From Comamonas testosteroni ATCC 11996 (lineage in GTDB: Bacteria; Pseudomonadota; Gammaproteobacteria; Burkholderiales; Burkholderiaceae_C), in assembly GCF_000241525.1 (NCBI RefSeq), contig NZ_AHIL01000032.1, positions 1 through 64,000 on the forward strand: a stretch of DNA of 64,000 bases. The letters are read 5' to 3'. Both the position numbers and the translations under genes were made by a program. Positions 1 to 64,000 of the stretch are shown in pieces. The notes under the pieces are model-generated. The model did not search any database, was not told where the DNA came from, and saw only the letters and a program-made list of their open reading frames with translations. The first letter of the stretch is position 1. Each line of letters opens with the position of its first letter.

Positions 1-23
1 TTTTTCTTTGCCCGGGCTCCGGA

Positions 24-49
24 GAAAAAGGCCTTGCGGCAAGGCCTTT
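24..49 (-). terminator. Rho-independent terminator of the SDR dehydrogenase
   Basis: A near-perfect hairpin (AAGGCCTTG / CAAGGCCTT, GC loop) lies just past the stop codon at 60. On the minus strand it is followed by a T run (the plus-strand A run at 24-29). Confidence 0.75.
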
Positions 50-59
50 GATTCACCCA

Positions 60-818
60 TTATTTCGGGGCCATGCGAATGGCGCCGTCCAGGCGGATGA
101 CTTCACCATTGAGCATGTCGTTTTCCAGGATCTGCTTGACCAGCTTGGCGTAGTCCTCGGGCTTGCCCAGGCGACTGGGGAAGGGGACACTGGCGGCCAG
201 TGCATCCTGAACTTCCTGTGGCATGGTGAAAAGCATGGGGGTGCCGAAGATGCCGGGAGCAATCGTCATATTGCGAATGCCGCTGCGAGCCAGGTCACGA
301 GCAATAGGCAGCGTCATGCCGACCACGCCGCCCTTGGATGCAGAGTAGGCTGCCTGTCCGATCTGGCCGTCATAGGCAGCGACGCTGGCGGTGGAAATCA
401 GAACCCCGCGCTCGCCGGTGGGCTCTGGTTCATTCTTGCTCATGGCGTCCGCTGCCAGGCGAATCATGTTGAAAGTGCCGACCAGGTTGACCATGATGGT
501 CTTGGTATAGACGGCCAGGCTGTGAGGGCCGCTCTTGCCTACGGTTTTCTCGGCCGGTGCAATGCCGGCGCAGTTGATCAGGCCGGCGAGTTTGCCCAGG
601 CTGGTGGCTTTGGCGACCACGGCCTGACCATCGGCCTCATTGCTGACATCGCAGCGCAGATAGACTCCGCCGATTTCGCTGGCCACGGCCTCGCCGCGCT
701 CTGCATTCATATCGGCAATGACGACCTTTCCGCCGTTGGCGGCCAGCATGCGCGCCGTGCCTTCACCCAAGCCCGAAGCTCCACCGGTCACGATGAATAC
801 GCGATCCTGAATCTGCAT
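60..818 (-). CDS. SDR-family 3-hydroxyacyl-CoA dehydrogenase
   Basis: A 252-residue short-chain dehydrogenase, the usual length for 3-hydroxyacyl-CoA dehydrogenases of the HSD17B10 type. It shows the Rossmann motif TGGASGLG near residue 9, a D-rich NAD-binding turn (IADMNAE), the NCAG motif, and the catalytic Ser/Tyr-x3-Lys in the stretch from [10 protein letters not shown] to YSASKGG. It is expected to oxidise 3-hydroxyacyl-CoA esters in fatty-acid or branched-chain amino-acid breakdown in the cytoplasm. The ATG at 818 is chosen because an AAGGAGA box precedes it; the frame stays open further upstream but would run through an operator-like palindrome and a terminator. The substrate is inferred from overall similarity to the family. 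Confidence 0.88.
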
Positions 819-843
819 GAACTGTCTCCTTGTTCGATCTCTA

Positions 844-865
844 TTGACGTTGACGTAAACGTCAA
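844..865. promoter_or_regulatory. LiuR-like operator upstream of the SDR gene
   Basis: The palindrome TTGACGT-AA-ACGTCAA (850-865) is preceded by another TTGACGT half-site (844-850). This resembles operators of MerR-family regulators of branched-chain amino acid and fatty-acid degradation (LiuR type). It lies about 30 bases before the SDR start codon, which fits control of that gene. The regulator itself is not in the window. Confidence 0.55.
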
Positions 866-910
866 TTATGCACAGAGCAGAGGAGTTGGCGACCTGAGGA
901 AAGCGCGCAT

Positions 911-942
911 AAAAAAAAGCCCAATCGGAAAGATTGGGCTTT
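911..942 (-). terminator. Terminator downstream of the phasin gene
   Basis: Stem AGCCCAATC/GATTGGGCT with a five-base loop; an eight-base A run at 911-918 becomes the T tract on the minus strand. It sits between the phasin stop and the SDR promoter and separates the two transcripts. Confidence 0.8.
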
Positions 943-1090
943 GAAGGGATCCATGAAACGGGGGTTTCAGGAGGATCCAAGGAGACAACTTGCGCAAGGC
1001 CGGCATCCACATCAATGCATGCCGACCTGACATGCTGGCAATTATAGGGTAAACCCCTAATCTTTGCCAAGCATGTCAATAACCATGTGC

Positions 1091-1639
1091 TTAACGCTTG
1101 GCAGTGGTCGTGGCCTTGACAGCTTCGGTTGCTGTCTTGGTGGCCGCGTTGAAATTGGCTTCGGCCATGTCGGAGGCTTGCTTCACAGCCTTTTGCACGG
1201 ACTCGAAAGCGTTGTTGGCGGCAGAGACTGCGCTCTTGACCATGGCCACAGCGGATTCGGAGCCGGCAGGCGCATTCTTGGTGGAGTTGTCCAGCAGGGC
1301 GTTGAAACTCTTGCGAGCTTCGGTGGATTGCACTTCCAGGGCCTTGTTGAATTCGCCGGCAGTGTTGCTGGCGATGTCATACAGATGGCGGCTGTAGGAA
1401 GCGGTCTTCTCAGCCAGAGGCTGGAACAGGCCGGCTTGCAGAGTCAGCAGTTCCTGGGCGTCCTTGACGCTGAGCACGGCTTGGGTGTGCTGGGCAGCTT
1501 CGGTCAGGGCGGCACGCGAAGCGGTGACGTTCAGCTCCACCAGCTTTTCCACGCCTTCGAAAGCTTTGCTGGTCAGGCCGAACAGCGTCTCGAAGTGGGC
1601 TTTTTGTGCGCTCAGGATTTGGTCAGGGGTCAGGCTCAT
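1091..1639 (-). CDS. phaP: Phasin family protein (PHA granule associated)
   Basis: A 182-residue, Ala/Lys/Glu-rich, almost wholly helical protein. The N-terminus ([20 protein letters not shown]) and the following [11 protein letters not shown] segment are typical of the phasin family. Phasins coat polyhydroxyalkanoate granules and control their size. The C-terminus is an Ala/Lys/Thr-rich tail. A GGAGAATTGCC ribosome site precedes the ATG, and a strong terminator lies about 150 bases downstream. Adjacency to a 3-hydroxyacyl-CoA dehydrogenase fits carbon storage and beta-oxidation, but the two are separate transcripts. Confidence 0.88.
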
Positions 1640-1991
1640 GGCAATTCTCCAAAATTACGGATCTAACAAAGGGATCGGACCGGAGGAAACGTCTGCTCTG
1701 ACATGACCGCTAGCTCTGAGCCAGTTCTATGTTGCAGTGCAGCATGGGTGCATTGTGGAAGAGAATTTGCGGCAATGCAAGCTTTAATTTGTTGCGTTGC
1801 AGCAAAAAGATTAATGACTCTTTGTTTTTGATAAGTATTTGATTTTTAAAAACTTTGTTATGTCTGATAACTGACAAAGAAATGCATGGATGTGCTTTTT
1901 GCTGCGCTGCGTCAAGCGTTGGCGGGCGGTGACTTCCAGGCCCTGTCGCGGTGGTGCTGGCGGCGCTGGAGCGGCTCTGCAAAATGCCTGC
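1640..1991. other. Intergenic region between phasin and thioesterase
   Basis: About 350 bases between divergent genes, relatively AT-rich around 1750-1880 compared with its surroundings. It must hold the phasin promoter. Several frames stay open here, but they run through both intergenic and coding sequence, and I see no convincing gene. Confidence 0.5.
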
Positions 1992-2471
1992 ATGACTGCA
2001 TCCCCCAATCATGGCAAACCCTTGCGCGCCCAGCCGCAGGCGCGCGACTCCTATTCCGTGTTCCGTGACATCAGCACGCGCTGGTCGGACAACGATGTCT
2101 ACGGCCATGTGAACAACGTCATCTACTACAGCTGGTTCGATACCGCCGTCAATGCCTATCTGATGGAGCAGGGTGCGCTGGATATTCATGAAGGTCAGAC
2201 GATCGGCCTGGTGATAGAGACCCAGTGCAATTACTTTGCCTCGCTGGCCTTTCCGCAGGCCGTACAGGCAGGCATTCGCGTGGCACATCTGGGCAGCTCC
2301 AGCGTGCGCTACGAGGTGGGGCTGTTTGCACAGGGCGAGAGCCAGTCGGCCGCTGCCGGGCATTTTGTACATGTCTATGTCGACAGGCAGACGCGCCGGC
2401 CTGTGGCTTTGCCCCAGCCCTTGCGTGCGGCACTGCTGCCGCTGCAGCGTGCAGAGCCGGTTGGCGAATAG
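1992..2471 (+). CDS. Acyl-CoA thioesterase, 4HBT hotdog fold (YbgC/FadM-like)
   Basis: A 159-residue single hotdog-domain protein. The N-terminal motif from STRWSDNDVYGHVNN to YYSWFDTA carries the conserved Asp (W-S-D-N-D) and the GHVNN turn characteristic of 4-hydroxybenzoyl-CoA thioesterase-like enzymes. It probably hydrolyses acyl-CoA thioesters; the substrate cannot be told. The ATG at 1992 is preferred over an in-frame start at 1890 because homologous sequence begins shortly after it, although the ribosome site is weak. No close operon partner; pncB starts 230 bases downstream. Confidence 0.8.
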   Translation: MTASPNHGKPLRAQPQARDSYSVFRDISTRWSDNDVYGHVNNVIYYSWFDTAVNAYLMEQGALDIHEGQTIGLVIETQCNYFASLAFPQAVQAGIRVAHLGSSSVRYEVGLFAQGESQSAAAGHFVHVYVDRQTRRPVALPQPLRAALLPLQRAEPVGE

Positions 2472-2701
2472 CAAAAAAGATAGTTTCTTGCGTATACCTA
2501 TCAGTCGTTCAAGGCTCATTTGAATGAGGCATCCGGTGGCGCTTGCAAAGCCGGCATCCGCAAGAAGCGCATAGGGGCAGCAACCACGGTGCCGGGTGTG
2601 GAATCGCCTACACTCGTCAGTCTCTGTTGAGGTTGGCGCAGCCTGTGTTTTGAGCCAGCCTTGTTCCATGACTGAACGGACCGCCAGGCCCACCGTCGTC
2701 C

Positions 2702-3937
2702 ATGATCATCACCAGTCTGCTAGACACCGACCTGTACAAATTCACGATGATGCAGGTGGTGCTGCATCAGTTTCCGGGGGCGCAGGTGGAGTACCGCTTC
2801 AAATGCCGCAACCCTGGCGTGCAACTGGCTCCGTACGTCAATGAAATCCGCGAAGAAATCCGCTCTCTGTGCAAGCTGCGCTTTCAGGATGCCGAGCTGG
2901 CCTATCTGAGTTCGCTGCGCTTTATCAAGAGCGATTTTGTCGATTTCCTGAGCCTGTTCCAGCTCAACGACAAATACATCACGGTCACGCCCCTGGCCAG
3001 CGGCGAGATCGACATCACCATCCAGGGCCCTTGGTTGCACACGATCCTTTTCGAGATCCCGGTGCTGGCCATCGTCAACGAGGTGTATTTCCGCAATACC
3101 CAGCCCGTGCCCAATTTCCTGGAAGGACGCAAACGCCTGGACGAGAAGATCGAGCTGCTGCAGGCACCCGGTCTGGAGTCGCTCAAGATCGCCGACTACG
3201 GCACCCGCAGGCGCTTTTCCAGGGCCTGGCATGAAGAGGTGCTGCGGGTGCTCTGCGCCAGGCTGGGTCACTCGGGGGCAGCACGCATCAACGGCCAGCG
3301 CAAGGGGCAGCTGGCGGGTACCAGCAATGTGCTGTATGCAATGAAGCTGGGCCTGATTCCGCTGGGCACCTTGGCCCATGAATATCTGCAGGCCTGCCAG
3401 TCGCTGGGCCCGCGCCTGCGTGACAGCCAGATCTTCGGCTTCGAATCCTGGGCGCGCGAGTATCGGGGCGATCTGGGTATTGCGCTGTCCGACGTCTATG
3501 GCATGTCTGCGTTTCTGCGTGATTTCGATCTGTACTTCTGCAAGCTGTTTGACGGCGCGCGCCATGACAGCGGTGACCCGTTTGACTGGGGTGAGCGGCT
3601 GATAGCGCATTACAAGGCCAACAAGATCGATCCGCTGAGCAAGGTGCTGATCTTCAGCGATGGGCTGACCATCCCTAAAACCATCGGTCTGTTCGAGCGC
3701 TTCAACGGTCGCTGCCAGCTGGCATTCGGCATTGGCACCAATCTGACCAACGATCTGGGCAATCCCCCCGAGCATGTGCCCTTGCAGATCGTGATCAAGA
3801 TGACGCGCTGCAACGGCCAGCCCGTGGCAAAGCTATCGGACACACCGGGCAAGAGCATGTGTGACGATGAAAAATACCTGGCCTATCTGCGTCAGGTGTT
3901 CAGCATTGCACCGCCGGAGCCGGTTTCGCAGGCATAG
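2702..3937 (+). CDS. pncB: Nicotinate phosphoribosyltransferase
   Basis: A 411-residue protein beginning [18 protein letters not shown], the signature start of PncB, with the [15 protein letters not shown] and AGTSNVLYA motifs of the family and a C-terminal DTPGKSMC segment. It joins nicotinate and PRPP to form nicotinate mononucleotide in the Preiss-Handler NAD salvage pathway in the cytoplasm. Length matches bacterial PncB. The ATG follows a purine-poor leader; the LLDTDLYK motif leaves little doubt about the start. Confidence 0.96.
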
Positions 3938-4018
3938 AAATAAAAAACTCATTGGCAGGAGTTGTGCCTGTTGCAGGCAAAGAGCAGAGAGGATGGGCGT
4001 TTGAACAGCAAATCTTGT

Positions 4019-5437
4019 ATGAAAGCCGCAGCGGCTACGCTGCTGACTCTGGCAGCAGCCACCGCGCAAGCCGCAGACATTGACGGCGCAGCCATGTCCG
4101 TGGCCTGGGGCCTGCCGTTTGTGGGCATGCTGCTGTCGATTGCGCTGATGCCGCTGCTGTTGCCGCAATTCTGGCATCACCATTTCGGCAAGGTCACCGC
4201 AGGCTGGGCGTTGGTCTTCCTGCTGCCTTTTGCGCTGGTCTACGGCTTGGGTGCGGCGGGCGTGAATCTGGTGCATGCCTTGCTGGCCGAGTATCTGCCG
4301 TTCGTGATCCTGCTGACCGCCTTGTACACGGTGGCTGGAGGCATCTATGTGCGCGGCAATCTGCGTGGTTCACCGGGGTTGAATACCGCCATCCTGGCAA
4401 TCGGCGCGGTGCTGGCCAGCTTCATGGGTACGACGGGGGCTTCCATGCTGCTGATCCGCCCCTTGCTGCGCGCCAACGACAACCGACGCCATCAGGCCCA
4501 TGTGGTGGTGTTTTTCATCTTTATCGTCTCCAACGCCGGTGGCGCGCTGACGCCACTGGGTGATCCGCCGCTGTTCCTGGGCTTTCTGAAGGGGGTGGAT
4601 TTTTTCTGGACCGTACGCAATATCTGGGGCCCAATGCTGTTTCTCACGCTGGCGCTGCTGGCCGTTTTTTATGCGATAGACCGCAAGCTGATGGGCGAAA
4701 AGGGTGAGACCGATCTGCCCGATCCCACGCCCAGCATGGACGTGACCGGTGCACCAAGCCGTCTGGGCTTTGATGGCCGCGTGAACTTTGTTCTGCTGGC
4801 AGTAGTGGTGGCGCTGGTGCTGGTCAGCGGCATCTGGCGCACTCCTGCGGGTATCGAGATCGCCGGAACGCATGTGGGCCTGCCCGGTCTGGTGCGCGAT
4901 CTGGGTTTGCTTGCTGTGGTTGTGCTTTCCCTCAAGCTCACACCCGCCCGTGTGCATCAGGCCAATGAGTTCGGCTGGGGCCCCATGCAGGAAGTGGCCA
5001 AGCTGTTTGCAGGTATTTTCCTGACCATCATTCCCGTCATCGCCATGCTCAAGGCCGGTGTCGACGGCCCGTTCGGCGCCGTGGTACGTGCAGTCACCAA
5101 TGCCGATGGCACGCCCAATCCGGCCATGTATTTCTGGGCTACGGGTCTGCTGTCCTCCTTCCTGGACAACGCACCGACCTATCTGGTTTTCTTCAATACC
5201 GCTGGTGGCGACCCAGGGCATCTGATGACCGATATGGCGCTGACGCTGACCGCCATTTCTGCCGGCGCCGTGTTCATGGGGGCAAACACATATATTGGCA
5301 ATGCGCCCAATCTCATGGTCAAGGCGATTGCCGAAGATCGTGGCGTGAAGATGCCGGGCTTTTTCGGCTACATGATCTGGTCGGTCTGCGTGCTGGTGCC
5401 GCTGCTGGCTTTGATTACCTGGATTTGGTTCCTGTAA
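4019..5437 (+). CDS. Na+/H+ antiporter, NhaD-like (ion transporter superfamily)
   Basis: About 473 residues, with a cleavable-looking N-terminus (MKAAAATLLTLAAATAQA) followed by roughly twelve hydrophobic segments. The internal motifs SNAGGALTPLGDPPL and SSFLDNAPTYLVFFN are typical of NhaD and related sodium:proton antiporters. It is expected to sit in the inner membrane and exchange Na+ for H+. The start is uncertain: a TTG at 4001 has a purine-rich leader (AGAGGATGGGC) and is a good alternative, and the frame is open back to 3962. A single gene between pncB and the dehydrogenase. Confidence 0.82.
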   Translation: MKAAAATLLTLAAATAQAADIDGAAMSVAWGLPFVGMLLSIALMPLLLPQFWHHHFGKVTAGWALVFLLPFALVYGLGAAGVNLVHALLAEYLPFVILLTALYTVAGGIYVRGNLRGSPGLNTAILAIGAVLASFMGTTGASMLLIRPLLRANDNRRHQAHVVVFFIFIVSNAGGALTPLGDPPLFLGFLKGVDFFWTVRNIWGPMLFLTLALLAVFYAIDRKLMGEKGETDLPDPTPSMDVTGAPSRLGFDGRVNFVLLAVVVALVLVSGIWRTPAGIEIAGTHVGLPGLVRDLGLLAVVVLSLKLTPARVHQANEFGWGPMQEVAKLFAGIFLTIIPVIAMLKAGVDGPFGAVVRAVTNADGTPNPAMYFWATGLLSSFLDNAPTYLVFFNTAGGDPGHLMTDMALTLTAISAGAVFMGANTYIGNAPNLMVKAIAEDRGVKMPGFFGYMIWSVCVLVPLLALITWIWFL

Positions 5438-5498
5438 GCCACGCATGGCTTTCCGGGCTGCGGTGCGCCGCCATCACCCATAACTTGAAGAGGAAACA

Positions 5499-6479
5499 AT
5501 GATGAGCAACAAGCCTCGCATTTTGATCGCCCGTGCCATTTCACCCGAGGTGGTGCAGCGGCTGCAGCAGCACTTTGAGGTGCAGTCCAATCAGGACGAT
5601 GTGGTCTGGTCGCCAGCGGAGCTGGCTCAGCAGTTGCAGGGCAAGGATGGCGTGCTGACCACGGGGTCGCAGCGCATCGATGCCGAGTTGCTGACCGCCT
5701 GTCCGCAGCTCAAGATCGTGGCCAATATGGCGGTGGGTTACAACAATTTCGACGTGCCCGCGATGACGGCCGCAGGCGTGCAGGGTACGAATGCCCCCGA
5801 TGTACTGACCGAGACCACGGCCGACTTCGGCTTTGCCCTGCTGATGGCCACGGCGCGCCGCATTACCGAGAGCGAGCACTATCTGCGTGCCGGGCTCTGG
5901 AAGGACTGGCATTACGACCTGTTCGCCGGTGCCGAGGTGCATAGCAGCACGCTGGGCATCCTGGGCATGGGGCGCATCGGTCAGGCGATTGCGCGTCGTG
6001 CGGCTTACGGCTTTGGTATGCAGGTGATCTATCACAATCGCTCGCGTCTGGATGCTGCGCTGGAAGCCGAGTGCAAGGCCAGCTATGTCGGCAAGCAGGA
6101 GTTGCTCGAACGTGCGGACCACCTGATGCTGGTGCTGCCATTCACCCCTGAAAACCGCCACACCATCGGCGCGGCAGAAATTGCCCGGATGAAGCCCACG
6201 GCCACGCTGATCAATATTGCGCGCGGCGGCATCGTCGATGATGCCGCCCTGGCCCAGGCACTGAAAGACGGGCGCATTGCCGCAGCGGGGCTGGATGTTT
6301 TCGAAGGCGAGCCAGTCGTGCATCCCGATCTGCTGACCGTGCCCAATGTGGTGCTGACCCCCCATATCGCCAGCGCCACCAAGGGCACGCGCACGGCCAT
6401 GGCCGCTCTGGCGGCAGACAATCTGATCTCCTTCTTTGCAGGCAAGGGGCCGCTGACACCCGTCAATCAGCTGGCCTGA
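5499..6479 (+). CDS. D-2-hydroxyacid dehydrogenase (glyoxylate/hydroxypyruvate reductase type)
   Basis: A 326-residue NAD(P)-dependent 2-hydroxyacid dehydrogenase. It has the Rossmann motif LGILGMGRIGQAIARR, the NIARGGIVDD motif with the catalytic Arg, VFEGEP with the catalytic Glu, and TPHIASAT with the catalytic His. It likely reduces glyoxylate or hydroxypyruvate (GhrB-like), but relatives such as gluconate 2-dehydrogenase cannot be excluded. A GAAGAGGAAACA ribosome site precedes the ATG, and a terminator follows at 6562. Confidence 0.88.
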   Translation: MMSNKPRILIARAISPEVVQRLQQHFEVQSNQDDVVWSPAELAQQLQGKDGVLTTGSQRIDAELLTACPQLKIVANMAVGYNNFDVPAMTAAGVQGTNAPDVLTETTADFGFALLMATARRITESEHYLRAGLWKDWHYDLFAGAEVHSSTLGILGMGRIGQAIARRAAYGFGMQVIYHNRSRLDAALEAECKASYVGKQELLERADHLMLVLPFTPENRHTIGAAEIARMKPTATLINIARGGIVDDAALAQALKDGRIAAAGLDVFEGEPVVHPDLLTVPNVVLTPHIASATKGTRTAMAALAADNLISFFAGKGPLTPVNQLA

Positions 6480-6561
6480 TGCCACGATTAGGCCGTATCA
6501 CGTCATATCAGTTTGAGGGCGAATACGTGCTCTGAGTGCGTTGTCGGCTTTGATAATTTCT

Positions 6562-6597
6562 GCCCGCTTGGCGTCTGTGCGCACAGCGGGCTTTTTT
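6562..6597 (+). terminator. Terminator downstream of the 2-hydroxyacid dehydrogenase
   Basis: Stem GCCCGCT/AGCGGGC around a 16-base loop, followed directly by six T residues; lies in the 136-base gap before the tautomerase gene. Confidence 0.75.
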
Positions 6598-6615
6598 ATA
6601 TCAAGAGAGACAGCA

Positions 6616-7023
6616 ATGCCTTTTATCCGCACCAGCGTCCACAAGGACACCACGCCCGCCCAGCGCCAGGCCATCGTCAATGGTATTCATCAGGCCCTGA
6701 TCGACGGCATCGGCATGCCCGCCGATGAGCTGTTCAACATGGTTGAGGAATATGACGAGCAGAAGTTCTTCTTCAGCCGCACTTTCAACGGCTACAAGCG
6801 CTCGGACCGCGTGGTCGTGGTTGAGATCACCATGCGCCGTGGGCGCAGCGATGCCATGAAGCGTGCCCTCTACGCCAATATCGCTGCCAATCTGGAAAAA
6901 GAGGCGGGCGTGGCACCCAGCGATGTGTTCATCTTCACGCACGAAAACGACTACTCCGACTGGTCGGTGGGTGGCGGCAAGTTCGCCATGGCCATTGCCC
7001 AGCAGGTCGGCCCTGACGCCTGA
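6616..7023 (+). CDS. Tautomerase family protein
   Basis: A 135-residue protein starting MPFIRTSV. The proline after the initiator Met is the catalytic base of the 4-oxalocrotonate tautomerase superfamily. It has one beta-alpha-beta unit followed by a second (VVVVEITMRRGRS, then DVFIFTHEND), so it looks like a full two-unit member rather than the 60-residue type. The substrate is unknown. The ATG at 6616 is required to put Pro at position 2; the frame is open 75 bases upstream but crosses the terminator. Downstream (7038-7070) there is a GGTTGCAG/CTGCAACC hairpin without a T tract. Confidence 0.84.
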   Translation: MPFIRTSVHKDTTPAQRQAIVNGIHQALIDGIGMPADELFNMVEEYDEQKFFFSRTFNGYKRSDRVVVVEITMRRGRSDAMKRALYANIAANLEKEAGVAPSDVFIFTHENDYSDWSVGGGKFAMAIAQQVGPDA

Positions 7024-7188
7024 TTCTTGCGTCAACCGGTTGCAGTCTCGCTGTCGCCAAGGCTGCAACCGGAAGCCGCACTTTTGCCTGCATTGAATTT
7101 TTCGTGGCGCTGAGGGCTGATAATTTGCCAGCGCGCTAGTGCTTGCAAACTTCAGTCTGCAGTGCCATTCGCGAAATTTCAATGGAAA

Positions 7189-7232
7189 ATAGCCTGTAGC
7201 GCTTTGCTGATAAGCGCTTGCAGCTATGAAAA
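7189..7232 (+). repeat. Comamonadaceae-type intergenic repeat, copy A
   Basis: Contains TTGCTGATAAGCGCTTGCAG followed by CTATGAAAA. It matches the copies at 18303 and 19500, with consensus about GCTGATAAAGCGCTTGCAGC then TAT. It overlaps the first codons of the longest rmuC frame, which argues for the later rmuC start. Confidence 0.65.
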
Positions 7233-7257
7233 AGAGTGCGAAAGGCGTGGCAAGACA

Positions 7258-8910
7258 GTGACTACGTGGTGGCTTGGGTTGGCGGCGCTGGCCGTATTGA
7301 TGGTGGCCCTTCTCCTGGTGCTTCTGTGGTGGCTGCAGGGGCTGCGCCGCCAGACGGAGCTTGCTCTTGGCCCTGATGCGATGAGGCTGCAAGCCCAGCT
7401 GCTGCAGGGATTGCAGGCGCTGGATGTCAGGCTGCAGCAGCTCGAGCGCAGCAGCCAGAGTACGCAGATGACGGTGGCCAAGAGTGATGGCGCCCTGGAT
7501 CGTGTCACCCAGCATGTACAGACCCAGTTGGCCCAGGCCCAGCAAGATGCACTGGCCGCGCGGCGCGAGCAGGCGGCGGCACTGGCGTCCTTTCGTGAAG
7601 AAGTTGCCCAGCTTGCGCAGCGGCTGACGGGCGACAGCCAGCAAGCCCGCGCGGCACTGGCCCAAAGCAGTGCAGAGCAGTCAGTCCATGTCCAGCAGCG
7701 CTTCGAGGCCCTGGCTGAGACGACGCGCGGCACGCTGGACTCGCTCAAGGGCGATATCCAGCAGCAGCTCACGCATATGAGTACCAATATGGGGGCTGCG
7801 CTCAAGGATCAACTGGGCAGCAATGGCGAGCAACTGCGCCATCAGTTTGCCGTGCTGCAGGATGCGGTGAGCCAGCAGCTGGCTGCGTTGGCACAGGGCC
7901 AGCAGACCACGGCGGAGCAGCTGCGCGCAACGCTCAACGAGAGACTGGCCACGATTCAGAGCGACAACGCCCTCAAGCTCGATGAGATGCGCCGCACCGT
8001 TGATGAGAAGCTGCATGCCACGCTGGAGCAGCGTCTGGGCGAATCCTTCAAGCTGGTCAGCGACCGGCTGGAGCAGGTGCACAAGGGGCTGGGTGAGATG
8101 CAGACTCTGGCGGGCAGCGTAGGCGATCTGAAGCGCGTGATGACCAATGTGAAGTCACGCGGCACTTGGGGCGAGCTGCAACTGGGCAGCATCATCGATA
8201 ATGTACTCACGCCCGAGCAGTACGCCAGAAACGTCAAGACCGTGCCGGGTAGCGACGAGCTGGTCGAGTTCGCCATCCGGCTGCCGGGTCGCAATGACGA
8301 GCATCCCGTCTGGCTGCCTATCGACGCCAAATATCCGGTCGAGCATTACCAGCGCCTGCAGGATGCGCAGGACAGTGCCGACAGGGTGGCCATTGTCGCG
8401 GCGGGCAATGCCTTCGAGACATCGATTCGCGGCGAAGCCAGAAAGATTGCGAGCAAGTACATCGCCCCGCCGCACACCACGGACTTTGCCGTCATGTATC
8501 TGCCCACCGAGGGGCTGTTTGCCGAGGTGCTGCGCCGTCCGGGCCTGGTCGAGGCGCTGCAGAACGAGCACCGCATCGTGGTTACCGGTCCCGCGAATCT
8601 GGCCGCCATGCTCAGCAGCCTGCAGATGGGCTTCAAGACGCTGGCGATCGAGAAGCGCTCCTCCGAGGTCTGGGGCGTGCTCGGTCAGGTCAAGACCGAG
8701 TTCGGCCGTTTCGGCGAGGTGGTGGAGGCGACGCGAAAGTCCATCGATGCCGCTGCGCGCAAGTTCGATCAGGTGGGCGTGCGCACGCGCGCCATTCAGC
8801 GCCATTTGCGCAATGTGCAGGAGCTGCCAAATGGAGCGGGGCAGGAGCAGCCCCTGTTTCCGGTCGCATCACCTGGTGGTGATCAGACTGCCAGCGAGAA
8901 CGACGAATGA
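7258..8910 (+). CDS. rmuC: DNA recombination protein RmuC
   Basis: About 550 residues. A short N-terminal transmembrane segment (WWLGLAALAVLMVALLLVLL) is followed by a long Gln/Ala/Leu-rich coiled coil to about residue 270, then the RmuC domain with KSRGTWGELQLGSIID, WLPIDAKYPVEHY and TDFAVMYLPTEGLF. RmuC is membrane anchored, has a predicted nuclease-like fold and limits inverted-repeat recombination. I place the start at the GTG at 7258; the frame is open from 7162, but that part is the intergenic repeat. The stop overlaps the next ATG (ATGA), suggesting translational coupling with the transporter. Confidence 0.9.
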   Translation: MTTWWLGLAALAVLMVALLLVLLWWLQGLRRQTELALGPDAMRLQAQLLQGLQALDVRLQQLERSSQSTQMTVAKSDGALDRVTQHVQTQLAQAQQDALAARREQAAALASFREEVAQLAQRLTGDSQQARAALAQSSAEQSVHVQQRFEALAETTRGTLDSLKGDIQQQLTHMSTNMGAALKDQLGSNGEQLRHQFAVLQDAVSQQLAALAQGQQTTAEQLRATLNERLATIQSDNALKLDEMRRTVDEKLHATLEQRLGESFKLVSDRLEQVHKGLGEMQTLAGSVGDLKRVMTNVKSRGTWGELQLGSIIDNVLTPEQYARNVKTVPGSDELVEFAIRLPGRNDEHPVWLPIDAKYPVEHYQRLQDAQDSADRVAIVAAGNAFETSIRGEARKIASKYIAPPHTTDFAVMYLPTEGLFAEVLRRPGLVEALQNEHRIVVTGPANLAAMLSSLQMGFKTLAIEKRSSEVWGVLGQVKTEFGRFGEVVEATRKSIDAAARKFDQVGVRTRAIQRHLRNVQELPNGAGQEQPLFPVASPGGDQTASENDE

Positions 8911-10100
8911 ATGCGGCCCTGTTACGCCTGATCCTCGCGCAAGTCTGTATCCACGGCACCATGACCGGAATGCGCATGGCCACGCCACTGTTGGCGCTCA
9001 AGGAGGGATACAGCGCGGCTGCAGTCGGCATGCTGCTGGCCCTTTTTGCACTGACCCAGGTGTTTCTGTCGCTGCCCGCAGGCCGCTATGCGGACCGTCA
9101 CGGGCTCAAGCGTCCGCTCATCATCAGTGTGGTGGCCGCATGTTCCGGAGCGGGAGTGGCCGTGCTGTTTCCGATCTATCCGGTGCTATGCCTGAGCGCG
9201 CTGCTGACGGGAGGTGCAGCCGGCATGGCACTGATCGCCTTGCAGCGCCATGTGGGGCGCATGGCGCACAACAAGGACGAACTGCGCAAGGTCTTTAGCT
9301 GGCTGGCGATTGGCCCGGCCATTTCCAACTTCCTGGGGCCATTTGCGGCCGGGCTGCTGATCGACTACGCAGGCGGTGAAGCGGCCAGCACTACGGGCTT
9401 CAGGGCTGCCTTCCTGCTGCTGACCCTGATGCCTTTGGCAGCCTGGTTCTGGGCCAGGACGGTGCAGGAGCTGCCGGCGCTGCAGACCGAGGGTGCGAAC
9501 CAGAAGGCAACGGCCTGGGACCTGGTTCAGAACCGGGGCTTCAGGCGCTTGTTGCTGCTGAACTGGGCGCTTTCCTCCTGCTGGGACGTGCATACCTTTG
9601 TCGTACCCATTCTGGGTCACGAGCGCGGGCTGCCAGCCTCGGTGATCGGCAGCATTCTGGGTGCTTTTGCGATTGCTGCGGCCGTGATCCGCATGCTGAT
9701 GCCCATCATCACGCGCCATCTGGCCGAATCACAGGTGGTGTTGGGTGCCATGGTTGCCGCCTGCGCCTTGTTCATCGCCTATCCCTTCATGCCTGGTGCC
9801 TGGACCATGGGTGCCTGCTCGGTCTTGCTGGGCGTGGTGCTGGGATCGGTGCAGCCCATGGTGATGAGCATGATTCATCAGATCACGCCACCTGAGCGCC
9901 ATGGTGAGGCGCTGGGATTGCGCATGATGGCCATCAACGGCTCCAGCGTGCTGATGCCGGTACTGTTCGGCTCGCTGGGCACGGTGGTCGGTGTCTCGGC
10001 CCTGTTCTGGGCGGTGGGGGCGCTGGTCGGCGTGTCCTCGCGTCTGCCCTGGCTGATCGGCAAGCAGGATATGCCGACGGATGAGTGGGAGGCACATTAG
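8907..10100 (+). CDS. MFS transporter
   Basis: A 397-residue protein with about twelve hydrophobic helices and the MFS loop 2-3 motif (GRYADRHGLKRPL). It overlaps rmuC by four bases. No substrate can be assigned; it resembles general drug/metabolite efflux permeases. A strong bidirectional terminator follows. Confidence 0.88.
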   Translation: MNAALLRLILAQVCIHGTMTGMRMATPLLALKEGYSAAAVGMLLALFALTQVFLSLPAGRYADRHGLKRPLIISVVAACSGAGVAVLFPIYPVLCLSALLTGGAAGMALIALQRHVGRMAHNKDELRKVFSWLAIGPAISNFLGPFAAGLLIDYAGGEAASTTGFRAAFLLLTLMPLAAWFWARTVQELPALQTEGANQKATAWDLVQNRGFRRLLLLNWALSSCWDVHTFVVPILGHERGLPASVIGSILGAFAIAAAVIRMLMPIITRHLAESQVVLGAMVAACALFIAYPFMPGAWTMGACSVLLGVVLGSVQPMVMSMIHQITPPERHGEALGLRMMAINGSSVLMPVLFGSLGTVVGVSALFWAVGALVGVSSRLPWLIGKQDMPTDEWEAH

Positions 10101-10120
10101 CCTGCCCGGCTGCTTGCATT

Positions 10121-10149
10121 AAAAAAGAGCGCCTAAGGCGCTCTTTTTT
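10121..10149. terminator. Bidirectional terminator between the MFS gene and lapB
   Basis: AAAAAAGAGCGCC-TAA-GGCGCTCTTTTTT: a perfect stem with T tracts on both strands between two convergent genes. Confidence 0.9.
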
Positions 10150-10163
10150 CTTCTGGAAGTGCT

Positions 10164-11321
10164 TTACAGCTCTTCGACTCTGCGTGCCGGGTAGCTGTCC
10201 CAGCTCTGGCAGCCGGGGCAATGCCAGAAATGGGTGCGGGCTTCAAAGCCGCAGGCTGCACAGCGGTAGCGGGTCAGGGGCTTGGTGGCATGGTTCAGTG
10301 CCTTTTGCACGGTGGCATGGTACTGCTCTTCGGTCAGAGTCTCGCCTTCCAGCCATTGGGCGGCAGCCACCAGGGAAGATTCATGCTCCAGATGTTGCAC
10401 CAGGCGCTGGCGGCCGGGGGCTCCTGCATCTCCGCTTTTCTGATCGACTGCGACCAGTGCCTGCAGCAGGTCCAGCGAAGGTGCCTGCTCATAGTGCTTG
10501 AGTAGCAGATTGTGTGCCTCGCTCAGCGCACCCGTTGCCTCGGCCACTTCCACCAGCAGGCTGGCCGCCAGGGGCAGGGCTGCGGGGCTGTTCTGTGCCA
10601 GTGCCTGAAGGCTTGACAATGCCTGCGCGGACCGGCCCTGGCGATGCTGGAGCTGGGCCAGCTCCAGTCGGGGGCGCGGAGCTTGCGGCGCAGTCTCCAG
10701 AGCCTGCTGCAGCTGCGCAAAAGCCTTGTCGAGCTGGCCTTGAGCCACCTGTGATTGCGCGTCTTCGCAAAGGTAATGGGCCAGCCGGGTGCTGAAGTCT
10801 CCCTGGCCTGCGGCCTGCATCTTGCGCACGATGGCCGCTGCCTGGGCCCAGTCGCGAGAGCGCTCGTAAATGGCCAGCAGTGCCAGGCGTGCCTCGCCTT
10901 CGTACTGTGTGCCTTCCAGGCGGTTCAGTGCCTCTTCTGCGCGGTCCAGCAGGCCGGCCTTGAGAAAGTCCTGTGCCAGTGCATGCTGGGCACGGTCCCG
11001 ATCGGGACGGGTGAGGTCGGCGCGGCTGAGCAGATGCTCGTGGACGCGCACCGCACGGTTGTATTCGCCGCGGCGGCGGAACAGATTGCCCAGGGCAAAG
11101 TGCAGCTCGGTGGTATCGGGGTCGTTCTGCACGGCCTCGATAAAGGCATCGATGGCCTTGTCCTGCTGCTCGTTGAGCAGAAAGTTCAGGCCTTTGAAGT
11201 ACGCCTTGGGTGCCTGGCGGTTGTCGGCACGCACCTGGCGCAAATCCCAGCGGGAGGCCAGCCAGCCCAGCACAAAGGCCGCAGGCAGGCCCAGCAAAAT
11301 CCAAGTCAGATTAAATTCCAT
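10164..11321 (-). CDS. lapB: Lipopolysaccharide assembly protein LapB (YciM), TPR protein
   Basis: A 385-residue protein with one N-terminal membrane anchor (LTWILLGLPAAFVLGWLA), several TPR repeats (from YFKGLNFLLNEQQDKAIDAF onward) and a C-terminal rubredoxin-like metal site (CAAC...CPGC). LapB with FtsH controls LpxC turnover and so the balance of LPS and phospholipid synthesis at the inner membrane. The ATG at 11321 was chosen because it begins the membrane anchor; it overlaps the end of lapA by 11 bases, the usual lapAB arrangement. Confidence 0.93.
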   Translation of the reverse strand: MEFNLTWILLGLPAAFVLGWLASRWDLRQVRADNRQAPKAYFKGLNFLLNEQQDKAIDAFIEAVQNDPDTTELHFALGNLFRRRGEYNRAVRVHEHLLSRADLTRPDRDRAQHALAQDFLKAGLLDRAEEALNRLEGTQYEGEARLALLAIYERSRDWAQAAAIVRKMQAAGQGDFSTRLAHYLCEDAQSQVAQGQLDKAFAQLQQALETAPQAPRPRLELAQLQHRQGRSAQALSSLQALAQNSPAALPLAASLLVEVAEATGALSEAHNLLLKHYEQAPSLDLLQALVAVDQKSGDAGAPGRQRLVQHLEHESSLVAAAQWLEGETLTEEQYHATVQKALNHATKPLTRYRCAACGFEARTHFWHCPGCQSWDSYPARRVEEL

Positions 11322-11646
11322 GCACGTCGCCCGGCGCAATGATCGAAGAAGAGTTCTGTTCCTTCGCCGCAGGTGTGGCAGCAGTGGCCTTGTCTGCGGC
11401 ATCCGGTGCCTGTTGAGTGGCCTGTGCCTCGCGCGCTGCGCTGCGATGCTTGAGCCAGCGTGGCACCATGCCCAGCACCCCGACAAAAAGACCCAGCGCA
11501 AAAGCCGCCAGAACCACCAATACCAGGGGGGCTGTCCAGGCCGTGCCAAAGAAGAAATGCACGGTGGCGTCTTGCTGGTTGTTGAGTGCGAATGCGAACA
11601 GAGTGAAAAAAATGGCTGCCTTGAGCAGCCACAGCAGGTATTTCAT
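11311..11646 (-). CDS. lapA: Lipopolysaccharide assembly protein LapA domain protein
   Basis: A 111-residue protein starting MKYLLWLLKAAIFFTLF with two transmembrane helices (residues about 3-22 and 40-62) and the NNQQDATVHFFFG loop typical of LapA (DUF1049). The C-terminal cytoplasmic tail is rich in Ala, Lys and Gln. It works with LapB in LPS assembly. A good AAAGGGAAGC ribosome site supports the ATG at 11646. Co-transcribed with lapB and probably ihfB upstream. Confidence 0.9.
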   Translation of the reverse strand: MKYLLWLLKAAIFFTLFAFALNNQQDATVHFFFGTAWTAPLVLVVLAAFALGLFVGVLGMVPRWLKHRSAAREAQATQQAPDAADKATAATPAAKEQNSSSIIAPGDVHGI

Positions 11647-11756
11647 GCTTCCCTTTATGCGCCTTGTGTGACGGGAAGATTTTAGGCCAGCCCATGCGCG
11701 GACTGGCAAACGTACGGCGTGGTCAGTCCTGAGGTGGCTGACGGTGCCCATGGACT

Positions 11757-12077
11757 TCAGGCCGTCTGCGGCTGCTGGGCAGCGGAGTCTTCGGCCTTGA
11801 GGTTGTCCACGGCTTCGCGCAGGGCCTTGCCTGGCTTGAAATGGGGAACGCGCTTGGAAGGAACCTGAACGGACTCGCCCGAGCGGGGGTTGCGGCCTAT
11901 GCGGGGCTGGCGGTGATTGATGGCAAAGCTGCCAAAGCCGCGAATTTCAATACGGTGACCGCGCACCAGGGCATCGCTGACGGCATCCAGAATGGTTTTG
12001 ACGGCCTGCTCGGCATCACGTTGGTTGAGTTGGCCAAATTGGGCGGCAAGTTCTTCGACGAGATCGGATCGGGTCAT
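11757..12077 (-). CDS. ihfB: Integration host factor subunit beta
   Basis: A 106-residue HU/IHF-fold protein, starting [14 protein letters not shown] and containing the DNA-binding arm [23 protein letters not shown]-beta pairs with IHF-alpha to bend DNA in recombination, replication and transcription. About ten residues longer at the C-terminus than the E. coli protein ([12 protein letters not shown]). Placed downstream of rpsA and before lapAB, the conserved gammaproteobacterial/betaproteobacterial order. Confidence 0.95.
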
Positions 12078-12102
12078 CGGGTGGCGGAGGCTCTAGGTTG
12101 AA

Positions 12103-12132
12103 AACAACAACGGGCGCACAGGGCGCCCGTTG
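12103..12132 (-). terminator. Hairpin after rpsA
   Basis: Stem CAACGGGCGC/GCGCCCGTTG with a five-base loop between rpsA and ihfB; only a short GTTTT follows on the minus strand, so termination may be partial and allow read-through into ihfB. Confidence 0.65.
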
Positions 12133-12186
12133 TCTTTGACGCTTGGCGGTCAGCCAGACGAGCTGGCTGACCGGCTGATGCAAGAT

Positions 12187-13887
12187 TTACTTGTCAGCGT
12201 CCAGCTTGGCGCGCAGCAGAGCGCCCAGGCTGGTGGTACCAGCGTTTTCCTTGGAGGACTGAGCCGACAGGGAAGCCATGGCGACTTGCTGTTCAGCGTG
12301 ATCCTTTTGCTTGATGGACAGCTGGATGTTGCGGCTCTTGCGATCCACGTTCACCACCACGGCAGTCACTTCGTCGCCTTCCTTCAGGACGGAACGAGCA
12401 TCTTCCACGCGGTCTTGCGAGATTTCGGAAGCGCGCAGGTAGCCGATGATGTCTTCACCCAGGTCGATTTCAGCGCCCTTGGCGTCCACAGTCTTGACCT
12501 TGCCGGTCACAACCTGGCCCTTGTCGTTCACGGTCACGAAGGTCGTGAAGGGGTCGCTGTCCAGTTGCTTGATGCCCAGGGAGATGCGCTCGCGCTCAAC
12601 ATCCACGGCCAGCACGATGGCTTCGACTTCTTGACCCTTCTTGTAGTTACGAACAGCGGCTTCGCCGGCTTCGTTCCACGACAGGTCAGACAGGTGCACC
12701 AGGCCGTCGATACCGGCAGCCAGACCCACGAACACGCCGAAGTCGGTGATGGACTTGATGGGGCCCTTCACGCGGTCGCCGCGCTTGGTGTTCTGGGCGA
12801 ATTCTTGCCAGGGGTTAGCCTTGCACTGCTTCATGCCCAGGGAGATGCGACGCTTGTCTTCGTCGATTTCCAGAACCATGACTTCCACTTCGTCGCCCAG
12901 GGACACGAGCTTGGTGGGAGCAATGTTCTTGTTGGTCCAGTCCATTTCGGAAACGTGCACCAGGCCTTCGATGCCGGGTTCCAGTTCCACGAATGCGCCG
13001 TAGTCAGCAATGTTGGTGACCTTGCCGAACAGACGGGTAGCGGAGGGGTAGCGGCGAGCCACGCCCATCCAGGGATCGTCGCCCATTTGCTTCAGACCCA
13101 GGGACACGCGGTTCTTTTCGGTGTCGAACTTCAGGATCTTGGCAGTGATTTCCTGGCCGGCAGTCACCACTTCGGAGGGGTGACGCACACGGCGCCATGC
13201 CATGTCGGTGATGTGCAGCAGGCCGTCGATACCGCCCAGGTCCACGAACGCACCGTATTCGGTGATGTTCTTGACCACGCCCTGAACGATAGCGCCTTCC
13301 TTCAGGGTTTCCATCAGCTTGGCGCGCTCTTCGCCCATGGAGGCTTCCACCACAGCGCGGCGCGACAGCACCACGTTGTTGCGCTTGCGATCCAGCTTGA
13401 TGACCTTGAATTCCAGGGTCTTGTTTTCGTAGGGAGTCAGGTCCTTGATAGGACGTGTGTCGATCAGCGAACCGGGCAGGAAAGCGCGGATGCCGTTGAC
13501 CAGAACGGTCAGGCCGCCCTTGACCTTGCCAGAAGTGGTGCCGGTCACGAACTCGCCGGATTCCAGAGCCTTTTCCAGCGACAGCCAGGAAGCCAGACGC
13601 TTGGCGGTGTCACGGGACAGGATGGTGTCGCCGTAGCCGTTTTCGATGGAGCCGATGGCCACGGACACGAAGTCACCCACTTGGACTTCGACTTCGCCCT
13701 GGTCGTTCTTGAACTCGTCGAGGGGCACGTAGGCTTCCGACTTCAGGCCGGCGTTCACCACCACGAAGTTGTGCTCAACGCGCACGACTTCAGCGGTGAT
13801 AACTTCGCCAGGACGCATTTCGGTGCGTGTCAACGACTCTTCAAAAAGGGCGGCAAAAGATTCAGACATGTAGTTCCTTGCCCGCAA
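12187..13887 (-). CDS. rpsA: 30S ribosomal protein S1
   Basis: A 566-residue protein built of six S1 OB-fold repeats (for example [20 protein letters not shown] and [20 protein letters not shown]). S1 helps the 30S subunit bind and unfold mRNA leaders. The N-terminus [13 protein letters not shown] lies just inside the longest frame (initial residues [11 protein letters not shown]), so the true start is probably the ATG six codons in, at about 13869. Placed between the aroA-cmk fusion and ihfB, the classic cmk-rpsA-ihfB order. Confidence 0.96.
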
Positions 13888-14068
13888 TCAGGTTTCCGTC
13901 GGCACCATTGCCAAGCGTTTTTAAGACTGACTGCGGAGGTTGTGGGTTTGAGGCCCACGGGGGTTAAAGGTTAACAACCTTGCTGCCGGTTCGCGGTCTG
14001 CGAGAACCTGACATCAAGGGCCAACAAGCCAGATGCAGGGCTGCCCTGGAAACTTCAAGCGAGAAATT

Positions 14069-16129
14069 TCAAGGACGGCCAAACGGCTGGCGTTCCTGCC
14101 ACCACGACAGCACCTGGGCAACCACTTCTTCAATGGTCATCTCGGAGCTGTCGAGCTGCAAAGAATCCTCGGCGGGCTTGAGCGGAGCGGTGGCGCGATT
14201 CATATCGCGGGCGTCGCGCGCCTCAAGGTCTGCCAAAAGGGTGGACATATTAGCTGAAATTCCTTTGGAAATCAACTGTTTATATCGGCGCTCGGCGCGG
14301 CACTGGGCAGACGCCCATAAATAGACCTTCAGCGGGGCGCGAGGGAAGATGACCGTACCCATGTCGCGGCCATCGGCAACCAGCCCGGGCAGGGCCTGGA
14401 AGGACAGCTGCAGATCCACCAGCGCGGTGCGCACGGCGGGCAGGGCCGAAACGCGCGAGGCGTTCATGCCGGCTTCTTCGCTGCGAATGGCCAGGCTGAT
14501 GTCCTCCTCGCCGAGCCAGACACGCTGCTGCGCATCGAAGCGCACGGGCATGTCCAGCGCCATCTCGGCAATGGTTTCCTCGTTCGACTCGTCAAGCGTC
14601 ATGCCGGCACGCGATGCGGCCAGGCCGGTGATGCGATACAGCGCACCGGAGTCCAGCAGCTGGTAGCCCAGGGCCCTGGCGACTTCTGCGGCAATCGTGC
14701 CCTTGCCGGAGGCCGTGGGCCCGTCGATGCAGATCACGGGGATATGCTCGCGCTCGGCTTCGCTGACGGAGAACAGCGCCTCGAAATAGTCGGGGAAGGT
14801 CTTGGCCACGCATTTGGGGTCTTCGATGCGCACGGGCAGCTTGGCCGGGTTGAAGGCCGCCAGAGAGAAGCACATGGCGACGCGGTGGTCGTCATAGGTG
14901 TGGATGCTGGCCGCTTTCCAGGCGGCCTTGCCGGCCGGGGGGGTGATGCGGATGTAGTCCGCGCCTTCTTCTACCGAGGCGCCGAGCTTGCGCAGCTCGA
15001 TCGCCATGGCGGCAATGCGGTCGGTTTCCTTGACGCGCCAGCTGGCGATGTTGCGCAGCGTGGTCACGCCGTCGGCATACAGCGCCATGGTGCCCAGCGT
15101 CATGGCCGCGTCGGGAATATGGTTGCAATCGAGGTCGATGGCTTTCAGAGGCCAGCTGCCACGGCTGACCTGCAGCCAGTTGGGGCCGCTTTCGATCTGT
15201 GCGCCCATGGCCTGGGCGGCCTCGATGAAGCGGATATCGCCCTGGATCGAGTCCTGGCCCACACCCAGAATGCGGATGCTCTTGGGCTGCGGCGCGTTGT
15301 CGGCATCGGCCTCATCGGTCGTGCCGGTGGCAATCGCGCCCAGCGCGATGAAATAGCTGGCAGACGAGGCGTCTGCCTCCACATGGATGGCACCGGGCGA
15401 CTGGAAGCGGCAGCCTGCGGGAATCACGAAACGTTGCCAGTTGTCGTTTTTCACGGCAATGCCGAAGCGCGCCAGCAGCTCCAGCGTGATGTGGATATAG
15501 GGCTTGGAGATCAGCTCGCCCACCACCTCGATGGTGATGTCGCGCTCCTTGGCCAGCAGGGGCAGGGCCATCAGCAGCGAGGTCAGGAACTGGCTGGAGA
15601 CATCTCCGCGCACCTTGATGGATTCGCTGCCCAGCTGGCTGAAATCGGGCTGGCCGATCTTCAGGGGCGGAAAGCCTTCATCCTTCAGGTAGTCGATCTT
15701 GCAGCCCAGCTGGCGCAGCGCATCGACCAGGTCGCCGATAGGGCGTTCATACATGCGGGGAACGCCCGTCATCTCGAAGTCGCCGCCCAGCACCGACAGC
15801 GCCGCAGTCAGCGGGCGCATGGCCGTGCCGGCATTGCCCAGGAACAGCGTGGCCGCAGTGCCGGGTGGCAGTTGCCCACCGATGCCGGTGACGTCAATGG
15901 CCTGGCCGGGTGTGACGGCATCGGGGGTGATGCTGCAGCCCAGCTGCTTGAGTCCGGCCAGCATGACGCGGGTGTCGTCCGAATCCAGCAGGTCGTGAAT
16001 GGTGGTGGTGCCCTGGCTCAGCGCCGCCAGCAGCAGCACGCGATTGGAGATGCTTTTGGAGCCGGGCAAGCTGACGCTGCCGTTGGCGGAGTCCAGTGCG
16101 GGCAGATCCAGAAATTCAGTGGTAAACAT
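14069..16129 (-). CDS. aroA: Bifunctional EPSP synthase / cytidylate kinase (AroA-Cmk fusion)
   Basis: A 686-residue two-domain protein. Residues 1 to about 455 are EPSP synthase: [10 protein letters not shown] near the start, [13 protein letters not shown], and RVKETDRI with [10 protein letters not shown] near the end. It makes 5-enolpyruvylshikimate-3-phosphate in the shikimate pathway. Residues from about 463 are cytidylate kinase: P-loop [17 protein letters not shown], and [13 protein letters not shown]. It phosphorylates CMP and dCMP. The two are continuous in one frame with only a short linker ([15 protein letters not shown]). Such fusions are known in Comamonadaceae. Upstream of rpsA, downstream of tyrA and pheA. 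Confidence 0.95.
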
Positions 16130-16235
16130 AAAACTCTCGTAGCCCCTGCGCAGCCTGGCTGCTTCGACACCGGGCTGTGCTGCGAGCGTGGCCGGGTGTC
16201 CGTGGCGGTTGGGTGAATAGATCGACGCCGCTAGT

Positions 16236-17132
16236 TTAAGAGCCCCGCTTGCCGCCCATGGTCCATTCGGCGCGAGCGGCGCTGGCCAGGGTCAGTCGGT
16301 CCTGCAGGCCCTGGCCGTCGTTGGCCTGCATCAGTCCTTCGAGCTGCTCCAGCGCCTGGCGGAACTGGCGCGACTGGGCCAGCACCTGATCGCGGTTGGC
16401 CAGCAACACGTCGCGCCAGAGCTTGGGGTCGCCCGCGCCGATGCGGGTGAAATCGCGAAAGCCTGGTCCGGCCAGCGACAGCATATCGTCGGCACCGGGC
16501 TGGTTCAGCACGCTTTGCATCATGGCGAATGCCAGCAGATGGGGCAGGTGGCTGACGGTGGCGAGTGCACTGTCATGGGCTTCGGGCGACATGGCTGTGA
16601 CCTTGCAGCCCAGGGCCTGCCACAGCGCCTGAGCCTTGGCCAGATGCGCGGTCAGCGTACGCTCCGTCGGGGTCAGCACGACCTGGGCGCGCTGGTAGAG
16701 GTTGACGTCGGCATGCTCCACGCCAGCCACTTCCTTGCCGGTGATGGGGTGGGCCGGCACAAAGCTGCCGATCTGGTCGCGCAGTGCGGAGCGCGCGGCC
16801 TGCACCACATCGACCTTGGTGGAGCCCACGTCCATGATCATCATCTGGGGCGTGACCAGATGCTTGATGGACTTGAGCGTGGCCTCGGTGGCCGCCACGG
16901 GCACGGCCAGCAGCACCAGATCGGCACCGGCCGCCGCCAGCAGGGCGGAGGGCGCTTCCACATCGATCACGCCCATCTGGCGGGCGCGCTCGGTAGTCGA
17001 GGGCGATTTGCTGTAGCCCACCACGCGCTTGACGAGACCGGCCTTCTTGAGTGCCAGGGCGAACGAGCCACCCATCAATCCGCAGCCGATCAAGCCGAGC
17101 TGCTCGAACGGCTGCAATTCCTGAGTCGCCAT
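16236..17132 (-). CDS. tyrA: Prephenate dehydrogenase
   Basis: A 298-residue protein with the dinucleotide motif [19 protein letters not shown], the HPITGKE motif with the catalytic His, and the [11 protein letters not shown] segment typical of TyrA. It oxidises prephenate to 4-hydroxyphenylpyruvate in tyrosine synthesis. The start at 17132 overlaps the pheA stop by one base (TGATG), so the two are translationally coupled; the frame is open further upstream but only as a shadow of pheA. Confidence 0.94.
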
Positions 17133-18232
17133 CACTTGCTCACCGGGTAGGTGCCCAGCACCTTGTAGAACGCACACAGGCCCTGCAACTCCTGCAGGGC
17201 GGCGGCCACATTGGCCTGGGCTGGGTGGCCTTCGATGTCGATGTAGAAGTAATACTCCCATTGGCCGGTGCGGGCCGGGCGCGATTCGAAGCGCGTCATC
17301 GAGACGCCATGCTTCTTCAGCGGCACCAGCAGGTCATGCACGGCGCCGGCCGTGTTGGGCACCGAGACCACCAGGCTGGTGCAGTCGCTGCCGCTGGGTG
17401 CGGCCGTGGCCAGCGTGTGCGGCAGGCAGATGACGGCAAAACGCGTGCGGTTGTAGGCGTCGTCCTGAATCGCGTGGCTGACGATGTGCAGGCCGAACTG
17501 CTGGGCGGCACGTTCGCCGGCAATGCCGGCCCAGTTGGGGTGCAGGGCCGCCAGGCGCGCGCCTTCGGCATTGCTCTCCACGGGGCGGCGTTCGGCATGG
17601 GGCAGATGCTTGGACAGCCAGCCCTGGCATTGGGCCAGAGCCTGGGGGTGGGCGGCCACGACCTCGATGCCGTCCAGCGTGTTGCTGGTGCGCATCAGGT
17701 TGTGGCGGATCAGCATGCTGACTTCGCCCACCACATGGCAGGGCGTGTGCAGGAACATGTCCAGCGAGCGCGTGACCACGCCTTCGTTGGAGTTCTCCAC
17801 GCCCACCACGCCGTACTGTGCGCTGCCGGCGGCCGTGGCGTGAAAGACTTCCTCGAAACTGTTGCAGTACATCAGGTCGGCCGCGCCGCCGAAGTACTGG
17901 ATCGCGGCTTCCTCGCAGAAGGTGCCGGCCGGGCCGAGCACGGCCACGCGCTGGGGCGATTCCAGCGCCAGGCAGGCCGACATGATCTCGCGCCAGATGG
18001 CGGCCACATGCGCGCCCTTGAGCGGGCCGGGGTTGTTGGACTTGATCTTCTCGATCACCTGGGCCACCCGGTCCGGGCGGAAGAAGGCCGAGCCTTCCTT
18101 CTTCTTGAGCTCGCCCACCTGCTCGGCCACATGGGCGCGCTGGTTGACCAGCTCCAGCAACTGGCGGTCCAGGGAATCGATCTGGTTGCGCAGCGACAAC
18201 AGCTCGGGGCTGGCTTGGGGTTCTTGGCTCAT
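17132..18232 (-). CDS. pheA: Chorismate mutase / prephenate dehydratase (P-protein)
   Basis: A 366-residue protein with three parts: an N-terminal AroQ chorismate mutase (LRNQIDSLDRQLLELVNQR), a prephenate dehydratase domain (VAVLGPAGTFCEEAA and VGVENSNEGVVTRSLD), and a C-terminal ACT domain (SLVVSVPNTAGAVHDLL then ESRPARTGQWEYYFYID). It carries chorismate to phenylpyruvate; the ACT domain usually binds phenylalanine for feedback control. In a serC-pheA-tyrA-aroA/cmk-rpsA series on the minus strand. Confidence 0.96.
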   Translation of the reverse strand: MSQEPQASPELLSLRNQIDSLDRQLLELVNQRAHVAEQVGELKKKEGSAFFRPDRVAQVIEKIKSNNPGPLKGAHVAAIWREIMSACLALESPQRVAVLGPAGTFCEEAAIQYFGGAADLMYCNSFEEVFHATAAGSAQYGVVGVENSNEGVVTRSLDMFLHTPCHVVGEVSMLIRHNLMRTSNTLDGIEVVAAHPQALAQCQGWLSKHLPHAERRPVESNAEGARLAALHPNWAGIAGERAAQQFGLHIVSHAIQDDAYNRTRFAVICLPHTLATAAPSGSDCTSLVVSVPNTAGAVHDLLVPLKKHGVSMTRFESRPARTGQWEYYFYIDIEGHPAQANVAAALQELQGLCAFYKVLGTYPVSK

Positions 18233-18248
18233 GAATCTCTCAAATTTC

Positions 18249-18331
18249 GTAGCTGCTAGCGCAAGCTGTACAAGGATTTCAGACCAAAACCTTGGTGAAG
18301 TACTTGCAGATAAAGCGCTGGCAGCTCATCT
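18249..18331. repeat. Comamonadaceae-type intergenic repeat, copy B (split)
   Basis: GTAGCTGCTAGCGCAAGCTG (18249 on) and TTGCAGATAAAGCGCTGGCA followed by GCTCAT (18303 on) fill the serC-pheA gap. The second part matches copy A at 7200. Confidence 0.6.
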
Positions 18332-18354
18332 TTTTACAAGGCTAAGAGCGGGGC

Positions 18355-19464
18355 TCAGGCCTGACGTTGCTCGAAGTCCCGCATGTAGTCGACCAGCGCC
18401 TGCACGCCTTCGATGGGCATGGCGTTGTAGATGCTGGCACGCATGCCGCCCACGGACTTGTGGCCCTTGAGCTGCAGCAGGCCGGCTTGCTTGGCGCCGG
18501 CCAGGAAGGCGTCGTTGCGCGACTCATCATGAAGGAAGAACGGAATGTTCATGCGCGAGCGGCAGTTCGCGGCCACCTTGTTCACATAGAGCGAGGACTG
18601 GTCCACATAGTCATAGAACAGCTTGGCCTTGGTGATGTTGCGCGCTTCCATGGCGGCCACGCCGCTGAGGCCGCCTTCGGTCTGGCGCTTGAGCCACTGG
18701 AAGGTCAGGCCGGCCATGTAGATGCCCCAGGTGGGAGGCGTGTTGTACATGCTGCCGTTGTCGGCCACGGTTTTGTAATCAAACGCCGAGGGGCAGACGG
18801 GCAGGGCATGGCCCAGCAGGTCTTCGCGCACGATGACGATGGTCAGGCCTGCGGGGCCGATGTTCTTCTGCGCGCCGCCAAAGGCCAGGCCCACGCGGCT
18901 CCAGTCGATGGAGCGCGAGGCTACGTGCGAGGAAAAGTCGATGACCAGCGGAGCATCCGAGCCCAGGGCCTGGAGGTCGGGCAGCTCATGGAACTCCACG
19001 CCGTGAATGGTCTCGTTGCTGCAAATGTGCACATAGCTGGCGCCGCGGCTCAGATTCCAGCTGCTTGCGGCGGGAATCGTGGTGTAGTCGCTGTCCTTGG
19101 CGCTTGCGGCCACATTGGCATCGCTGGCGTACTTGGCGGCTTCCTTGGCCGACTTCTGGCTCCAACTGCCGGTCACCACAAAGTCCACCACGCCGGCGCG
19201 CGACAGATTCATGGGCACGATGGCGTTTTCGGCAATGCCGCCGCCCTGCATGAACAGGATCTTGAAGTGGGCGGGCACGGCCAGCAGCTCGCGCAGATCG
19301 GCTTCGGCGGCTTCGTAGATGCTGATGAATTCCTTGCCGCGGTGGCTCATTTCCATCACCCCCATGCCGGATCCGTGCCAGTCCAGCATTTCGGCGGCTG
19401 CGGTTTGCAGCACTTCTTCAGGGATGGCGGCGGGGCCTGCGGAGAAGTTAAAAGGGCGGTTCAT
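18355..19464 (-). CDS. serC: Phosphoserine aminotransferase
   Basis: A 369-residue PLP enzyme starting [19 protein letters not shown], with the [16 protein letters not shown] and [16 protein letters not shown] motifs (the Lys in AQKN holds PLP). It makes 3-phosphoserine in serine synthesis and acts in pyridoxal phosphate synthesis. The ATG at 19464 starts the conserved sequence; an in-frame TTG five codons upstream is unlikely. The gap to pheA holds intergenic repeats. Confidence 0.96.
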
Positions 19465-19485
19465 CAGATTTACGCTCAAAACATG

Positions 19486-19525
19486 TGAAAGCGCTTGTCT
19501 AGCTTGCGCTTTCAGCTATCAAAAC
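19486..19525. repeat. Comamonadaceae-type intergenic repeat, copy C
   Basis: AAAGCGCTTGTCTAGCTTGC followed by GCTTTCAGCTATCAAAAC: an inverted, AAGCGC-containing palindrome in the serC-gyrA gap whose right half matches copy A. Confidence 0.6.
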
Positions 19526-19530
19526 ATTGG

Positions 19531-19557
19531 GCCACGGGCATGGATCATGCCCGTGGC
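19531..19557 (-). terminator. Hairpin terminator of gyrA
   Basis: A perfect 12-base stem (GCCACGGGCATG/CATGCCCGTGGC) with a three-base loop just past the gyrA stop; on the minus strand a weak T tract (AATGTTTTG) follows. Confidence 0.65.
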
Positions 19558-19593
19558 GTCCGGTCCGTATCGGGGCAGCCCGGGGCTGGCCGA

Positions 19594-22293
19594 TCAGGAT
19601 GCGTCGCCGGACTCGGCTGTGCCTTCTTCGGAGCCGGCGCTGCCGGAGTCCTCGGCTTCGCCATCCTCGCCGGCACTGTCGTTGGCATCATTTTCGACGA
19701 TGCGCTGCAGACCGATGAGCTTGGCACCTTCGTCCAGATTGATCAGCGTCACGCCCTGTGTGGCGCGGCCCAGCTCGCGGATTTCCGCAACCCGGGTACG
19801 CACCAGCACGCCGGTGTCGGTAATCAGCATGATCTCGTCCTCGGGCGCCACCAGGGTGGCAGCCACGACCTTGCCGTTGCGCTCGGACTGCTGGATTGCA
19901 ATCATGCCCTTGGTGCCACGGCCGTGACGGGTGTATTCGCTAATGGCAGTGCGCTTGCCGTAGCCGTTTTCGGTGGCGGTCAGCACGCTTTGCGAACCCG
20001 CCACCACGTTGCCCGTGCCGTCGTCGGCCTCGGCGACCAGCATTGCGATCACGTTCTGATGCTCTTCGATGTTCATGCCACGCACGCCGCGCGCATTGCG
20101 GCCCATGGGGCGCACATCGTTCTCGTCAAAGCGCACGGCCTTGCCGCCGTCGCTGAACAGCATCACATCGTGCTTGCCGTCGGTCAGTGCGGCGCCGATC
20201 AGGTAGTCGCCTTCGTCCAGGCCCACGGCAATGATGCCGGCCTTACGCGGGTTGCTGAACTCGGTCAGCGCCGTCTTCTTGACGGTGCCCATGCTGGTGG
20301 CCATGAAGACGAAGTGATCTTCGGGGAAGCTGCGGTTTTCGCCGGTCAGCGGCAGCACCACGTTGATCTTCTCGCCTTCCTGCAGCGGGAACATGTTGAC
20401 GATGGGGCGACCACGCGAGCCACGCGAGCCCGATGGCACTTCCCAGACCTTGAGCCAGTACATACGGCCGCGGTTGGAGAAGCACAGCAGGTAGTCGTGC
20501 GTGTTGGCAATGAAGAGCTGGTCGATCCAGTCGTCTTCTTTGGTGGCCGTGGCCTGCTTGCCGCGGCCGCCGCGCTTTTGCGAGCGGTACTCGGACAAGG
20601 GCTGGCTCTTGATGTAGCCGGTGTGCGAGAGCGTCACCACCATGTCGGTGGGCGTGATCAGGTCTTCGGTGGACAGGTCCTGCGCGCTGTACTCCACGGT
20701 GGAGCGACGCTCGCCCTTCTTGGACTGACCGAACTCGGCCTTCACGGCGTTGAGTTCTTCGCCAATGATGATGGAGACGCGCTCGGGCTTGGCCAGGATG
20801 TCCAGCAGGTCTTCGATGACCGACATGACGTCCTTGTACTCGGCCACGATCTTGTCTTGCTCAAGGCCTGTCAGGCGTTGCAGACGCATCTGCAGAATTT
20901 CCTGGGCCTGGGTTTCGGACAGGCGGTACAGGCCGTTTTGCTGCATGCCGAATTCGACTTCCAGGCCCTCGGGGCGATAGTCGTCGGCATTGACCACACC
21001 GCCGTCGGTGCGCGTGCGGGTGAGCATCTCGCGCACCAGCTTGCTGTCCCAGGATTTTTCCATCAGCGCGGCCTTGGCCACAGGAGGTGTGGGAGCGTTG
21101 CGGATGATGGCGATGAAGTCGTCGATATTGGCCAGTGCGACGGCCAGACCTTCCAGCACATGGCCGCGGTCGCGCGCCTTGCGCAGCTCGAACACGGTGC
21201 GGCGGGTCACCACTTCGCGGCGGTGCTCCAGGAAGACCTGGATCAGATCCTTCAGGTTGCACAGCTTGGGCTGGCCGTTGACCAGCGCCACCATGTTCAT
21301 GCCGAAGGTGTCTTGCAGCTGGGTCAGCTTGTAGAGGTTGTTGAGCACCACCTCGGGCACTTCGCCGCGCTTCAATTCGATCACCAGGCGCATGCCGGAC
21401 TTGTCCGACTCGTCCTGAATATGGCTGATGCCCTCGATCTTCTTTTCGTGCACCAGCTCGGCCATGCGCTCCTGCAGCGTCTTCTTGTTGACCTGATAGG
21501 GCAGCTCGTCAACGATGATGGACTGGCGCTGGCCCTTGTCGATGTCCTCGAAGTGGCACTTGGCACGCATCACCACGCGGCCACGGCCGGTGCGGTAGCC
21601 TTCCTTGACGCCGTTGATGCCGTAGATGATGCCGGCCGTGGGGAAGTCGGGCGCGGGAATGATCTCCATCAGCTCGTCGATGGAAGCCTCGGGGTTCTGC
21701 AGCAAATGCAGGCAGCCGTCCACTACCTCATTGAGGTTGTGCGGCGGGATATTCGTGGCCATGCCCACGGCAATACCCGAGGAGCCGTTGACCAGCAGGT
21801 TAGGCAGGCGGCTTGGCAGCACCAGTGGCTCGCTCTCGGAGCCGTCGTAGTTAGGGCCGAAGTCCACGGTCTCCTTGTCGATGTCGCCCAGCATTTCATG
21901 AGCGATCTTGGAGAGGCGGATTTCCGTGTAACGCATGGCGGCGGCGCTGTCGCCGTCCACCGAGCCGAAGTTGCCCTGGCCATCGACCAGCATGTGGCGC
22001 AGCGAGAAGTCCTGCGCCATACGCACGATGGTGTCATATACCGCGCTGTCGCCGTGAGGGTGGTATTTACCGATCACGTCACCGACGATACGCGCCGACT
22101 TCTTGTAGGGGCGGTTCCAGTCGTTATTGAGTTCGTGCATGGCGTACAGAACGCGGCGGTGCACGGGCTTGAGGCCATCACGCGCATCAGGAAGCGCCCG
22201 GCCCACGATCACGCTCATGGCGTAATCGAGATAACTGCGACGCATCTCCTCTTCAAGGCTGATGGGCAGAGTTTCTTTAGCAAACTGGGTCAT
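19594..22293 (-). CDS. gyrA: DNA gyrase subunit A
   Basis: An 899-residue type II topoisomerase subunit. The N-terminal breakage domain contains [16 protein letters not shown], the quinolone region [13 protein letters not shown], and [12 protein letters not shown] with the catalytic Tyr. The C-terminal wrapping domain has six blades with the GyrA-box QKRGGRGK. The quinolone-determining Ser and Asp are present (GDSAVYD), the sensitive-type residues. The C-terminus is an acidic tail rich in Glu, Asp, Gly and Ser. The ompA-like gene is divergent upstream. Confidence 0.98.
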
Positions 22294-22404
22294 GTCTAGT
22301 GATACTTTGACGGCTGGAAAACAGCCATTTTAGGTCGAATGGCGTGTGGCAGCAGAGCAACATAACTGAGGAATTACATAGCTGTCCTACTTGTTGGTGC
22401 CTAG

Positions 22405-22434
22405 TTGACAACACTCTTGCATGTTACGTATGGC
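22405..22434 (+). promoter_or_regulatory. Candidate sigma-70 promoter for the OmpA-family gene
   Basis: TTGACA (22405-22410) is followed after 18 bases by TATGGC (22429-22434), a perfect -35 and moderate -10. The start codon is about 90 bases downstream, leaving a long leader. Assignment is by eye only. Confidence 0.45.
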
Positions 22435-22522
22435 ACAATCATTTCAACGTTTTTGGTGATGGTCACTGATGACGTCCACAGATTCGCAGCCCTGCTGCGG
22501 CTTTTTCCCCAAGAGGAGAACC

Positions 22523-23167
22523 ATGAAGAAACTGAACAAAGTGGCGATGTTGTTTGCCTCTGCTGCCCTCGTGACAGCCGCTGGCGCACAAGTGAAGGCT
22601 GCTGACGGTGGCAAGACTATCGACAACTGGCAAAACGGCACCAGCGAACTGGTGTGGAAGAACGGCACGAACGAACTGTGCTGGCGCGATGCCAACTGGA
22701 CTCCTGCTACTGCCGCTGTTGATTGCGACGGTGCTCTGAAGGCCCAGGTTGCTGCTCCCGCTCCCGCCGTTGTGCCTCCCGCTCCTGTGGCTCCCCAGCC
22801 TGCAGTGGCATCTAAGGTTACCTACTCTGCTGACGCTTTCTTCGACTTCGACAAGTCCGTGCTGAAGCCCGCAGGCAAGGCTAAGCTGGATGACCTGACC
22901 GGCAAGATCAAGGACATCAACCTGGAAGTCATCATCGCCGTGGGTCACACCGACTCCATCGGTTCCGATGCTTACAACCAGAAGCTGTCGGTGCGTCGCG
23001 CTGAAGCTGTGAAGGCTTATCTGGTGTCCAAGGGCATCGAAAAGAGCCGCGTGTACACCGAAGGCAAGGGCAAGAAGCAACCCGTGGCAGACAACAAGAC
23101 TGCTGCTGGTCGCGCTCAAAACCGTCGCGTGGAAATCGAAGTTGTGGGCACCAAGGCTGCTCAGTAA
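22523..23167 (+). CDS. OmpA-family outer membrane protein
   Basis: A 214-residue protein. A Sec signal peptide (MKKLNKVAMLFASAALVTAA, cleavage near residue 22-27), a short Trp-rich segment, an Ala/Pro linker (PAPAVVPPAPVAPQP), then a C-terminal OmpA peptidoglycan-binding domain (FDFDKSVLKPAGKAKLDDLT, GHTDSIGSDAYNQKLSVRRA and NRRVEIEV). No beta-barrel of normal size is present, so it is a short OmpA-like peptidoglycan-associated protein. The ATG at 22523 follows AAGAGGAGAACC, a strong ribosome site, and starts the signal peptide. Confidence 0.92.
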   Translation: MKKLNKVAMLFASAALVTAAGAQVKAADGGKTIDNWQNGTSELVWKNGTNELCWRDANWTPATAAVDCDGALKAQVAAPAPAVVPPAPVAPQPAVASKVTYSADAFFDFDKSVLKPAGKAKLDDLTGKIKDINLEVIIAVGHTDSIGSDAYNQKLSVRRAEAVKAYLVSKGIEKSRVYTEGKGKKQPVADNKTAAGRAQNRRVEIEVVGTKAAQ

Positions 23168-23185
23168 TCTTTCGATTGCTACACA

Positions 23186-23211
23186 AAAAGCCCCGGTAAC
23201 GGGGCTTTTTT
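23186..23211 (+). terminator. Terminator downstream of the OmpA-family gene
   Basis: AAAAGCCCCG-GTAA-CGGGGCTTTTTTT: perfect stem and a seven-base T run. Confidence 0.9.
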
Positions 23212-23250
23212 TATGCCTGATCCATCGCGGTAATCGCGGACAATTGCACC

Positions 23251-23964
23251 ATGAGCAACACTATCAATGCCGACCCGGCAGAACTGGAAAAATTCTCCAG
23301 CCTGGCCCATCGCTGGTGGGATCCCGAGAGTGAATTCAAGCCACTGCATCAGATCAACCCCCTGAGACTGGACTGGATCAACGCCCAGGCGCCCCTGGCG
23401 AACCAGCGTGTTCTGGATGTGGGCTGTGGCGGAGGCATTTTGGCGGACTCCATGGCGCGCAAAGGTGCCAAGGTGGTGGGTATCGATCTGGCAACCAAGG
23501 CTTTGCGCGTCGCGCAGTTGCATGCTCTGGAGGCGGGAACGCCCAATATTCAATACCATGAGGTCAGTGTCGAGCAGCTGGCGCAGGAGCAGCCGGCCAG
23601 TTTTGATGTGGTGACCTGTATGGAAATGCTGGAGCATGTGCCCGATCCTGCGTCCATCGTGCGGGCATGTGCACAGCTGGTCAAGCCTGGCGGCTGGGTG
23701 TTTTTTTCCACCATCAATCGCAATGCCAAGGCTTTTGCGCTGGCGATCGTGGCTGCCGAATACATGCTCAAGATGATTCCCAAAGGCACTCATGAGTACG
23801 CCAAGTTGCTGCGCCCCAGCGAGTTGGCTCGCTTTGTGCGCGAAGCCGGCCTGGATGTGCAAGGCAGCAAAGGCATGGAGCACAACCCAATCTCGGGCCG
23901 CTATTGGCTCAGCAATGACACCTCGGTCAATTACATGCTGGCAACACGCCGCCCTCAGGAGTGA
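23251..23964 (+). CDS. ubiG: Bifunctional 3-demethylubiquinol / polyprenyl-dihydroxybenzoate O-methyltransferase UbiG
   Basis: A 237-residue SAM-dependent methyltransferase. It starts with the [20 protein letters not shown] segment and has the SAM site [19 protein letters not shown] and the acidic post-I region [11 protein letters not shown]. UbiG methylates two intermediates of ubiquinone synthesis. The stop overlaps the region of the next start (GTGACAGCCATG), and AGGAG lies between, so the pair is a likely operon with gph. Confidence 0.95.
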
Positions 23965-23969
23965 CAGCC

Positions 23970-24629
23970 ATGTGGAAGCACGTTAGAGCCGTTCTTTTTG
24001 ATCTGGATGGCACTTTGATCGACAGCGCTCCTGATCTGGGTGCTGCAGCGGACAAGATGCGTGTGGATCGCGGCATGCCGTCGCTGCCGCTCCATGCCTA
24101 CCGCCATATGGCCGGGGCTGGGGCTCGTGGAATGCTGGGTATTGCGTTCGGTATGACGCCAGAGTCTGCAGGATTTGCGGAAATGCGCGAGGAGTTCTTT
24201 CGCAATTACGAGCAATGCATGACCGAGCGCACCTATGCTTTTGAGGGCGTACCGGAGCTGATCCAGGCATTGGAGGCTGGCCCGTTGTTGTGGGGGGTTG
24301 TGACCAACAAGTCCATGCGCTTCACTGACCCGTTGACCCGTCAGATGCCCTTGTTTGCTCAGGCTGCGGCCGTGGTGAGCGGGGACACGACGCCGCATTC
24401 CAAGCCGCACCCCGAGCCTCTGTTTGAAGCCGCGCGACGCATGCAGATTGCTCCCGAGCATTGCATCTATGTCGGAGATGATGAGCGCGATATCCAGGCG
24501 GGTGCAGCAGCGGGCATGAAAACTGTAGCTGCACGCTATGGCTACCTGGGTGCGACAGCAGATACGGTTCATTGGGGTGCCGATGCGCATATCAATTCAC
24601 CACTTGAGCTGTTGAAGTTGCTGGGATGA
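23970..24629 (+). CDS. gph: HAD-family phosphatase, phosphoglycolate phosphatase type
   Basis: A 219-residue HAD hydrolase. Motif I LFDLDGTLIDSAPDL carries the nucleophile Asp, motif II is GVVTNK, and motif IV is YVGDDERDIQAG. The position next to ubiG is shared with Gph and, in pseudomonads, with the N-acetylmuramate 6-phosphate phosphatase MupP; either substrate is possible. I choose the ATG at 23970 (AGGAG eight bases upstream); a GTG three codons earlier overlaps the ubiG stop. Confidence 0.85.
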   Translation: MWKHVRAVLFDLDGTLIDSAPDLGAAADKMRVDRGMPSLPLHAYRHMAGAGARGMLGIAFGMTPESAGFAEMREEFFRNYEQCMTERTYAFEGVPELIQALEAGPLLWGVVTNKSMRFTDPLTRQMPLFAQAAAVVSGDTTPHSKPHPEPLFEAARRMQIAPEHCIYVGDDERDIQAGAAAGMKTVAARYGYLGATADTVHWGADAHINSPLELLKLLG

Positions 24630-24648
24630 GGCTAGAATAGGCAACTAA

Positions 24649-25025
24649 GGGGCTGTCCTGGTTTCGACGTGGGTTCGGGACCGGTGCGGTGCATGTCGAG
24701 CTTGAGTGACGCTCGTAAATCTCCATTCAAAAAACTAACTGCAAACGACGAACGTTTCGCACTCGCCGCTTAATCCGGTGAGCCTTGCAACAGCACGCTA
24801 GTGGGCTGGGCAAGGGGGTAGCAATACCTCCCGGCTGCAAGGGAATTTTCATTAGCTGGCTGGATACCGGGCTTCTTGGTATTTGGCGAGATTTTAGGAA
24901 GCTGGCTACCCAAGCAGCGTGTGCCTGCGGGGTTTGGGTGGCGAGATTTAAAACAGAGCACTAAACATGTAGATCTGTCCGGCGAAGGCTTACGGACGCG
25001 GGTTCAATTCCCGCCAGCTCCACCA
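24649..25025 (+). ncRNA. ssrA: Transfer-messenger RNA (tmRNA)
   Basis: The 5' end GGGGCTGTCCTGGTTTCGAC and the 3' end GGTTCAATTCCCGCCAGCTC followed by CACCA form the tRNA-Ala-like domain. The tag frame runs 24741-24773 and encodes ANDERFALAA then stop, resuming at GCA. tmRNA rescues stalled ribosomes by tagging and releasing the nascent protein. TTGAAG (24612) and TAGAAT (24633) upstream could be the promoter. A P4-type integrase follows the 3' end, so this gene is the island's attachment site; the 3' end is intact. Confidence 0.96.
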
Positions 25026-25036
25026 TTCACCCATCC

Positions 25037-25076
25037 AAAGGGGTTCAATGAAGTTCATTGAACCCCTTTTTCTTTT
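25037..25076 (+). terminator. Terminator downstream of ssrA
   Basis: AAGGGGTTCAATGA / TCATTGAACCCCTT with a very small loop and a long T-rich tail (TTTTTCTTTTT). Confidence 0.9.
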
Positions 25077-25140
25077 TGTAAATCAACAACTTATCGTCTT
25101 TTTATGTCTTAAGTGATTTCACTGCTGCTAATGCATACAT

Positions 25141-25285
25141 GGGGAACAGTTGGGGGAACAGGTGGGGGTAATGGTAAATTTACCCACTATTGTTCCCCCT
25201 TTCCCCTCTGGGGGAGGTCTTTTTGAGAGGATTTGTTCCCCCTATGTTGACTGATGCACAGTGCCGAAATGCAGTCTGTTCCCCC
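25141..25285. repeat. Array of GGGGGAACA/TGTTCCCCC repeats around the integrase start
   Basis: GGGGAACA at 25141 and GGGGGAACA at 25152 point one way; TGTTCCCCC at 25191, 25234 and 25277 points the other. A perfect palindrome GGTAAATTTACC (25173-25184) lies between. The array straddles the first codons of the integrase, consistent with arm-type sites for the integrase or an AlpA/RDF-type factor, or with autoregulation. Function is inferred. Confidence 0.5.
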
Positions 25286-26494
25286 GGCGCAAAGCGAGAG
25301 CGTTTTTCCGATGCAGGTGGCCTGTACCTTGAGGTCAGTCCTGCAGGGTCTCGGCGCTGGTTCTGGAAGTATCGAAAAGACGGCAAAGAAAAGCGTCTGG
25401 CGCTTGGCAGCTATCCGGAGGTTAGCTTGACAGCTGCTCGGAAGGCCAGGGATGTCGCTCGGCTGCAGAAGTCAGAAGGCGTTGATCCGGCCAATGCACG
25501 TAAGCTGGAAAAGTTGGTCAACCCAACGGGTGTTGCTGACACATTTAAAGCTGTGGCGCTGGAGTGGTATGGCAAGCAGGTGCCACGCTGGAGTCCTGGT
25601 CACGCGGAGCGAATGCATCGTCAACTGGAGCGCGACTTGTTCCCGTGGATTGGTGATCGGGAAATGACGCAGATTCAGCCCATGGAATTACTCGCGGTGC
25701 TGCAGAAAGTGGAGGCGCGTGGGGCTGTGGAGACCGCTGACCGCGCACTGATGTTGGCGCGGCAGGTCTGGCGCTACTGGTTGCCAACTGCCAGCAATAC
25801 TCAGCGTGACATCACCGAAGGTCTGAAAGCTCGATTGACACCATATCGAGGCACGAACTTTCCTGCCATTGTGGAGCCCCAGCGCTTCGGGGAACTTCTG
25901 CGTGCCATGTACGCCTATAAGGGTGGCCCCTTTGTGCGCACTGCGCTTTTGCTTGCCCCATTGCTTTACCAGCGCCCTGGCAATCTTCGGATGATGGAGT
26001 GGGGTGAATTGGATCTTGATGCTTCGCTTTGGACCATCCCCAGCGTCAAGATGAAGCGCACGGTACAGGAAAAGGAAAATGGGGAGCCGCATGTGGTGCC
26101 GCTGCCAAAGCAAGCTGTGGCGATGCTGCGTGAATTGCTGCCGCTTAGTGGCCGTGGACGATATGTGTTCCCTGGTCAACGTGACCATGACCGTCCTATG
26201 TCCGATAACTCTGTGCGTACAGCTCTCTACAGCCTGGGGTTTGGCGATGAGCAAAGCTGGCACGGCTTTCGTGCGAGTGCCAGAACCATGTTGGTCGATC
26301 AGCTAGACCTTGATCCGCTGGCGATTGAGGCTAATCTGGCGCATGCCGTCAAGGATGCCAATGGACGCAGCTATAACCGTACGAAGTACTTGGCAAAGCG
26401 CTTCGAACAGGTTCAACAGTGGGCTGATTACTTGGATCGCTTGCGTGAGGGTGCTGCCGTGATCGATTTTCCACAAAAAATCAAAGTTATGTGA
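25244..26494 (+). CDS. int: Tyrosine integrase, P4 type
   Basis: A 416-residue recombinase. The N-terminal DUF4102 domain (MLTDAQCRNAVCSPGAKRER, then DAGGLYLEVSPAGSRRWFWK) is followed by a core-binding domain and a catalytic domain with Arg I in YQRPGNLRMMEW, the HGFRAS box (HxxR) and the nucleophile Tyr in NRTKYL or the preceding SYNRT. It should integrate and excise the element at the 3' end of ssrA. The ATG at 25244 begins the DUF4102 homology; an in-frame TTG at 25190 is less likely. A 14-bp hairpin closes the gene. Codons are less GC-biased than the chromosome upstream. Confidence 0.93.
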   Translation: MLTDAQCRNAVCSPGAKRERFSDAGGLYLEVSPAGSRRWFWKYRKDGKEKRLALGSYPEVSLTAARKARDVARLQKSEGVDPANARKLEKLVNPTGVADTFKAVALEWYGKQVPRWSPGHAERMHRQLERDLFPWIGDREMTQIQPMELLAVLQKVEARGAVETADRALMLARQVWRYWLPTASNTQRDITEGLKARLTPYRGTNFPAIVEPQRFGELLRAMYAYKGGPFVRTALLLAPLLYQRPGNLRMMEWGELDLDASLWTIPSVKMKRTVQEKENGEPHVVPLPKQAVAMLRELLPLSGRGRYVFPGQRDHDRPMSDNSVRTALYSLGFGDEQSWHGFRASARTMLVDQLDLDPLAIEANLAHAVKDANGRSYNRTKYLAKRFEQVQQWADYLDRLREGAAVIDFPQKIKVM

Positions 26495-26526
26495 CACAAG
26501 CCAGCGCATAGGGCGCTGGCTTGTGT
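26494..26526. terminator. Hairpin between integrase and lipoprotein genes
   Basis: Perfect 14-base stem ACACAAGCCAGCGC/GCGCTGGCTTGTGT, loop of five, between convergent genes. No clear T run follows on either strand. Confidence 0.6.
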
Positions 26527-26542
26527 GTTATGGGTAGCTGCG

Positions 26543-27310
26543 TTAACTTGCGCTGAGTGCTCGCCAACCGTTTTCGGTCTTGCGCATCGTCACGGAGCCC
26601 TTCATCTGAATCTCGCGTGCTTCAAACCAGTGGCTGGGGTCATCGGTTTGGTTGGCAGCTTGTGCCTGGCCTTGCAACATGCTTTCTGTGAATTTGTACG
26701 AAGTACTAGGGCAGCCTTGGCGATAGAACTTGTAGACTGCAGATCCTTCATTGGTCAGGAGTTCTGGGCGCTGTGTATTTGAAAGCTCTGCAGACCATGC
26801 AGCTTTCAGAGCTTCGAGTTGCTCCTGTTTTTGAAAGATGATGGCTGGGCGTTGTTGATTGCGGCTTTCGATAGCTGCCTCATAGGCCGCTTGTTGATCA
26901 GGTGTCAGGTAGAAAGAATGACCTGTTGTGGAGAACGCATTTTGCCTAGGCGATGGCACATTGCGATCAAACTCCCGTTCCAGTGCCAAGATTTCCTCTT
27001 TCAGTGCCTCTACTTCGCCGTAATGTTGCTTTGACTCTTCTTGGTGTAGTTGGCTTGCCGCTTTCTCTGTCTCCCAGATCTGTTTCATTGCTTGGAGTTT
27101 GCTTGCGTCCTTGAGCGTAATGCCATAGTTGTATTCCACTCGGTAGTAGCCGTCCTCCTCGTAGCCGTTGGTCTTTTTGATGTCAACTACTTCTATGTTC
27201 TGGCAACTGGCGAATTTGGGTTCGAGAAATTTTTCAACATCACTTGTGCTGGGCGAAGAGTTGCAGCCAGCCAAGGCCAAGGCTGAGCAAAGTAGTAGTA
27301 GCTTTTTCAT
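26543..27310 (-). CDS. Predicted lipoprotein of unknown function
   Basis: A 255-residue protein with a type II signal peptide ending LALAGC (Cys16), so likely anchored in the inner or outer membrane. A middle coiled coil (QLHQEESKQHYGEVEALKEE, with Glu/Lys/Gln-rich sequence on either side) spans about residues 85-125. No domain recognised. Accessory gene on the ssrA island next to the integrase; homology search would show whether it is a conserved passenger. Confidence 0.7.
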   Translation of the reverse strand: MKKLLLLCSALALAGCNSSPSTSDVEKFLEPKFASCQNIEVVDIKKTNGYEEDGYYRVEYNYGITLKDASKLQAMKQIWETEKAASQLHQEESKQHYGEVEALKEEILALEREFDRNVPSPRQNAFSTTGHSFYLTPDQQAAYEAAIESRNQQRPAIIFQKQEQLEALKAAWSAELSNTQRPELLTNEGSAVYKFYRQGCPSTSYKFTESMLQGQAQAANQTDDPSHWFEAREIQMKGSVTMRKTENGWRALSAS

Positions 27311-27382
27311 ATATCCCTCTCTTCGGTCTAGATAACGAATTGGAAATTTGGACCTGCCTCCAAGGAAGCGTAGGTGTGTGCT

Positions 27383-27560
27383 TTAGGGTGATTGCCGATT
27401 GATGCCTTGCAGGTAGTGCGGTGTCCAAGCCGCAGTAATGCGCAAAACCTTCCTGAGAAAACCCTCGCGCGCTTCGGCACTCACGCACGGCCTGCCCAAA
27501 TGCCTTGAGCACTGGAGATCGGTCTGCATTGGTCATTGGTTTGCTTGCCATAGGACGCAA
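27383..27560 (-). pseudogene. Remnant of an XRE-family regulator
   Basis: The frame starts MASKPMTNADRSPVLKAFGQ and then reads AVRECRSARGFSQEGFAHYC, the N-terminal half of a Cro/C1-type helix-turn-helix. After GLDT the frame changes: the expected YLQGINRQSP continuation, ending in a stop, is found in another frame within the same stretch. This points to a frameshift inside the helix-turn-helix, leaving a short dead fragment. It overlaps no other gene. Comparison to an intact relative would confirm. Confidence 0.5.
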
Positions 27561-27669
27561 TGGTTACGATTCGTAGCATGCTTGGCCACAGTGCAAAAGC
27601 ACACGGTGATAGCGATCACGGTGTTTAGAAACACTGCTTCAAGTACTACGGCCACAACAGCCACTGCTT

Positions 27670-28728
27670 TTACGGATACGGACTTTGCGTACCATTTCGC
27701 TGTCTGGCCTGGGTGATAGGGGGCCAGTGCTCATTGGCTGCAGCTGTAGTAGGGGCGGTGGATATGTCGCTTTCTTCGGTATAAAACTCCTCCACAATCT
27801 CAACCACCTCATCGGGTGCATCTTCAAAGTTGCCATTGGCAAAGCCCTGTCGTGCGGCCCCGTCCAAGGCAGACTGATCAAACCCAGCTGACAAGCGCTC
27901 AGCCGCCAAGGTGTGAGCTTGCCCAATCGCCTCGTTCAAAGAAGCACCAGAACGCACCACCAAGTCCGCGTAATAAATGGCCGATCGATGCGACTGCGTG
28001 GTGGACTTACCCCGCAGCTTGAGCTCCAGGGGCATGCAGGCCAGGTGCCCGCCAGAGACTGCAGCGAAGTACTGCAGCCGTGCTGCCAGAGTGCGAATGC
28101 TGTTGAAGCCCGTGGTGCGAAACACAAAGCTGCCCAGCTCATCGCTGTCGCCAATACTCACATTCAAGCGGCCATAGGGCTTGCAATGGCCCATGCCAAA
28201 TCGACACGCATCGGGACCCGGGCAGGCCAACTCCTCCAGACCTTTATCTGTCACGCGCTTGCAGCTCTCGCCATTGCCCACGCACAGCGGGCGAGCTGTG
28301 CTGCGATCAAACATGCAGTAATCAGCTCGGAGGTTCAAATCTGGATCGTTGAACAGCACCCGCACTGGGATGCTGCGCAGCTTGCGCCTTGCCGTGCTCG
28401 GTGCAGCCGTTGGCGTATCTGCCACACCCATCTTGTCTTTGAGCGAGCGTTTGCCTTGCCGAGCAGGGGCTTGGTCTGTGTCACTTTCACTTTCTGCATC
28501 GGAAGGCTGCTGGCCTTCTTTTATGCCGCCGGAAACTTGACCAGGTGCTTGGCTCTGGCGCAAAGCCTCATCCAAAGGGTGTAGCACCCACTGGCCCCGC
28601 TGCTGCACCTGCGTGGTGATGGTGAACTCATCGTCCTTTTCTGGCAGACGCTTGCCGTTCTTCTCCACCACCTTGCCAATCGAAATCCTGCCAATCACAG
28701 GCGGGGTGATCATCAAACCTTTGATCAT
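27670..28728 (-). CDS. Gp3-like recombination directionality factor / metal-binding protein
   Basis: A 352-residue protein starting MIKGLMITPPVIGRISIGKV, the start shared by Gp3-like recombination directionality proteins and 'hydrolase or metal-binding' proteins of proteobacterial integrative elements. It has a Cys-rich segment (CMFDRSTARPLCVGNGESC then CPGPDACRFGMGHC) that may bind metal. A GGAG site precedes the ATG; the frame is open four codons upstream from a TTG. It heads a minus-strand block with YqaJ and DUF932 genes, a recurring module of such elements. Confidence 0.7.
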   Translation of the reverse strand: MIKGLMITPPVIGRISIGKVVEKNGKRLPEKDDEFTITTQVQQRGQWVLHPLDEALRQSQAPGQVSGGIKEGQQPSDAESESDTDQAPARQGKRSLKDKMGVADTPTAAPSTARRKLRSIPVRVLFNDPDLNLRADYCMFDRSTARPLCVGNGESCKRVTDKGLEELACPGPDACRFGMGHCKPYGRLNVSIGDSDELGSFVFRTTGFNSIRTLAARLQYFAAVSGGHLACMPLELKLRGKSTTQSHRSAIYYADLVVRSGASLNEAIGQAHTLAAERLSAGFDQSALDGAARQGFANGNFEDAPDEVVEIVEEFYTEESDISTAPTTAAANEHWPPITQARQRNGTQSPYP

Positions 28729-28810
28729 GTTTTGCTCCAAAAAAAGCTCTCTGGGGCTGTGAACCGCAGAGAGCAGAGGGTAGGGGTGAAAGAGGGCCGT
28801 GAGTCACCGC

Positions 28811-29872
28811 TCACGTTTCATTGACGAAAAATCGCCGAGCGCCAGCCCGCGTGGACATATAGGCCTTGGCCAGCTCTGGATGGTCTTTGTTGAACTGCGC
28901 CGTATTGAACACTTGACTATCCTTGCTGCGCCGCCATGTCACGCTGCCGCCGCAGGCAAACGTTGCTTTGCCTGCTTCCCCCATGTGGATCTGAATGGCT
29001 TGGCGCAGGCGTGCTTCATGCTTCTGTGCAGCATCGAGTTGCTCTCGGGCCAACAGCAAGGCTTCAAACGTGGCATTGAGTTCTGGGTCATCACTCATGT
29101 CTACGTCATCGCCTGCACTGTTTGGATAGAGGCTACGCAAGGATTTTTCTGCACTGTCCGATCCATCGCCAGCAGGCGGCGTTTTGCTCTCCACCATTTG
29201 CCAGAAGGCGTGTTCCATCTCGATCAGTCGGGCAATCAAGGCCTCATCACGCTCAACCCTAAAAATACGTAGCTCCTGACCACCAATCAGCACCGCTACA
29301 TCAGCAGCACGATGGCCAGTCACGGCCAACTGGTGCATCACCTGCAGTTGCACATACTCCGGCACGCCATCGCGCCACAGGCGGGCACCATGGATACCTG
29401 CAGTTTTGCATTCCAGTAGCTGCACCTCCGAAGAGCCGACCACTTCACGATCCACATTGGCCAGCATCCAAGGATGCTCAGAGTGCTGCAAAACCGCATT
29501 CACTCGGCGTACCTTGTTGCCTGTGCGCTTGGTGTAGTGAGCCGCCACAATGGGCTCCAGCATCGTTCCCCAGAACATGGGGCTGGTGTCATCATTGGGA
29601 TCGGCGACTGGCAGCAGATCACCCTTGCCCGTCTTTTGCATCCACAACTCCAGCTGGGACTGGTAGGGGTTGAGGCCAATCGCTGCAGCTGCATCGGAGC
29701 TGCCAATGCCGGTACGGCGCACCTCCAGCCAACCATCTCGCTCCAGGTCTATGGTGGAGACTAGGCGCAAAGCAGCGCCCTTGCGGGGCGTGCGTGGAGC
29801 GTTGTTGGAGGCAGCGTGAGGGGCTGTAGAGCCAGCATCCAGATTGCCATTCTTGAGAACATGCACAGACAT
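28811..29872 (-). CDS. YqaJ-family viral recombinase/exonuclease
   Basis: A 353-residue protein with the YqaJ (lambda-exonuclease-like, PD-(D/E)XK) layout: RRTGIGSSDAAAAIGLNPYQ with the conserved Ser-Asp near residue 50, MFWGTMLEPIVAAHY, and the metal site NVDREV then LLECKT. Such enzymes resect double-stranded DNA for phage-type recombination, often with a single-strand annealing partner. The ATG at 29872 is preceded by CCAGGAG. The C-terminal 90 residues are helical (LEARLRQAIQIHM region). Confidence 0.85.
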   Translation of the reverse strand: MSVHVLKNGNLDAGSTAPHAASNNAPRTPRKGAALRLVSTIDLERDGWLEVRRTGIGSSDAAAAIGLNPYQSQLELWMQKTGKGDLLPVADPNDDTSPMFWGTMLEPIVAAHYTKRTGNKVRRVNAVLQHSEHPWMLANVDREVVGSSEVQLLECKTAGIHGARLWRDGVPEYVQLQVMHQLAVTGHRAADVAVLIGGQELRIFRVERDEALIARLIEMEHAFWQMVESKTPPAGDGSDSAEKSLRSLYPNSAGDDVDMSDDPELNATFEALLLAREQLDAAQKHEARLRQAIQIHMGEAGKATFACGGSVTWRRSKDSQVFNTAQFNKDHPELAKAYMSTRAGARRFFVNET

Positions 29873-30032
29873 CGAAATCTCCTGGCCCGCCAATTGCGGG
29901 CATAAAAAAGCCACCTCAAAAGGTAGCTCGTGGGGGTGAGAAGAGTGGTGGAAAAAGGGGTGGAAAGAAGAGAAGGGGGGCGTCCAATGACGGACAAGAA
30001 AGCCAGCGATCAAGCACGATCAGACCACTGGA

Positions 30033-31025
30033 TCAGGCCACCAGTTGCAGCGCATGGTCCAGGGCCCGCTGCTTGATCACTGCCCCCTGGCCGAACCAGG
30101 CACTGTCCAGGCGGTTGTCCTGGCTGCGGGCCTGTTTCTCGTGGTCGACGAACTCGGTGACGGCGCACAGCAGGCCCCAGGCCGTGTCCTTGGCCGCCTG
30201 CATCTCGGCACCCCGGCCGTGGCCCTCGTAGAGCATCTGCACCTTCTTGAGGGCCCGCTCATTGGTCAGGCCCACCGTGGGATCGGAATGCTGGTCCGTG
30301 TTGCAGATCACCTTGAGGAAATAGTTCATCGCTTCATGGGTCTTGATCTTGCGCTCGGCCAGGGTCTTCATGCGGTACATGAAGCTGTCCCACTGGCCCA
30401 CGGCCACACCCAGCTGGCGCTTGACCGCCTGGGCATCGAAAGCCGTGCTGTGCGGCACCTTGACGGCGCCCACGCCATCGCGCAGCGCAATGGTCAGCGT
30501 GTTGTTGCACACCACCCGCACCGTCGTCGGCATCGCCACCGTGGCGAGAGTCCCATCGCAGGAGGTGGCCAGCAGCAAATAGCCGTTGACCACATCCTTG
30601 CCCTTGAGGGCAGCTGACTTGCCCGTACGGGCCAGGGCCCAGAACTTGCGCCCGGCCTTGAGCACTCCGGCCGTTTCCAGCTCGTAGCCGGCGACTTCGG
30701 TCAGGTCCCGATAGAACTCCAGCACCTCACGGGGCTGGACCACCTGGTAGCGGCTGCCGACCACCGACAGAGGCGCTTGCGTATCGCTGCGGTACAGCAC
30801 CTTCTGCTCGGGGAACTCCTTGGGCTCGGCATACAGGCCGGACAGCTCGGAAGAACCTGACTCACTATTGGATGCCAGATAACGCACTGGAGTCTCCTGG
30901 ATACGCCAATCCATGCCAGCCGCTTGCGCCCAGACATCGATGCCTTGTTTGGCTGGCAGGGCGTGGCCCAGTTCATGCCAAGGGGTCTGGCCGGTATAGG
31001 CCATGGTTTCTACGAGATGTGCCAT
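30033..31025 (-). CDS. DUF932 family phage/plasmid-like protein
   Basis: A 330-residue protein matching the DUF932 (phage/plasmid-like TIGR03299) type: MAHLVETMAYTGQTPWHELG at the start and VLYRSDTQAPLSVVGSRYQV, TTVRVVCNNTLTIALR inside. Frequently found with YqaJ nucleases in mobile elements; molecular role unknown. Confidence 0.85.
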   Translation of the reverse strand: MAHLVETMAYTGQTPWHELGHALPAKQGIDVWAQAAGMDWRIQETPVRYLASNSESGSSELSGLYAEPKEFPEQKVLYRSDTQAPLSVVGSRYQVVQPREVLEFYRDLTEVAGYELETAGVLKAGRKFWALARTGKSAALKGKDVVNGYLLLATSCDGTLATVAMPTTVRVVCNNTLTIALRDGVGAVKVPHSTAFDAQAVKRQLGVAVGQWDSFMYRMKTLAERKIKTHEAMNYFLKVICNTDQHSDPTVGLTNERALKKVQMLYEGHGRGAEMQAAKDTAWGLLCAVTEFVDHEKQARSQDNRLDSAWFGQGAVIKQRALDHALQLVA

Positions 31026-31111
31026 GAGAAAACTCCTTCAATAAGAGAAGCGAAAAACCAAAAAGGGAGATGAGGGATAAAAGGGAAAATGGACTGAGCC
31101 GGGCGAATCGC

Positions 31112-31483
31112 TCAATCGGAATCGGCATAGTCGGAGGTCGATTCCTGACGGGCAAACACATGCCTGCATTCCAGGCACTTGAAGTTGTCCAGCATTCGGG
31201 CATCAATCGTTTTGCCCACCGACGTGCCGACTTCGCAGCCAATGGCTGTCCCGGCCAAGCCACCCAAAACCGCGCCCGCAATGCTGCCGATGCTCGAACC
31301 CGCAGGGCCGGTCATCAGGCCCGAGGCAATCCCAATCTGCGCACCGCGCAGGGCGCCGACAAAGCCACCTGTGGCACCAGCGGCGCAGCCGATGGCGCCT
31401 GCAGTCTTGCGTGCCCAGTTGCGGGAGACGACCCGTGGGCTATGGCACAGGGGGCAGTTGGGAGGGAGAGAGGAAAAAGGCAT
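31112..31483 (-). CDS. Small zinc-ribbon protein with glycine zipper
   Basis: A 123-residue protein with paired metal-ligand motifs: CPLC near residue 10 and CLEC near the C-terminus. Between them lies a Gly/Ala-rich stretch (GAIGCAAGATGGFVGALRGA and GSIAGAVLGGLAGTAIG), a glycine-zipper pattern that could insert into or bind membranes. An AAGGAGCTTTG ribosome site precedes the ATG at 31483. The frame is open upstream, but without a site. It closes the minus-strand block. Confidence 0.65.
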   Translation of the reverse strand: MPFSSLPPNCPLCHSPRVVSRNWARKTAGAIGCAAGATGGFVGALRGAQIGIASGLMTGPAGSSIGSIAGAVLGGLAGTAIGCEVGTSVGKTIDARMLDNFKCLECRHVFARQESTSDYADSD

Positions 31484-31972
31484 CAAAGCTCCTTGGAAGA
31501 AAGACAAGAAGCCAGGTGCTGGAGCGCCTGTCGTGAGGGAGGCAGGCGCATCACCATGACCTGGACGACAGACCGGTGTCTGCTCAGGTCGGTGATATGT
31601 GGTTGAAAAAAAGTTGATTGAAAGAGTCAGCTTTTTGGGAGAGCTCGGAGAGGTGTTTGTCTCGATATCACGCAGCTTGTGATGCGTCACAAGCCTGGCA
31701 TCACATGCGGCTTCGCATGCCAAAAAGCGAAGCTTTCGCATGCGCCCGAAACACTCGATTTCTCCAATGTGGGGGAACTAAATGTTGGCGACCTTTCGCA
31801 GGTTCGCATGACGAGGTTGCGAGTGGATGCGATGGTTGATTTTTATCACTGCCGTGAATTAAGTGAAAAGTCAAGATGGATGCTTGAGTCTGTTCTCGTA
31901 GCCAAGCAACCGGCTCGAAAGAAATTGGTCGTTCCGCTGCAATCCGGTTCTCTTCAACACGAACTGATTGCC
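31484..31972. promoter_or_regulatory. Divergent control region with palindrome and TTCGCATG repeats
   Basis: Between the minus block and alpA. CTTGTGA-TGCG-TCACAAG (31676-31693) is a perfect operator-like palindrome. TTCGCATG occurs at 31712, 31735 and 31803, with a partial TTCGCA at 31795: direct repeats in 100 bases, like iterons or a repressor array. The frame is open here on the plus strand (from 31679), but without coding character. Confidence 0.45.
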
Positions 31973-32374
31973 ATGAACCACACCCCTTACGCACCTCAAT
32001 CCAAGAGCCTGATGGAGCGCAGCTTCCACCCTATACAGGCATCTCAGGCGAGCATGTCCTTGCTCGCTTACTCCCAAGCCTCCCAGACTGCAGAAGTCTC
32101 CCGTACGCCTTTCTGCGACGAGGAAGCGGTTCAGACCGTTGCCACAGTAGGCAGCGATGCCATGCGTCTGAACACCATCCTCCGCCTGCGCCAACTTCTG
32201 AAGGCGCTAGGGATTTCTCGCTCCACGGTGTATCTGCGCATCAATCCCAAATCCAAGTACTACGACCCCATGTTTCCGAAGCCCATTCGCCTTGGCGCAA
32301 AGGCGGTGGGATGGGTGCTGTCGGATGTGTATGACTACATCGAGCACTTGAAGAAGAAGCAACAAGCTTGCTGA
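31973..32374 (+). CDS. AlpA-family transcriptional regulator
   Basis: Up to 133 residues; the C-terminal 70 (MRLNTILRLRQLLKALGISR then STVYLRIN and WVLSDVYDYIEHLKK) form the AlpA/MerR-like helix-turn-helix, which in P4-type elements controls the integrase and excision. The start is uncertain: ATG at 31973 gives an unexplained Ser/Gln-rich N-terminus, while an ATG at 32161 gives a compact regulator. No clear ribosome site at either. The GGGTA...TACCC repeat follows its stop. Confidence 0.72.
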   Translation: MNHTPYAPQSKSLMERSFHPIQASQASMSLLAYSQASQTAEVSRTPFCDEEAVQTVATVGSDAMRLNTILRLRQLLKALGISRSTVYLRINPKSKYYDPMFPKPIRLGAKAVGWVLSDVYDYIEHLKKKQQAC

Positions 32375-32420
32375 TTTAGGGGTACTAAATACCCGGAACC
32401 ACTCACGTGTGAATTTACCC

Positions 32421-32447
32421 CTCCATGAAGGTTAATCCTTCGTGGAG
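32421..32447. repeat. Hairpin upstream of the replication protein (candidate origin)
   Basis: CTCCATGAAGG-TTAAT-CCTTCGTGGAG: an 11-bp stem with one mismatch and a five-base AT loop, in an AT-rich 200-base gap before an HUH replication protein. Rolling-circle initiators nick such hairpins. Function inferred. Confidence 0.4.
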
Positions 32448-32572
32448 TACGGAATATTTAACGCTGATGGATAAACGAAATTCAATCAATAAACTCGGTT
32501 TCTTAGTAACTAAGATATATAAGAGAAATATATCAAAGAGAAAGAGTAAAACCATTCGATAAATGATTACCT

Positions 32573-33787
32573 ATGAAGTCACACTACGTCATGCATAACT
32601 CTGTTGTGCAGAAGAACATTCTGCTGGAATACGCGAAAGATGATGATGAAAATCATCTTCCTGGCTTTGAAGGTCCAGGAATGAAGCGTGCTCTTGATGA
32701 GTTGATTCAGCATCTCATCAAGCACAACTACAAGGACCCTTTTGGGAGTAATGATCACAAGCTGAAAAAATCAAAATATATACCGAAGTTTGCGGGTGCA
32801 CTTATCACCTTGGTTGATGAGGTTGGCACTCAGCTTCTGCAAGAAAAGGATAGGGGAGTTTGGAGCTGCCTTGATGTTAATCCGATGGTTGCCGGAATCA
32901 TCGAGACCACGTGTGCCTTTCTTCAGAAGAAAGGCTCCCAGGATAGAGGTACTGAGAACTGTGTCTTGCTAGGGATGGGGATGCCGGAGTTCCTGACATT
33001 GAACGATTGCGAGTTGCAGTTGGCTCAATCTGCATTCAATGAGTTGGCACTTGCATTGCGCAAAATGCTTTTGAACAAAGGAATGCGTGATGCTGTAAAA
33101 AGTTATCGTACAAATGCTACAAAGCGCTATGGCCAGGTGATGCGGGTAACCCGCAGATTCTGGAAGAAATTTTCAAAGATTCTGCTGATTCGGCTGGATT
33201 GGGGGCTACGCCATTCAATTCCTGACTTACGTGCAACATTTAAAGATCAGAAAGATTTTGAGGATAGATTGATGGAGGTGAACGAATATCGTGATGCCAT
33301 GCTTAAGCTGCTCAAGAAGCGCTATGGCTCTGATCTGGCTTTTTATTTCTGGAAAATTGAGTTTGGTGCTCAGCGTGGCCTGCATATGCACTGGATGATT
33401 GGCCTGAATGGCTCCAAGCATCAGTATCGCATCAGGACAGCTCGTGCCATAGCGGAGATGTGGGAGTCTGTAATCGATAATGAGAAATCCTACATCTGGA
33501 ACGTCAATGCCATCCAGTCTACAGGTGAGCCCTTATTGCGTGTGATTCAGTACGACGATCCACTGCTGTGGGAAATCGTAGGTGTCTATGCCGACTATCT
33601 AACCAAGGTGGATTACTTCCTCAAGCTGCGTATGCCGGGAAATATGCACAGCTTCGGAGGCACTCAGCTTCGTAATGAATCGTGCAAGAAGCGTGGTCCC
33701 CAGAGAAACAAAACGATGACAGAGGCTGATATCAAGCTGGTACGAGGCCCTCAAGGAGGCCGCAAGGTAAAGGGAGAGAAGGCATGA
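32573..33787 (+). CDS. Inovirus Gp2-like / YagK-YfjJ replication protein
   Basis: A 404-residue protein with the HUH-type metal motif GLHMHWM (His271, His273) in the C-terminal half, followed by YADYLTKVDYF, where a catalytic Tyr could sit. This arrangement is shared by inovirus Gp2-type and YagK/YfjJ proteins. It would initiate rolling-circle replication of the element. It overlaps the next gene by four bases (ATGA). A hairpin and AT-rich sequence lie upstream. Base composition is lower in GC than the chromosome. Confidence 0.75.
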   Translation: MKSHYVMHNSVVQKNILLEYAKDDDENHLPGFEGPGMKRALDELIQHLIKHNYKDPFGSNDHKLKKSKYIPKFAGALITLVDEVGTQLLQEKDRGVWSCLDVNPMVAGIIETTCAFLQKKGSQDRGTENCVLLGMGMPEFLTLNDCELQLAQSAFNELALALRKMLLNKGMRDAVKSYRTNATKRYGQVMRVTRRFWKKFSKILLIRLDWGLRHSIPDLRATFKDQKDFEDRLMEVNEYRDAMLKLLKKRYGSDLAFYFWKIEFGAQRGLHMHWMIGLNGSKHQYRIRTARAIAEMWESVIDNEKSYIWNVNAIQSTGEPLLRVIQYDDPLLWEIVGVYADYLTKVDYFLKLRMPGNMHSFGGTQLRNESCKKRGPQRNKTMTEADIKLVRGPQGGRKVKGEKA

Positions 33788-35115
33788 GCGTTTTGAAGGA
33801 ATGCCTGTTGTTTTATCCGACGGAGTCTTTGCCGCCACTGATGCGTGACTTCATCTACTGCGTGATGCATGCAACGCAGGCCAACGATGCCTTGGTCGGC
33901 CCTGTGGTGTTGAGCGTCGCCTCGGCGGCTGTGCAAGGCGTGGCAGACATCCTGACCCCGTTTGGCACTGACATGCCCACCAGTCTGTTCACTGGTGTCG
34001 TCGCTTTGTCTGGCGATCGCAAGTCCACGGTGCTGAAGTTGGCCTGTCGCGGTATGGAGGAGTTCGAGCGGGGCATGGAGGGCTATCTTGATCCGGAGAT
34101 GAGCTTCCGTCATTGGGGCTCGCATCCCTTTTTGCTGGAGGAGGCTACGGAGAAGGGCGTGGTCGATTTTTACGCCAAGGGGGCCAAATCCTTGTTCTAT
34201 GCCTTGGATGAAGGGGGCATGCTGACACGCAACCTGGATGTGCCTGCGCTGTGCAAGCGTTTCGATGCTGCGCCTATTCGCCACCTCAGTCGTACCCGTG
34301 GATTGACCTACGTGGCTGATACGCGTGGTGCACTGTGCATGTTGGTCCAGGACTTGACCTTCAGCCGCATGATGAAAGGTGACAAGGGAGCCTATTTGAT
34401 CGAATCGGGGCTCTTGCCGCGGATGCTGATGTCGTTTGCTTCAATGTCTGTGGTGGGTCCACTTCCCTTGTGCAGCATGGATGCTCACAACCATGAGTTT
34501 CACGAGCGTATCAAAGTGCTGATGCGGGACTACAAGGAGATCTTCATGCACGGCAAGTCCCGCAGCAAGATGTATCTTGCTGCTGATGCGGAACAACTAT
34601 GGAAAAAGGCTCTTGAAGAGTGGGAGATGCTGTTGCGGGACGGCATGTGGCACAGCATTCGTCCCTTTGTTCGCCGTGCAGGAGAGCAGGCACTGCGCTT
34701 GGCAGGGGTCTTGCAATGGTTCACAGCCCCGCAGGAGATGATCGAGTGCAAGTCCATGCAGGCGGCGATTGACATCGTCCAATGGCATCTGCTCCAAGCC
34801 CGGGCGGGCTTCGGAAAGCTTCCGCAAGAGGCATTGCAGCAGGAGCTGGCACAAGCGCTTTATGACTATCTGATGCGCCGAGCAGTCAAGTACAACGCCA
34901 CAGCCACGCCTCGCAACACGTTAATCCGTAGTGCGCCTGTGAGTCTGCGTAAGGCCGATCAACTTGACTTGGCTCTTGACCAACTGGAGCTGGAAGGCAA
35001 GGTTGGCTTTTATCCGATGAATACTCGCAAGAATGTGATTTTGACGGCCGCATCAATCGCAGCTATGAATCCAAAAAACACAACAATTGCCAATAATTTG
35101 TCGGATAAATTTTAA
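33784..35115 (+). CDS. DUF3987 (YfjI) family protein
   Basis: A 443-residue protein typical of the YfjI/DUF3987 family of P4-type and CP4-57-type elements. It has a Walker-like motif GVVALSGDRKSTVLKLA (about residues 72-88) and a later acidic DEGGM. These proteins are thought to act in element replication as primase/helicase-like ATPases, but none is well characterised. Directly coupled to the replication protein. Confidence 0.82.
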   Translation: MSVLKECLLFYPTESLPPLMRDFIYCVMHATQANDALVGPVVLSVASAAVQGVADILTPFGTDMPTSLFTGVVALSGDRKSTVLKLACRGMEEFERGMEGYLDPEMSFRHWGSHPFLLEEATEKGVVDFYAKGAKSLFYALDEGGMLTRNLDVPALCKRFDAAPIRHLSRTRGLTYVADTRGALCMLVQDLTFSRMMKGDKGAYLIESGLLPRMLMSFASMSVVGPLPLCSMDAHNHEFHERIKVLMRDYKEIFMHGKSRSKMYLAADAEQLWKKALEEWEMLLRDGMWHSIRPFVRRAGEQALRLAGVLQWFTAPQEMIECKSMQAAIDIVQWHLLQARAGFGKLPQEALQQELAQALYDYLMRRAVKYNATATPRNTLIRSAPVSLRKADQLDLALDQLELEGKVGFYPMNTRKNVILTAASIAAMNPKNTTIANNLSDKF

Positions 35116-35130
35116 TATTTGATATGTTTA

Positions 35131-35162
35131 TGGCGCCCTACCACGGGGCGCTATTTTTTTTT
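35131..35162 (+). terminator. Terminator after the DUF3987 gene
   Basis: GGCGCCC-TACCAC-GGGGCGC followed by a nine-base T run; overlaps the end of the convergent AT-rich gene. Confidence 0.8.
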
Positions 35163-36146
35163 GCTTGGCATATCAGAGTTGTATATTTTATCAATTAACA
35201 CTCTGAAATCTTCATCCCTTTTTGACCAATCTTTAAATTTAGTATCGAGATTATCTGCTTGAAGTGTTAATCCATAGTTTTTATTCTTTTGTTTAGCAGA
35301 TTTTTGATATTCGCTTATTAGCTGGATAAATTCTAGGTAGAAGCAATCATAGAGATTTTTAAAATTTTTGATTTTTCCATTTTTCAGATTGCTTTTGTTG
35401 GTGTCTTTAAGTGGTGTATTTAAATTCAGGTCAATTTGAGTAAATAATTTTTTGAATTCGTTGATCAAATCCTGCCTTCCACTGTTTCGTGCAGCACCCG
35501 CTTTGGATGATCTTTGCCTTCTTATGTGCTCATCTGTTGGGATGCCTTTTTTCTGAGATGATAATTCGAGTAATTTTTTGGAAGTGATTAGGAGTCTTCT
35601 AAAAAGATATCCTATAGAGTTTTTTAAGTCCTCAGAAATATTTTTATCATGAGGAATTTCGTTTCTTATAAATTTTTCGAAGCACTCATCATTAACTGTG
35701 ATATACATTGTCCATAATCGCTCTATTTTCACGCATAAAAATAATAAGCTGAAGTAGGTTGATTTGAGTGATAAATGATGTGTGGTTGTAAGTAGATTTT
35801 TTTCATATGCAAAGTTTGCTTTGTTTAATATGCACTTTGTCTTGAAAGGGTTAGTGTTTTCATTTATTGTTCCCCACCATCTTTTTACCGTTGACTCCCT
35901 GGTTTCCTCCGTGTGGAGAAGAACTTCTGTGGATAATTTCCAAATAAAATAGTAATAAATAAATATCTTAAAAACTGCTTCTTGATCAGAAATTGAGTGC
36001 TTTTTAATATATTCGTTTAATAATTTTCTGAGAGATGTTGGACTGCTTAATTCGAATAATGAAATGAAGTTTGGTGGCTTATAGTTATTTTTACTTTTAT
36101 CAAAGTCGTTGATAATTTCTATTCTTCGATGTCTTATTACTGCCAA
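35151..36146 (-). CDS. AT-rich protein of unknown function, candidate cargo
   Basis: A 331-residue, Lys/Asn/Ile-rich, alpha-helical protein with very AT-rich codons, against about 60% GC around it. No catalytic motif stands out. Helical segments such as FIYYYFIWKLSTEVL and SLLFLCVKIERLWTMYI look amphipathic or mildly hydrophobic, not certainly membrane. It sits in the cargo position between the replication genes and an IS, where P4-type elements carry defence genes; that role is inference. The C-terminus (DSDMPSKKK) overlaps the terminator. Confidence 0.6.
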   Translation of the reverse strand: MAVIRHRRIEIINDFDKSKNNYKPPNFISLFELSSPTSLRKLLNEYIKKHSISDQEAVFKIFIYYYFIWKLSTEVLLHTEETRESTVKRWWGTINENTNPFKTKCILNKANFAYEKNLLTTTHHLSLKSTYFSLLFLCVKIERLWTMYITVNDECFEKFIRNEIPHDKNISEDLKNSIGYLFRRLLITSKKLLELSSQKKGIPTDEHIRRQRSSKAGAARNSGRQDLINEFKKLFTQIDLNLNTPLKDTNKSNLKNGKIKNFKNLYDCFYLEFIQLISEYQKSAKQKNKNYGLTLQADNLDTKFKDWSKRDEDFRVLIDKIYNSDMPSKKK

Positions 36147-36449
36147 TTAATTTCACCTAATGTTTTTGTAAAAAATTTTCTGAATATATTTAAGATTTTA
36201 TTCAAATATACTTCTAGTGTGCTGTGATCGGCTTGCAGAACATCTTAAGTCCTTAACTTGGTTTAAAGCTCAGTAGAGTGGGGGCTTCAGCGCCCAGAGC
36301 GTCTTTCTGACCGGCCCTCATTGGGCGCTACCGCCTGCGACTTGGAGGCGATAGCAAACTGCTATGAGTCAGCAACTCGTCGTAACTTCCACTTCAGTCA
36401 ATTTGAGCACTGAAGTAGCCTTTGTACGATATTTTTCATGCAGCGACGT
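36147..36449. other. Non-coding region left of the IS element
   Basis: About 300 bases without a gene. It holds the presumed promoter of the AT-rich gene and small inverted repeats, for example CTTCAGT...ACTGAAG at 36393. I see no gene in it. Confidence 0.5.
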
Positions 36450-36491
36450 CTCCCCGGAATTTAGTAGCAGGTGAGCTTGGAGTCCAATCCC

Positions 36492-36772
36492 ATGCAACAG
36501 AAGATTGGACGAGAGAAAAGATCTACGGAAGAACAGATCATTGGCTTCCTGCGGGAAGCCGAATCGGGCTTACTGTGGCCGAGTTGTGCCGGCGGCACGG
36601 TTTCTCCGAGGCCAGTTATGACCTCTGGCGCAGCAAGTTTGGCAGTATGAGCGTGTCCGATGCCAAACGATTGAAGGAGTTGGAAACCGAAAGCGAACGG
36701 CTTAAGCGGTTGCTGGCCGAAGCCCTGCTTGAGAACGAGGTGACGAAAGAAGCCTTGAGAAAAAAGTGGTGA
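36492..36772 (+). pseudogene. IS3-family transposase OrfA, frameshifted
   Basis: In the correct frame the gene begins at the ATG at 36492 (MQQKIGREKRSTEEQIIGFL, then REAESGL). Near 36570 the frame ends in LWPSC, whereas the expected continuation TVAELCRRHGFSEASYDLWR is read one base later. One base appears missing around TTACTGTGG. The C-terminal coiled coil (AKRLKELETESERLKRLLAE) is intact. Confidence 0.75.
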
Positions 36773-37575
36773 GCGCACCCGCATCGCGCGAGTTGGTGCG
36801 TCACATGGTCAGCCGTGGACTGAGCGAGCGTCGTTCGCTGCGTGTCATCGGCATGAGCGCCAGTGCCCTGCGCTACAAACCCGCCTGCGACCACAACTGT
36901 GCCTTGAAGGAGAAGATCATCGCTCTGGCACAGCGTCATCGTCGCTACGGGGCCAGCATGATCTATCTGAAGTTGCGCCAGGCCGGAGAGATCGTGAATC
37001 ACAAGCGGGTGGATCGTCTGTATGCCCAAGCCGGTCTTCAGATCAAAAAGCGCAGGCGCAAGAAGATCCCGATATCGGAGCGCCACCCTTTGGTACGCCC
37101 GACAGTTGCCAACCAGGTGTGGTCCATGGACTTTGTCTTTGATCGCACAGCGGAAGGACTCAGCATCAAAAACCTCACGGTAGTGGATGACGCAACCCAT
37201 GAGGCTGTGGCCATCGTGCCGGAGCAGGCCCTGGGTGGCAACCAACTGGTGCGCATTCTGGAGCAACTCGCCAGGACAAGGGGGCTGCCCAAAGCGATCA
37301 ACGGTAAGGAGTTCTGCAGTCGCGCCATGCTGAGCTGGGCTCATGCCCGAGGTGTTCAGCTGTTTCTGATCGAACCGGGCAAGCCCAACCAGAACGCCTA
37401 CATCGCATCATTCAATGGGCGCTTTAGGGATGAATGCTTGAACGAACATTGGTTCACCAGTCTGGCGCATGCTCGGGTGATCGTTGAAGCTTGGCGCCGG
37501 GAATACAACGAAGAGCAGCCCAAGAGATCGCTTGGTGGACTGACGCCCGCTGCCTATGCCCGGAGGCTGATGTAA
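36766..37575 (+). pseudogene. IS3-family transposase OrfB with lost catalytic residues
   Basis: A 269-residue rve-type integrase domain with the first Asp in MDFVFDRTAEGL. Where family members read about IRTDNGKEF, this one reads AINGKEF: three codons including the second Asp are missing. Where they read KPNQNAYIESFNG, this one reads KPNQNAYIASFNG: the third catalytic Glu is Ala. Both changes keep the frame. The protein is therefore expected to be dead, which agrees with the OrfA frameshift. Consensus residues are from memory of the IS407 group. Confidence 0.75.
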
Positions 37576-37783
37576 AACCCGTCAAATTAACACCGGACTC
37601 CAAAGCCTTGTGCTACTAAAAACGGGGGGCGTAGGATGGCCCACTACGTCGACGGTGTCCACCCCCATGAGAGAGATGAGTGGACCCATTATCAGTGAGC
37701 TTCCCGCCGATGTGCCCGTTCAAGCCGATGCAGATTGTGCTATCAACCGTGGCTTTGAGCAGCAAATCCGAAATCAGCGATGG

Positions 37784-38134
37784 TCACTGTTCAGTTGCTG
37801 GAATCTTCAGTCGTTGACTCAAGACTTGGATTCTGGCTTCCTCTGCCGCCAAAAAGTGGGTCAGCGAGTTACTGGCACACATGTCGATATCAAGTGTCGC
37901 ATGTATTTGCTGGCTGATACGCTCAGCACGATCCATGTGACGGGCTAACTCGATGAGGTCAGGCATATTGTCGGCTACCCAGAAACCTGTGGGCATTGCA
38001 GCGATCCAAGCATTTATTCGGCGCTGCTGAGATAGAGGGAGCGCAGGATGGGCTCGCAGAGGGACTGTAGGCGTTTGCGCCGATGGATCAGAGTGATCCA
38101 CGTAAGAAGAACTGAATGCTTTTATAGGCCACAT
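37784..38134 (-). CDS. Small protein, possible phage terminase small subunit remnant
   Basis: A 116-residue open frame whose middle (RRINAWIAAMPTGFWVADNM and the following LIELARHMDRAERISQQIHA) resembles P27-type terminase small subunits. No ribosome site is obvious. If real it is an isolated phage leftover between the IS and the dpd genes. Coding status is uncertain. Confidence 0.3.
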   Translation of the reverse strand: MWPIKAFSSSYVDHSDPSAQTPTVPLRAHPALPLSQQRRINAWIAAMPTGFWVADNMPDLIELARHMDRAERISQQIHATLDIDMCASNSLTHFLAAEEARIQVLSQRLKIPATEQ

Positions 38135-38696
38135 ACCAAAAATACCTCCGTATCAGACTCCCTGGGGTAACGATGAATGCGCTTAACTCACCGCATCCGA
38201 TCGGCCTTGGTCCATAAATTCCGTTGGAAGTGGCATGAACCTAACCCGGAAGGATGTATACCACGGTACCGCCATCGCGGGGTCCAATTTGGCTGAAGCA
38301 GTTGAGCAATGTGGATGTGTAACCCAGTAATCTGACGCTCAATCGGCATGGCCATCCCCTTCTAGCCTATCCTGCTTGAAGCAACTCAACTTCGTCTACA
38401 CCGGACTGCCAATCCACTTCTTTTAGAATTACCCTCCCAGTCGCTGGCACGCTCGCGAGGCTTCGTCGCGTGAGGCGTACACGTCAAATCTGATAGCATA
38501 GTCTTCGTAATAAGTGCAACAAATATGTAAATAAGGGGCATGTGCTCGTGGTTAGATCGTTGAAACACGGTAGTTCTGGGGAGTTGATTGGTCGTACACC
38601 GACATGCTTTACGACTCTCCGTCCAACGTGGTGGACTGCACTGCGAAAACGCTTCACCGCGTCCGTGCTTGCCTGTGCCCCAGTCTGAGGTCAACA
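38135..38696. other. Leader region upstream of dpdE
   Basis: About 560 bases without a supported gene. It must hold the promoter of the long plus-strand dpd operon. A frame on the plus strand opens at 38604 as an extension of dpdE. No strong promoter could be picked by eye. Confidence 0.4.
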
Positions 38697-41600
38697 ATGA
38701 CGAGGCGCATCGCAAATCTGACCCAAGGCACTTTTGTTCGAATCGAGTCTTCACCCTATTCCGATTGGGGAGTTGGAAAACTCACCGACATCCAGGGGGG
38801 GCTTGCGCGAATCCAGTTTTTTGATGCGCCTGGCGCTGCTTTGCCTGAGGCGGTGGAGGTAGCACTATCGCATGTAAGGGGCGCCATGCTGCCCGTACAA
38901 ACACGTGTGTATCGCCGCATGCAGGGAGGACGCTGGCAAGTCGGCCGGGTGCAGGAGGGCGAAGGCCCAATTTTGTTTGTCCAGTTTCCCAATGGCGAGA
39001 CCGTCAACGTTGAGGCCGAACAATTGGAGGTGCGCTGGAGTCGCCCACTTACCGATCCACTGCCACTGCTAGTATCTGAGGCCACAGAAACCCCATTTTT
39101 GGCGGATGCGCGGTCACGTTTCGTTCGCGCAGTGGCCCGCCAGCACTTCGCCGCTGCCGGTATCGATGCGGTGCTGTGCTCAGCAATCGATTTGGTGGAT
39201 TACCAATTCGATGTTGTGCGGCGGGTTCTGACAGACCCGATCCAGCGCTACCTGCTGGCGGATGAAGTGGGCTTGGGAAAGACCATTGAGGCGGCGATCA
39301 TCGTGCGCCAATACTTCATCGATGATCCATCCGCTGAGGCTGTGTTGATCGTTCCTACTGCTCTGGTGTATCAGTGGCGACGGGAGTTATCCGCACGTTT
39401 CGGTCTGGGCAATGAGTTGGACGACCACTTACATGTCATCGCGCATGATGACCTAGATCGTCTGTCTCAAGTCATCGGCAGTGCCGGCATGCTGGTGGTC
39501 GATGAGGCTCATCATCTGTCGCGGCAATCCACGGCCGGGCAACATCAGCTTTATGCGTTGCTCGAATCGCATGCCCGACGCGTGCCGCGACTGCTGCTGC
39601 TATCGGCCACGCCGGTGTTGGGAAACGCCGAGGAGTTCCTGCGGGTCCTGCACCTGCTCGATCCTGTGGTTTTTCCGTTGGAAGATCTCGAGGGGTTCAA
39701 GCGACGGATCGCCTCGCGCCAGGTAGTCGCCGAAGTTGTCTCCACCCTTGTGCCGCAAAACGTCTGGGGACTGGGACCAGATCTTGAACGCTTGTTGGAG
39801 AACTACCCCGACGATCCCCTACTGGTCACCAAAGTCGCAGCCCTTCAGCAAGTCCTGAACACCTTCCCGGACGAGGAAAGCGAGTCGTTCCTAGCCGCAT
39901 TGGACGACCTCAAGACGCACTTGGTCGAGAACTACCGGCTACACCGCCGATTGCTGCGTAACCGGCGCGCGGCGGTGTCTTGGGCGACGCCGCGGCGGGC
40001 CGACATGCGACCGGTCGCCTTCACTGGTCAAGCGACGGCAACTTGGCGCGACCGCCTCGAAACCTTGCGCCTCGCCGCGACGGCCGCGGGCAGTTTGACG
40101 CCCCCGATCGAGCAGGCTCTGCTGCAATCGGCCGTCAACCCCCATGCCAGCGCGCCGCTAAGGCCAGCGTTGGCGCAAGCCGGTCTCGATCACCCGGACT
40201 TGCTGTCGCAGGCCGAGGCGGTGGATCACGCGGCGCAGCGCCTGCGCGACGATCCAGCGCGGATCATCGCGTTATGCCGGCAAGTACGCGCGCTCCTGGA
40301 AACTCCGGGCACGCAGGTTGTTGTCTTTTGCGACCGCCCCGAGGACGCGGATCGGGTGGCGCAAGCCTTGGCCGGGCAGGTCGGTGATCGCGTCGTGCGT
40401 CACGAACCGGTCGAAGTTGACGAAGATGGCGAGGTCACGGCCCCGCAATGGGAGCAGTTCCTCGCCGCCCCCGAACGCATACGCGTGCTGGTGTGTGATG
40501 TGCGCGCCGAGGAGGGAGTCAACCTGCACGGCGGACGCAAAGTCGCGGTTCATTACGACTTGCCCGCCTCACCCAACCGCATCGAGCAGCGCCTGGGACG
40601 CCTGGACCGTTATGGCACCGGGGACCCGATCGTGAGCTACGTCTTGCTGGATGAGGCCAATGCGGACGAGGCCGCCTGGGCCTCGGTCCTCGACCATGGG
40701 TGGGGAGTCTTTGGCCAGTCCGTGGCCAGTTTGCAGTACCTGATCGAAGCCACCGCCGGACCTTTGGCGCGGGAATGGGTCGAACTGGGCACCGTGGCCC
40801 TTGAAACGCAGGCCCAGCAACTAGGCGGCGAGGACGGCTGGGTCCAGCGCGAGGTGCGCCAACTCAATCACCAGGACGGTCTGGATGCCATGGCCAACCG
40901 GGAAATTCCCGGCATGGAGACCTTGGAAGACGAAGACAGCGATTGGGTGGAGTGGCGCGCCGCCTTCAAGGCCTTGGCGATCGAAGCACTGCAATTTCAT
41001 TGGCACAGCGAAGGCGAACCGGGCGCACCCTCCGCAGATACCCCCTTCCGCGTCGGGTACACCTATCGCGACAGCGGCCGCACCACCCTGTTGCCGTTGA
41101 CGGGGTTCCTCAAGCATTTCCTGGCGACCGTCGATCAGCACGCCGCCGGCGGCAGCGCGCGTCTGCCATTGACACAGCGCTATGCCTTCAAGCGTCAGAC
41201 CACGACGAGTCGACGCGGTCTGGCCCAGGGTATTCGCCTGCTGCGTATCGGAGATCCACTGGTCACGTCGCTGGAGCAGTTTTGCGCGAATGACGACCGT
41301 GGTCGGGCGTTCGCGGTATGGCGGGTTGATCGGCAGTACGAGGTGAGTGACCCCAGCGGGGCAGATCTGTACTTCCGCTTCGACATCTTGGTGCGTCCCG
41401 CCTTGCCGAGCGAAGCTCCGGAGGGAGGATCCGGCGCGGACGACCCCTCGCAACGCCTGCATACCCAGGCGCTCGTACGCAAGGCCAGCACCTTCTTGCC
41501 TCCGCTGGCCTTGCGCGTGTGGGTGCAGGGCAATGGCGAGATCGAAGTCGACCCTTCGGACTTGCTGACCAGCGAATACGCCGACAGTTGGAAGGGCACA

Positions 41601-41978
41601 CGCCGCGACTTCAATTTGAACGTCCGCCGCTGGCGCAGTCTCCCGGCGGACATCAAGTCAACATGGATGCGCGACTGGGCTGGCTTGTGCGAGCGCCAAA
41701 GGCAGACAGCGATGGCAACGGTTCGGGCCCTGCCGCAGTACCAGAGCCGCCTTCAGCAAGCGTTGCAGGCTTGCGTTCAGGAGCGCCGCTTGCGCCGCTC
41801 GCAAGGCGATGCGCGGGCCAGTCGCCTGGCCGGTGCCGCCCAGGAACAAGAACTCGAGGAACTGCGCCAAGCCGATGCCATGTACGCCGCGCTGGAGGCA
41901 GCAATTGCCCACCCGCACCTTGAACTCGACGTCGTTGGCGCTGTCTTCCTGGCCTCAGATTCGCCGTTTGACGAATGA
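38697..41978 (+). CDS. dpdE: DpdE, SNF2-like helicase of the Dpd system
   Basis: About 1,093 residues. After an N-terminal region of beta-rich sequence comes an SF2/SNF2 helicase core: Walker A DEVGLGKTIEAA (about residues 188-199), DEAH (VVDEAHHLS, about 267), LLLLSATPVLGN, and motif VI IEQRLGRLDRYG (about 627). The C-terminal third has no recognised domain and ends in coiled coil. The ATG at 38697 follows TGAGGTCAAC and begins a recognisable N-terminus; the frame extends to 38604. It overlaps dpdF by four bases. In the family this gene belongs to the restriction half of Dpd. Confidence 0.88.
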   Translation: MTRRIANLTQGTFVRIESSPYSDWGVGKLTDIQGGLARIQFFDAPGAALPEAVEVALSHVRGAMLPVQTRVYRRMQGGRWQVGRVQEGEGPILFVQFPNGETVNVEAEQLEVRWSRPLTDPLPLLVSEATETPFLADARSRFVRAVARQHFAAAGIDAVLCSAIDLVDYQFDVVRRVLTDPIQRYLLADEVGLGKTIEAAIIVRQYFIDDPSAEAVLIVPTALVYQWRRELSARFGLGNELDDHLHVIAHDDLDRLSQVIGSAGMLVVDEAHHLSRQSTAGQHQLYALLESHARRVPRLLLLSATPVLGNAEEFLRVLHLLDPVVFPLEDLEGFKRRIASRQVVAEVVSTLVPQNVWGLGPDLERLLENYPDDPLLVTKVAALQQVLNTFPDEESESFLAALDDLKTHLVENYRLHRRLLRNRRAAVSWATPRRADMRPVAFTGQATATWRDRLETLRLAATAAGSLTPPIEQALLQSAVNPHASAPLRPALAQAGLDHPDLLSQAEAVDHAAQRLRDDPARIIALCRQVRALLETPGTQVVVFCDRPEDADRVAQALAGQVGDRVVRHEPVEVDEDGEVTAPQWEQFLAAPERIRVLVCDVRAEEGVNLHGGRKVAVHYDLPASPNRIEQRLGRLDRYGTGDPIVSYVLLDEANADEAAWASVLDHGWGVFGQSVASLQYLIEATAGPLAREWVELGTVALETQAQQLGGEDGWVQREVRQLNHQDGLDAMANREIPGMETLEDEDSDWVEWRAAFKALAIEALQFHWHSEGEPGAPSADTPFRVGYTYRDSGRTTLLPLTGFLKHFLATVDQHAAGGSARLPLTQRYAFKRQTTTSRRGLAQGIRLLRIGDPLVTSLEQFCANDDRGRAFAVWRVDRQYEVSDPSGADLYFRFDILVRPALPSEAPEGGSGADDPSQRLHTQALVRKASTFLPPLALRVWVQGNGEIEVDPSDLLTSEYADSWKGTRRDFNLNVRRWRSLPADIKSTWMRDWAGLCERQRQTAMATVRALPQYQSRLQQALQACVQERRLRRSQGDARASRLAGAAQEQELEELRQADAMYAALEAAIAHPHLELDVVGAVFLASDSPFDE

Positions 41979-44557
41979 GCGGCGCTCTGTTTTCTGAGAC
42001 TGACCTGCGGGCGGCCCTGGCGCACTGGCCGGACAGTGCGCCCGACCTCGAAGGCAAGGGCACCACGAGCGGCCTGATGGACCGCCTTCGGCAATGCCTG
42101 CGTGATCTGCTGCGGCAAAGCGGCACCGCCACATTTTTGGACCTGATCGCACTCCTGCGGCATTGGCTATTGGCCCAGGCTCGCGGTGGCGAGGCGCCCT
42201 GGCTGGAGGTGCCACTCACACCGCCTTGGCCCTCAAGTCAGGTCTGGAACGACCACGGTTTTGAAGTGGCCGATCTGGGCACCTGCGCCCAAATCCGCCC
42301 CCACTACCCACGGCTACCGTGGCTTGGGGAGCAGCACGACCTGTTTGACGATGCGTTCAACGGGATCGAGGCCCGTCTGCCTACGCGTCTGCCATCGGAC
42401 CCGCCACTGCGCTCACTGCTAGGACTGCCCACCTACACGGGGCCGGGCCAACGCGAAGCCGTCCGGGCGCTGATGCATTTGCCCGCCGACACCACCCTGA
42501 TTGCCAACTTGCCCACCGGCAGCGGCAAGTCGCTGCTGGCCCAATTGCCGCCGCTGGCGGCCAGCCAAGGCACCCTGACGCTGGTCATTGTCCCGACGGT
42601 GGCCTTGGCCATCGACCAAGGTCGCCGGATGGCGGAGTTGTTCAAAAAGCGCGACCCTCAGTGGACGGATCGCCCCCTGTCTTTCCACAGCGGCCTGAGC
42701 ATCGAAGAGCGTTCGTCCGTCTTTCAGGCCTTGCGCCGGGGTGAACAACGCGTTCTGTTCACCTCACCGGAGGCCGCCACCGGTTCCCTAAGAAGCCTGT
42801 TGGTCGACTGCGCGCGCGAGGGGCGCATTTCGCATGTCGTGATTGACGAGGCGCACCTGGTGGTGACTTGGGGCAGTGGGTTTCGTCCGGCTTTTCAACT
42901 GCTGCCAGCGCTGATCGCCAGTCTGCGGCAGGCACGTGGCCCCGACGCGCCCCAGCCGATTCGTGTAGTCCTGGCCTCCGCCACCCTCACACCCCACACT
43001 GTCACCAGCCTGCAAAGCCAGTTTTCGGGATCGATGGGGCACTGCGTCGTCTCTGGGATTTTTCTGCGCCCCGAACCCCGCTATGCGATGAAGCCGTTGG
43101 CGTCGCCGAACACGCGGGTACGGCGTGTGTTGGAAGTTGTCCTCAAGGCACCTCGCCCCTTCATCTTGTATGTGACCCGTCCCGATGAAGCCGAGGAATG
43201 GCTGCGACATTTGTCCGAGGCTGGACTAGGCCGGGTCGCCGCCTTCACGGGCGAGACACCCGCCCAGCAGCGCCAGTTGCTGATGGCGTTGTGGGACACC
43301 AATGCACTCGATGGGATGGTCGCGACCTCCGCTTTTGGCCTGGGCGTCGACAAGAACGACGTGCGCGCCGTCATCCACGCCACCTTGCCGGAGTCACTCG
43401 ATCGCTTTTACCAGGAGGTGGGGCGCAGCGGCCGCGACGGCCTGGCTTCGGCCAGTTTACTGCTGTACACGGAACAGGATGTGGAGCAGGCCCGAGACAT
43501 GGCAGGCCCGACCCTCATTGGCAACGACCTGGGCTATGAGCGGTGGGTGGCCATGCTCGACGATCCGGCTCGTCCGATCACCGCCGATGGCGAGATTTGG
43601 GTCAACCTCAATCGCCTGCGCGCCGGCTTATCGAGCCAGGGCAAGAGCAACCGGATCTGGAACTTACGAACGCTCAATCTCATGGCCACCGCGGGCCTCA
43701 TTGAGATCACGGGCTTGAGTGCCCGCGCCCCCGACGGTGCCACCTCAAACGACGATCAGGAGTACACCGACGCGCAGGTGACGTTTGCGAGTGTGCGCAT
43801 TCGCCATCCCAACCACCGTGATGTCCTGGTGTTCGACGAACGCATGAATGCTGCGCGCGACGGCCTGCTTCAGGCTGCCGGCGACGCATTCACCTTGATG
43901 TACCGCGCCGCGCAGGCGCAGATCGAGATCTCGCAGGCCTTGATCCAACTCTATGGCCTCGCGTTACCCAATCATTGGGGCCCGGTCACGGCGTTCTGTG
44001 GCGGGTGCAGCCAGCACTGGGGGGACCGGCGCATGCCAGTGCGGCAACTGAAACCGTTCGTGGCCAGGATCGACCGGTTCTCCCCAAGGCTCGAGGAAAC
44101 GCCCGAACTGCAAAGCCTGCCGCGCGAGCAAGCCAATCTCGCATTTATCGCCACGGCAGATCTTGCTCGTACCTGTGCGGATAGTCGCTCGAGCTTGGCG
44201 ATGCTGTTGCAAAAGGTGCGCCCCCACTCACTGTGGATCCCGCACTCGGCCAGCGACAGCCTGATCGATTCGATCATTACCCAGCTCATAGCGGTTCGCA
44301 GCGACACCTTCGTGGATCGCTTCGATCCACGCGATCCCACCGCGCTGCGCGGTGGTTCAGCTGAAGTCCGGTTCCTGTTGTGGCTCGAGCCGATGATTAC
44401 GCCTGAAGCCGCTGCGGCCCTGCGGACGTCTCCCAGTGCGCTGACAGTCGTCTTCATCCACACCCAATTGCCGGACCCCAGCCGTCCGGATCGGCCGTGG
44501 TCCTCGGTGGTTGCCCATGCCGACGAGGACACGGTCTTGCGAAAGTTGATTGCATGA
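41975..44557 (+). CDS. dpdF: DpdF, RecQ-like DEAD/DEAH helicase
   Basis: An 860-residue helicase with a RecQ-like core: Walker A NLPTGSGKSLLAQL (about residue 178), DEAH in VVIDEAHLVVTWGSGFRPAF (about 288) with the RecQ aromatic loop, and motif VI FYQEVGRSGRDGLASA (about 478). RecQ's zinc and HRDC domains are not evident; the C-terminal 380 residues are unique. Coupled to dpdE and dpdG through ATGA overlaps. Presumed part of the Dpd DNA-targeting machinery. Confidence 0.88.
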   Translation: MSGALFSETDLRAALAHWPDSAPDLEGKGTTSGLMDRLRQCLRDLLRQSGTATFLDLIALLRHWLLAQARGGEAPWLEVPLTPPWPSSQVWNDHGFEVADLGTCAQIRPHYPRLPWLGEQHDLFDDAFNGIEARLPTRLPSDPPLRSLLGLPTYTGPGQREAVRALMHLPADTTLIANLPTGSGKSLLAQLPPLAASQGTLTLVIVPTVALAIDQGRRMAELFKKRDPQWTDRPLSFHSGLSIEERSSVFQALRRGEQRVLFTSPEAATGSLRSLLVDCAREGRISHVVIDEAHLVVTWGSGFRPAFQLLPALIASLRQARGPDAPQPIRVVLASATLTPHTVTSLQSQFSGSMGHCVVSGIFLRPEPRYAMKPLASPNTRVRRVLEVVLKAPRPFILYVTRPDEAEEWLRHLSEAGLGRVAAFTGETPAQQRQLLMALWDTNALDGMVATSAFGLGVDKNDVRAVIHATLPESLDRFYQEVGRSGRDGLASASLLLYTEQDVEQARDMAGPTLIGNDLGYERWVAMLDDPARPITADGEIWVNLNRLRAGLSSQGKSNRIWNLRTLNLMATAGLIEITGLSARAPDGATSNDDQEYTDAQVTFASVRIRHPNHRDVLVFDERMNAARDGLLQAAGDAFTLMYRAAQAQIEISQALIQLYGLALPNHWGPVTAFCGGCSQHWGDRRMPVRQLKPFVARIDRFSPRLEETPELQSLPREQANLAFIATADLARTCADSRSSLAMLLQKVRPHSLWIPHSASDSLIDSIITQLIAVRSDTFVDRFDPRDPTALRGGSAEVRFLLWLEPMITPEAAAALRTSPSALTVVFIHTQLPDPSRPDRPWSSVVAHADEDTVLRKLIA

Positions 44558-45447
44558 GCTTGTTAAACATCACCAACGACGGGCTGCCCAATATCCTGGT
44601 CGTGCTGCATGCCACGGTATTGCGCGCCACCAAGCCCATGGCCGAGGCAGATCTGTTGGAGGCCGTATCGCCGGCCGCGATCGTGGAAGACGATGGACAG
44701 ATGACCCGCAACACCTTGAATCGGTGGACGGAACTGGGACTGTTTGTTCGTGAAAACGGGCTGATTTCGGTCAAGGAAAGGCTACCGGGGCGCCGCGCCA
44801 CGGCGCTTGAAATACTGCCGTTCACCCGGCGAATGGCTTGTCGCCAGGCCCTGGCGGAAGAAAACAACCCCGACCTGTGGGCCAGCCAGAGCGCACGGGC
44901 TGCCGACCTCACCCGCTCGCTGGCATGGATGCTGGCGCAGGACGTCTACCGGGCCTCCTTCGCCCAGTTTGAGACGCAGGAGTCGCAGCAGATTTTTGAT
45001 CCAGAGCGTCTGCTTATGCGTAACTCGACCCGTCGCTCAGGCCTACAGTACTGGGCACCCTTCCTGGGGTTCAGCCGGCATCCGTTTGCAGCGGTGGATC
45101 CGACCGTTGCTGTGCGAGATGCCCTCGCGGAGGTGCTGGGGCCAGGCGAGGGCCTGCCCGCGCCCCAGTTCGTGGAGCGCTTGGGGACGGTCTTGCCGGT
45201 GTTGGACGGCGGGCGCTGGCAGCTCGAGGTGCTGAAGTATGTGGCCCCCGCAGCGCTGCCGCCACGCCAACCCGGACAACTCTCCAGCGCCCTGTCGCGC
45301 GCGCTGCTGACCCTTTGGGACAGTGGCGAGTTGCTGCTGCAGCAAAAGGCCGACCTCGGCAGTTCGGTGACCCTCACCGGCGCGGGGGGCGCCCGCAGCG
45401 ACCTGACCTTTCAATGGATCGCCCGTCCGCAGGAGACCACGGCATGA
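44554..45447 (+). CDS. dpdG: DpdG, Dpd restriction-associated protein
   Basis: A 297-residue protein that overlaps both neighbours by four bases. The N-terminal 90 residues (DLLEAVSPAAIVEDDGQMTR onward) look like a winged helix. No enzymatic motif is visible. It is assigned as DpdG by its place between dpdF and dpdH and by size. Role unknown. Confidence 0.8.
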   Translation: MSLLNITNDGLPNILVVLHATVLRATKPMAEADLLEAVSPAAIVEDDGQMTRNTLNRWTELGLFVRENGLISVKERLPGRRATALEILPFTRRMACRQALAEENNPDLWASQSARAADLTRSLAWMLAQDVYRASFAQFETQESQQIFDPERLLMRNSTRRSGLQYWAPFLGFSRHPFAAVDPTVAVRDALAEVLGPGEGLPAPQFVERLGTVLPVLDGGRWQLEVLKYVAPAALPPRQPGQLSSALSRALLTLWDSGELLLQQKADLGSSVTLTGAGGARSDLTFQWIARPQETTA

Positions 45448-48400
45448 GCTCCCTGGAACAGTACTGGCCATCGGTCGAACATGCGACCGAGTGCCTGCGC
45501 ACTGAAGCCGAGACGGTTGATGAGGCATTGCTGTTGGCCGTTCACGAGCCGACCACCTTGTTGCGTCGGGCAGCGCAGACCGGTGTTGAAATCGCGGCCG
45601 ACGAAGTGGCCTTGCTCAATGAGTTGATGCGCCCGGTGACTGATGGCAGTGCGGTCGTGATTGCCATCACGGGCGCCTCCGGTGTGGGCAAGTCCCACAT
45701 GGTCCGCTGGCTGCGCGCCCAACTGCAGCGGCACCCCCGCCGCCAGGAATTGGTCGTGGTGTCGATTCCCAAGACCGCCAGTCTGCGCCGCGTGGTCGAA
45801 TTGATCCTGGAGCCGCTCGCCAGCGAAGAGTACGAAGCGCTCAAGCGCGAATTGGCGAGATCATCCGAGCAATTGACGCCCTCGACTGCTGCCGAGTTAC
45901 TCGCCGCCGCGTTGGGCGAGGGACTCAAGGAGTACCGGGACCGAACCGCCGAGTTGGTGAAGGCCGCACCGACCGAGAACAGTGCTCTAGCCCCACATGT
46001 GGCTGTGGCCGAGCATGCGCGCAGTTTGATCCAAGCGCCGGAAGTGCGGGAGATGTGGCTGAGCAAGGTGCTCCATCGCATCGTGGGGGCCAGCCTGGGT
46101 GGCGCCTCCAACCCCGCGGACCGGCAATTTCGCGCGGACGACCTGGCCCCGCCGGAGCAAGCCGCGGGGCAAGAGTTGCCCCAACGGGCACAAATGGCGC
46201 TGGCTTTTTTAGGCAACGCCAATGGCCGGTTCCGCAGCACCGCGGCGGACATCCTGCAAGAGGTTCTCGACGGCGCGCTGCGCACCGTGTTCCGCGTCAC
46301 TGAGGCCCTTCAGCAAAAGTCCATCCAGGACGTGGTCGACGACATTCGTCGTCAGCTGCTCAAGGATGGCAAGGAGTTGGTCCTCCTGATCGAGGACTTG
46401 GCGGCCTTGTCGGGGATTCAGCAGCCGCTGCTGGACATCATGATTGCGGAGAGCGATGAGCACGGCCGCCGCGTCCGCGCGCCCATTCGGACCGCGGTGG
46501 CCGTGACCGACGGTTTCCTGGCCGGCCGCCAAACGGTGCTCACGCGGGCCAAGGAGCAGTGGGTGGTCCCCAGCGAAGGCTTGGCCGAGGACACCATCGT
46601 CAGCAAACTGGTTGACCTGACGGGGCGCTACCTGAATGCCGCACGCTGGGGTGTCCAATACCTGAAGCAGGAGTTTGCTCGGTCCAGCCAGACTAGCCAG
46701 GACCTCTACGCCTGGGTGCCCAATTTCAATGAGACATTAGATGCCGCTGCGGCGGAACGGCTGGACGCTTTTGGTCGCAGCCGCCAGGGCTATCCGCTAT
46801 TTCCCTTCAATACGCACGCCATTCGAGGCCTGGCGGAAGCCGCCATGAAGCAAGGGGGAGTCTGGACCTACAACCCCCGGGCCTACATCAATGAAGTCTT
46901 GCGCAAGACTTTGGCTGAACGTCCGGCGTTCATCGCAAGGCATTTCCCGCCCGCGGGCTTCAAGTCGCCCCGCCTGGTGGCCGAAGTGCGTACCGAGTTG
47001 CAGCGCAAAGGCTACACCCAGGAGCACGCCCAACAGTTGGAAGCGGCGTTGCACTTTTGGGCGGGCAGTCCGAGTCGTCTGGCGGCGGCCCCGGTACCGC
47101 GCGCGGTGTTTGAGGCGTTCTCTCTGCCGTGGCCGTTCGGTACCGCCAGTGCGCCGATCTCACCGGTCGCGCCACCGGTACCGAGGGATCCTCCACCCCC
47201 AGGTCCCCCCGGGACCCCGCCACAGCCCTTGCCCCCAGTCCCGCCGTCCGTACCCGTCGATGCGATACCAGCCGCCCCCGACATCTCCGCGTACGCGGGC
47301 GCACTGGAAGCGTGGACGCCAACCAATCGCTTGCCCAACGCCCACGCGCGAGAGACCCGCAACCTGATCGCCCAGGCTTTGGACGAACGCATGGATCTGG
47401 GCAATTTCTGCCTGAAAGGACAGAAGGTTGATGCCAGCTGGTTCTGGCTTCCGCCCACGGCCACGGCTGGCAACCCGCCCAGTGGTTTGGTTGTCCAGGT
47501 GGTACGACCGGACCAAGCCATCCCTCCTGGCGTTGTCGCCGGTCTCAAGGCCCTAGCGCGCTGGGAGAAAAACGGCAAAAGCTGGTTCTATGCAAATGCG
47601 GAAACCGACTACGCCGCGGCCAATGCCCTGCTCGATGGGTTGGAGCACCAGGTCTTGCAGGCGCTGGCCGCCGAGGCAGAACGTGACGCAGGTATGGTGG
47701 CCCGGGCGCTCCATATCCAAAGCGTCTTGCTGGGACTGAGCAGCCGAGGACAGCCGGACAGCCCCAGCCTGAAGGCGTTGACCGGCGCCAGCCCCGACGA
47801 ATCGACCTACATCGATCCGCGCGTGGGGGCCTCCGTCGGCCAAACGCTGGCGGTGCGCAGCAAAGCCACTGCGGCGCGCGCCGAGTTGCAAGATCGCCTC
47901 AAGCAATTGATCGGCTGCTTCCAGGGCGCCACCGGAGGCAAGGTGCTGGCCATCGATGCCGACCGCCTCAAGCGAGCGTGGAAGACGGAGTTGCCGGCCC
48001 GATGGAGCCTGGGATTGAAAGGCCGTGGTCTGAGCGAAGCAGCCTCCGACGTCCTCGAACGGGTCTCCAGCGGCAGCCTGCCCACGCTGGTCAACAACCT
48101 GCAAAGCACGGTTCAAGTGCTGCTGCCTCAAACCAGCGCCGCATTCGACGCGGAGCACGCCCGCGTGGCCTGGCGCGACGAGATGAGGTTGCTGGTGCAA
48201 GAGGCCTTGCAACTGTCCGTCTGGCCTGCGGGGCAGCGCGAGTCGGAGATCCGCGCCGTTATCGACCGCTTGGCACAGGAGAATATGGAATCGGTCATCC
48301 AGCGCCTGCGTAAGATGAGTATTCCTCCCTCAGATGAGCCGGCGCCGGTGCGATTGGCCGAACTCTGTGCCGTTCCGTTGCCCCGGCTGAGTCAACTGGC

Positions 48401-48536
48401 GTGCGACGTCGCGGAGTTGAGTCGCTTTTTCAGCGAACTCACGCGACTGATTGACAGCCAGACCCGGTCTGTCGAACTGGAGCAAGCGCTCGCCCAGCGG
48501 GAAGAACTGATCAAAAGCCTGGAGTGGGAGCGCTGA
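45444..48536 (+). CDS. dpdH: DpdH, large ATPase
   Basis: A 1,030-residue ATPase: Walker A ITGASGVGKSHMV (about residues 74-86) and Walker B LVLLIEDLAAL (about 311-321). A proline-rich linker (VAPPVPRDPPPPGPPG region, about 570-610) separates the N-terminal half from a C-terminal half with no recognised motif and a coiled-coil tail. DpdH accompanies the helicases and may couple ATP to substrate recognition. The stop overlaps the dpdI start by one base (TGATG). Confidence 0.85.
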   Translation: MSSLEQYWPSVEHATECLRTEAETVDEALLLAVHEPTTLLRRAAQTGVEIAADEVALLNELMRPVTDGSAVVIAITGASGVGKSHMVRWLRAQLQRHPRRQELVVVSIPKTASLRRVVELILEPLASEEYEALKRELARSSEQLTPSTAAELLAAALGEGLKEYRDRTAELVKAAPTENSALAPHVAVAEHARSLIQAPEVREMWLSKVLHRIVGASLGGASNPADRQFRADDLAPPEQAAGQELPQRAQMALAFLGNANGRFRSTAADILQEVLDGALRTVFRVTEALQQKSIQDVVDDIRRQLLKDGKELVLLIEDLAALSGIQQPLLDIMIAESDEHGRRVRAPIRTAVAVTDGFLAGRQTVLTRAKEQWVVPSEGLAEDTIVSKLVDLTGRYLNAARWGVQYLKQEFARSSQTSQDLYAWVPNFNETLDAAAAERLDAFGRSRQGYPLFPFNTHAIRGLAEAAMKQGGVWTYNPRAYINEVLRKTLAERPAFIARHFPPAGFKSPRLVAEVRTELQRKGYTQEHAQQLEAALHFWAGSPSRLAAAPVPRAVFEAFSLPWPFGTASAPISPVAPPVPRDPPPPGPPGTPPQPLPPVPPSVPVDAIPAAPDISAYAGALEAWTPTNRLPNAHARETRNLIAQALDERMDLGNFCLKGQKVDASWFWLPPTATAGNPPSGLVVQVVRPDQAIPPGVVAGLKALARWEKNGKSWFYANAETDYAAANALLDGLEHQVLQALAAEAERDAGMVARALHIQSVLLGLSSRGQPDSPSLKALTGASPDESTYIDPRVGASVGQTLAVRSKATAARAELQDRLKQLIGCFQGATGGKVLAIDADRLKRAWKTELPARWSLGLKGRGLSEAASDVLERVSSGSLPTLVNNLQSTVQVLLPQTSAAFDAEHARVAWRDEMRLLVQEALQLSVWPAGQRESEIRAVIDRLAQENMESVIQRLRKMSIPPSDEPAPVRLAELCAVPLPRLSQLACDVAELSRFFSELTRLIDSQTRSVELEQALAQREELIKSLEWER

Positions 48537-49273
48537 TGTCGACGCTGATTCAGTCTTGCAGCCAACTGCGCGCCGGCCTGCAAAGGGCCAAGGTCGCCAA
48601 CCAGACGCGCCAGGAAATCTCCGCGTTGCAGCAGCGCATGCGTGAGTGGGGACAGCACGCGACGACCCGTCACGCTTTGGCTGAAAAGGCCCGCATCGTG
48701 GACCCGGCCCTGCTCGAACGCGAAGACATCGCGCAGGCGGACCGCAGCGTGAAAGCCCTGGCCGAACAGGCCAGGCAAGTGCTTCAAGCAGGCGGCAATG
48801 TGCAGGACCTGGCAGCGGACAGTCTGTGGACCCGCCTGACGAATGCCGCGGAGTCGGCCAATGAGCGGGTCCAAGAAGCCGCGCGGGCGCAGTGGCGTCA
48901 ATTTGTCGAGAACCTTGGCCACGTCGATTCGCCTTCGGTCCTGGAGGGGCGGATGCTCAAGACGCCCGCCAATGAAGCGCTCCTGGCCACCTACAAGCAG
49001 CAGCACGCGAGGTACCAGGCGGCGGTCCGCAACGACTTGCCTACCAGCGCCGCAACGCAGGAAGAACTCGCCAAGGCCGTGGCGGTGTTACAGGGCTTGC
49101 GCGAGCAACTCAAGGGCACTGCCCCCGACGCTGTCCGCCTGTTTCTGAAAGCCATCGAGACGGGCGGCGCTGCCCTGGAGTTGCTCACCCCCGAGGTGAT
49201 GGAGTGGTTACGCGCCAACGATGACCCCGCTCGCTTCGTGATCAAGCCGAAGACGACCCAGACATGGCGCTAG
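48536..49273 (+). CDS. dpdI: DpdI, coiled-coil protein
   Basis: A 245-residue, almost entirely helical protein (for example RQEISALQQRMREWGQHATT and QEELAKAVAVLQGLREQLKG) with no motif. It overlaps dpdH by one base and dpdJ by ten bases. Named by position in the dpd series. Likely a structural partner of DpdH or DpdJ. Confidence 0.75.
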   Translation: MSTLIQSCSQLRAGLQRAKVANQTRQEISALQQRMREWGQHATTRHALAEKARIVDPALLEREDIAQADRSVKALAEQARQVLQAGGNVQDLAADSLWTRLTNAAESANERVQEAARAQWRQFVENLGHVDSPSVLEGRMLKTPANEALLATYKQQHARYQAAVRNDLPTSAATQEELAKAVAVLQGLREQLKGTAPDAVRLFLKAIETGGAALELLTPEVMEWLRANDDPARFVIKPKTTQTWR

Positions 49274-52200
49274 CTCCGGACCTCCAACTCGCCGAGTTCG
49301 CCCTGGATGAACTCGAAGCCCTGGAGGCGCGCTGCCTGGTCTGGGGTCTGGTGGACAACGCCCTCAGCCGCGATGAGGTGATGGCCGCTTTGAAGCGAGT
49401 GCTCGACGCACCCAAAGCGCAACCCGTCAAAGACGATCCGAACTGCAGCATTCAAACCGCGCGCGACCTGCGCGATTTCTTGGTCACGCACAAGATGCTG
49501 TTTGAAGTGCCGTTTGTGGCCGACGAGGAGCCACGGTGGCGCACGCGGATGGCCGAGGGCGTGCGCTTGGTCGCGCAGTTGCGTCAACTGTTCCCTAAGC
49601 ATGAAACCCACAAGTGGGCGGAAGCCGCGACGTTGGTCGCCGACTACCGTTTCCTGCGTCGGCCGCGGCGCTACCCGCGCCGGGACCTGGGCGGCTCGCA
49701 GGTTTTCGCCACGCTGAGTGAATCTGTCCGTTCGCCCTTGCTATTGGAGGCCATCAAGACGTGGCTCGACCACTTGGATAAGGGCGGCGGACTGGCTCGG
49801 TTCCAGGTCAAGTCCGCCGAGCGCATCCTGGCCGGCCTGGAGGCGCGCAGTTGCACGGGAACCCTGGTCTCGGCCGGAACGGGCAGCGGCAAGACCTTGG
49901 CGTTTTACCTGCCCGCGTTGTCTTGGCTGGCGGCGCAACGGGTGCAGGCGCCAGGCACGCGGGGGGTGCGGGTCCTCGCGCTGTACCCCCGCAACGAACT
50001 GCTGAAAGATCAACTGGCCGAGGTCTACGGCCAATGCCGCAAGTTCGATAGTTGGATCACCCGACAGGGCGGGCGGCCTTTGCGTGTGGGTGTGTTGTAC
50101 GGGGACACGCCTACCAAAGCAGCCAAGGCCCTGGACAAACGCAGTTGGCCTTACCACCCGCAGGGCAAACGCGTGCCATTCTTCAATTGCCCCGACGACA
50201 GCCAGCACGGGGAAATGGTGCTGCGACGCGACGATGTGACGCAAGATCGCGAACGCCTGGTCTGCCCCCACTGCAGTGCCGTGGTCGACGTCCACACGCT
50301 GGCCTTCACCCGCGATGCCATCAAGGCCGATCCTCCAGACATTCTCTTCACGTCGGTGGAGATGCTCAATCGCCATCTGCCCAGCAGCGATTTGCGTCAT
50401 GTCTTTGGGGTTGGCCCCATGGCCGACCGCGCACCCGATCTGATCCTGCTGGACGAGGTGCACCTGTACGCCGGCAGTTATGGCGCTCAAGTGGCGTACC
50501 TTCTGCGGCGTTGGTGGGCCGCCAGCGGCCGACGCTCCAGTTTTGTCGGTCTGTCCGCCACGATTGCCGACGGCCAGTCCTTCTTTTCCCACCTGACCGG
50601 CTTAAGCGAAGGGGTGGTCGAGGAAATCAAGCCCCTGGAGGACGAGATTGTCGAGGAAGGAGCCGAGTACATGTTGGCCCTGCGCGGTGACCCGGTCTCT
50701 CAGACAGCCTTGCTGTCCACCACGATTCAAACGCTGATGCTCAGCGCGCGGCTGTTGGATCCTCCCGGGACCTTCGACCGCAAAACCATGCCCTTTTTCG
50801 GCTGGCGGGCCTTTGCGTTCACCGACCAGTTGGACGCTACCAACCGTCTGTTCAAGGATTTGCTCGATGCCGAGGGCCGCTACCCCAATGGCGGGGCCCC
50901 AAACCTGAACAAGCATCCGGACGGCGGATTGGCACGGCTGCGCCAGGGAACTTCGCCCATCAGCGGCTCCGCGCGGTACTACGCCGGTCAGGACTGGAGT
51001 GTTCCTGAAGCGATCGGTCACGACCTGACGTACCGCCTGGGCGTTGGACGAACCACGGCGCTGGACAGTGGGGTCAGTGGCAGCACGGAGGTGGTGGTGG
51101 CCACCTCTGCGCTCGAAGTCGGCTTCGACGATCCTGCCGTGGGCGTCGTGGTGCAGCACAAGGCTCCCCGCGACATTGCATCTTTCCTGCAACGCAAGGG
51201 CCGCGCGGGCCGCACGCGCCACATGCGGCCCTGGACCCTGGTGATCTTGACGGATTACGGTCGGGACCGACTGGCGTACCAGGCCTACGATCAGTTGTTC
51301 GACCCAGACCTGCCGGCGCGCCAGCTGCCGATGGCCAACCGCTACGTCCAGCGCATGCAAGCCGTGTACGCGCTGCTTGACGTATTGGGCGACTGGACCT
51401 GCCGCGACCATCCGCCGCTGTCGGTGTGGCGGGATTTGTCCCATCCGAACAACGAAGCCTTGCCGCCCGGCTGGAATCCCGCCGCCTTCGCCGCCGTCAA
51501 GCGCTTGGCCGAGCACGTGCAGTTTCCCCTGACGGCGCCCGGTTGGCAGGCACTTCGGGTCCAGGCCCGCGACCTGGGCCCGAACGGTCATTCGACCGCC
51601 ATCAAATTTGCGGGCGTTAACTGGCTGAACAAGCGCCTGCAGCACCAGCGCGTGGTCAAACTGCTCATCGAGGTGCTGGAAAACCCCGCGCGGGCCGAAC
51701 GCCTGGCCCGGGATCTGGCCGACCGCTTGGCCCTGGGAAGCGATGACCTGAACATATTGATGTGGAGTCAGCCTCGTCCGCTCATGCTGGGGGCCATCCC
51801 CACTGCGGTCCGACGCCTCGCCTCCGGGTGGCGCGCCCGCGGTCGTCCAGGCGAGGACCACCAGGCGGGGCACCCCCTGCCAGACTACATTCCTGCCAGC
51901 CTGTTCGACGACCTCAGCCTGCCTGAGATGCGCATCGACCTCGTCGCACAACAGGGCGAGTTGGAGGATCAGTACATGCCGGTGCAACAGGGCTTGGGAG
52001 AGTTTGCACCTGGCAAAGTCTCCCGTCGCTACGACGACGCCTTGTGGTTGGGGGTCGATGGCGACACGCTGGCTCGGTTCTTTGCTTGCGGCACGACCGA
52101 TTTGTCGGAAGACGCCGATCTCCTGCCGTGGTTCACACTCGATGCCAAGCGCGATTTCATCGCACCGCATGGCACCGCGCTGACCACCTTCAAGGCGTTT

Positions 52201-54039
52201 CGTCCCCAAGCGGCTCACCTCCAACGCGTGCCTCGCGCTGGCAATGGCGTACCGGAGTTGAGTGACACCTCCAATGCCCAGTTGGCCTGGCGGTCGTTTC
52301 ACCTGGCGCCACACCAGGGTTTGACCCTGGTCACACCCGCCCATATCGGCATCAGTCGGTTGATCAAGCAGGTGGTCCTGTACACCCATGCCGAGCAGGC
52401 ACACGCGGAGGTCAGGCGCTACGCGGTCGGCTCGCGCGCCGAGTTGCGACTGCGTTCGGGGAGTAAGACGGAACGGGTCACGGTGGACTGGCAGTTCCGG
52501 CATGAGGGTCATCCCAGCGGAGTCGGGTTTGACATTGATGTCGACGCGCTGGCGCTGGTGCTCGACTTACCGCTGGATCTCAGTCAAGTCATCGACTGGA
52601 CCGACCCGCAGCGCCAACGCGCCGCCCGTGCCTCCCGGTACAACTGGGAGGCCCGTGAAAACGCGGCGTTTTGCGCAGCGGTGCCCAATCCTTTCCTGCG
52701 CGGATGGATCGCCCAGATCTTCCAGATCGCGGCCCTGCAGGTCTCGGTCGCGCAGGTCATCGACTTGCAGCAAGCCCTGGACCGGGTGGCCGATGGCACC
52801 CAGATGGATGTCCTGCTGGCGGTTTTGCAGACCGTGTTCCAGGTGCCGGATCTGGACAATGGCGACGAAGGTTCCGACAAACTGCGGCAAAAGCTCAATG
52901 AGGCACTGAAGTCCGACGCGGTCCGCCAAGCGGCGCGTGTCGCAGCCCGGGTGCTCGTCGAACCCATCGACACGGAATGGAACGAGTGGCTGTCCCTGTC
53001 GATTCGCGCCACCCTCGGTGCGGCCTGCCTGGATGCGATTCAGCAGGCCTGTCCGCAGATCGATCCCGACGGGTTGGTCGTGGACATTGTGGTGCGGCGC
53101 GACGACGGCACCGAACCCACGCAGCCAGAAATCTGGATCTCGGAGGTCAATCCGGGGGGCAACGGCCTCATCGAGAGTGTCGCGGAGTTACTGACCAGTC
53201 GGCCTGACAGCCTGTATCGGCACATCGAGGCAGCACTGGGACCGCGTGACTTCGAATGGACCAACGCCCAGTTGCGACAGGTGGTGCAATGGCTCGGGGG
53301 CGGACAGCCTGATGCGGACGTGACCCAGGCTGTGGGCATGGTGCGGCAAGCCATGAACTCCGCCGACGCATCGCAGCACTTTGCCGCGCTGCGCACGATG
53401 CTGGTCACGCGCGGGCAATCCATCTTCCACGGCTACAGCGTGGCGTTGAGCATGCGGCTGTTGCGCCCAGACAGTCCCAGCGAATTGGATCGCCTGTTGG
53501 CGTTGATTCATGAGCGCTGGGACGAGCTGGAAGCGCTGCACGGGGTGGAGGTCGATGTCCGTGTCCTGTGCGCTCTGTTCAGCGTCGACGACCGACTGGA
53601 CCAAGCCTTTGAAAACGCCGGCCAACTCCTGCCGGCCGACAATCGACGAGCCTGGCGCTTCGGCGTACTCATGGGCCTGCTCTGGCCCCAAGGCCATGCC
53701 CTGCGTGCGGTTGCCATGCCCTGGTCGAATCGCTTTTCGCCGTTCAGCATTGACACCGAGCGCCTGTTGCTGGCGCAGTGGCTGACGCCCCGCCCGGACC
53801 CCATCGATCCGGCGCATCCGGATTGGGAGGAGCAAGTACGCGAGCGACTGCTGACAGCCTCTCGCGCCGTCGTGTCGGTGCCGGCCAGCCATGCGGGCCA
53901 ACTGCTGCCGAAGGTGGTCGCGGCCTTGGTGACCGAACCAGTGCAGTTCGAGTACCTGAACGTCTTTGCCCAACTCATCGAGGTCAGGCGACTCGGTGAC
54001 CGCATCGAGTGGACCTTCTCGATCCCGGATACGCTATGA
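49264..54039 (+). CDS. dpdJ: DpdJ, large DEAD-box-like helicase
   Basis: A 1,591-residue protein. An SF2 helicase core holds Walker A SAGTGSGKTLAF (about 203-214), a Cys pair motif (CPDDSQH then CPHC, about 308-335) that may bind zinc, DEVH in LLDEVHLYAG (about 394), SAT in VGLSATIADG, and motif VI SFLQRKGRAGRTRH (about 641). The C-terminal 800 residues are unique and may hold nuclease or DNA-binding parts. Overlaps dpdI by ten bases and dpdK by four. Confidence 0.88.
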   Translation: MALAPDLQLAEFALDELEALEARCLVWGLVDNALSRDEVMAALKRVLDAPKAQPVKDDPNCSIQTARDLRDFLVTHKMLFEVPFVADEEPRWRTRMAEGVRLVAQLRQLFPKHETHKWAEAATLVADYRFLRRPRRYPRRDLGGSQVFATLSESVRSPLLLEAIKTWLDHLDKGGGLARFQVKSAERILAGLEARSCTGTLVSAGTGSGKTLAFYLPALSWLAAQRVQAPGTRGVRVLALYPRNELLKDQLAEVYGQCRKFDSWITRQGGRPLRVGVLYGDTPTKAAKALDKRSWPYHPQGKRVPFFNCPDDSQHGEMVLRRDDVTQDRERLVCPHCSAVVDVHTLAFTRDAIKADPPDILFTSVEMLNRHLPSSDLRHVFGVGPMADRAPDLILLDEVHLYAGSYGAQVAYLLRRWWAASGRRSSFVGLSATIADGQSFFSHLTGLSEGVVEEIKPLEDEIVEEGAEYMLALRGDPVSQTALLSTTIQTLMLSARLLDPPGTFDRKTMPFFGWRAFAFTDQLDATNRLFKDLLDAEGRYPNGGAPNLNKHPDGGLARLRQGTSPISGSARYYAGQDWSVPEAIGHDLTYRLGVGRTTALDSGVSGSTEVVVATSALEVGFDDPAVGVVVQHKAPRDIASFLQRKGRAGRTRHMRPWTLVILTDYGRDRLAYQAYDQLFDPDLPARQLPMANRYVQRMQAVYALLDVLGDWTCRDHPPLSVWRDLSHPNNEALPPGWNPAAFAAVKRLAEHVQFPLTAPGWQALRVQARDLGPNGHSTAIKFAGVNWLNKRLQHQRVVKLLIEVLENPARAERLARDLADRLALGSDDLNILMWSQPRPLMLGAIPTAVRRLASGWRARGRPGEDHQAGHPLPDYIPASLFDDLSLPEMRIDLVAQQGELEDQYMPVQQGLGEFAPGKVSRRYDDALWLGVDGDTLARFFACGTTDLSEDADLLPWFTLDAKRDFIAPHGTALTTFKAFRPQAAHLQRVPRAGNGVPELSDTSNAQLAWRSFHLAPHQGLTLVTPAHIGISRLIKQVVLYTHAEQAHAEVRRYAVGSRAELRLRSGSKTERVTVDWQFRHEGHPSGVGFDIDVDALALVLDLPLDLSQVIDWTDPQRQRAARASRYNWEARENAAFCAAVPNPFLRGWIAQIFQIAALQVSVAQVIDLQQALDRVADGTQMDVLLAVLQTVFQVPDLDNGDEGSDKLRQKLNEALKSDAVRQAARVAARVLVEPIDTEWNEWLSLSIRATLGAACLDAIQQACPQIDPDGLVVDIVVRRDDGTEPTQPEIWISEVNPGGNGLIESVAELLTSRPDSLYRHIEAALGPRDFEWTNAQLRQVVQWLGGGQPDADVTQAVGMVRQAMNSADASQHFAALRTMLVTRGQSIFHGYSVALSMRLLRPDSPSELDRLLALIHERWDELEALHGVEVDVRVLCALFSVDDRLDQAFENAGQLLPADNRRAWRFGVLMGLLWPQGHALRAVAMPWSNRFSPFSIDTERLLLAQWLTPRPDPIDPAHPDWEEQVRERLLTASRAVVSVPASHAGQLLPKVVAALVTEPVQFEYLNVFAQLIEVRRLGDRIEWTFSIPDTL

Positions 54040-54566
54040 CCAACGTACGCTACATCTTCAAATCGGCGACAACCGCGCCGCGGGCGGCCCGGGACGTGTT
54101 GGCGATGGTGCTGGCGGAGGAACTGCTGCTGCCCAGCAAAACCATCTACCTCGCCGCTCCCTGGGTCACAGACATCGTGATCTTCGACAACTCCACCGGG
54201 AGCTTCGAGGGCCTCAATCCGGAGTGGGGTCGCCGCGAAATCCGCTTGATTGAGGTACTCGTGGCCATTGCCGCCAACAACACACGCCTGGACATCCGGG
54301 TGCGACCCGATCCCCACAACAAACCATTTGGCAAGCGTTTGTCTGCGGCGTTGGCGGACATCGGCCTGCAGGACGCTTGCGTGTGGTCGGAGATCCCAGA
54401 TTTCCATACCAAGGGTCTGCTGACCGATCGAGTCTGGATTGGTGGCTCCATGAACTTTACCGAGCGGGGAATCGGTTTGAACGCAGAGTCCTTGACAATT
54501 GATTTCAATCCGCAAAAGGTGGCCAGCATCCGCCTGGAATTCGCAAACCATGGCACCAGTCTCTAG
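54036..54566 (+). CDS. dpdK: DpdK, phospholipase D-like protein
   Basis: A 176-residue protein with one HKD-type motif: His124, Lys126 and Asp131 in FHTKGLLTDRVWIGGSMN, then the family's Asn/Ser (SMN). Single-HKD proteins work as dimers as nucleases or phosphodiesterases. It is the strongest candidate for the DNA-cutting enzyme of the island. It starts at the ATG overlapping dpdJ and ends inside dpdD. Confidence 0.86.
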   Translation: MTNVRYIFKSATTAPRAARDVLAMVLAEELLLPSKTIYLAAPWVTDIVIFDNSTGSFEGLNPEWGRREIRLIEVLVAIAANNTRLDIRVRPDPHNKPFGKRLSAALADIGLQDACVWSEIPDFHTKGLLTDRVWIGGSMNFTERGIGLNAESLTIDFNPQKVASIRLEFANHGTSL

Positions 54567-56811
54567 CACATCGGCCAACACAGCAGCGGCAACGGCGCAG
54601 GCCGTGCTCGGTAGGTTCTTTGCGGCCGTTAATACCTATGCCAATCCCTTGACCGGTACGGTGCCCGTGAACAAACAGGCGGTGCCGCAGGCCCTGGTCT
54701 CGGCGATTTCCAGGTATGGCAAGGGCTTCAAGGACCGGCCGCTTCTGTTGCCTTTTTTGGAGGCAGGAGCCGAACGGACCTGCTGGCTTGCCTGTGCGCA
54801 TGACGAATTGAGTGCGCGGGGCCTGCACGACGAGATGATGGCCTTTGTAGGTCCGAGCTTCGGGGATTTCGAAAAAGACGGCGCGGCCCTGTCTGCAACA
54901 CAAGGCAGTGCCAGATCCGTCCTGACCCAGGCGGGCTTGCACGTGAGCGCTTTCTTTGCGATCACGCCCAAGCTTGAGTCTCGGGTCATCGCTAGTTGGC
55001 AGCGCTATTGGCAACTACTCGAGCAGAGGCCTGCGCGCCCCCGCCAGGAATTGCGTACCTTCCACCAGTTGCGTGCCGCGTTTGATCGCGCCCTGGTGGC
55101 CCGCAACGAGAAGGATGCCTTGGCCGCGATGGCGGCTCTGCGCGAGCAGCACCGCCTCAGCGCTGAGAACCGTGCCTTCCTCGAAATCCGATTGCACGCG
55201 GCCCTGGGACGCTGGGACCGGATCCTGGCCCACCCCCAATGGGACGACCTGCTCAAGGTTCGCCTGCCGCCGGAGACTTACGGCGACATTTGGGATGCAC
55301 TGTACGAGACCTACCTTGCCCCCGTGGAGGTACGGGGAGTTGCCGACGATCTGGTAGAGGCCTTCGCCCAGCGCGTGCGCATCATGGCCACGAACCTGCT
55401 CAAGGGACGCGGTCGCAGTCGCCGACCCGCCGCGCTCAAAGGCTTCCTGCTGCACGAGTTGTCGTTGGACGAGCCGTCGGCCCAACTGTGCGCATCCCTG
55501 CTTCAGGAGTTGGGGGCGCACGCGTTCGGTCCGGCTTCCGAGGCAATTGCCACGATAGCTCGGGCATTGCAGCCCAAGTCGGGGCTGGAGCAGGCGCTGC
55601 ACGAGATGGAGTTGGAGCGCTACGAACAAGCATTGGCGCTGCTGCAACCGTTGCCAGACTCGATCGAGGTCCTGCAGGCACAATTGCGTTGTGCCAAGGA
55701 GATCGGCCATCCCGGCCAGGCCAGCGCAGCCATCGACCGACTCCAGGCGGCCAACGCGGAGATGGCGATGAAAGCGCGGCAGGCTCGGCCACGGCTTCTG
55801 GCGGATGTCGAAAAGCTCGCTGCGCAAAACATCACCACGGCCACGCTGCCGGGTCCCCAATCGCCCCCCGGTCCCGGCAAGGCCGACGACTTGCTGGTGT
55901 ACTGGCGGGAACTGGTTCACTCACCTGAGGCCGCGGCCATGCTGGAGCAGCCCAGTTTTGTTCAGTCGTTGTTATCGACGATCGAAGATGTCGCCCTCGA
56001 CACGTCGCCCTTGTTCGAATCCTTGTTGCCGATCTGGTTCGACTGGCTGGTGATTCGCACCACGCCCGCCAGCGCGCTGATGAAGGTCTACCTCGGCTTC
56101 ATCGAAGCGCTGCATGTCCGCGACCGCGCGGGCGAAAGCGAACGGGAGATGGTCCGACTGGCCACGCGCCATGCGCTGATCGCAGGCCTCACGCCCTCTG
56201 AATACACCGGCCTGGTTGACCGCCTGGGCGATGTGTTCTCCGAATCACCTTCACCACGAGAAATCGGCTGGGGCCTGGACCTGGCAGACTTGCTGGCCGT
56301 TCACCCGTGCAGGGATGACGAGGCGCGCCTTCGGTGGACCGCCAAAGTGCTTCAGGCAGCCAACCAAATCTGGGCTCGTCTTTCGACCGCCGAGCGGTGC
56401 CTGCTGGAATTGCTGGCACAAGAAGCGGAGTTCCCTCTGCCGCCAAGGCCAGCGGAGGATACCGACGGCGAGGCACAGGTTCGCGCGGACATTCAGGCGC
56501 GCATCTTTCTCTACAGCCTGGATACCCACGCCATCCGCCGAGCAGCGCTAGTCCTTGAAGCAGCGTTTCCACAAGCCAAGATTGACACCAACTCCGATGA
56601 AACCTGTACGCCTCGCCTGAGGACTGGAACCCGTCACGCCGACTGGGTGGTGTTCGTCTCGGGGGTCGCCACCCACCAGGCCTTTTTCTGCATCAAGGCC
56701 GCCGTGCGTGCAGATGCGGCCTTGCTTCAAGTCGACGGCAGTGGCACCACACGTATTGTGGAACGCGTGATACGGCAAAGCCAGTTGGTCTCGGCCACGC
56801 CCGCGGCCTGA
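54550..56811 (+). CDS. dpdD: DpdD, Dpd system protein of unknown fold
   Basis: About 753 residues from the ATG at 54550, which lies inside dpdK (17-base overlap). Mostly helical; two stretches (FLEIRLHAALGRWDRILAHP and YEQALALLQPLPDSIEVLQA) look like TPR-type repeats. No catalytic motif. Identified as DpdD from order, size and context; last gene of the plus-strand operon. It ends before a 460-base gap. Confidence 0.75.
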   Translation: MAPVSSTSANTAAATAQAVLGRFFAAVNTYANPLTGTVPVNKQAVPQALVSAISRYGKGFKDRPLLLPFLEAGAERTCWLACAHDELSARGLHDEMMAFVGPSFGDFEKDGAALSATQGSARSVLTQAGLHVSAFFAITPKLESRVIASWQRYWQLLEQRPARPRQELRTFHQLRAAFDRALVARNEKDALAAMAALREQHRLSAENRAFLEIRLHAALGRWDRILAHPQWDDLLKVRLPPETYGDIWDALYETYLAPVEVRGVADDLVEAFAQRVRIMATNLLKGRGRSRRPAALKGFLLHELSLDEPSAQLCASLLQELGAHAFGPASEAIATIARALQPKSGLEQALHEMELERYEQALALLQPLPDSIEVLQAQLRCAKEIGHPGQASAAIDRLQAANAEMAMKARQARPRLLADVEKLAAQNITTATLPGPQSPPGPGKADDLLVYWRELVHSPEAAAMLEQPSFVQSLLSTIEDVALDTSPLFESLLPIWFDWLVIRTTPASALMKVYLGFIEALHVRDRAGESEREMVRLATRHALIAGLTPSEYTGLVDRLGDVFSESPSPREIGWGLDLADLLAVHPCRDDEARLRWTAKVLQAANQIWARLSTAERCLLELLAQEAEFPLPPRPAEDTDGEAQVRADIQARIFLYSLDTHAIRRAALVLEAAFPQAKIDTNSDETCTPRLRTGTRHADWVVFVSGVATHQAFFCIKAAVRADAALLQVDGSGTTRIVERVIRQSQLVSATPAA

Positions 56812-57275
56812 TCAGAAGAGTTACCCTCAGCACAGCACGCACTGGTGTGCCGTGCCCTGGCCAAATTAGGCTGAGGCGGCACAATGCGAGCTGTGGTTCG
56901 AGATAGATCGGTGCATCAATTAATGAGCGAAAATAGACAGCGATTGAGACCTGCAGGTCACACTGTCCAGACCTCTGAACGCCATGTTTACACAAGTTGT
57001 GCCCATGCAGCAGAGGTTGGCGTAGATACTGCCTCCATCTAGGAGGGGCAACGTGTTTGCAGCGCCTTAATCAGTACGATAACTGGCCTCATGTAGTTGA
57101 GTTATCCGCATCTGTCACACCAGGCACCATTGATGCCTAGATCAACAGTTGTTGTTGCTCATGTCCTGTGTCTTGAATGGCACCACCTTTGAGTCTGGCT
57201 GCTTTCCAGTAGTTGCGACACAGTCCGGTGGTGGTGCCGTGTTTGCCGGTGTTGCTGGGGAATGCCCTGCATCAT
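56812..57275. other. Intergenic region between the convergent dpd operons
   Basis: 464 bases with no gene of clear coding character between dpdD and queD, whose frames converge here. No classic terminator hairpin was found. Confidence 0.5.
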
Positions 57276-57740
57276 CTATGACACCTGCCGATGCTGTCCG
57301 CCGTCGATCTCCGCCCAGCAGTTGGGCGTTTCGTACAGCGTCACTTTGGCCAGCGAAAGATGGCGGCCGAAGCGGTCTTGGAACACGTCCTTGAGGATGT
57401 CAAATGCAGCCTGTGCTAGGTTCTCCACCGTTGGCACGCGGTCGATGACGACGGTCTTGTGGTCCGGCATGCTGTCCAGAAAGGCGCGCACGGCCGTGTC
57501 TTTTTCATAGACGATGAAGGCATGGTCCCACAGGTCCACTAGGTGCGCTTTGGCCAGCGTCTTGATATCGCCGAAGTCCATGATCATGCCGTTGTCGGAT
57601 TCGCCGTCCTTCTTTACCAAGTCGCCCGTGAGGGTGATGAGCAGTGTGTAGCGGTGGCCGTGCAGGTTGCGGCACTGGCTGCTGTGGTCGGGAATTCGAT
57701 GCCCGGCATCGAATTCCATTTTTCGGGTGATGGTCAACAT
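57276..57740 (-). CDS. queD: QueD, 6-carboxytetrahydropterin synthase
   Basis: A 154-residue protein with the zinc ligands His14, His27 and His29 (FDAGHRIP and NLHGHRY), a catalytic Cys23, the DHAF His and the C-terminal Glu (LYETPNCWAEI). It turns dihydroneopterin triphosphate into 6-carboxytetrahydropterin, step two of preQ0 synthesis. It ends the minus-strand operon. In this island it serves DNA modification, not only tRNA queuosine. Confidence 0.93.
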   Translation of the reverse strand: MLTITRKMEFDAGHRIPDHSSQCRNLHGHRYTLLITLTGDLVKKDGESDNGMIMDFGDIKTLAKAHLVDLWDHAFIVYEKDTAVRAFLDSMPDHKTVVIDRVPTVENLAQAAFDILKDVFQDRFGRHLSLAKVTLYETPNCWAEIDGGQHRQVS

Positions 57741-57758
57741 GGTTGATACCTGTATTTA

Positions 57759-58394
57759 TTAGGGAATTTGCAGCAGTTTGTGGGTCTGTAGTGACAGATT
57801 CCAGCGGGGATGGGCCTTGCAGTATTCGATGGCCAACTTCAGGTTGGTAGCCTGCAATGGCCCGTCCATGGCCTGCAAGAAATGGTGCTCGAAGTCCAGC
57901 GCGGCGTATGCGTTCAGGCACTGCCCAGGCTGAGGAATGACGACTTTTATCTCATTGCCTTGACGCACCATTAACTCTGAACCCATCTTCGGGCTGACGC
58001 AGACCCAGTCCACGCCAGCGGGAACCGGCAGCGTGCCATTGGTTTCGATCGCCACTGTGAAACCGGCGGCATGCAGGGCATCGATCAATGAGACATCAAG
58101 TTGCAGTAAAGGCTCGCCGCCGGTGCACACCACGTATTTCTGCTGTGGATAATCCGCTGGCCACAGCGCATTGATGCGCGCGGCCAAGGTTACGGCGTCG
58201 GCAAACTTGCCACCCCCATCGCCATCGGTGCCGACAAAATCGGTATCACAGAACTGACACACGGCGCTGGCACGGCCTGTTTCCGTCCCATTCCAGAGGT
58301 TGCAACCGGAGAATCTGCAAAACACCGCCGGACGACCGGCATGGTGGCCTTCGCCTTGCAGGGTGTAAAAAATTTCCTTGACGCTATAGGTCAT
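57759..58394 (-). CDS. queE: QueE, 7-carboxy-7-deazaguanine synthase (radical SAM)
   Basis: A 211-residue radical SAM protein with the QueE-specific cluster spacing C31-x14-C46-x2-C49 ([10 protein letters not shown]...CQFC), and the GGEPLLQ motif near residue 92. It rearranges carboxytetrahydropterin to 7-carboxy-7-deazaguanine. It starts four bases before the queC stop. Confidence 0.95.
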
Positions 58395-59095
58395 CCTTGC
58401 TGGCCCCTGCGGTAGGTCTCATAACCAGTCTGGCGCAATTCGCATGCTGGGCATTTGCCGCAACCGTAGCCCCAAGCGTGACGCTGACTGCGATCACCCA
58501 GGTAGCAGGTATGCGACTCCTCCAATATCAGCGAGACCAAATTGTTGCCCCCTAGTTGTTCGGCCAGACGCCAGGTGGCTGCCTTGTCGAGCCACATCAA
58601 CGGCGTCTCGACCACCATGCGTTGATCCAGTCCAAGGCTGAGGGTGACCTGCAGGGATTTAAGCGTGTCATCACGGCAGTCAGGGTAACCTGAGTAGTCG
58701 GTCTCGCACATCCCTCCCACCAGCACCGTTAAGCCACGCCGGTAGGCGAGGGTGGATGCAAAGGTTAAAAATAGTAGGTTGCGGCCTGCTACGAACGTAT
58801 TGGGTAACCCGCTTTTTTCAAACTCGATGGACTTTGCTTGAGTGAGGGAGGTGTCGCTGATTTGGCCCAGGAGGCTCATATCAAGCATGTGATCCTCACC
58901 CAGTTTTTTATCCCAACTGGGGTAGCTTTTGCGTAGTGCTCGAAGAAATGTGCTACGGCATTCTAGTTCGACAGCATGGCGCTGGCCATAGTTGAAGCCA
59001 ATCGTTTCTACACGTTGATATCGATCGAGAGACCAAGCCAGGCAAGTTGCCGAATCTTGGCCACCAGAAAATAGAACAAGGGCAGAGGTATGCAT
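58391..59095 (-). CDS. queC: QueC, 7-cyano-7-deazaguanine (preQ0) synthase
   Basis: A 234-residue PP-loop protein: [15 protein letters not shown] (residues 9-23) and a C-terminal zinc site in [20 protein letters not shown] followed by AC. It amidates 7-carboxy-7-deazaguanine and dehydrates it to preQ0 with ATP and ammonia. The ATG at 59095 starts [12 protein letters not shown]; the frame is open to 59224, which I treat as non-coding. Four bases overlap queE. Confidence 0.94.
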
Positions 59096-59204
59096 AGGCT
59101 CAGCGGTTAGTGAATCGCATGACTTTTTGATTTCCTTATGGTGAGAGAAAGCACTAGTCGTCGAATTCGGCTGCGGATTTTCTTGGGTTGCGCTGCAGCG
59201 GTAA

Positions 59205-60281
59205 TTAGGCGACTCGACGAACATGTCGTAGTTCGCGCTTCAATCGCCGAACGAGGTGATTGGCCAAAATATCGATATCTGTTGGGGTGTTCTGAATTCC
59301 ATTCCATGGGCGTATATCGTCATCACTCAGATACCACTGCCCGCTGGTCCACGCTGTGTGGCCATTATCTCGAAGTAGTTTTAGACCTGGTATAAAGTCT
59401 TCACTGGATGTTGCATTAGCGTGGGTATATAAATGTTCCATCACAAATCCTAAGGCGACCAATCCTGCACCGTGACGGATACGTGAAGTTCTTGGGCTCA
59501 TTCCAACCCATTCTGAGCTAAAAACCGTTTTTACTGCTTCAAAAAATTCATTAATTAGTTTTACGGAGCGCTCTTCATAGTCTTCATAGCGAATGAAATC
59601 ACGAATGGCTCCTTGTGCTGTGGAGTTCATGACGAGTCTTTGCATTGCGGCATCACTCAGTACACCTCCTGGATTGGTGTGCTGCCGAATGTCGTGAAAG
59701 AGTGCGCCTCCGCGTAGGTGGTTCAATCGCTCGACAACTCGGGCCGAGAATTTTCGGTTCGTAAATCGTTCAGGTAAACCTTCGACCTGTGGAAGCAATT
59801 CATAAATAAGAGTTTTTGGTAATGGTCGCGTATTGTTGATCAAAACAAATTGCTGGCGTAATTCGTTGTAGTCTTTGCAAACGAGCGCAGAGACAAAAAC
59901 CTGAAATTCAGGTTTATCCAGGCCAGTCAGAGCGGATAGTCGCTGCTGTCCGTCAACAACAAAACCGGGTTTATCAGCATCAACTTTTATTGATACCTCA
60001 ATTAAGCCATCACCCAATTCTCGAATTTTTACCCCTCCGATGAAGGCTATGATGACTGCGTTCGGTAGCAAAGCATCTTCGCGACCAAGGTAGTCGCGAA
60101 TCTCTTTAATGTGAGATGCCACCTGATGCCGTTGGAAACCTTTTAAGGTCCCACTTTCATCACGGCCTACGCGCTCGATCTCGGAGAATTTCAGAACATC
60201 GTGGGGATGTGCCGCAAAGCAAAAAATATCGTGATCAGGAGCTTGCTGAGCTCGTAGTGCTTTGTATTTAAACGTAGTCAT
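59205..60281 (-). CDS. DpdB-like DGQHR-domain protein (second copy)
   Basis: A 358-residue protein with the DGQHR signature [14 protein letters not shown] and the conserved blocks [20 protein letters not shown] and [12 protein letters not shown]. It is a paralogue of the gene at 61573, sharing order and blocks such as FQR..V.SHI..I.DYL. The DGQHR proteins of the Dpd system (DpdB) act with DpdA to put preQ0 into DNA. This copy lies just downstream of dpdA with a four-base overlap, and a 109-base gap separates it from queC. Confidence 0.85.
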
Positions 60282-61576
60282 TTCGCGTTCGACAAAGTTC
60301 GTTGAAGGTGCTGGTGGTAGACACCAAGATTGTGGAATCCGCGGCGCTTATTGCGATTGCTTGCTCTAAAGATGATCACTTCAACGCCTACATTGCTACA
60401 GACATCACAACTGCATCGCTTCCAGGGCTGTGCATGAAGTGTTCTAGCAATCTGCTCCCGACTTTTAGCTAACTCTCTATCTCTTTTCTCGGCGTCCAGT
60501 TTGTCGTCACCAAGAGTAAGAAAGCGTTGATAGTCCATGACCACGTCCAGAGCATCCTCCGCACTTGCTTGATTCTTGTCATAGGCACGCAGAGTGTTCA
60601 GTGCCAGTCGCTCTCGCCTTTGGAGATCTTCTGCACTAAAGATGCCTCGCTTAATGCCTTGCAAAAGCCTTGAGTTTTCAATCGCCTGAGGAATTCGAAT
60701 AGCAGCGTAGTAATCGAGGCCTCCGTTGGGGGATTCGATGTAGTAGTTGCGCTTGGAATCCTTGAACGCTCTAATTAGCGGAGATGTAGAGTCGAAACTC
60801 GTGATGTTATGTCGAACGAACTCATGAATGTGATCGGCTTTTGCGAAACCCAGCAAGTGTATGTTGGTGCTGGGATTAATGGTTTTTCTTAATGTCTGAA
60901 GTACTTGATGGATAACGTCTACTTTTAGAGGGACGAGTCCTCCAATCGCTAGGTAGCGATAGCCCATTTTTTCCAGAGTTTTTGCGGATTGAGCCATGCT
61001 GTCGGGAGACCAGCCTTGCACAGCTCCCATCGGTTCGAACTCGTTCCCTTCTAGCTGGACAAGTTTGAGAAACTCCTCGGCATTTTTCAGCGTGATGTTG
61101 TATCGTTGAATGGTCTTCTCATCCACCGATGTTGAAGGTGGATTGCTGGTATCGCAATCGAAGATGATATGGTCGGGGGAAACGCCATGAGTAAACCCGG
61201 CATCCAGGTAAAACTCGACTACTTCCGAGGGCGAGTAAGCAGGCTGCTCATGCTCAACATAGGCAAAGGCACCGCAATCACCCATGAGCATAGATTCCAT
61301 GTACTCTGGGCGGTCGTAGCGGAGAAATTTGCGCGCTCCGACACGTAACAGTCGTTGCTCTTCAGATGTTGAGTACCGAACCTTTGAAGAGGCTACACCG
61401 TTTGCTTGGCGAATAGCGCTCATCGATAGAAGCAAGCCATCATAGGGAGCCGGAGTCATGATTTCATGGGCATACCGATCATCCCAGTAGCGCTCGCGAC
61501 TCGGTGCACTGCGATCATTTAAAAAATCATATTCAGGATCGACGTAGTCCTGTGTGTCGGAGTAAAGGAATTTCAT
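60278..61576 (-). CDS. dpdA: DpdA, DNA-guanine transglycosylase (TGT-like)
   Basis: A 432-residue TGT-fold enzyme. I can align it to bacterial TGT: Asp100 in MLMGDCGAFAY (the DSGGFQ general-acid site), AIGGL at 211-215, Asp262 in TSFDSTSPLIRA (the FDCVMPTR nucleophile), and the zinc site C388-x-C390-x2-C393 with His415 in FHNLGVY. These are the features expected of an enzyme exchanging guanine for preQ0, here in DNA. The linkage of DpdA to DNA is established for the Salmonella Montevideo system. Overlaps both flanking DGQHR genes by four bases. Confidence 0.92.
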   Translation of the reverse strand: MKFLYSDTQDYVDPEYDFLNDRSAPSRERYWDDRYAHEIMTPAPYDGLLLSMSAIRQANGVASSKVRYSTSEEQRLLRVGARKFLRYDRPEYMESMLMGDCGAFAYVEHEQPAYSPSEVVEFYLDAGFTHGVSPDHIIFDCDTSNPPSTSVDEKTIQRYNITLKNAEEFLKLVQLEGNEFEPMGAVQGWSPDSMAQSAKTLEKMGYRYLAIGGLVPLKVDVIHQVLQTLRKTINPSTNIHLLGFAKADHIHEFVRHNITSFDSTSPLIRAFKDSKRNYYIESPNGGLDYYAAIRIPQAIENSRLLQGIKRGIFSAEDLQRRERLALNTLRAYDKNQASAEDALDVVMDYQRFLTLGDDKLDAEKRDRELAKSREQIARTLHAQPWKRCSCDVCSNVGVEVIIFRASNRNKRRGFHNLGVYHQHLQRTLSNAK

Positions 61577-62703
61577 GTTTTAGTGTGGCCTGCATATGCG
61601 CGAACCAGCACGTCCTGTAACTTTTTAATATCTTTCGGGGTACTCTGAATTTCGTTCCATGCGGAGCCTAGAGATTCCCAGTGCCCTTTTGTCCAGCGGC
61701 AAATTGGTGCAACTTTTCTGAGTTCGGCTTGAACAACCTTGACATCTTCAGTTGGGCCTGACATGCGTGCATAAATGCGGTCCATCAATACGCCCATTGC
61801 TTCAATACCTGCCGAATGCATTAGTCGACTGTTTCGGGGATCTTTACCCCAGGCATCCGGGAAAACGCAGCGTACCGCTGTCCAGTAGGTCTGGAGAATC
61901 CGGTACATGCTCTGCGTGTCAGCGGGTTCTTGAGGGCTTCCTTTGTATGGAGCCAACGCTCCCAAAGGGTTGTTGATGCTGTTTTTAATCATGGTGATAA
62001 CAGCAGAATCTGTTACCACAGCACCACTAGTCGAACTCTTTTCGGAGACTCGTTTTATCAGTCGATAGAAGGGTGATTCTTTGTCGCGATTGAGAAGATT
62101 ACAAATCTCTGCAGGGAGTTTTCGCAGGCTAAGGTCTCTAGGTAGCAAGACACTGCGAGTTTCTGGCAATAACTCGTTGATCAATCTTGAGGATAGTGGC
62201 TTGGCTTTATTTACAAGAATGAACTGCTCGCGCTGGATCTCGAGGCTGTCAGAAACGAATCCAATCACTGGTACTGGAATCGTCTTATTACCAATCTGAC
62301 TAAGAGCCAATGACCGTTGCTGGCCATCGACGATCCACGCGACGCGTTCCCCTTCCTTGAATAGCGGAATGGTTAGGGTGCCGGATTGTGCTAGGCCAAG
62401 ATCCCCTGTCGGTTTGGTTCCCCTAGATGCGGAGAACTTCACCACTGGCGAAAGTGCAAGGATGATTGCATTAGGGAACAGTACATCACCTTGCAATAAG
62501 TAATCAGCAATTCCCTTGACATGACTGCGAATTTCAGGGCGTTGAAATCCCTTGAGATTGTCAGTCTGGTCGCGCTCCACTCGAGAAATGTCCGCGACAC
62601 GCATGATGTCTGGTCCACTGATGAAGAACGCATAGACATCCAATTTGTCGCCCTGCTGGGTGTGCAGAGCACGAACAACGATTTCTGAGGTATTGTCTGT
62701 CAT
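61573..62703 (-). CDS. dpdB: DpdB, DGQHR-domain protein (first copy)
   Basis: A 376-residue protein with IVDGQQRSLALSQIG near residue 125, NAIILAL, QFILVNKAKPLSS and WNEIQSTPKDI. It lies between dpdC and dpdA in a coupled series (ATGA overlaps on both sides). DpdB has been shown to be needed with DpdA for preQ0 insertion in DNA and to have ATPase activity; both are transferred by family membership. Which of the two copies is the functional partner here is unknown. Confidence 0.86.
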   Translation of the reverse strand: MTDNTSEIVVRALHTQQGDKLDVYAFFISGPDIMRVADISRVERDQTDNLKGFQRPEIRSHVKGIADYLLQGDVLFPNAIILALSPVVKFSASRGTKPTGDLGLAQSGTLTIPLFKEGERVAWIVDGQQRSLALSQIGNKTIPVPVIGFVSDSLEIQREQFILVNKAKPLSSRLINELLPETRSVLLPRDLSLRKLPAEICNLLNRDKESPFYRLIKRVSEKSSTSGAVVTDSAVITMIKNSINNPLGALAPYKGSPQEPADTQSMYRILQTYWTAVRCVFPDAWGKDPRNSRLMHSAGIEAMGVLMDRIYARMSGPTEDVKVVQAELRKVAPICRWTKGHWESLGSAWNEIQSTPKDIKKLQDVLVRAYAGHTKT

Positions 62704-63644
62704 AGCCTGTTGGACTTCATTTCATCACGCATGCTTCGCCACAAGCCTTTGAAGCGCGATTGTTCGCATTTGACTAAGAGGTCGTCTCGTAGCACGCGCA
62801 GGAGGCGACTGCTGCTGCCTTCATTCGCTAGCCAATGTAGACGCAGGAGTGCTTGTATCTCATCGTCAGAGCGCTTTTGCCGTTCTGGCAGCGTTCTCAC
62901 GACTTGTTTGGACATGGCTGCATTAACGACTACACGTGCCTCATCGAGCCCTAGCGTGTGAGCTTGAAGGGTCTCCACGAAATGCCGCAGAGCCCGCTGT
63001 GGAAAGTCATTCCTCGTCCCGGCAAAAGACGTCGACTCTAAACGCTCGTCATAGGGAAGTACAAGGCGTGTGAAGTCGGCGGGCGCTTGGCGGAGCCAAG
63101 CCGGGGAAGAAAAAATGCGTAATCGTGTCCGGTCTCGTGGTGCAAGTGTCAATAACTCATCGTCGATCATTGCTAGGTAGGTAGAGGGCATTGCCAAATA
63201 GACGATTGCCTGTGGATGACTATCTAGTAGGGATGCAATTGGCAAGGGCTTACCAAGGCTACGGTTGAGTGCACTCCACCAATGCTTGGGGCTCAGCCCT
63301 AAACGTTTGAGAGCCGGTAGGACTGTGGCTCCGGATGCGCCTACAGTCAGGTCATATGCTGGAACAGTGTCGTCAGCGGAAACCAAGCCTAGACCGGCGG
63401 ATAGCACATAGAGTTGGCCATCTAATCCTGCAGCTGCAACTTCGGCTTCACGAAATGCTCGGCCGGCATACAACTGTCGTGCAATGTGGTGAGATGGCGC
63501 TGCACTAAGTGCGGTTCTCCATACCTGAGCGATCTCATCAACTGTTCTGTAATGGGATGAGTATTTCGTCAGGGTGACGTCTGCGCTATACAGTTTTCTA
63601 CCTGTACAATTGGTAATGATGATTGCTTGCTTTGCAGTTTTCAT
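62700..63644 (-). CDS. dpdC: DpdC candidate, converts preQ0-DNA to the amide
   Basis: A 314-residue protein starting MKTAKQAIIITNCTGRKLYS, with LYVLSAGLGLVSADDTVPAY and the following DLTV, a pattern that resembles DUF6884/YaaA-like proteins. It is first in the minus-strand operon and overlaps dpdB1 by four bases. By position it is DpdC, reported to be needed for forming the 7-amido-7-deazaguanine from preQ0. The family assignment is inference. The ATG at 63644 has an AAGG site; the frame extends to 63680. Confidence 0.7.
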   Translation of the reverse strand: MKTAKQAIIITNCTGRKLYSADVTLTKYSSHYRTVDEIAQVWRTALSAAPSHHIARQLYAGRAFREAEVAAAGLDGQLYVLSAGLGLVSADDTVPAYDLTVGASGATVLPALKRLGLSPKHWWSALNRSLGKPLPIASLLDSHPQAIVYLAMPSTYLAMIDDELLTLAPRDRTRLRIFSSPAWLRQAPADFTRLVLPYDERLESTSFAGTRNDFPQRALRHFVETLQAHTLGLDEARVVVNAAMSKQVVRTLPERQKRSDDEIQALLRLHWLANEGSSSRLLRVLRDDLLVKCEQSRFKGLWRSMRDEMKSNRL

Positions 63645-63784
63645 TTCATTGCCTTCATCTTTGTAAAAAACTGCAATCAAATTCGGTCGGGAATTCTACC
63701 ATTACTGCAAAGATAGGCGGTTTTTTTTGTGTGTAGTTTTGGGGCGAGTCTAGGCCAAAGGCGTAAAGGCTGTGCTCCATTTAG

Positions 63785-64000
63785 TGAGTCGCCCCGGTTT
63801 GTGAGGATGCTCAACTCTCTGATAGGAACAAGTCGAACAAGTTCTCTCCCAAGGTGCGTAAGCGCGCGGTGAAGATGGTGCAGGAGTTCCGTGGAGAGTA
63901 CCCGTCGCTGTGGACGGTCCTCGATTCCATCGCACCGAAGATTGGATGTGTGCCGCAGACCTGGAACGAGAACGGGCCAACCTTACCGAGGTTGACGCTG
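63785..64000 (+). mobile_element. Truncated IS3-family element at the right edge
   Basis: TGAGTCGCCCCGGTTTGTGA (from 63785) resembles the left inverted repeat of IS3-family elements, and an OrfA-type frame follows. The element continues past the window. Confidence 0.6.
63824..64000 (+). pseudogene. IS3-family transposase OrfA fragment, start codon changed
   Basis: Reads AGG-AAC-AAG-TCG-AAC-AAG then [40 protein letters not shown]. Relatives begin ATG-AAx-AAG-TCG, so the AGG at 63824 sits where the ATG belongs. After CVPQT the sequence diverges and the EVDAG-type end is read in another frame (GAGGTTGACGCTG), so a frameshift is likely. Confidence 0.6.

Follow-up and report, generated by a model that had tools for sequence, protein, structure and literature searches.

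The Dpd systems of Salmonella enterica Montevideo and Escherichia coli, in which the modification genes follow the order dpdC-dpdA-dpdB, share dpd gene families with the window, by which is meant the whole 64,000-nucleotide stretch of Comamonas testosteroni ATCC 11996 analysed here. The E. coli and Enterobacter stretches, whose DpdA copies are 39–40% identical to that of the window, encode one DpdB and lack queC, queD and queE, whereas the window encodes two DpdBs together with all three que genes. Islands of Rhizobiaceae, Sphingomonadaceae, Pseudomonas, Cupriavidus, Aquabacterium and Roseateles share with it a common dpdB1-dpdA-dpdB2 core preceded by dpdC, and their DpdA proteins are 48–87% identical to that of the window, while their que order and restriction genes vary from locus to locus. 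Among the nearest 80 loci, kept from 266 dpdA loci, the closest DpdA is that of Roseateles puraquae (87%). A 2025 preprint (PMC11888242) counts 801 additional dpdB copies, the sole mention of two DpdBs seen in searches of ranked open-licence papers, and its supplementary tables may hold the arrangement. Dpd is a known kind of system, as had been recognised in the initial annotation of this DNA, and the two-DpdB arrangement is a variant form of it. The same annotation considered the find a valuable one; its rarity stands, with DpdA present in 3 of 398 phylum genomes (scores above the cut-off) and in 5 of 399 family genomes (own genome included in both), but its newness in Comamonas does not, because Comamonas testosteroni is listed among the dpd carriers in PMC11888242.

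Gene content of the island

The window almost certainly carries a Dpd island. Its 15 genes (Table 1), all of which are long open reading frames, form two convergent operons, dpdE-F-G-H-I-J-K-D on the forward strand and dpdC-B1-A-B2-queC-queE-queD on the reverse strand, which meet at 56811/57276. DpdJ is named a YprA-family helicase in PMC12458937. DpdK carries a single HxK...D...GSxN motif, as read from its sequence. The genes cover their profiles almost end to end, with the exception of dpdI, whose weak match (24 bits) spans profile positions 105–232 of 244. With PADLOC models, all eight restriction genes (dpdD to dpdK) were matched, DpdI weakly, and two genes matching the DpdB profile (417 and 470 bits) and one matching DpdC lie beside dpdA. 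The complete gene set and the convergent operons proposed in the initial annotation are borne out by these matches, which extend from DpdA to DpdK in the profile search that it had recommended; its list of dpdC, dpdB, dpdA and que genes holds for the genes named but had a single dpdB where two are present. When 10 of the 15 island proteins were searched against NCBIfam, DpdA, DpdD, DpdE, DpdF, DpdH, DpdJ, QueC, QueD and QueE scored above the curated cut-offs, and DpdC matched YaaA models only, with a score below cut-off.

Table 1. Genes of the Dpd island, with positions in the window and the profile evidence for each.
Gene	Position	Strand	Evidence
dpdE, SNF2-type helicase	38604..41978 (start 38604 or 38697)	+	PADLOC 1383 bits; NCBIfam 861.5 (cut-off 500)
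dpdF, RecQ-like helicase	41975..44557	+	PADLOC 1649 bits; NCBIfam 818.5 (cut-off 550); RecQ models rank behind
dpdG	44554..45447 (start inferred from profile start)	+	PADLOC 128 bits, E 9.1e-38
dpdH	45444..48536 (start inferred from profile start)	+	PADLOC 2437 bits; NCBIfam 873.5 (cut-off 450)
dpdI, assigned chiefly by position	48524..49273	+	PADLOC E 4.7e-6, weak; no Pfam family
dpdJ, YprA-family helicase	49264..54039	+	PADLOC 1628 bits; NCBIfam 1496.5 (cut-off 800)
dpdK, PLD-family nuclease	54036..54566 (start inferred from profile start)	+	PADLOC 183 bits, E 1.1e-54; Pfam PLDc_2
dpdD	54550..56811 (start inferred from profile start)	+	PADLOC 1787 bits; NCBIfam 435.7 (cut-off 300)
queD	57276..57740	-	TIGR03367 92.4 bits (cut-off 89.25)
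queE	57759..58394	-	TIGR04508 344 bits (cut-off 240)
queC	58391..59224	-	Pfam QueC E 8e-67; TIGR00364 194 bits (cut-off 150)
dpdB2, downstream DpdB, ParB-like	59205..60281	-	PADLOC E 1.2e-125; B2 side of tree; ParB-like model
dpdA, DNA-guanine transglycosylase	60278..61576	-	PADLOC 569 bits; NF041059 558 bits (cut-off 200); PDB 7ui4 E 2.4e-178
dpdB1, upstream DpdB, ParB-like	61573..62703	-	PADLOC E 1.4e-141; B1 side of tree; ParB-like model
dpdC, DUF6884/YaaA-like	62700..63644 (ORF possibly to 63680)	-	PADLOC 446 bits, E 1.6e-134; Pfam DUF6884

DpdA falls in the DNA-transglycosylase branch, both by its NF041059 score and by a full-length match to the solved DNA-guanine transglycosylase 7ui4, far below which the tRNA-TGTs appear in the same PDB search (E 1.9e-7 or weaker). 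Residues D100, D262, C388, C390, C393 and H415, which we take to be the TGT aspartates and zinc ligands, are invariant in all eight aligned DpdAs, in keeping with the earlier alignment of DpdA with the TGT active site. 7ui4, the closest relative with a solved structure, is identified in PMC12137116 as the S. Montevideo DpdA. A source of preQ0 is present in the form of the island queC, queE and queD and the host folE (at C52), and the same genome encodes its own queC and its own tRNA-TGT outside the island.

Two DpdB types flank DpdA

The second dpdB, which was missed in the initial annotation, is the most interesting feature of the island. Two different dpdB genes lie one on either side of dpdA, and at 77 of the nearest 80 loci dpdA is preceded by a single B1-type gene and followed by a single B2-type gene; additionally, B1 is split into two ORFs at locus L026, while two loci have B2 only and none has B1 alone. 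The B1-A-B2 order was also found in 9 of 17 plasmid records in which the DpdA match had a coverage of at least 80%, and in seven of eight distinct DpdA-bearing genomes from four draws, own genome included. With starts taken from profile starts, B1 overlaps dpdA at 81 of 86 loci, 78 of which show an overlap of 4 bases, and dpdA overlaps B2 at 85 of 89. Comparison of the identity matrices gave 0.70 for A and B1, 0.84 for A and B2, and 0.80 for B1 and B2.

In a tree built from 78 of 192 DpdB sequences, the upstream copies (33/33) are gathered by one branch with 100/100 support and the downstream copies by another, with the single enterobacterial DpdB between them (100/100). Long branches split the two groups, between which sit the enterobacterial DpdBs together with two actinobacterial orphans, and the DpdBs of the window fall one in each group, which identifies the island as being of the two-DpdB form. 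A simple local duplication of dpdB is ruled out by this tree. Rooting with three DGQHR/DndB proteins gave outgroup branches of 9–10 changes per site and a support of 67/100 for B2.

The DGQQR motif is kept in every DpdB row (192/192), including 88/88 B1 and 91/91 B2 rows (85 and 86 of them distinct), and 53 columns are at least 95% conserved in both types, which rules out a degenerate second DpdB. A further 15 columns, some of them directly beside the core motifs (S/L after DGQQR, E/Q two residues after GFQR and K/N after a conserved N), are fixed at 90% or more in B1 and in B2 but for different residues. At these diagnostic columns the enterobacterial DpdB is B1-type at five, B2-type at five and neither at five. 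B1 and B2 are very probably ancient and distinct.

It is improbable that the two genes are a redundant duplication without special meaning, in a system working as in Salmonella. This reading has in its favour that a single PADLOC DpdB model is the best match for both, that plasmid annotations name both alike and that the enterobacterial islands opened contain one DpdB, yet it fits poorly with two groups set so far apart in the tree. Both genes are, moreover, open and conserved throughout alpha-, beta- and gammaproteobacterial loci, and decay is what one would expect of redundant copies.

Alternatively, B1 and B2 could be independent specificity factors, each pairing with DpdA on its own and directing it to a different site, so that more sequences are marked. 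The shared core with differently fixed columns directly beside its motifs, and the two loci with B2 only, are consistent with this; however, the strict B1-A-B2 order with one gene of each type exceeds what an optional pool of factors needs, and B1 alone was found at none of the 80 loci, making this explanation rather unlikely.

Relationship to ParB and DndB proteins

Predicted monomer models of B1 and B2 resemble ParB-type folds with modest scores. A PDB sequence search with each DpdB gave no convincing match, the best E-values being 0.0041 (titin) and 0.28, so that neither has a sequence match there to the CTP-dependent DNA clamps ParB, Noc and KorB. The nucleotide also differs, being CTP for those clamps and ATP as reported for DpdB in PMC12839542.

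Both DpdBs match Pfam DndB (50.2 and 58.2 bits, cut-off 29.1), and this match constitutes their likeness to DndB of the phosphorothioate system, from which they differ in sitting in a preQ0/transglycosylase operon; no Dnd-named family is among the PADLOC matches listed for 16 ORFs. DndB is termed an ATP-dependent repressor of the dnd operon in PMC12704722, and one DpdB, either B1 or B2, might by analogy have become an operon regulator while the other serves DpdA. This is quite improbable, as both genes lie within the overlapping operon around dpdA and retain DGQQR, a weak argument given that a regulator could do so too.

Proposed mechanism of the two-DpdB form

The preferred reading, to which we assign a probability of roughly 75%, is that of a complete Dpd restriction-modification system in the two-DpdB form, in which B1 and B2 are non-redundant partners of one DpdA. 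Host FolE and the island QueD, QueE and QueC would supply preQ0, which DpdA would exchange for guanine in DNA, driven by one or more ParB-like DpdB ATPases, after which DpdC would hydrolyse preQ0 in DNA to ADG and DpdD to DpdK would attack DNA lacking the mark. The DpdB step would be divided between two ancient, diverged and co-inherited subunits flanking DpdA.

Because both DpdBs keep the conserved core of the family, it is most likely, judging from sequence, that both act as partners of DpdA. They are probably functionally non-redundant, and they may, with somewhat less than even odds, contact each other in one complex. A more specific and rather doubtful proposal is that B1 and B2 form an obligate heterodimeric NTP clamp of ParB fold, which closes on an asymmetric DNA site and holds DpdA during the base swap. 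If true, the ParB principle would be applied to DNA base exchange, and the single enterobacterial DpdB would represent the homodimeric version.

Diverged and nearly always paired, the two DpdBs offer a handle on the need of DpdA for an ATP-hydrolysing partner in base exchange, and the two-DpdB form could tell apart the roles of DpdB as clamp, specificity reader or energy source. In current annotation, one name covers two different subunits.

DpdA identity does not predict DpdD, DpdK or DpdJ identity (rho about 0), and at the level of sequence the modification genes and the D-K-J restriction genes vary independently. This suggests that what the restriction proteins recognise is the mark, and not individual proteins of the modification side.

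Genomic setting

The ssrA gene is located at 24649–25025, 13.6 kb from dpdE, with an adjoining tyrosine integrase at 25190–26494 and an IS3-family element at ~36.5–37.6 kb, between ssrA and the dpd genes. To the right of the island, sequence resembling an IS3 fragment was noticed by eye. The composition is mosaic (GC 0.51 and 0.64). These insertion sequences and the mosaic composition could indicate that the island is decayed or silent, with intact genes but neither expression nor modification; this is very improbable, as the 15 genes are open across nearly their whole profiles (DpdI partially and weakly) and the conserved residues are intact.

A search for attR with the ssrA end, seeking matches of at least 18 bases in the first 124 kb of the contig, gave none above chance, and the best partner of the last 60 bases of ssrA in the whole 258-kb contig was 12 bases, which is the chance level. 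An Rfam search of the region from 25 to 64 kb, run at gathering thresholds, gave no match. The placement of the island at ssrA in the initial annotation, and with it a common inserted element for Dpd and ssrA, is only loosely supported: an integrase adjoins ssrA, but 13.6 kb and an IS3 element intervene and the ssrA end is not repeated in the contig beyond chance. By eye, sequence near L141:840-870 loosely resembles the ssrA end. In these searches no right end was located. In two of four congeners whose ssrA flanks were compared, a related integrase follows ssrA, which marks this gene as a site of insertion within the genus.

Composition of the Dpd island

Fifteen long ORFs, arranged as two runs that converge, make up the island (Table) and encode a 7-deazaguanine DNA modification and restriction (Dpd) system. 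A search with models for DpdA-K, which the initial annotation had proposed, was made with PADLOC and returned a match for every dpd gene. DpdE, F, H, J and D score between 1383 and 2437 bits; DpdK, DpdA, the two DpdBs and DpdC have E-values no higher than 1.1e-54; DpdG scores 128 bits, and the DpdI match is weak (E 4.7e-6). Of the 15 proteins, 10 were also compared with NCBIfam. Its curated cut-offs were exceeded by DpdA, D, E, F, H, J, QueC (TIGR00364), QueD and QueE, and DpdC gave YaaA matches only, all sub-threshold. These matches, far beyond chance, bear out the proposal of a complete Dpd island in two convergent operons. ORF coordinates in the modification operon overlap by 4 bases at dpdC/dpdB1, dpdB1/dpdA, dpdA/dpdB2 and queC/queE, and by 20 bases at dpdB2/queC.

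Table. Features of the island and its surroundings (window coordinates unless a record is named)
Feature	Coordinates	Strand	Remarks
ssrA	24649-25025
Phage-like integrative element	25190-36146		directly after ssrA; tyrosine integrase, RDF-like, YqaJ, DUF932, AlpA, DUF3987 genes
IS3-family element	about 36460-37620		left of the island; integrase-core ORF; ends read by eye
Dpd island	38604-63680		two converging runs
Restriction operon		+	dpdE, F, G, H, I, J, K, D, in order
Modification operon		-	dpdC, dpdB1, dpdA, dpdB2, queC, queE, queD, in its own reading direction
dpdB2	59205-60281	-	downstream of dpdA
dpdB1	61573-62703	-	upstream of dpdA
IS3-like fragment	63830 to about L141:430		right of the island, after dpdC; likeness by eye
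Autotransporter-type gene	L141:3957-13538		past the window, on host contig C32

In the scheme given in PMC12839542 and PMC11888242, and in work on S. Montevideo, FolE, QueD, QueE and QueC synthesise preQ0, which DpdA inserts into DNA with the aid of the ATPase DpdB and which DpdC hydrolyses there to ADG, with restriction carried out by DpdD-K. Every component of this scheme except FolE is encoded by the island; the host's folE, own queC and tRNA-TGT are located outside it.

Two DpdB types flanking DpdA

The initial annotation identified the system correctly and overlooked a second dpdB, the two copies (B1 and B2) lying on either side of dpdA. Window B1 and B2 share 32% identity. Compared with the DpdBs of five alphaproteobacterial plasmids, window B1 is 47-57% identical to the upstream copies versus 28-33% to the downstream copies. 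PMC11888242 already counts 2,335 unique Dpd windows and 801 additional dpdB copies, and names Comamonas testosteroni among the carriers; no description of the extra copies as two ancient, fixed-position subunits was found in open-licence literature.

A recent tandem duplication of dpdB is excluded by a DpdB tree of 78 of 192 DpdB rows, in which all 33 upstream copies fall on one side of a branch and 33 downstream copies on one side of another (each 100/100). The downstream side also holds the copies of three loci without an intact B1 partner (L026, L065, L070), a separate group of three extra Pseudomonas copies, and one Variovorax orphan. Enterobacterial single DpdBs (three rows) take a position between the two sides, as do two actinobacterial orphans. 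The tree program warned of long branches meeting here, which leaves the exact joins unsure; outgroup rooting of this tree failed. The split between B1 and B2 suggests two putative non-redundant ATPase partners for one DpdA.

Third DpdBs were seen in seven Pseudomonas loci (L032, L033, L034, L036, L040, L043, L044), upstream of dpdC on the opposite strand; in five of them a queD on the strand of the third DpdB lies no more than about 0.5 kb away. The Variovorax orphan (L127:8001-9568) is B2-type, directly follows a type I-E CRISPR operon and precedes a DUF6884 (DpdC-like) gene, with no dpdA within the 17-kb stretch; it is the one record opened of four Variovorax plasmids with the same DpdB match. 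The actinobacterial orphans, on Euzebya and Nonomuraea plasmids (L125, L126), group with the enterobacterial single DpdB and have no dpdA within their 13-kb stretches.

Distribution of the B1-A-B2 arrangement

Scanning a DpdA alignment against the genome collection gave 266 relatives, and the flanks of the best 80 were typed with B1 and B2 profiles built for this analysis. B1 upstream and B2 downstream of dpdA were present in 77 of these 80, which is not a prevalence because the loci were ranked by likeness to the window DpdA; L026 carries B1 as two ORFs, and L065 and L070 have B2 alone. Among 17 plasmid records with a DpdA match covering at least 80%, nine have both DpdBs, one (Enterobacter) has a single DpdB, and seven have no DpdB beside DpdA detectable with the B1/B2 profiles, five of these being cyanobacteria or Paenibacillus and two having a neighbouring protein annotated as DndB or DGQHR. 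Four overlapping genome draws centred on the host's phylum, family, class and order (398, 399, 369 and 399 genomes) contained eight distinct DpdA-bearing genomes, seven with both DpdBs (the host included) and one with a single DpdB; two of the eight (G692 and G548) are apparently the same contigs as fetched loci L015 and L046. The Enterobacter-type dpdA occurs in 159 of 5426 E. coli genomes, and the one E. coli locus opened has, unlike the window, a single dpdB, located after dpdA, with a tRNA-Leu and an integrase adjoining.

A quick tree built from 43 DpdAs separates those with two DpdBs, the B2-only rows and the DpdA of an Acetobacter plasmid (L009) from single-DpdB, cyanobacterial and Paenibacillus DpdAs (support 98, with a long-branch warning). 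L009 and a Methylorubrum plasmid (L158) carry dpdC and dpdA, but no neighbouring DpdB was found in either, and they are possible natural DpdB-free derivatives. The DpdAs of five cyanobacterial and Paenibacillus loci (L010, L011, L161, L162, L163) have about 690-714 residues and a long N-terminal extension, and L011, L161 and L162 have a second, short TGT-like gene near dpdA. A record filed as a bacteriophage (MT835580) has the run C-B1-A-B2-queE-queD-queC, and could be a piece of a bacterial genome or plasmid, since its DpdBs are identical to those of a Sphingomonas locus (L081).

Modification, restriction and que blocks

The modification operon has a GC content of 0.51, the restriction operon one of 0.64. 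Pairwise identities correlate among modification genes (A-B2 0.84, B1-B2 0.80, A-C 0.76, A-B1 0.70, A-queC 0.63; 83-91 loci). The D-K-J genes likewise correlate with one another (0.86-0.89; 26-34 loci). No correlation was found between C, B1, A, B2 and D, K, J (-0.14 to 0.05; for A, Mantel p 0.36-0.61 with 299 permutations). In many loci the restriction operon is truncated by the 10 kb limit of the fetched flanks, and identity is saturated in many of the highly divergent D, K and J pairs. Moderate correlation with A was seen for E (0.52) and F (0.51; p 0.003 for both), which restricts the demonstrated independence to D-K-J. Among the fetched loci, the window que genes are nearest to those of a putative Phycisphaeraceae MAG, at 85, 89 and 93% identity, the last covering 0.6 of QueD, and its DpdA is only 67% identical to the window DpdA. 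The que genes could form a third exchangeable block.

Genomic surroundings

The initial annotation placed the island at ssrA, a plausible but only loosely supported location. A search for ssrA-end repeats across the host's 258-kb contig found no attR. The order is ssrA, tyrosine integrase, phage-like element genes, IS3-family element and then Dpd, and a related integrase follows ssrA in two of four congeners examined. No DNA similarity was found between the left IS3-family element and the right IS3-like fragment. Further right, the host contig encodes an autotransporter-type protein of 3193 residues, in which 20 matches to the PATR repeat were counted.
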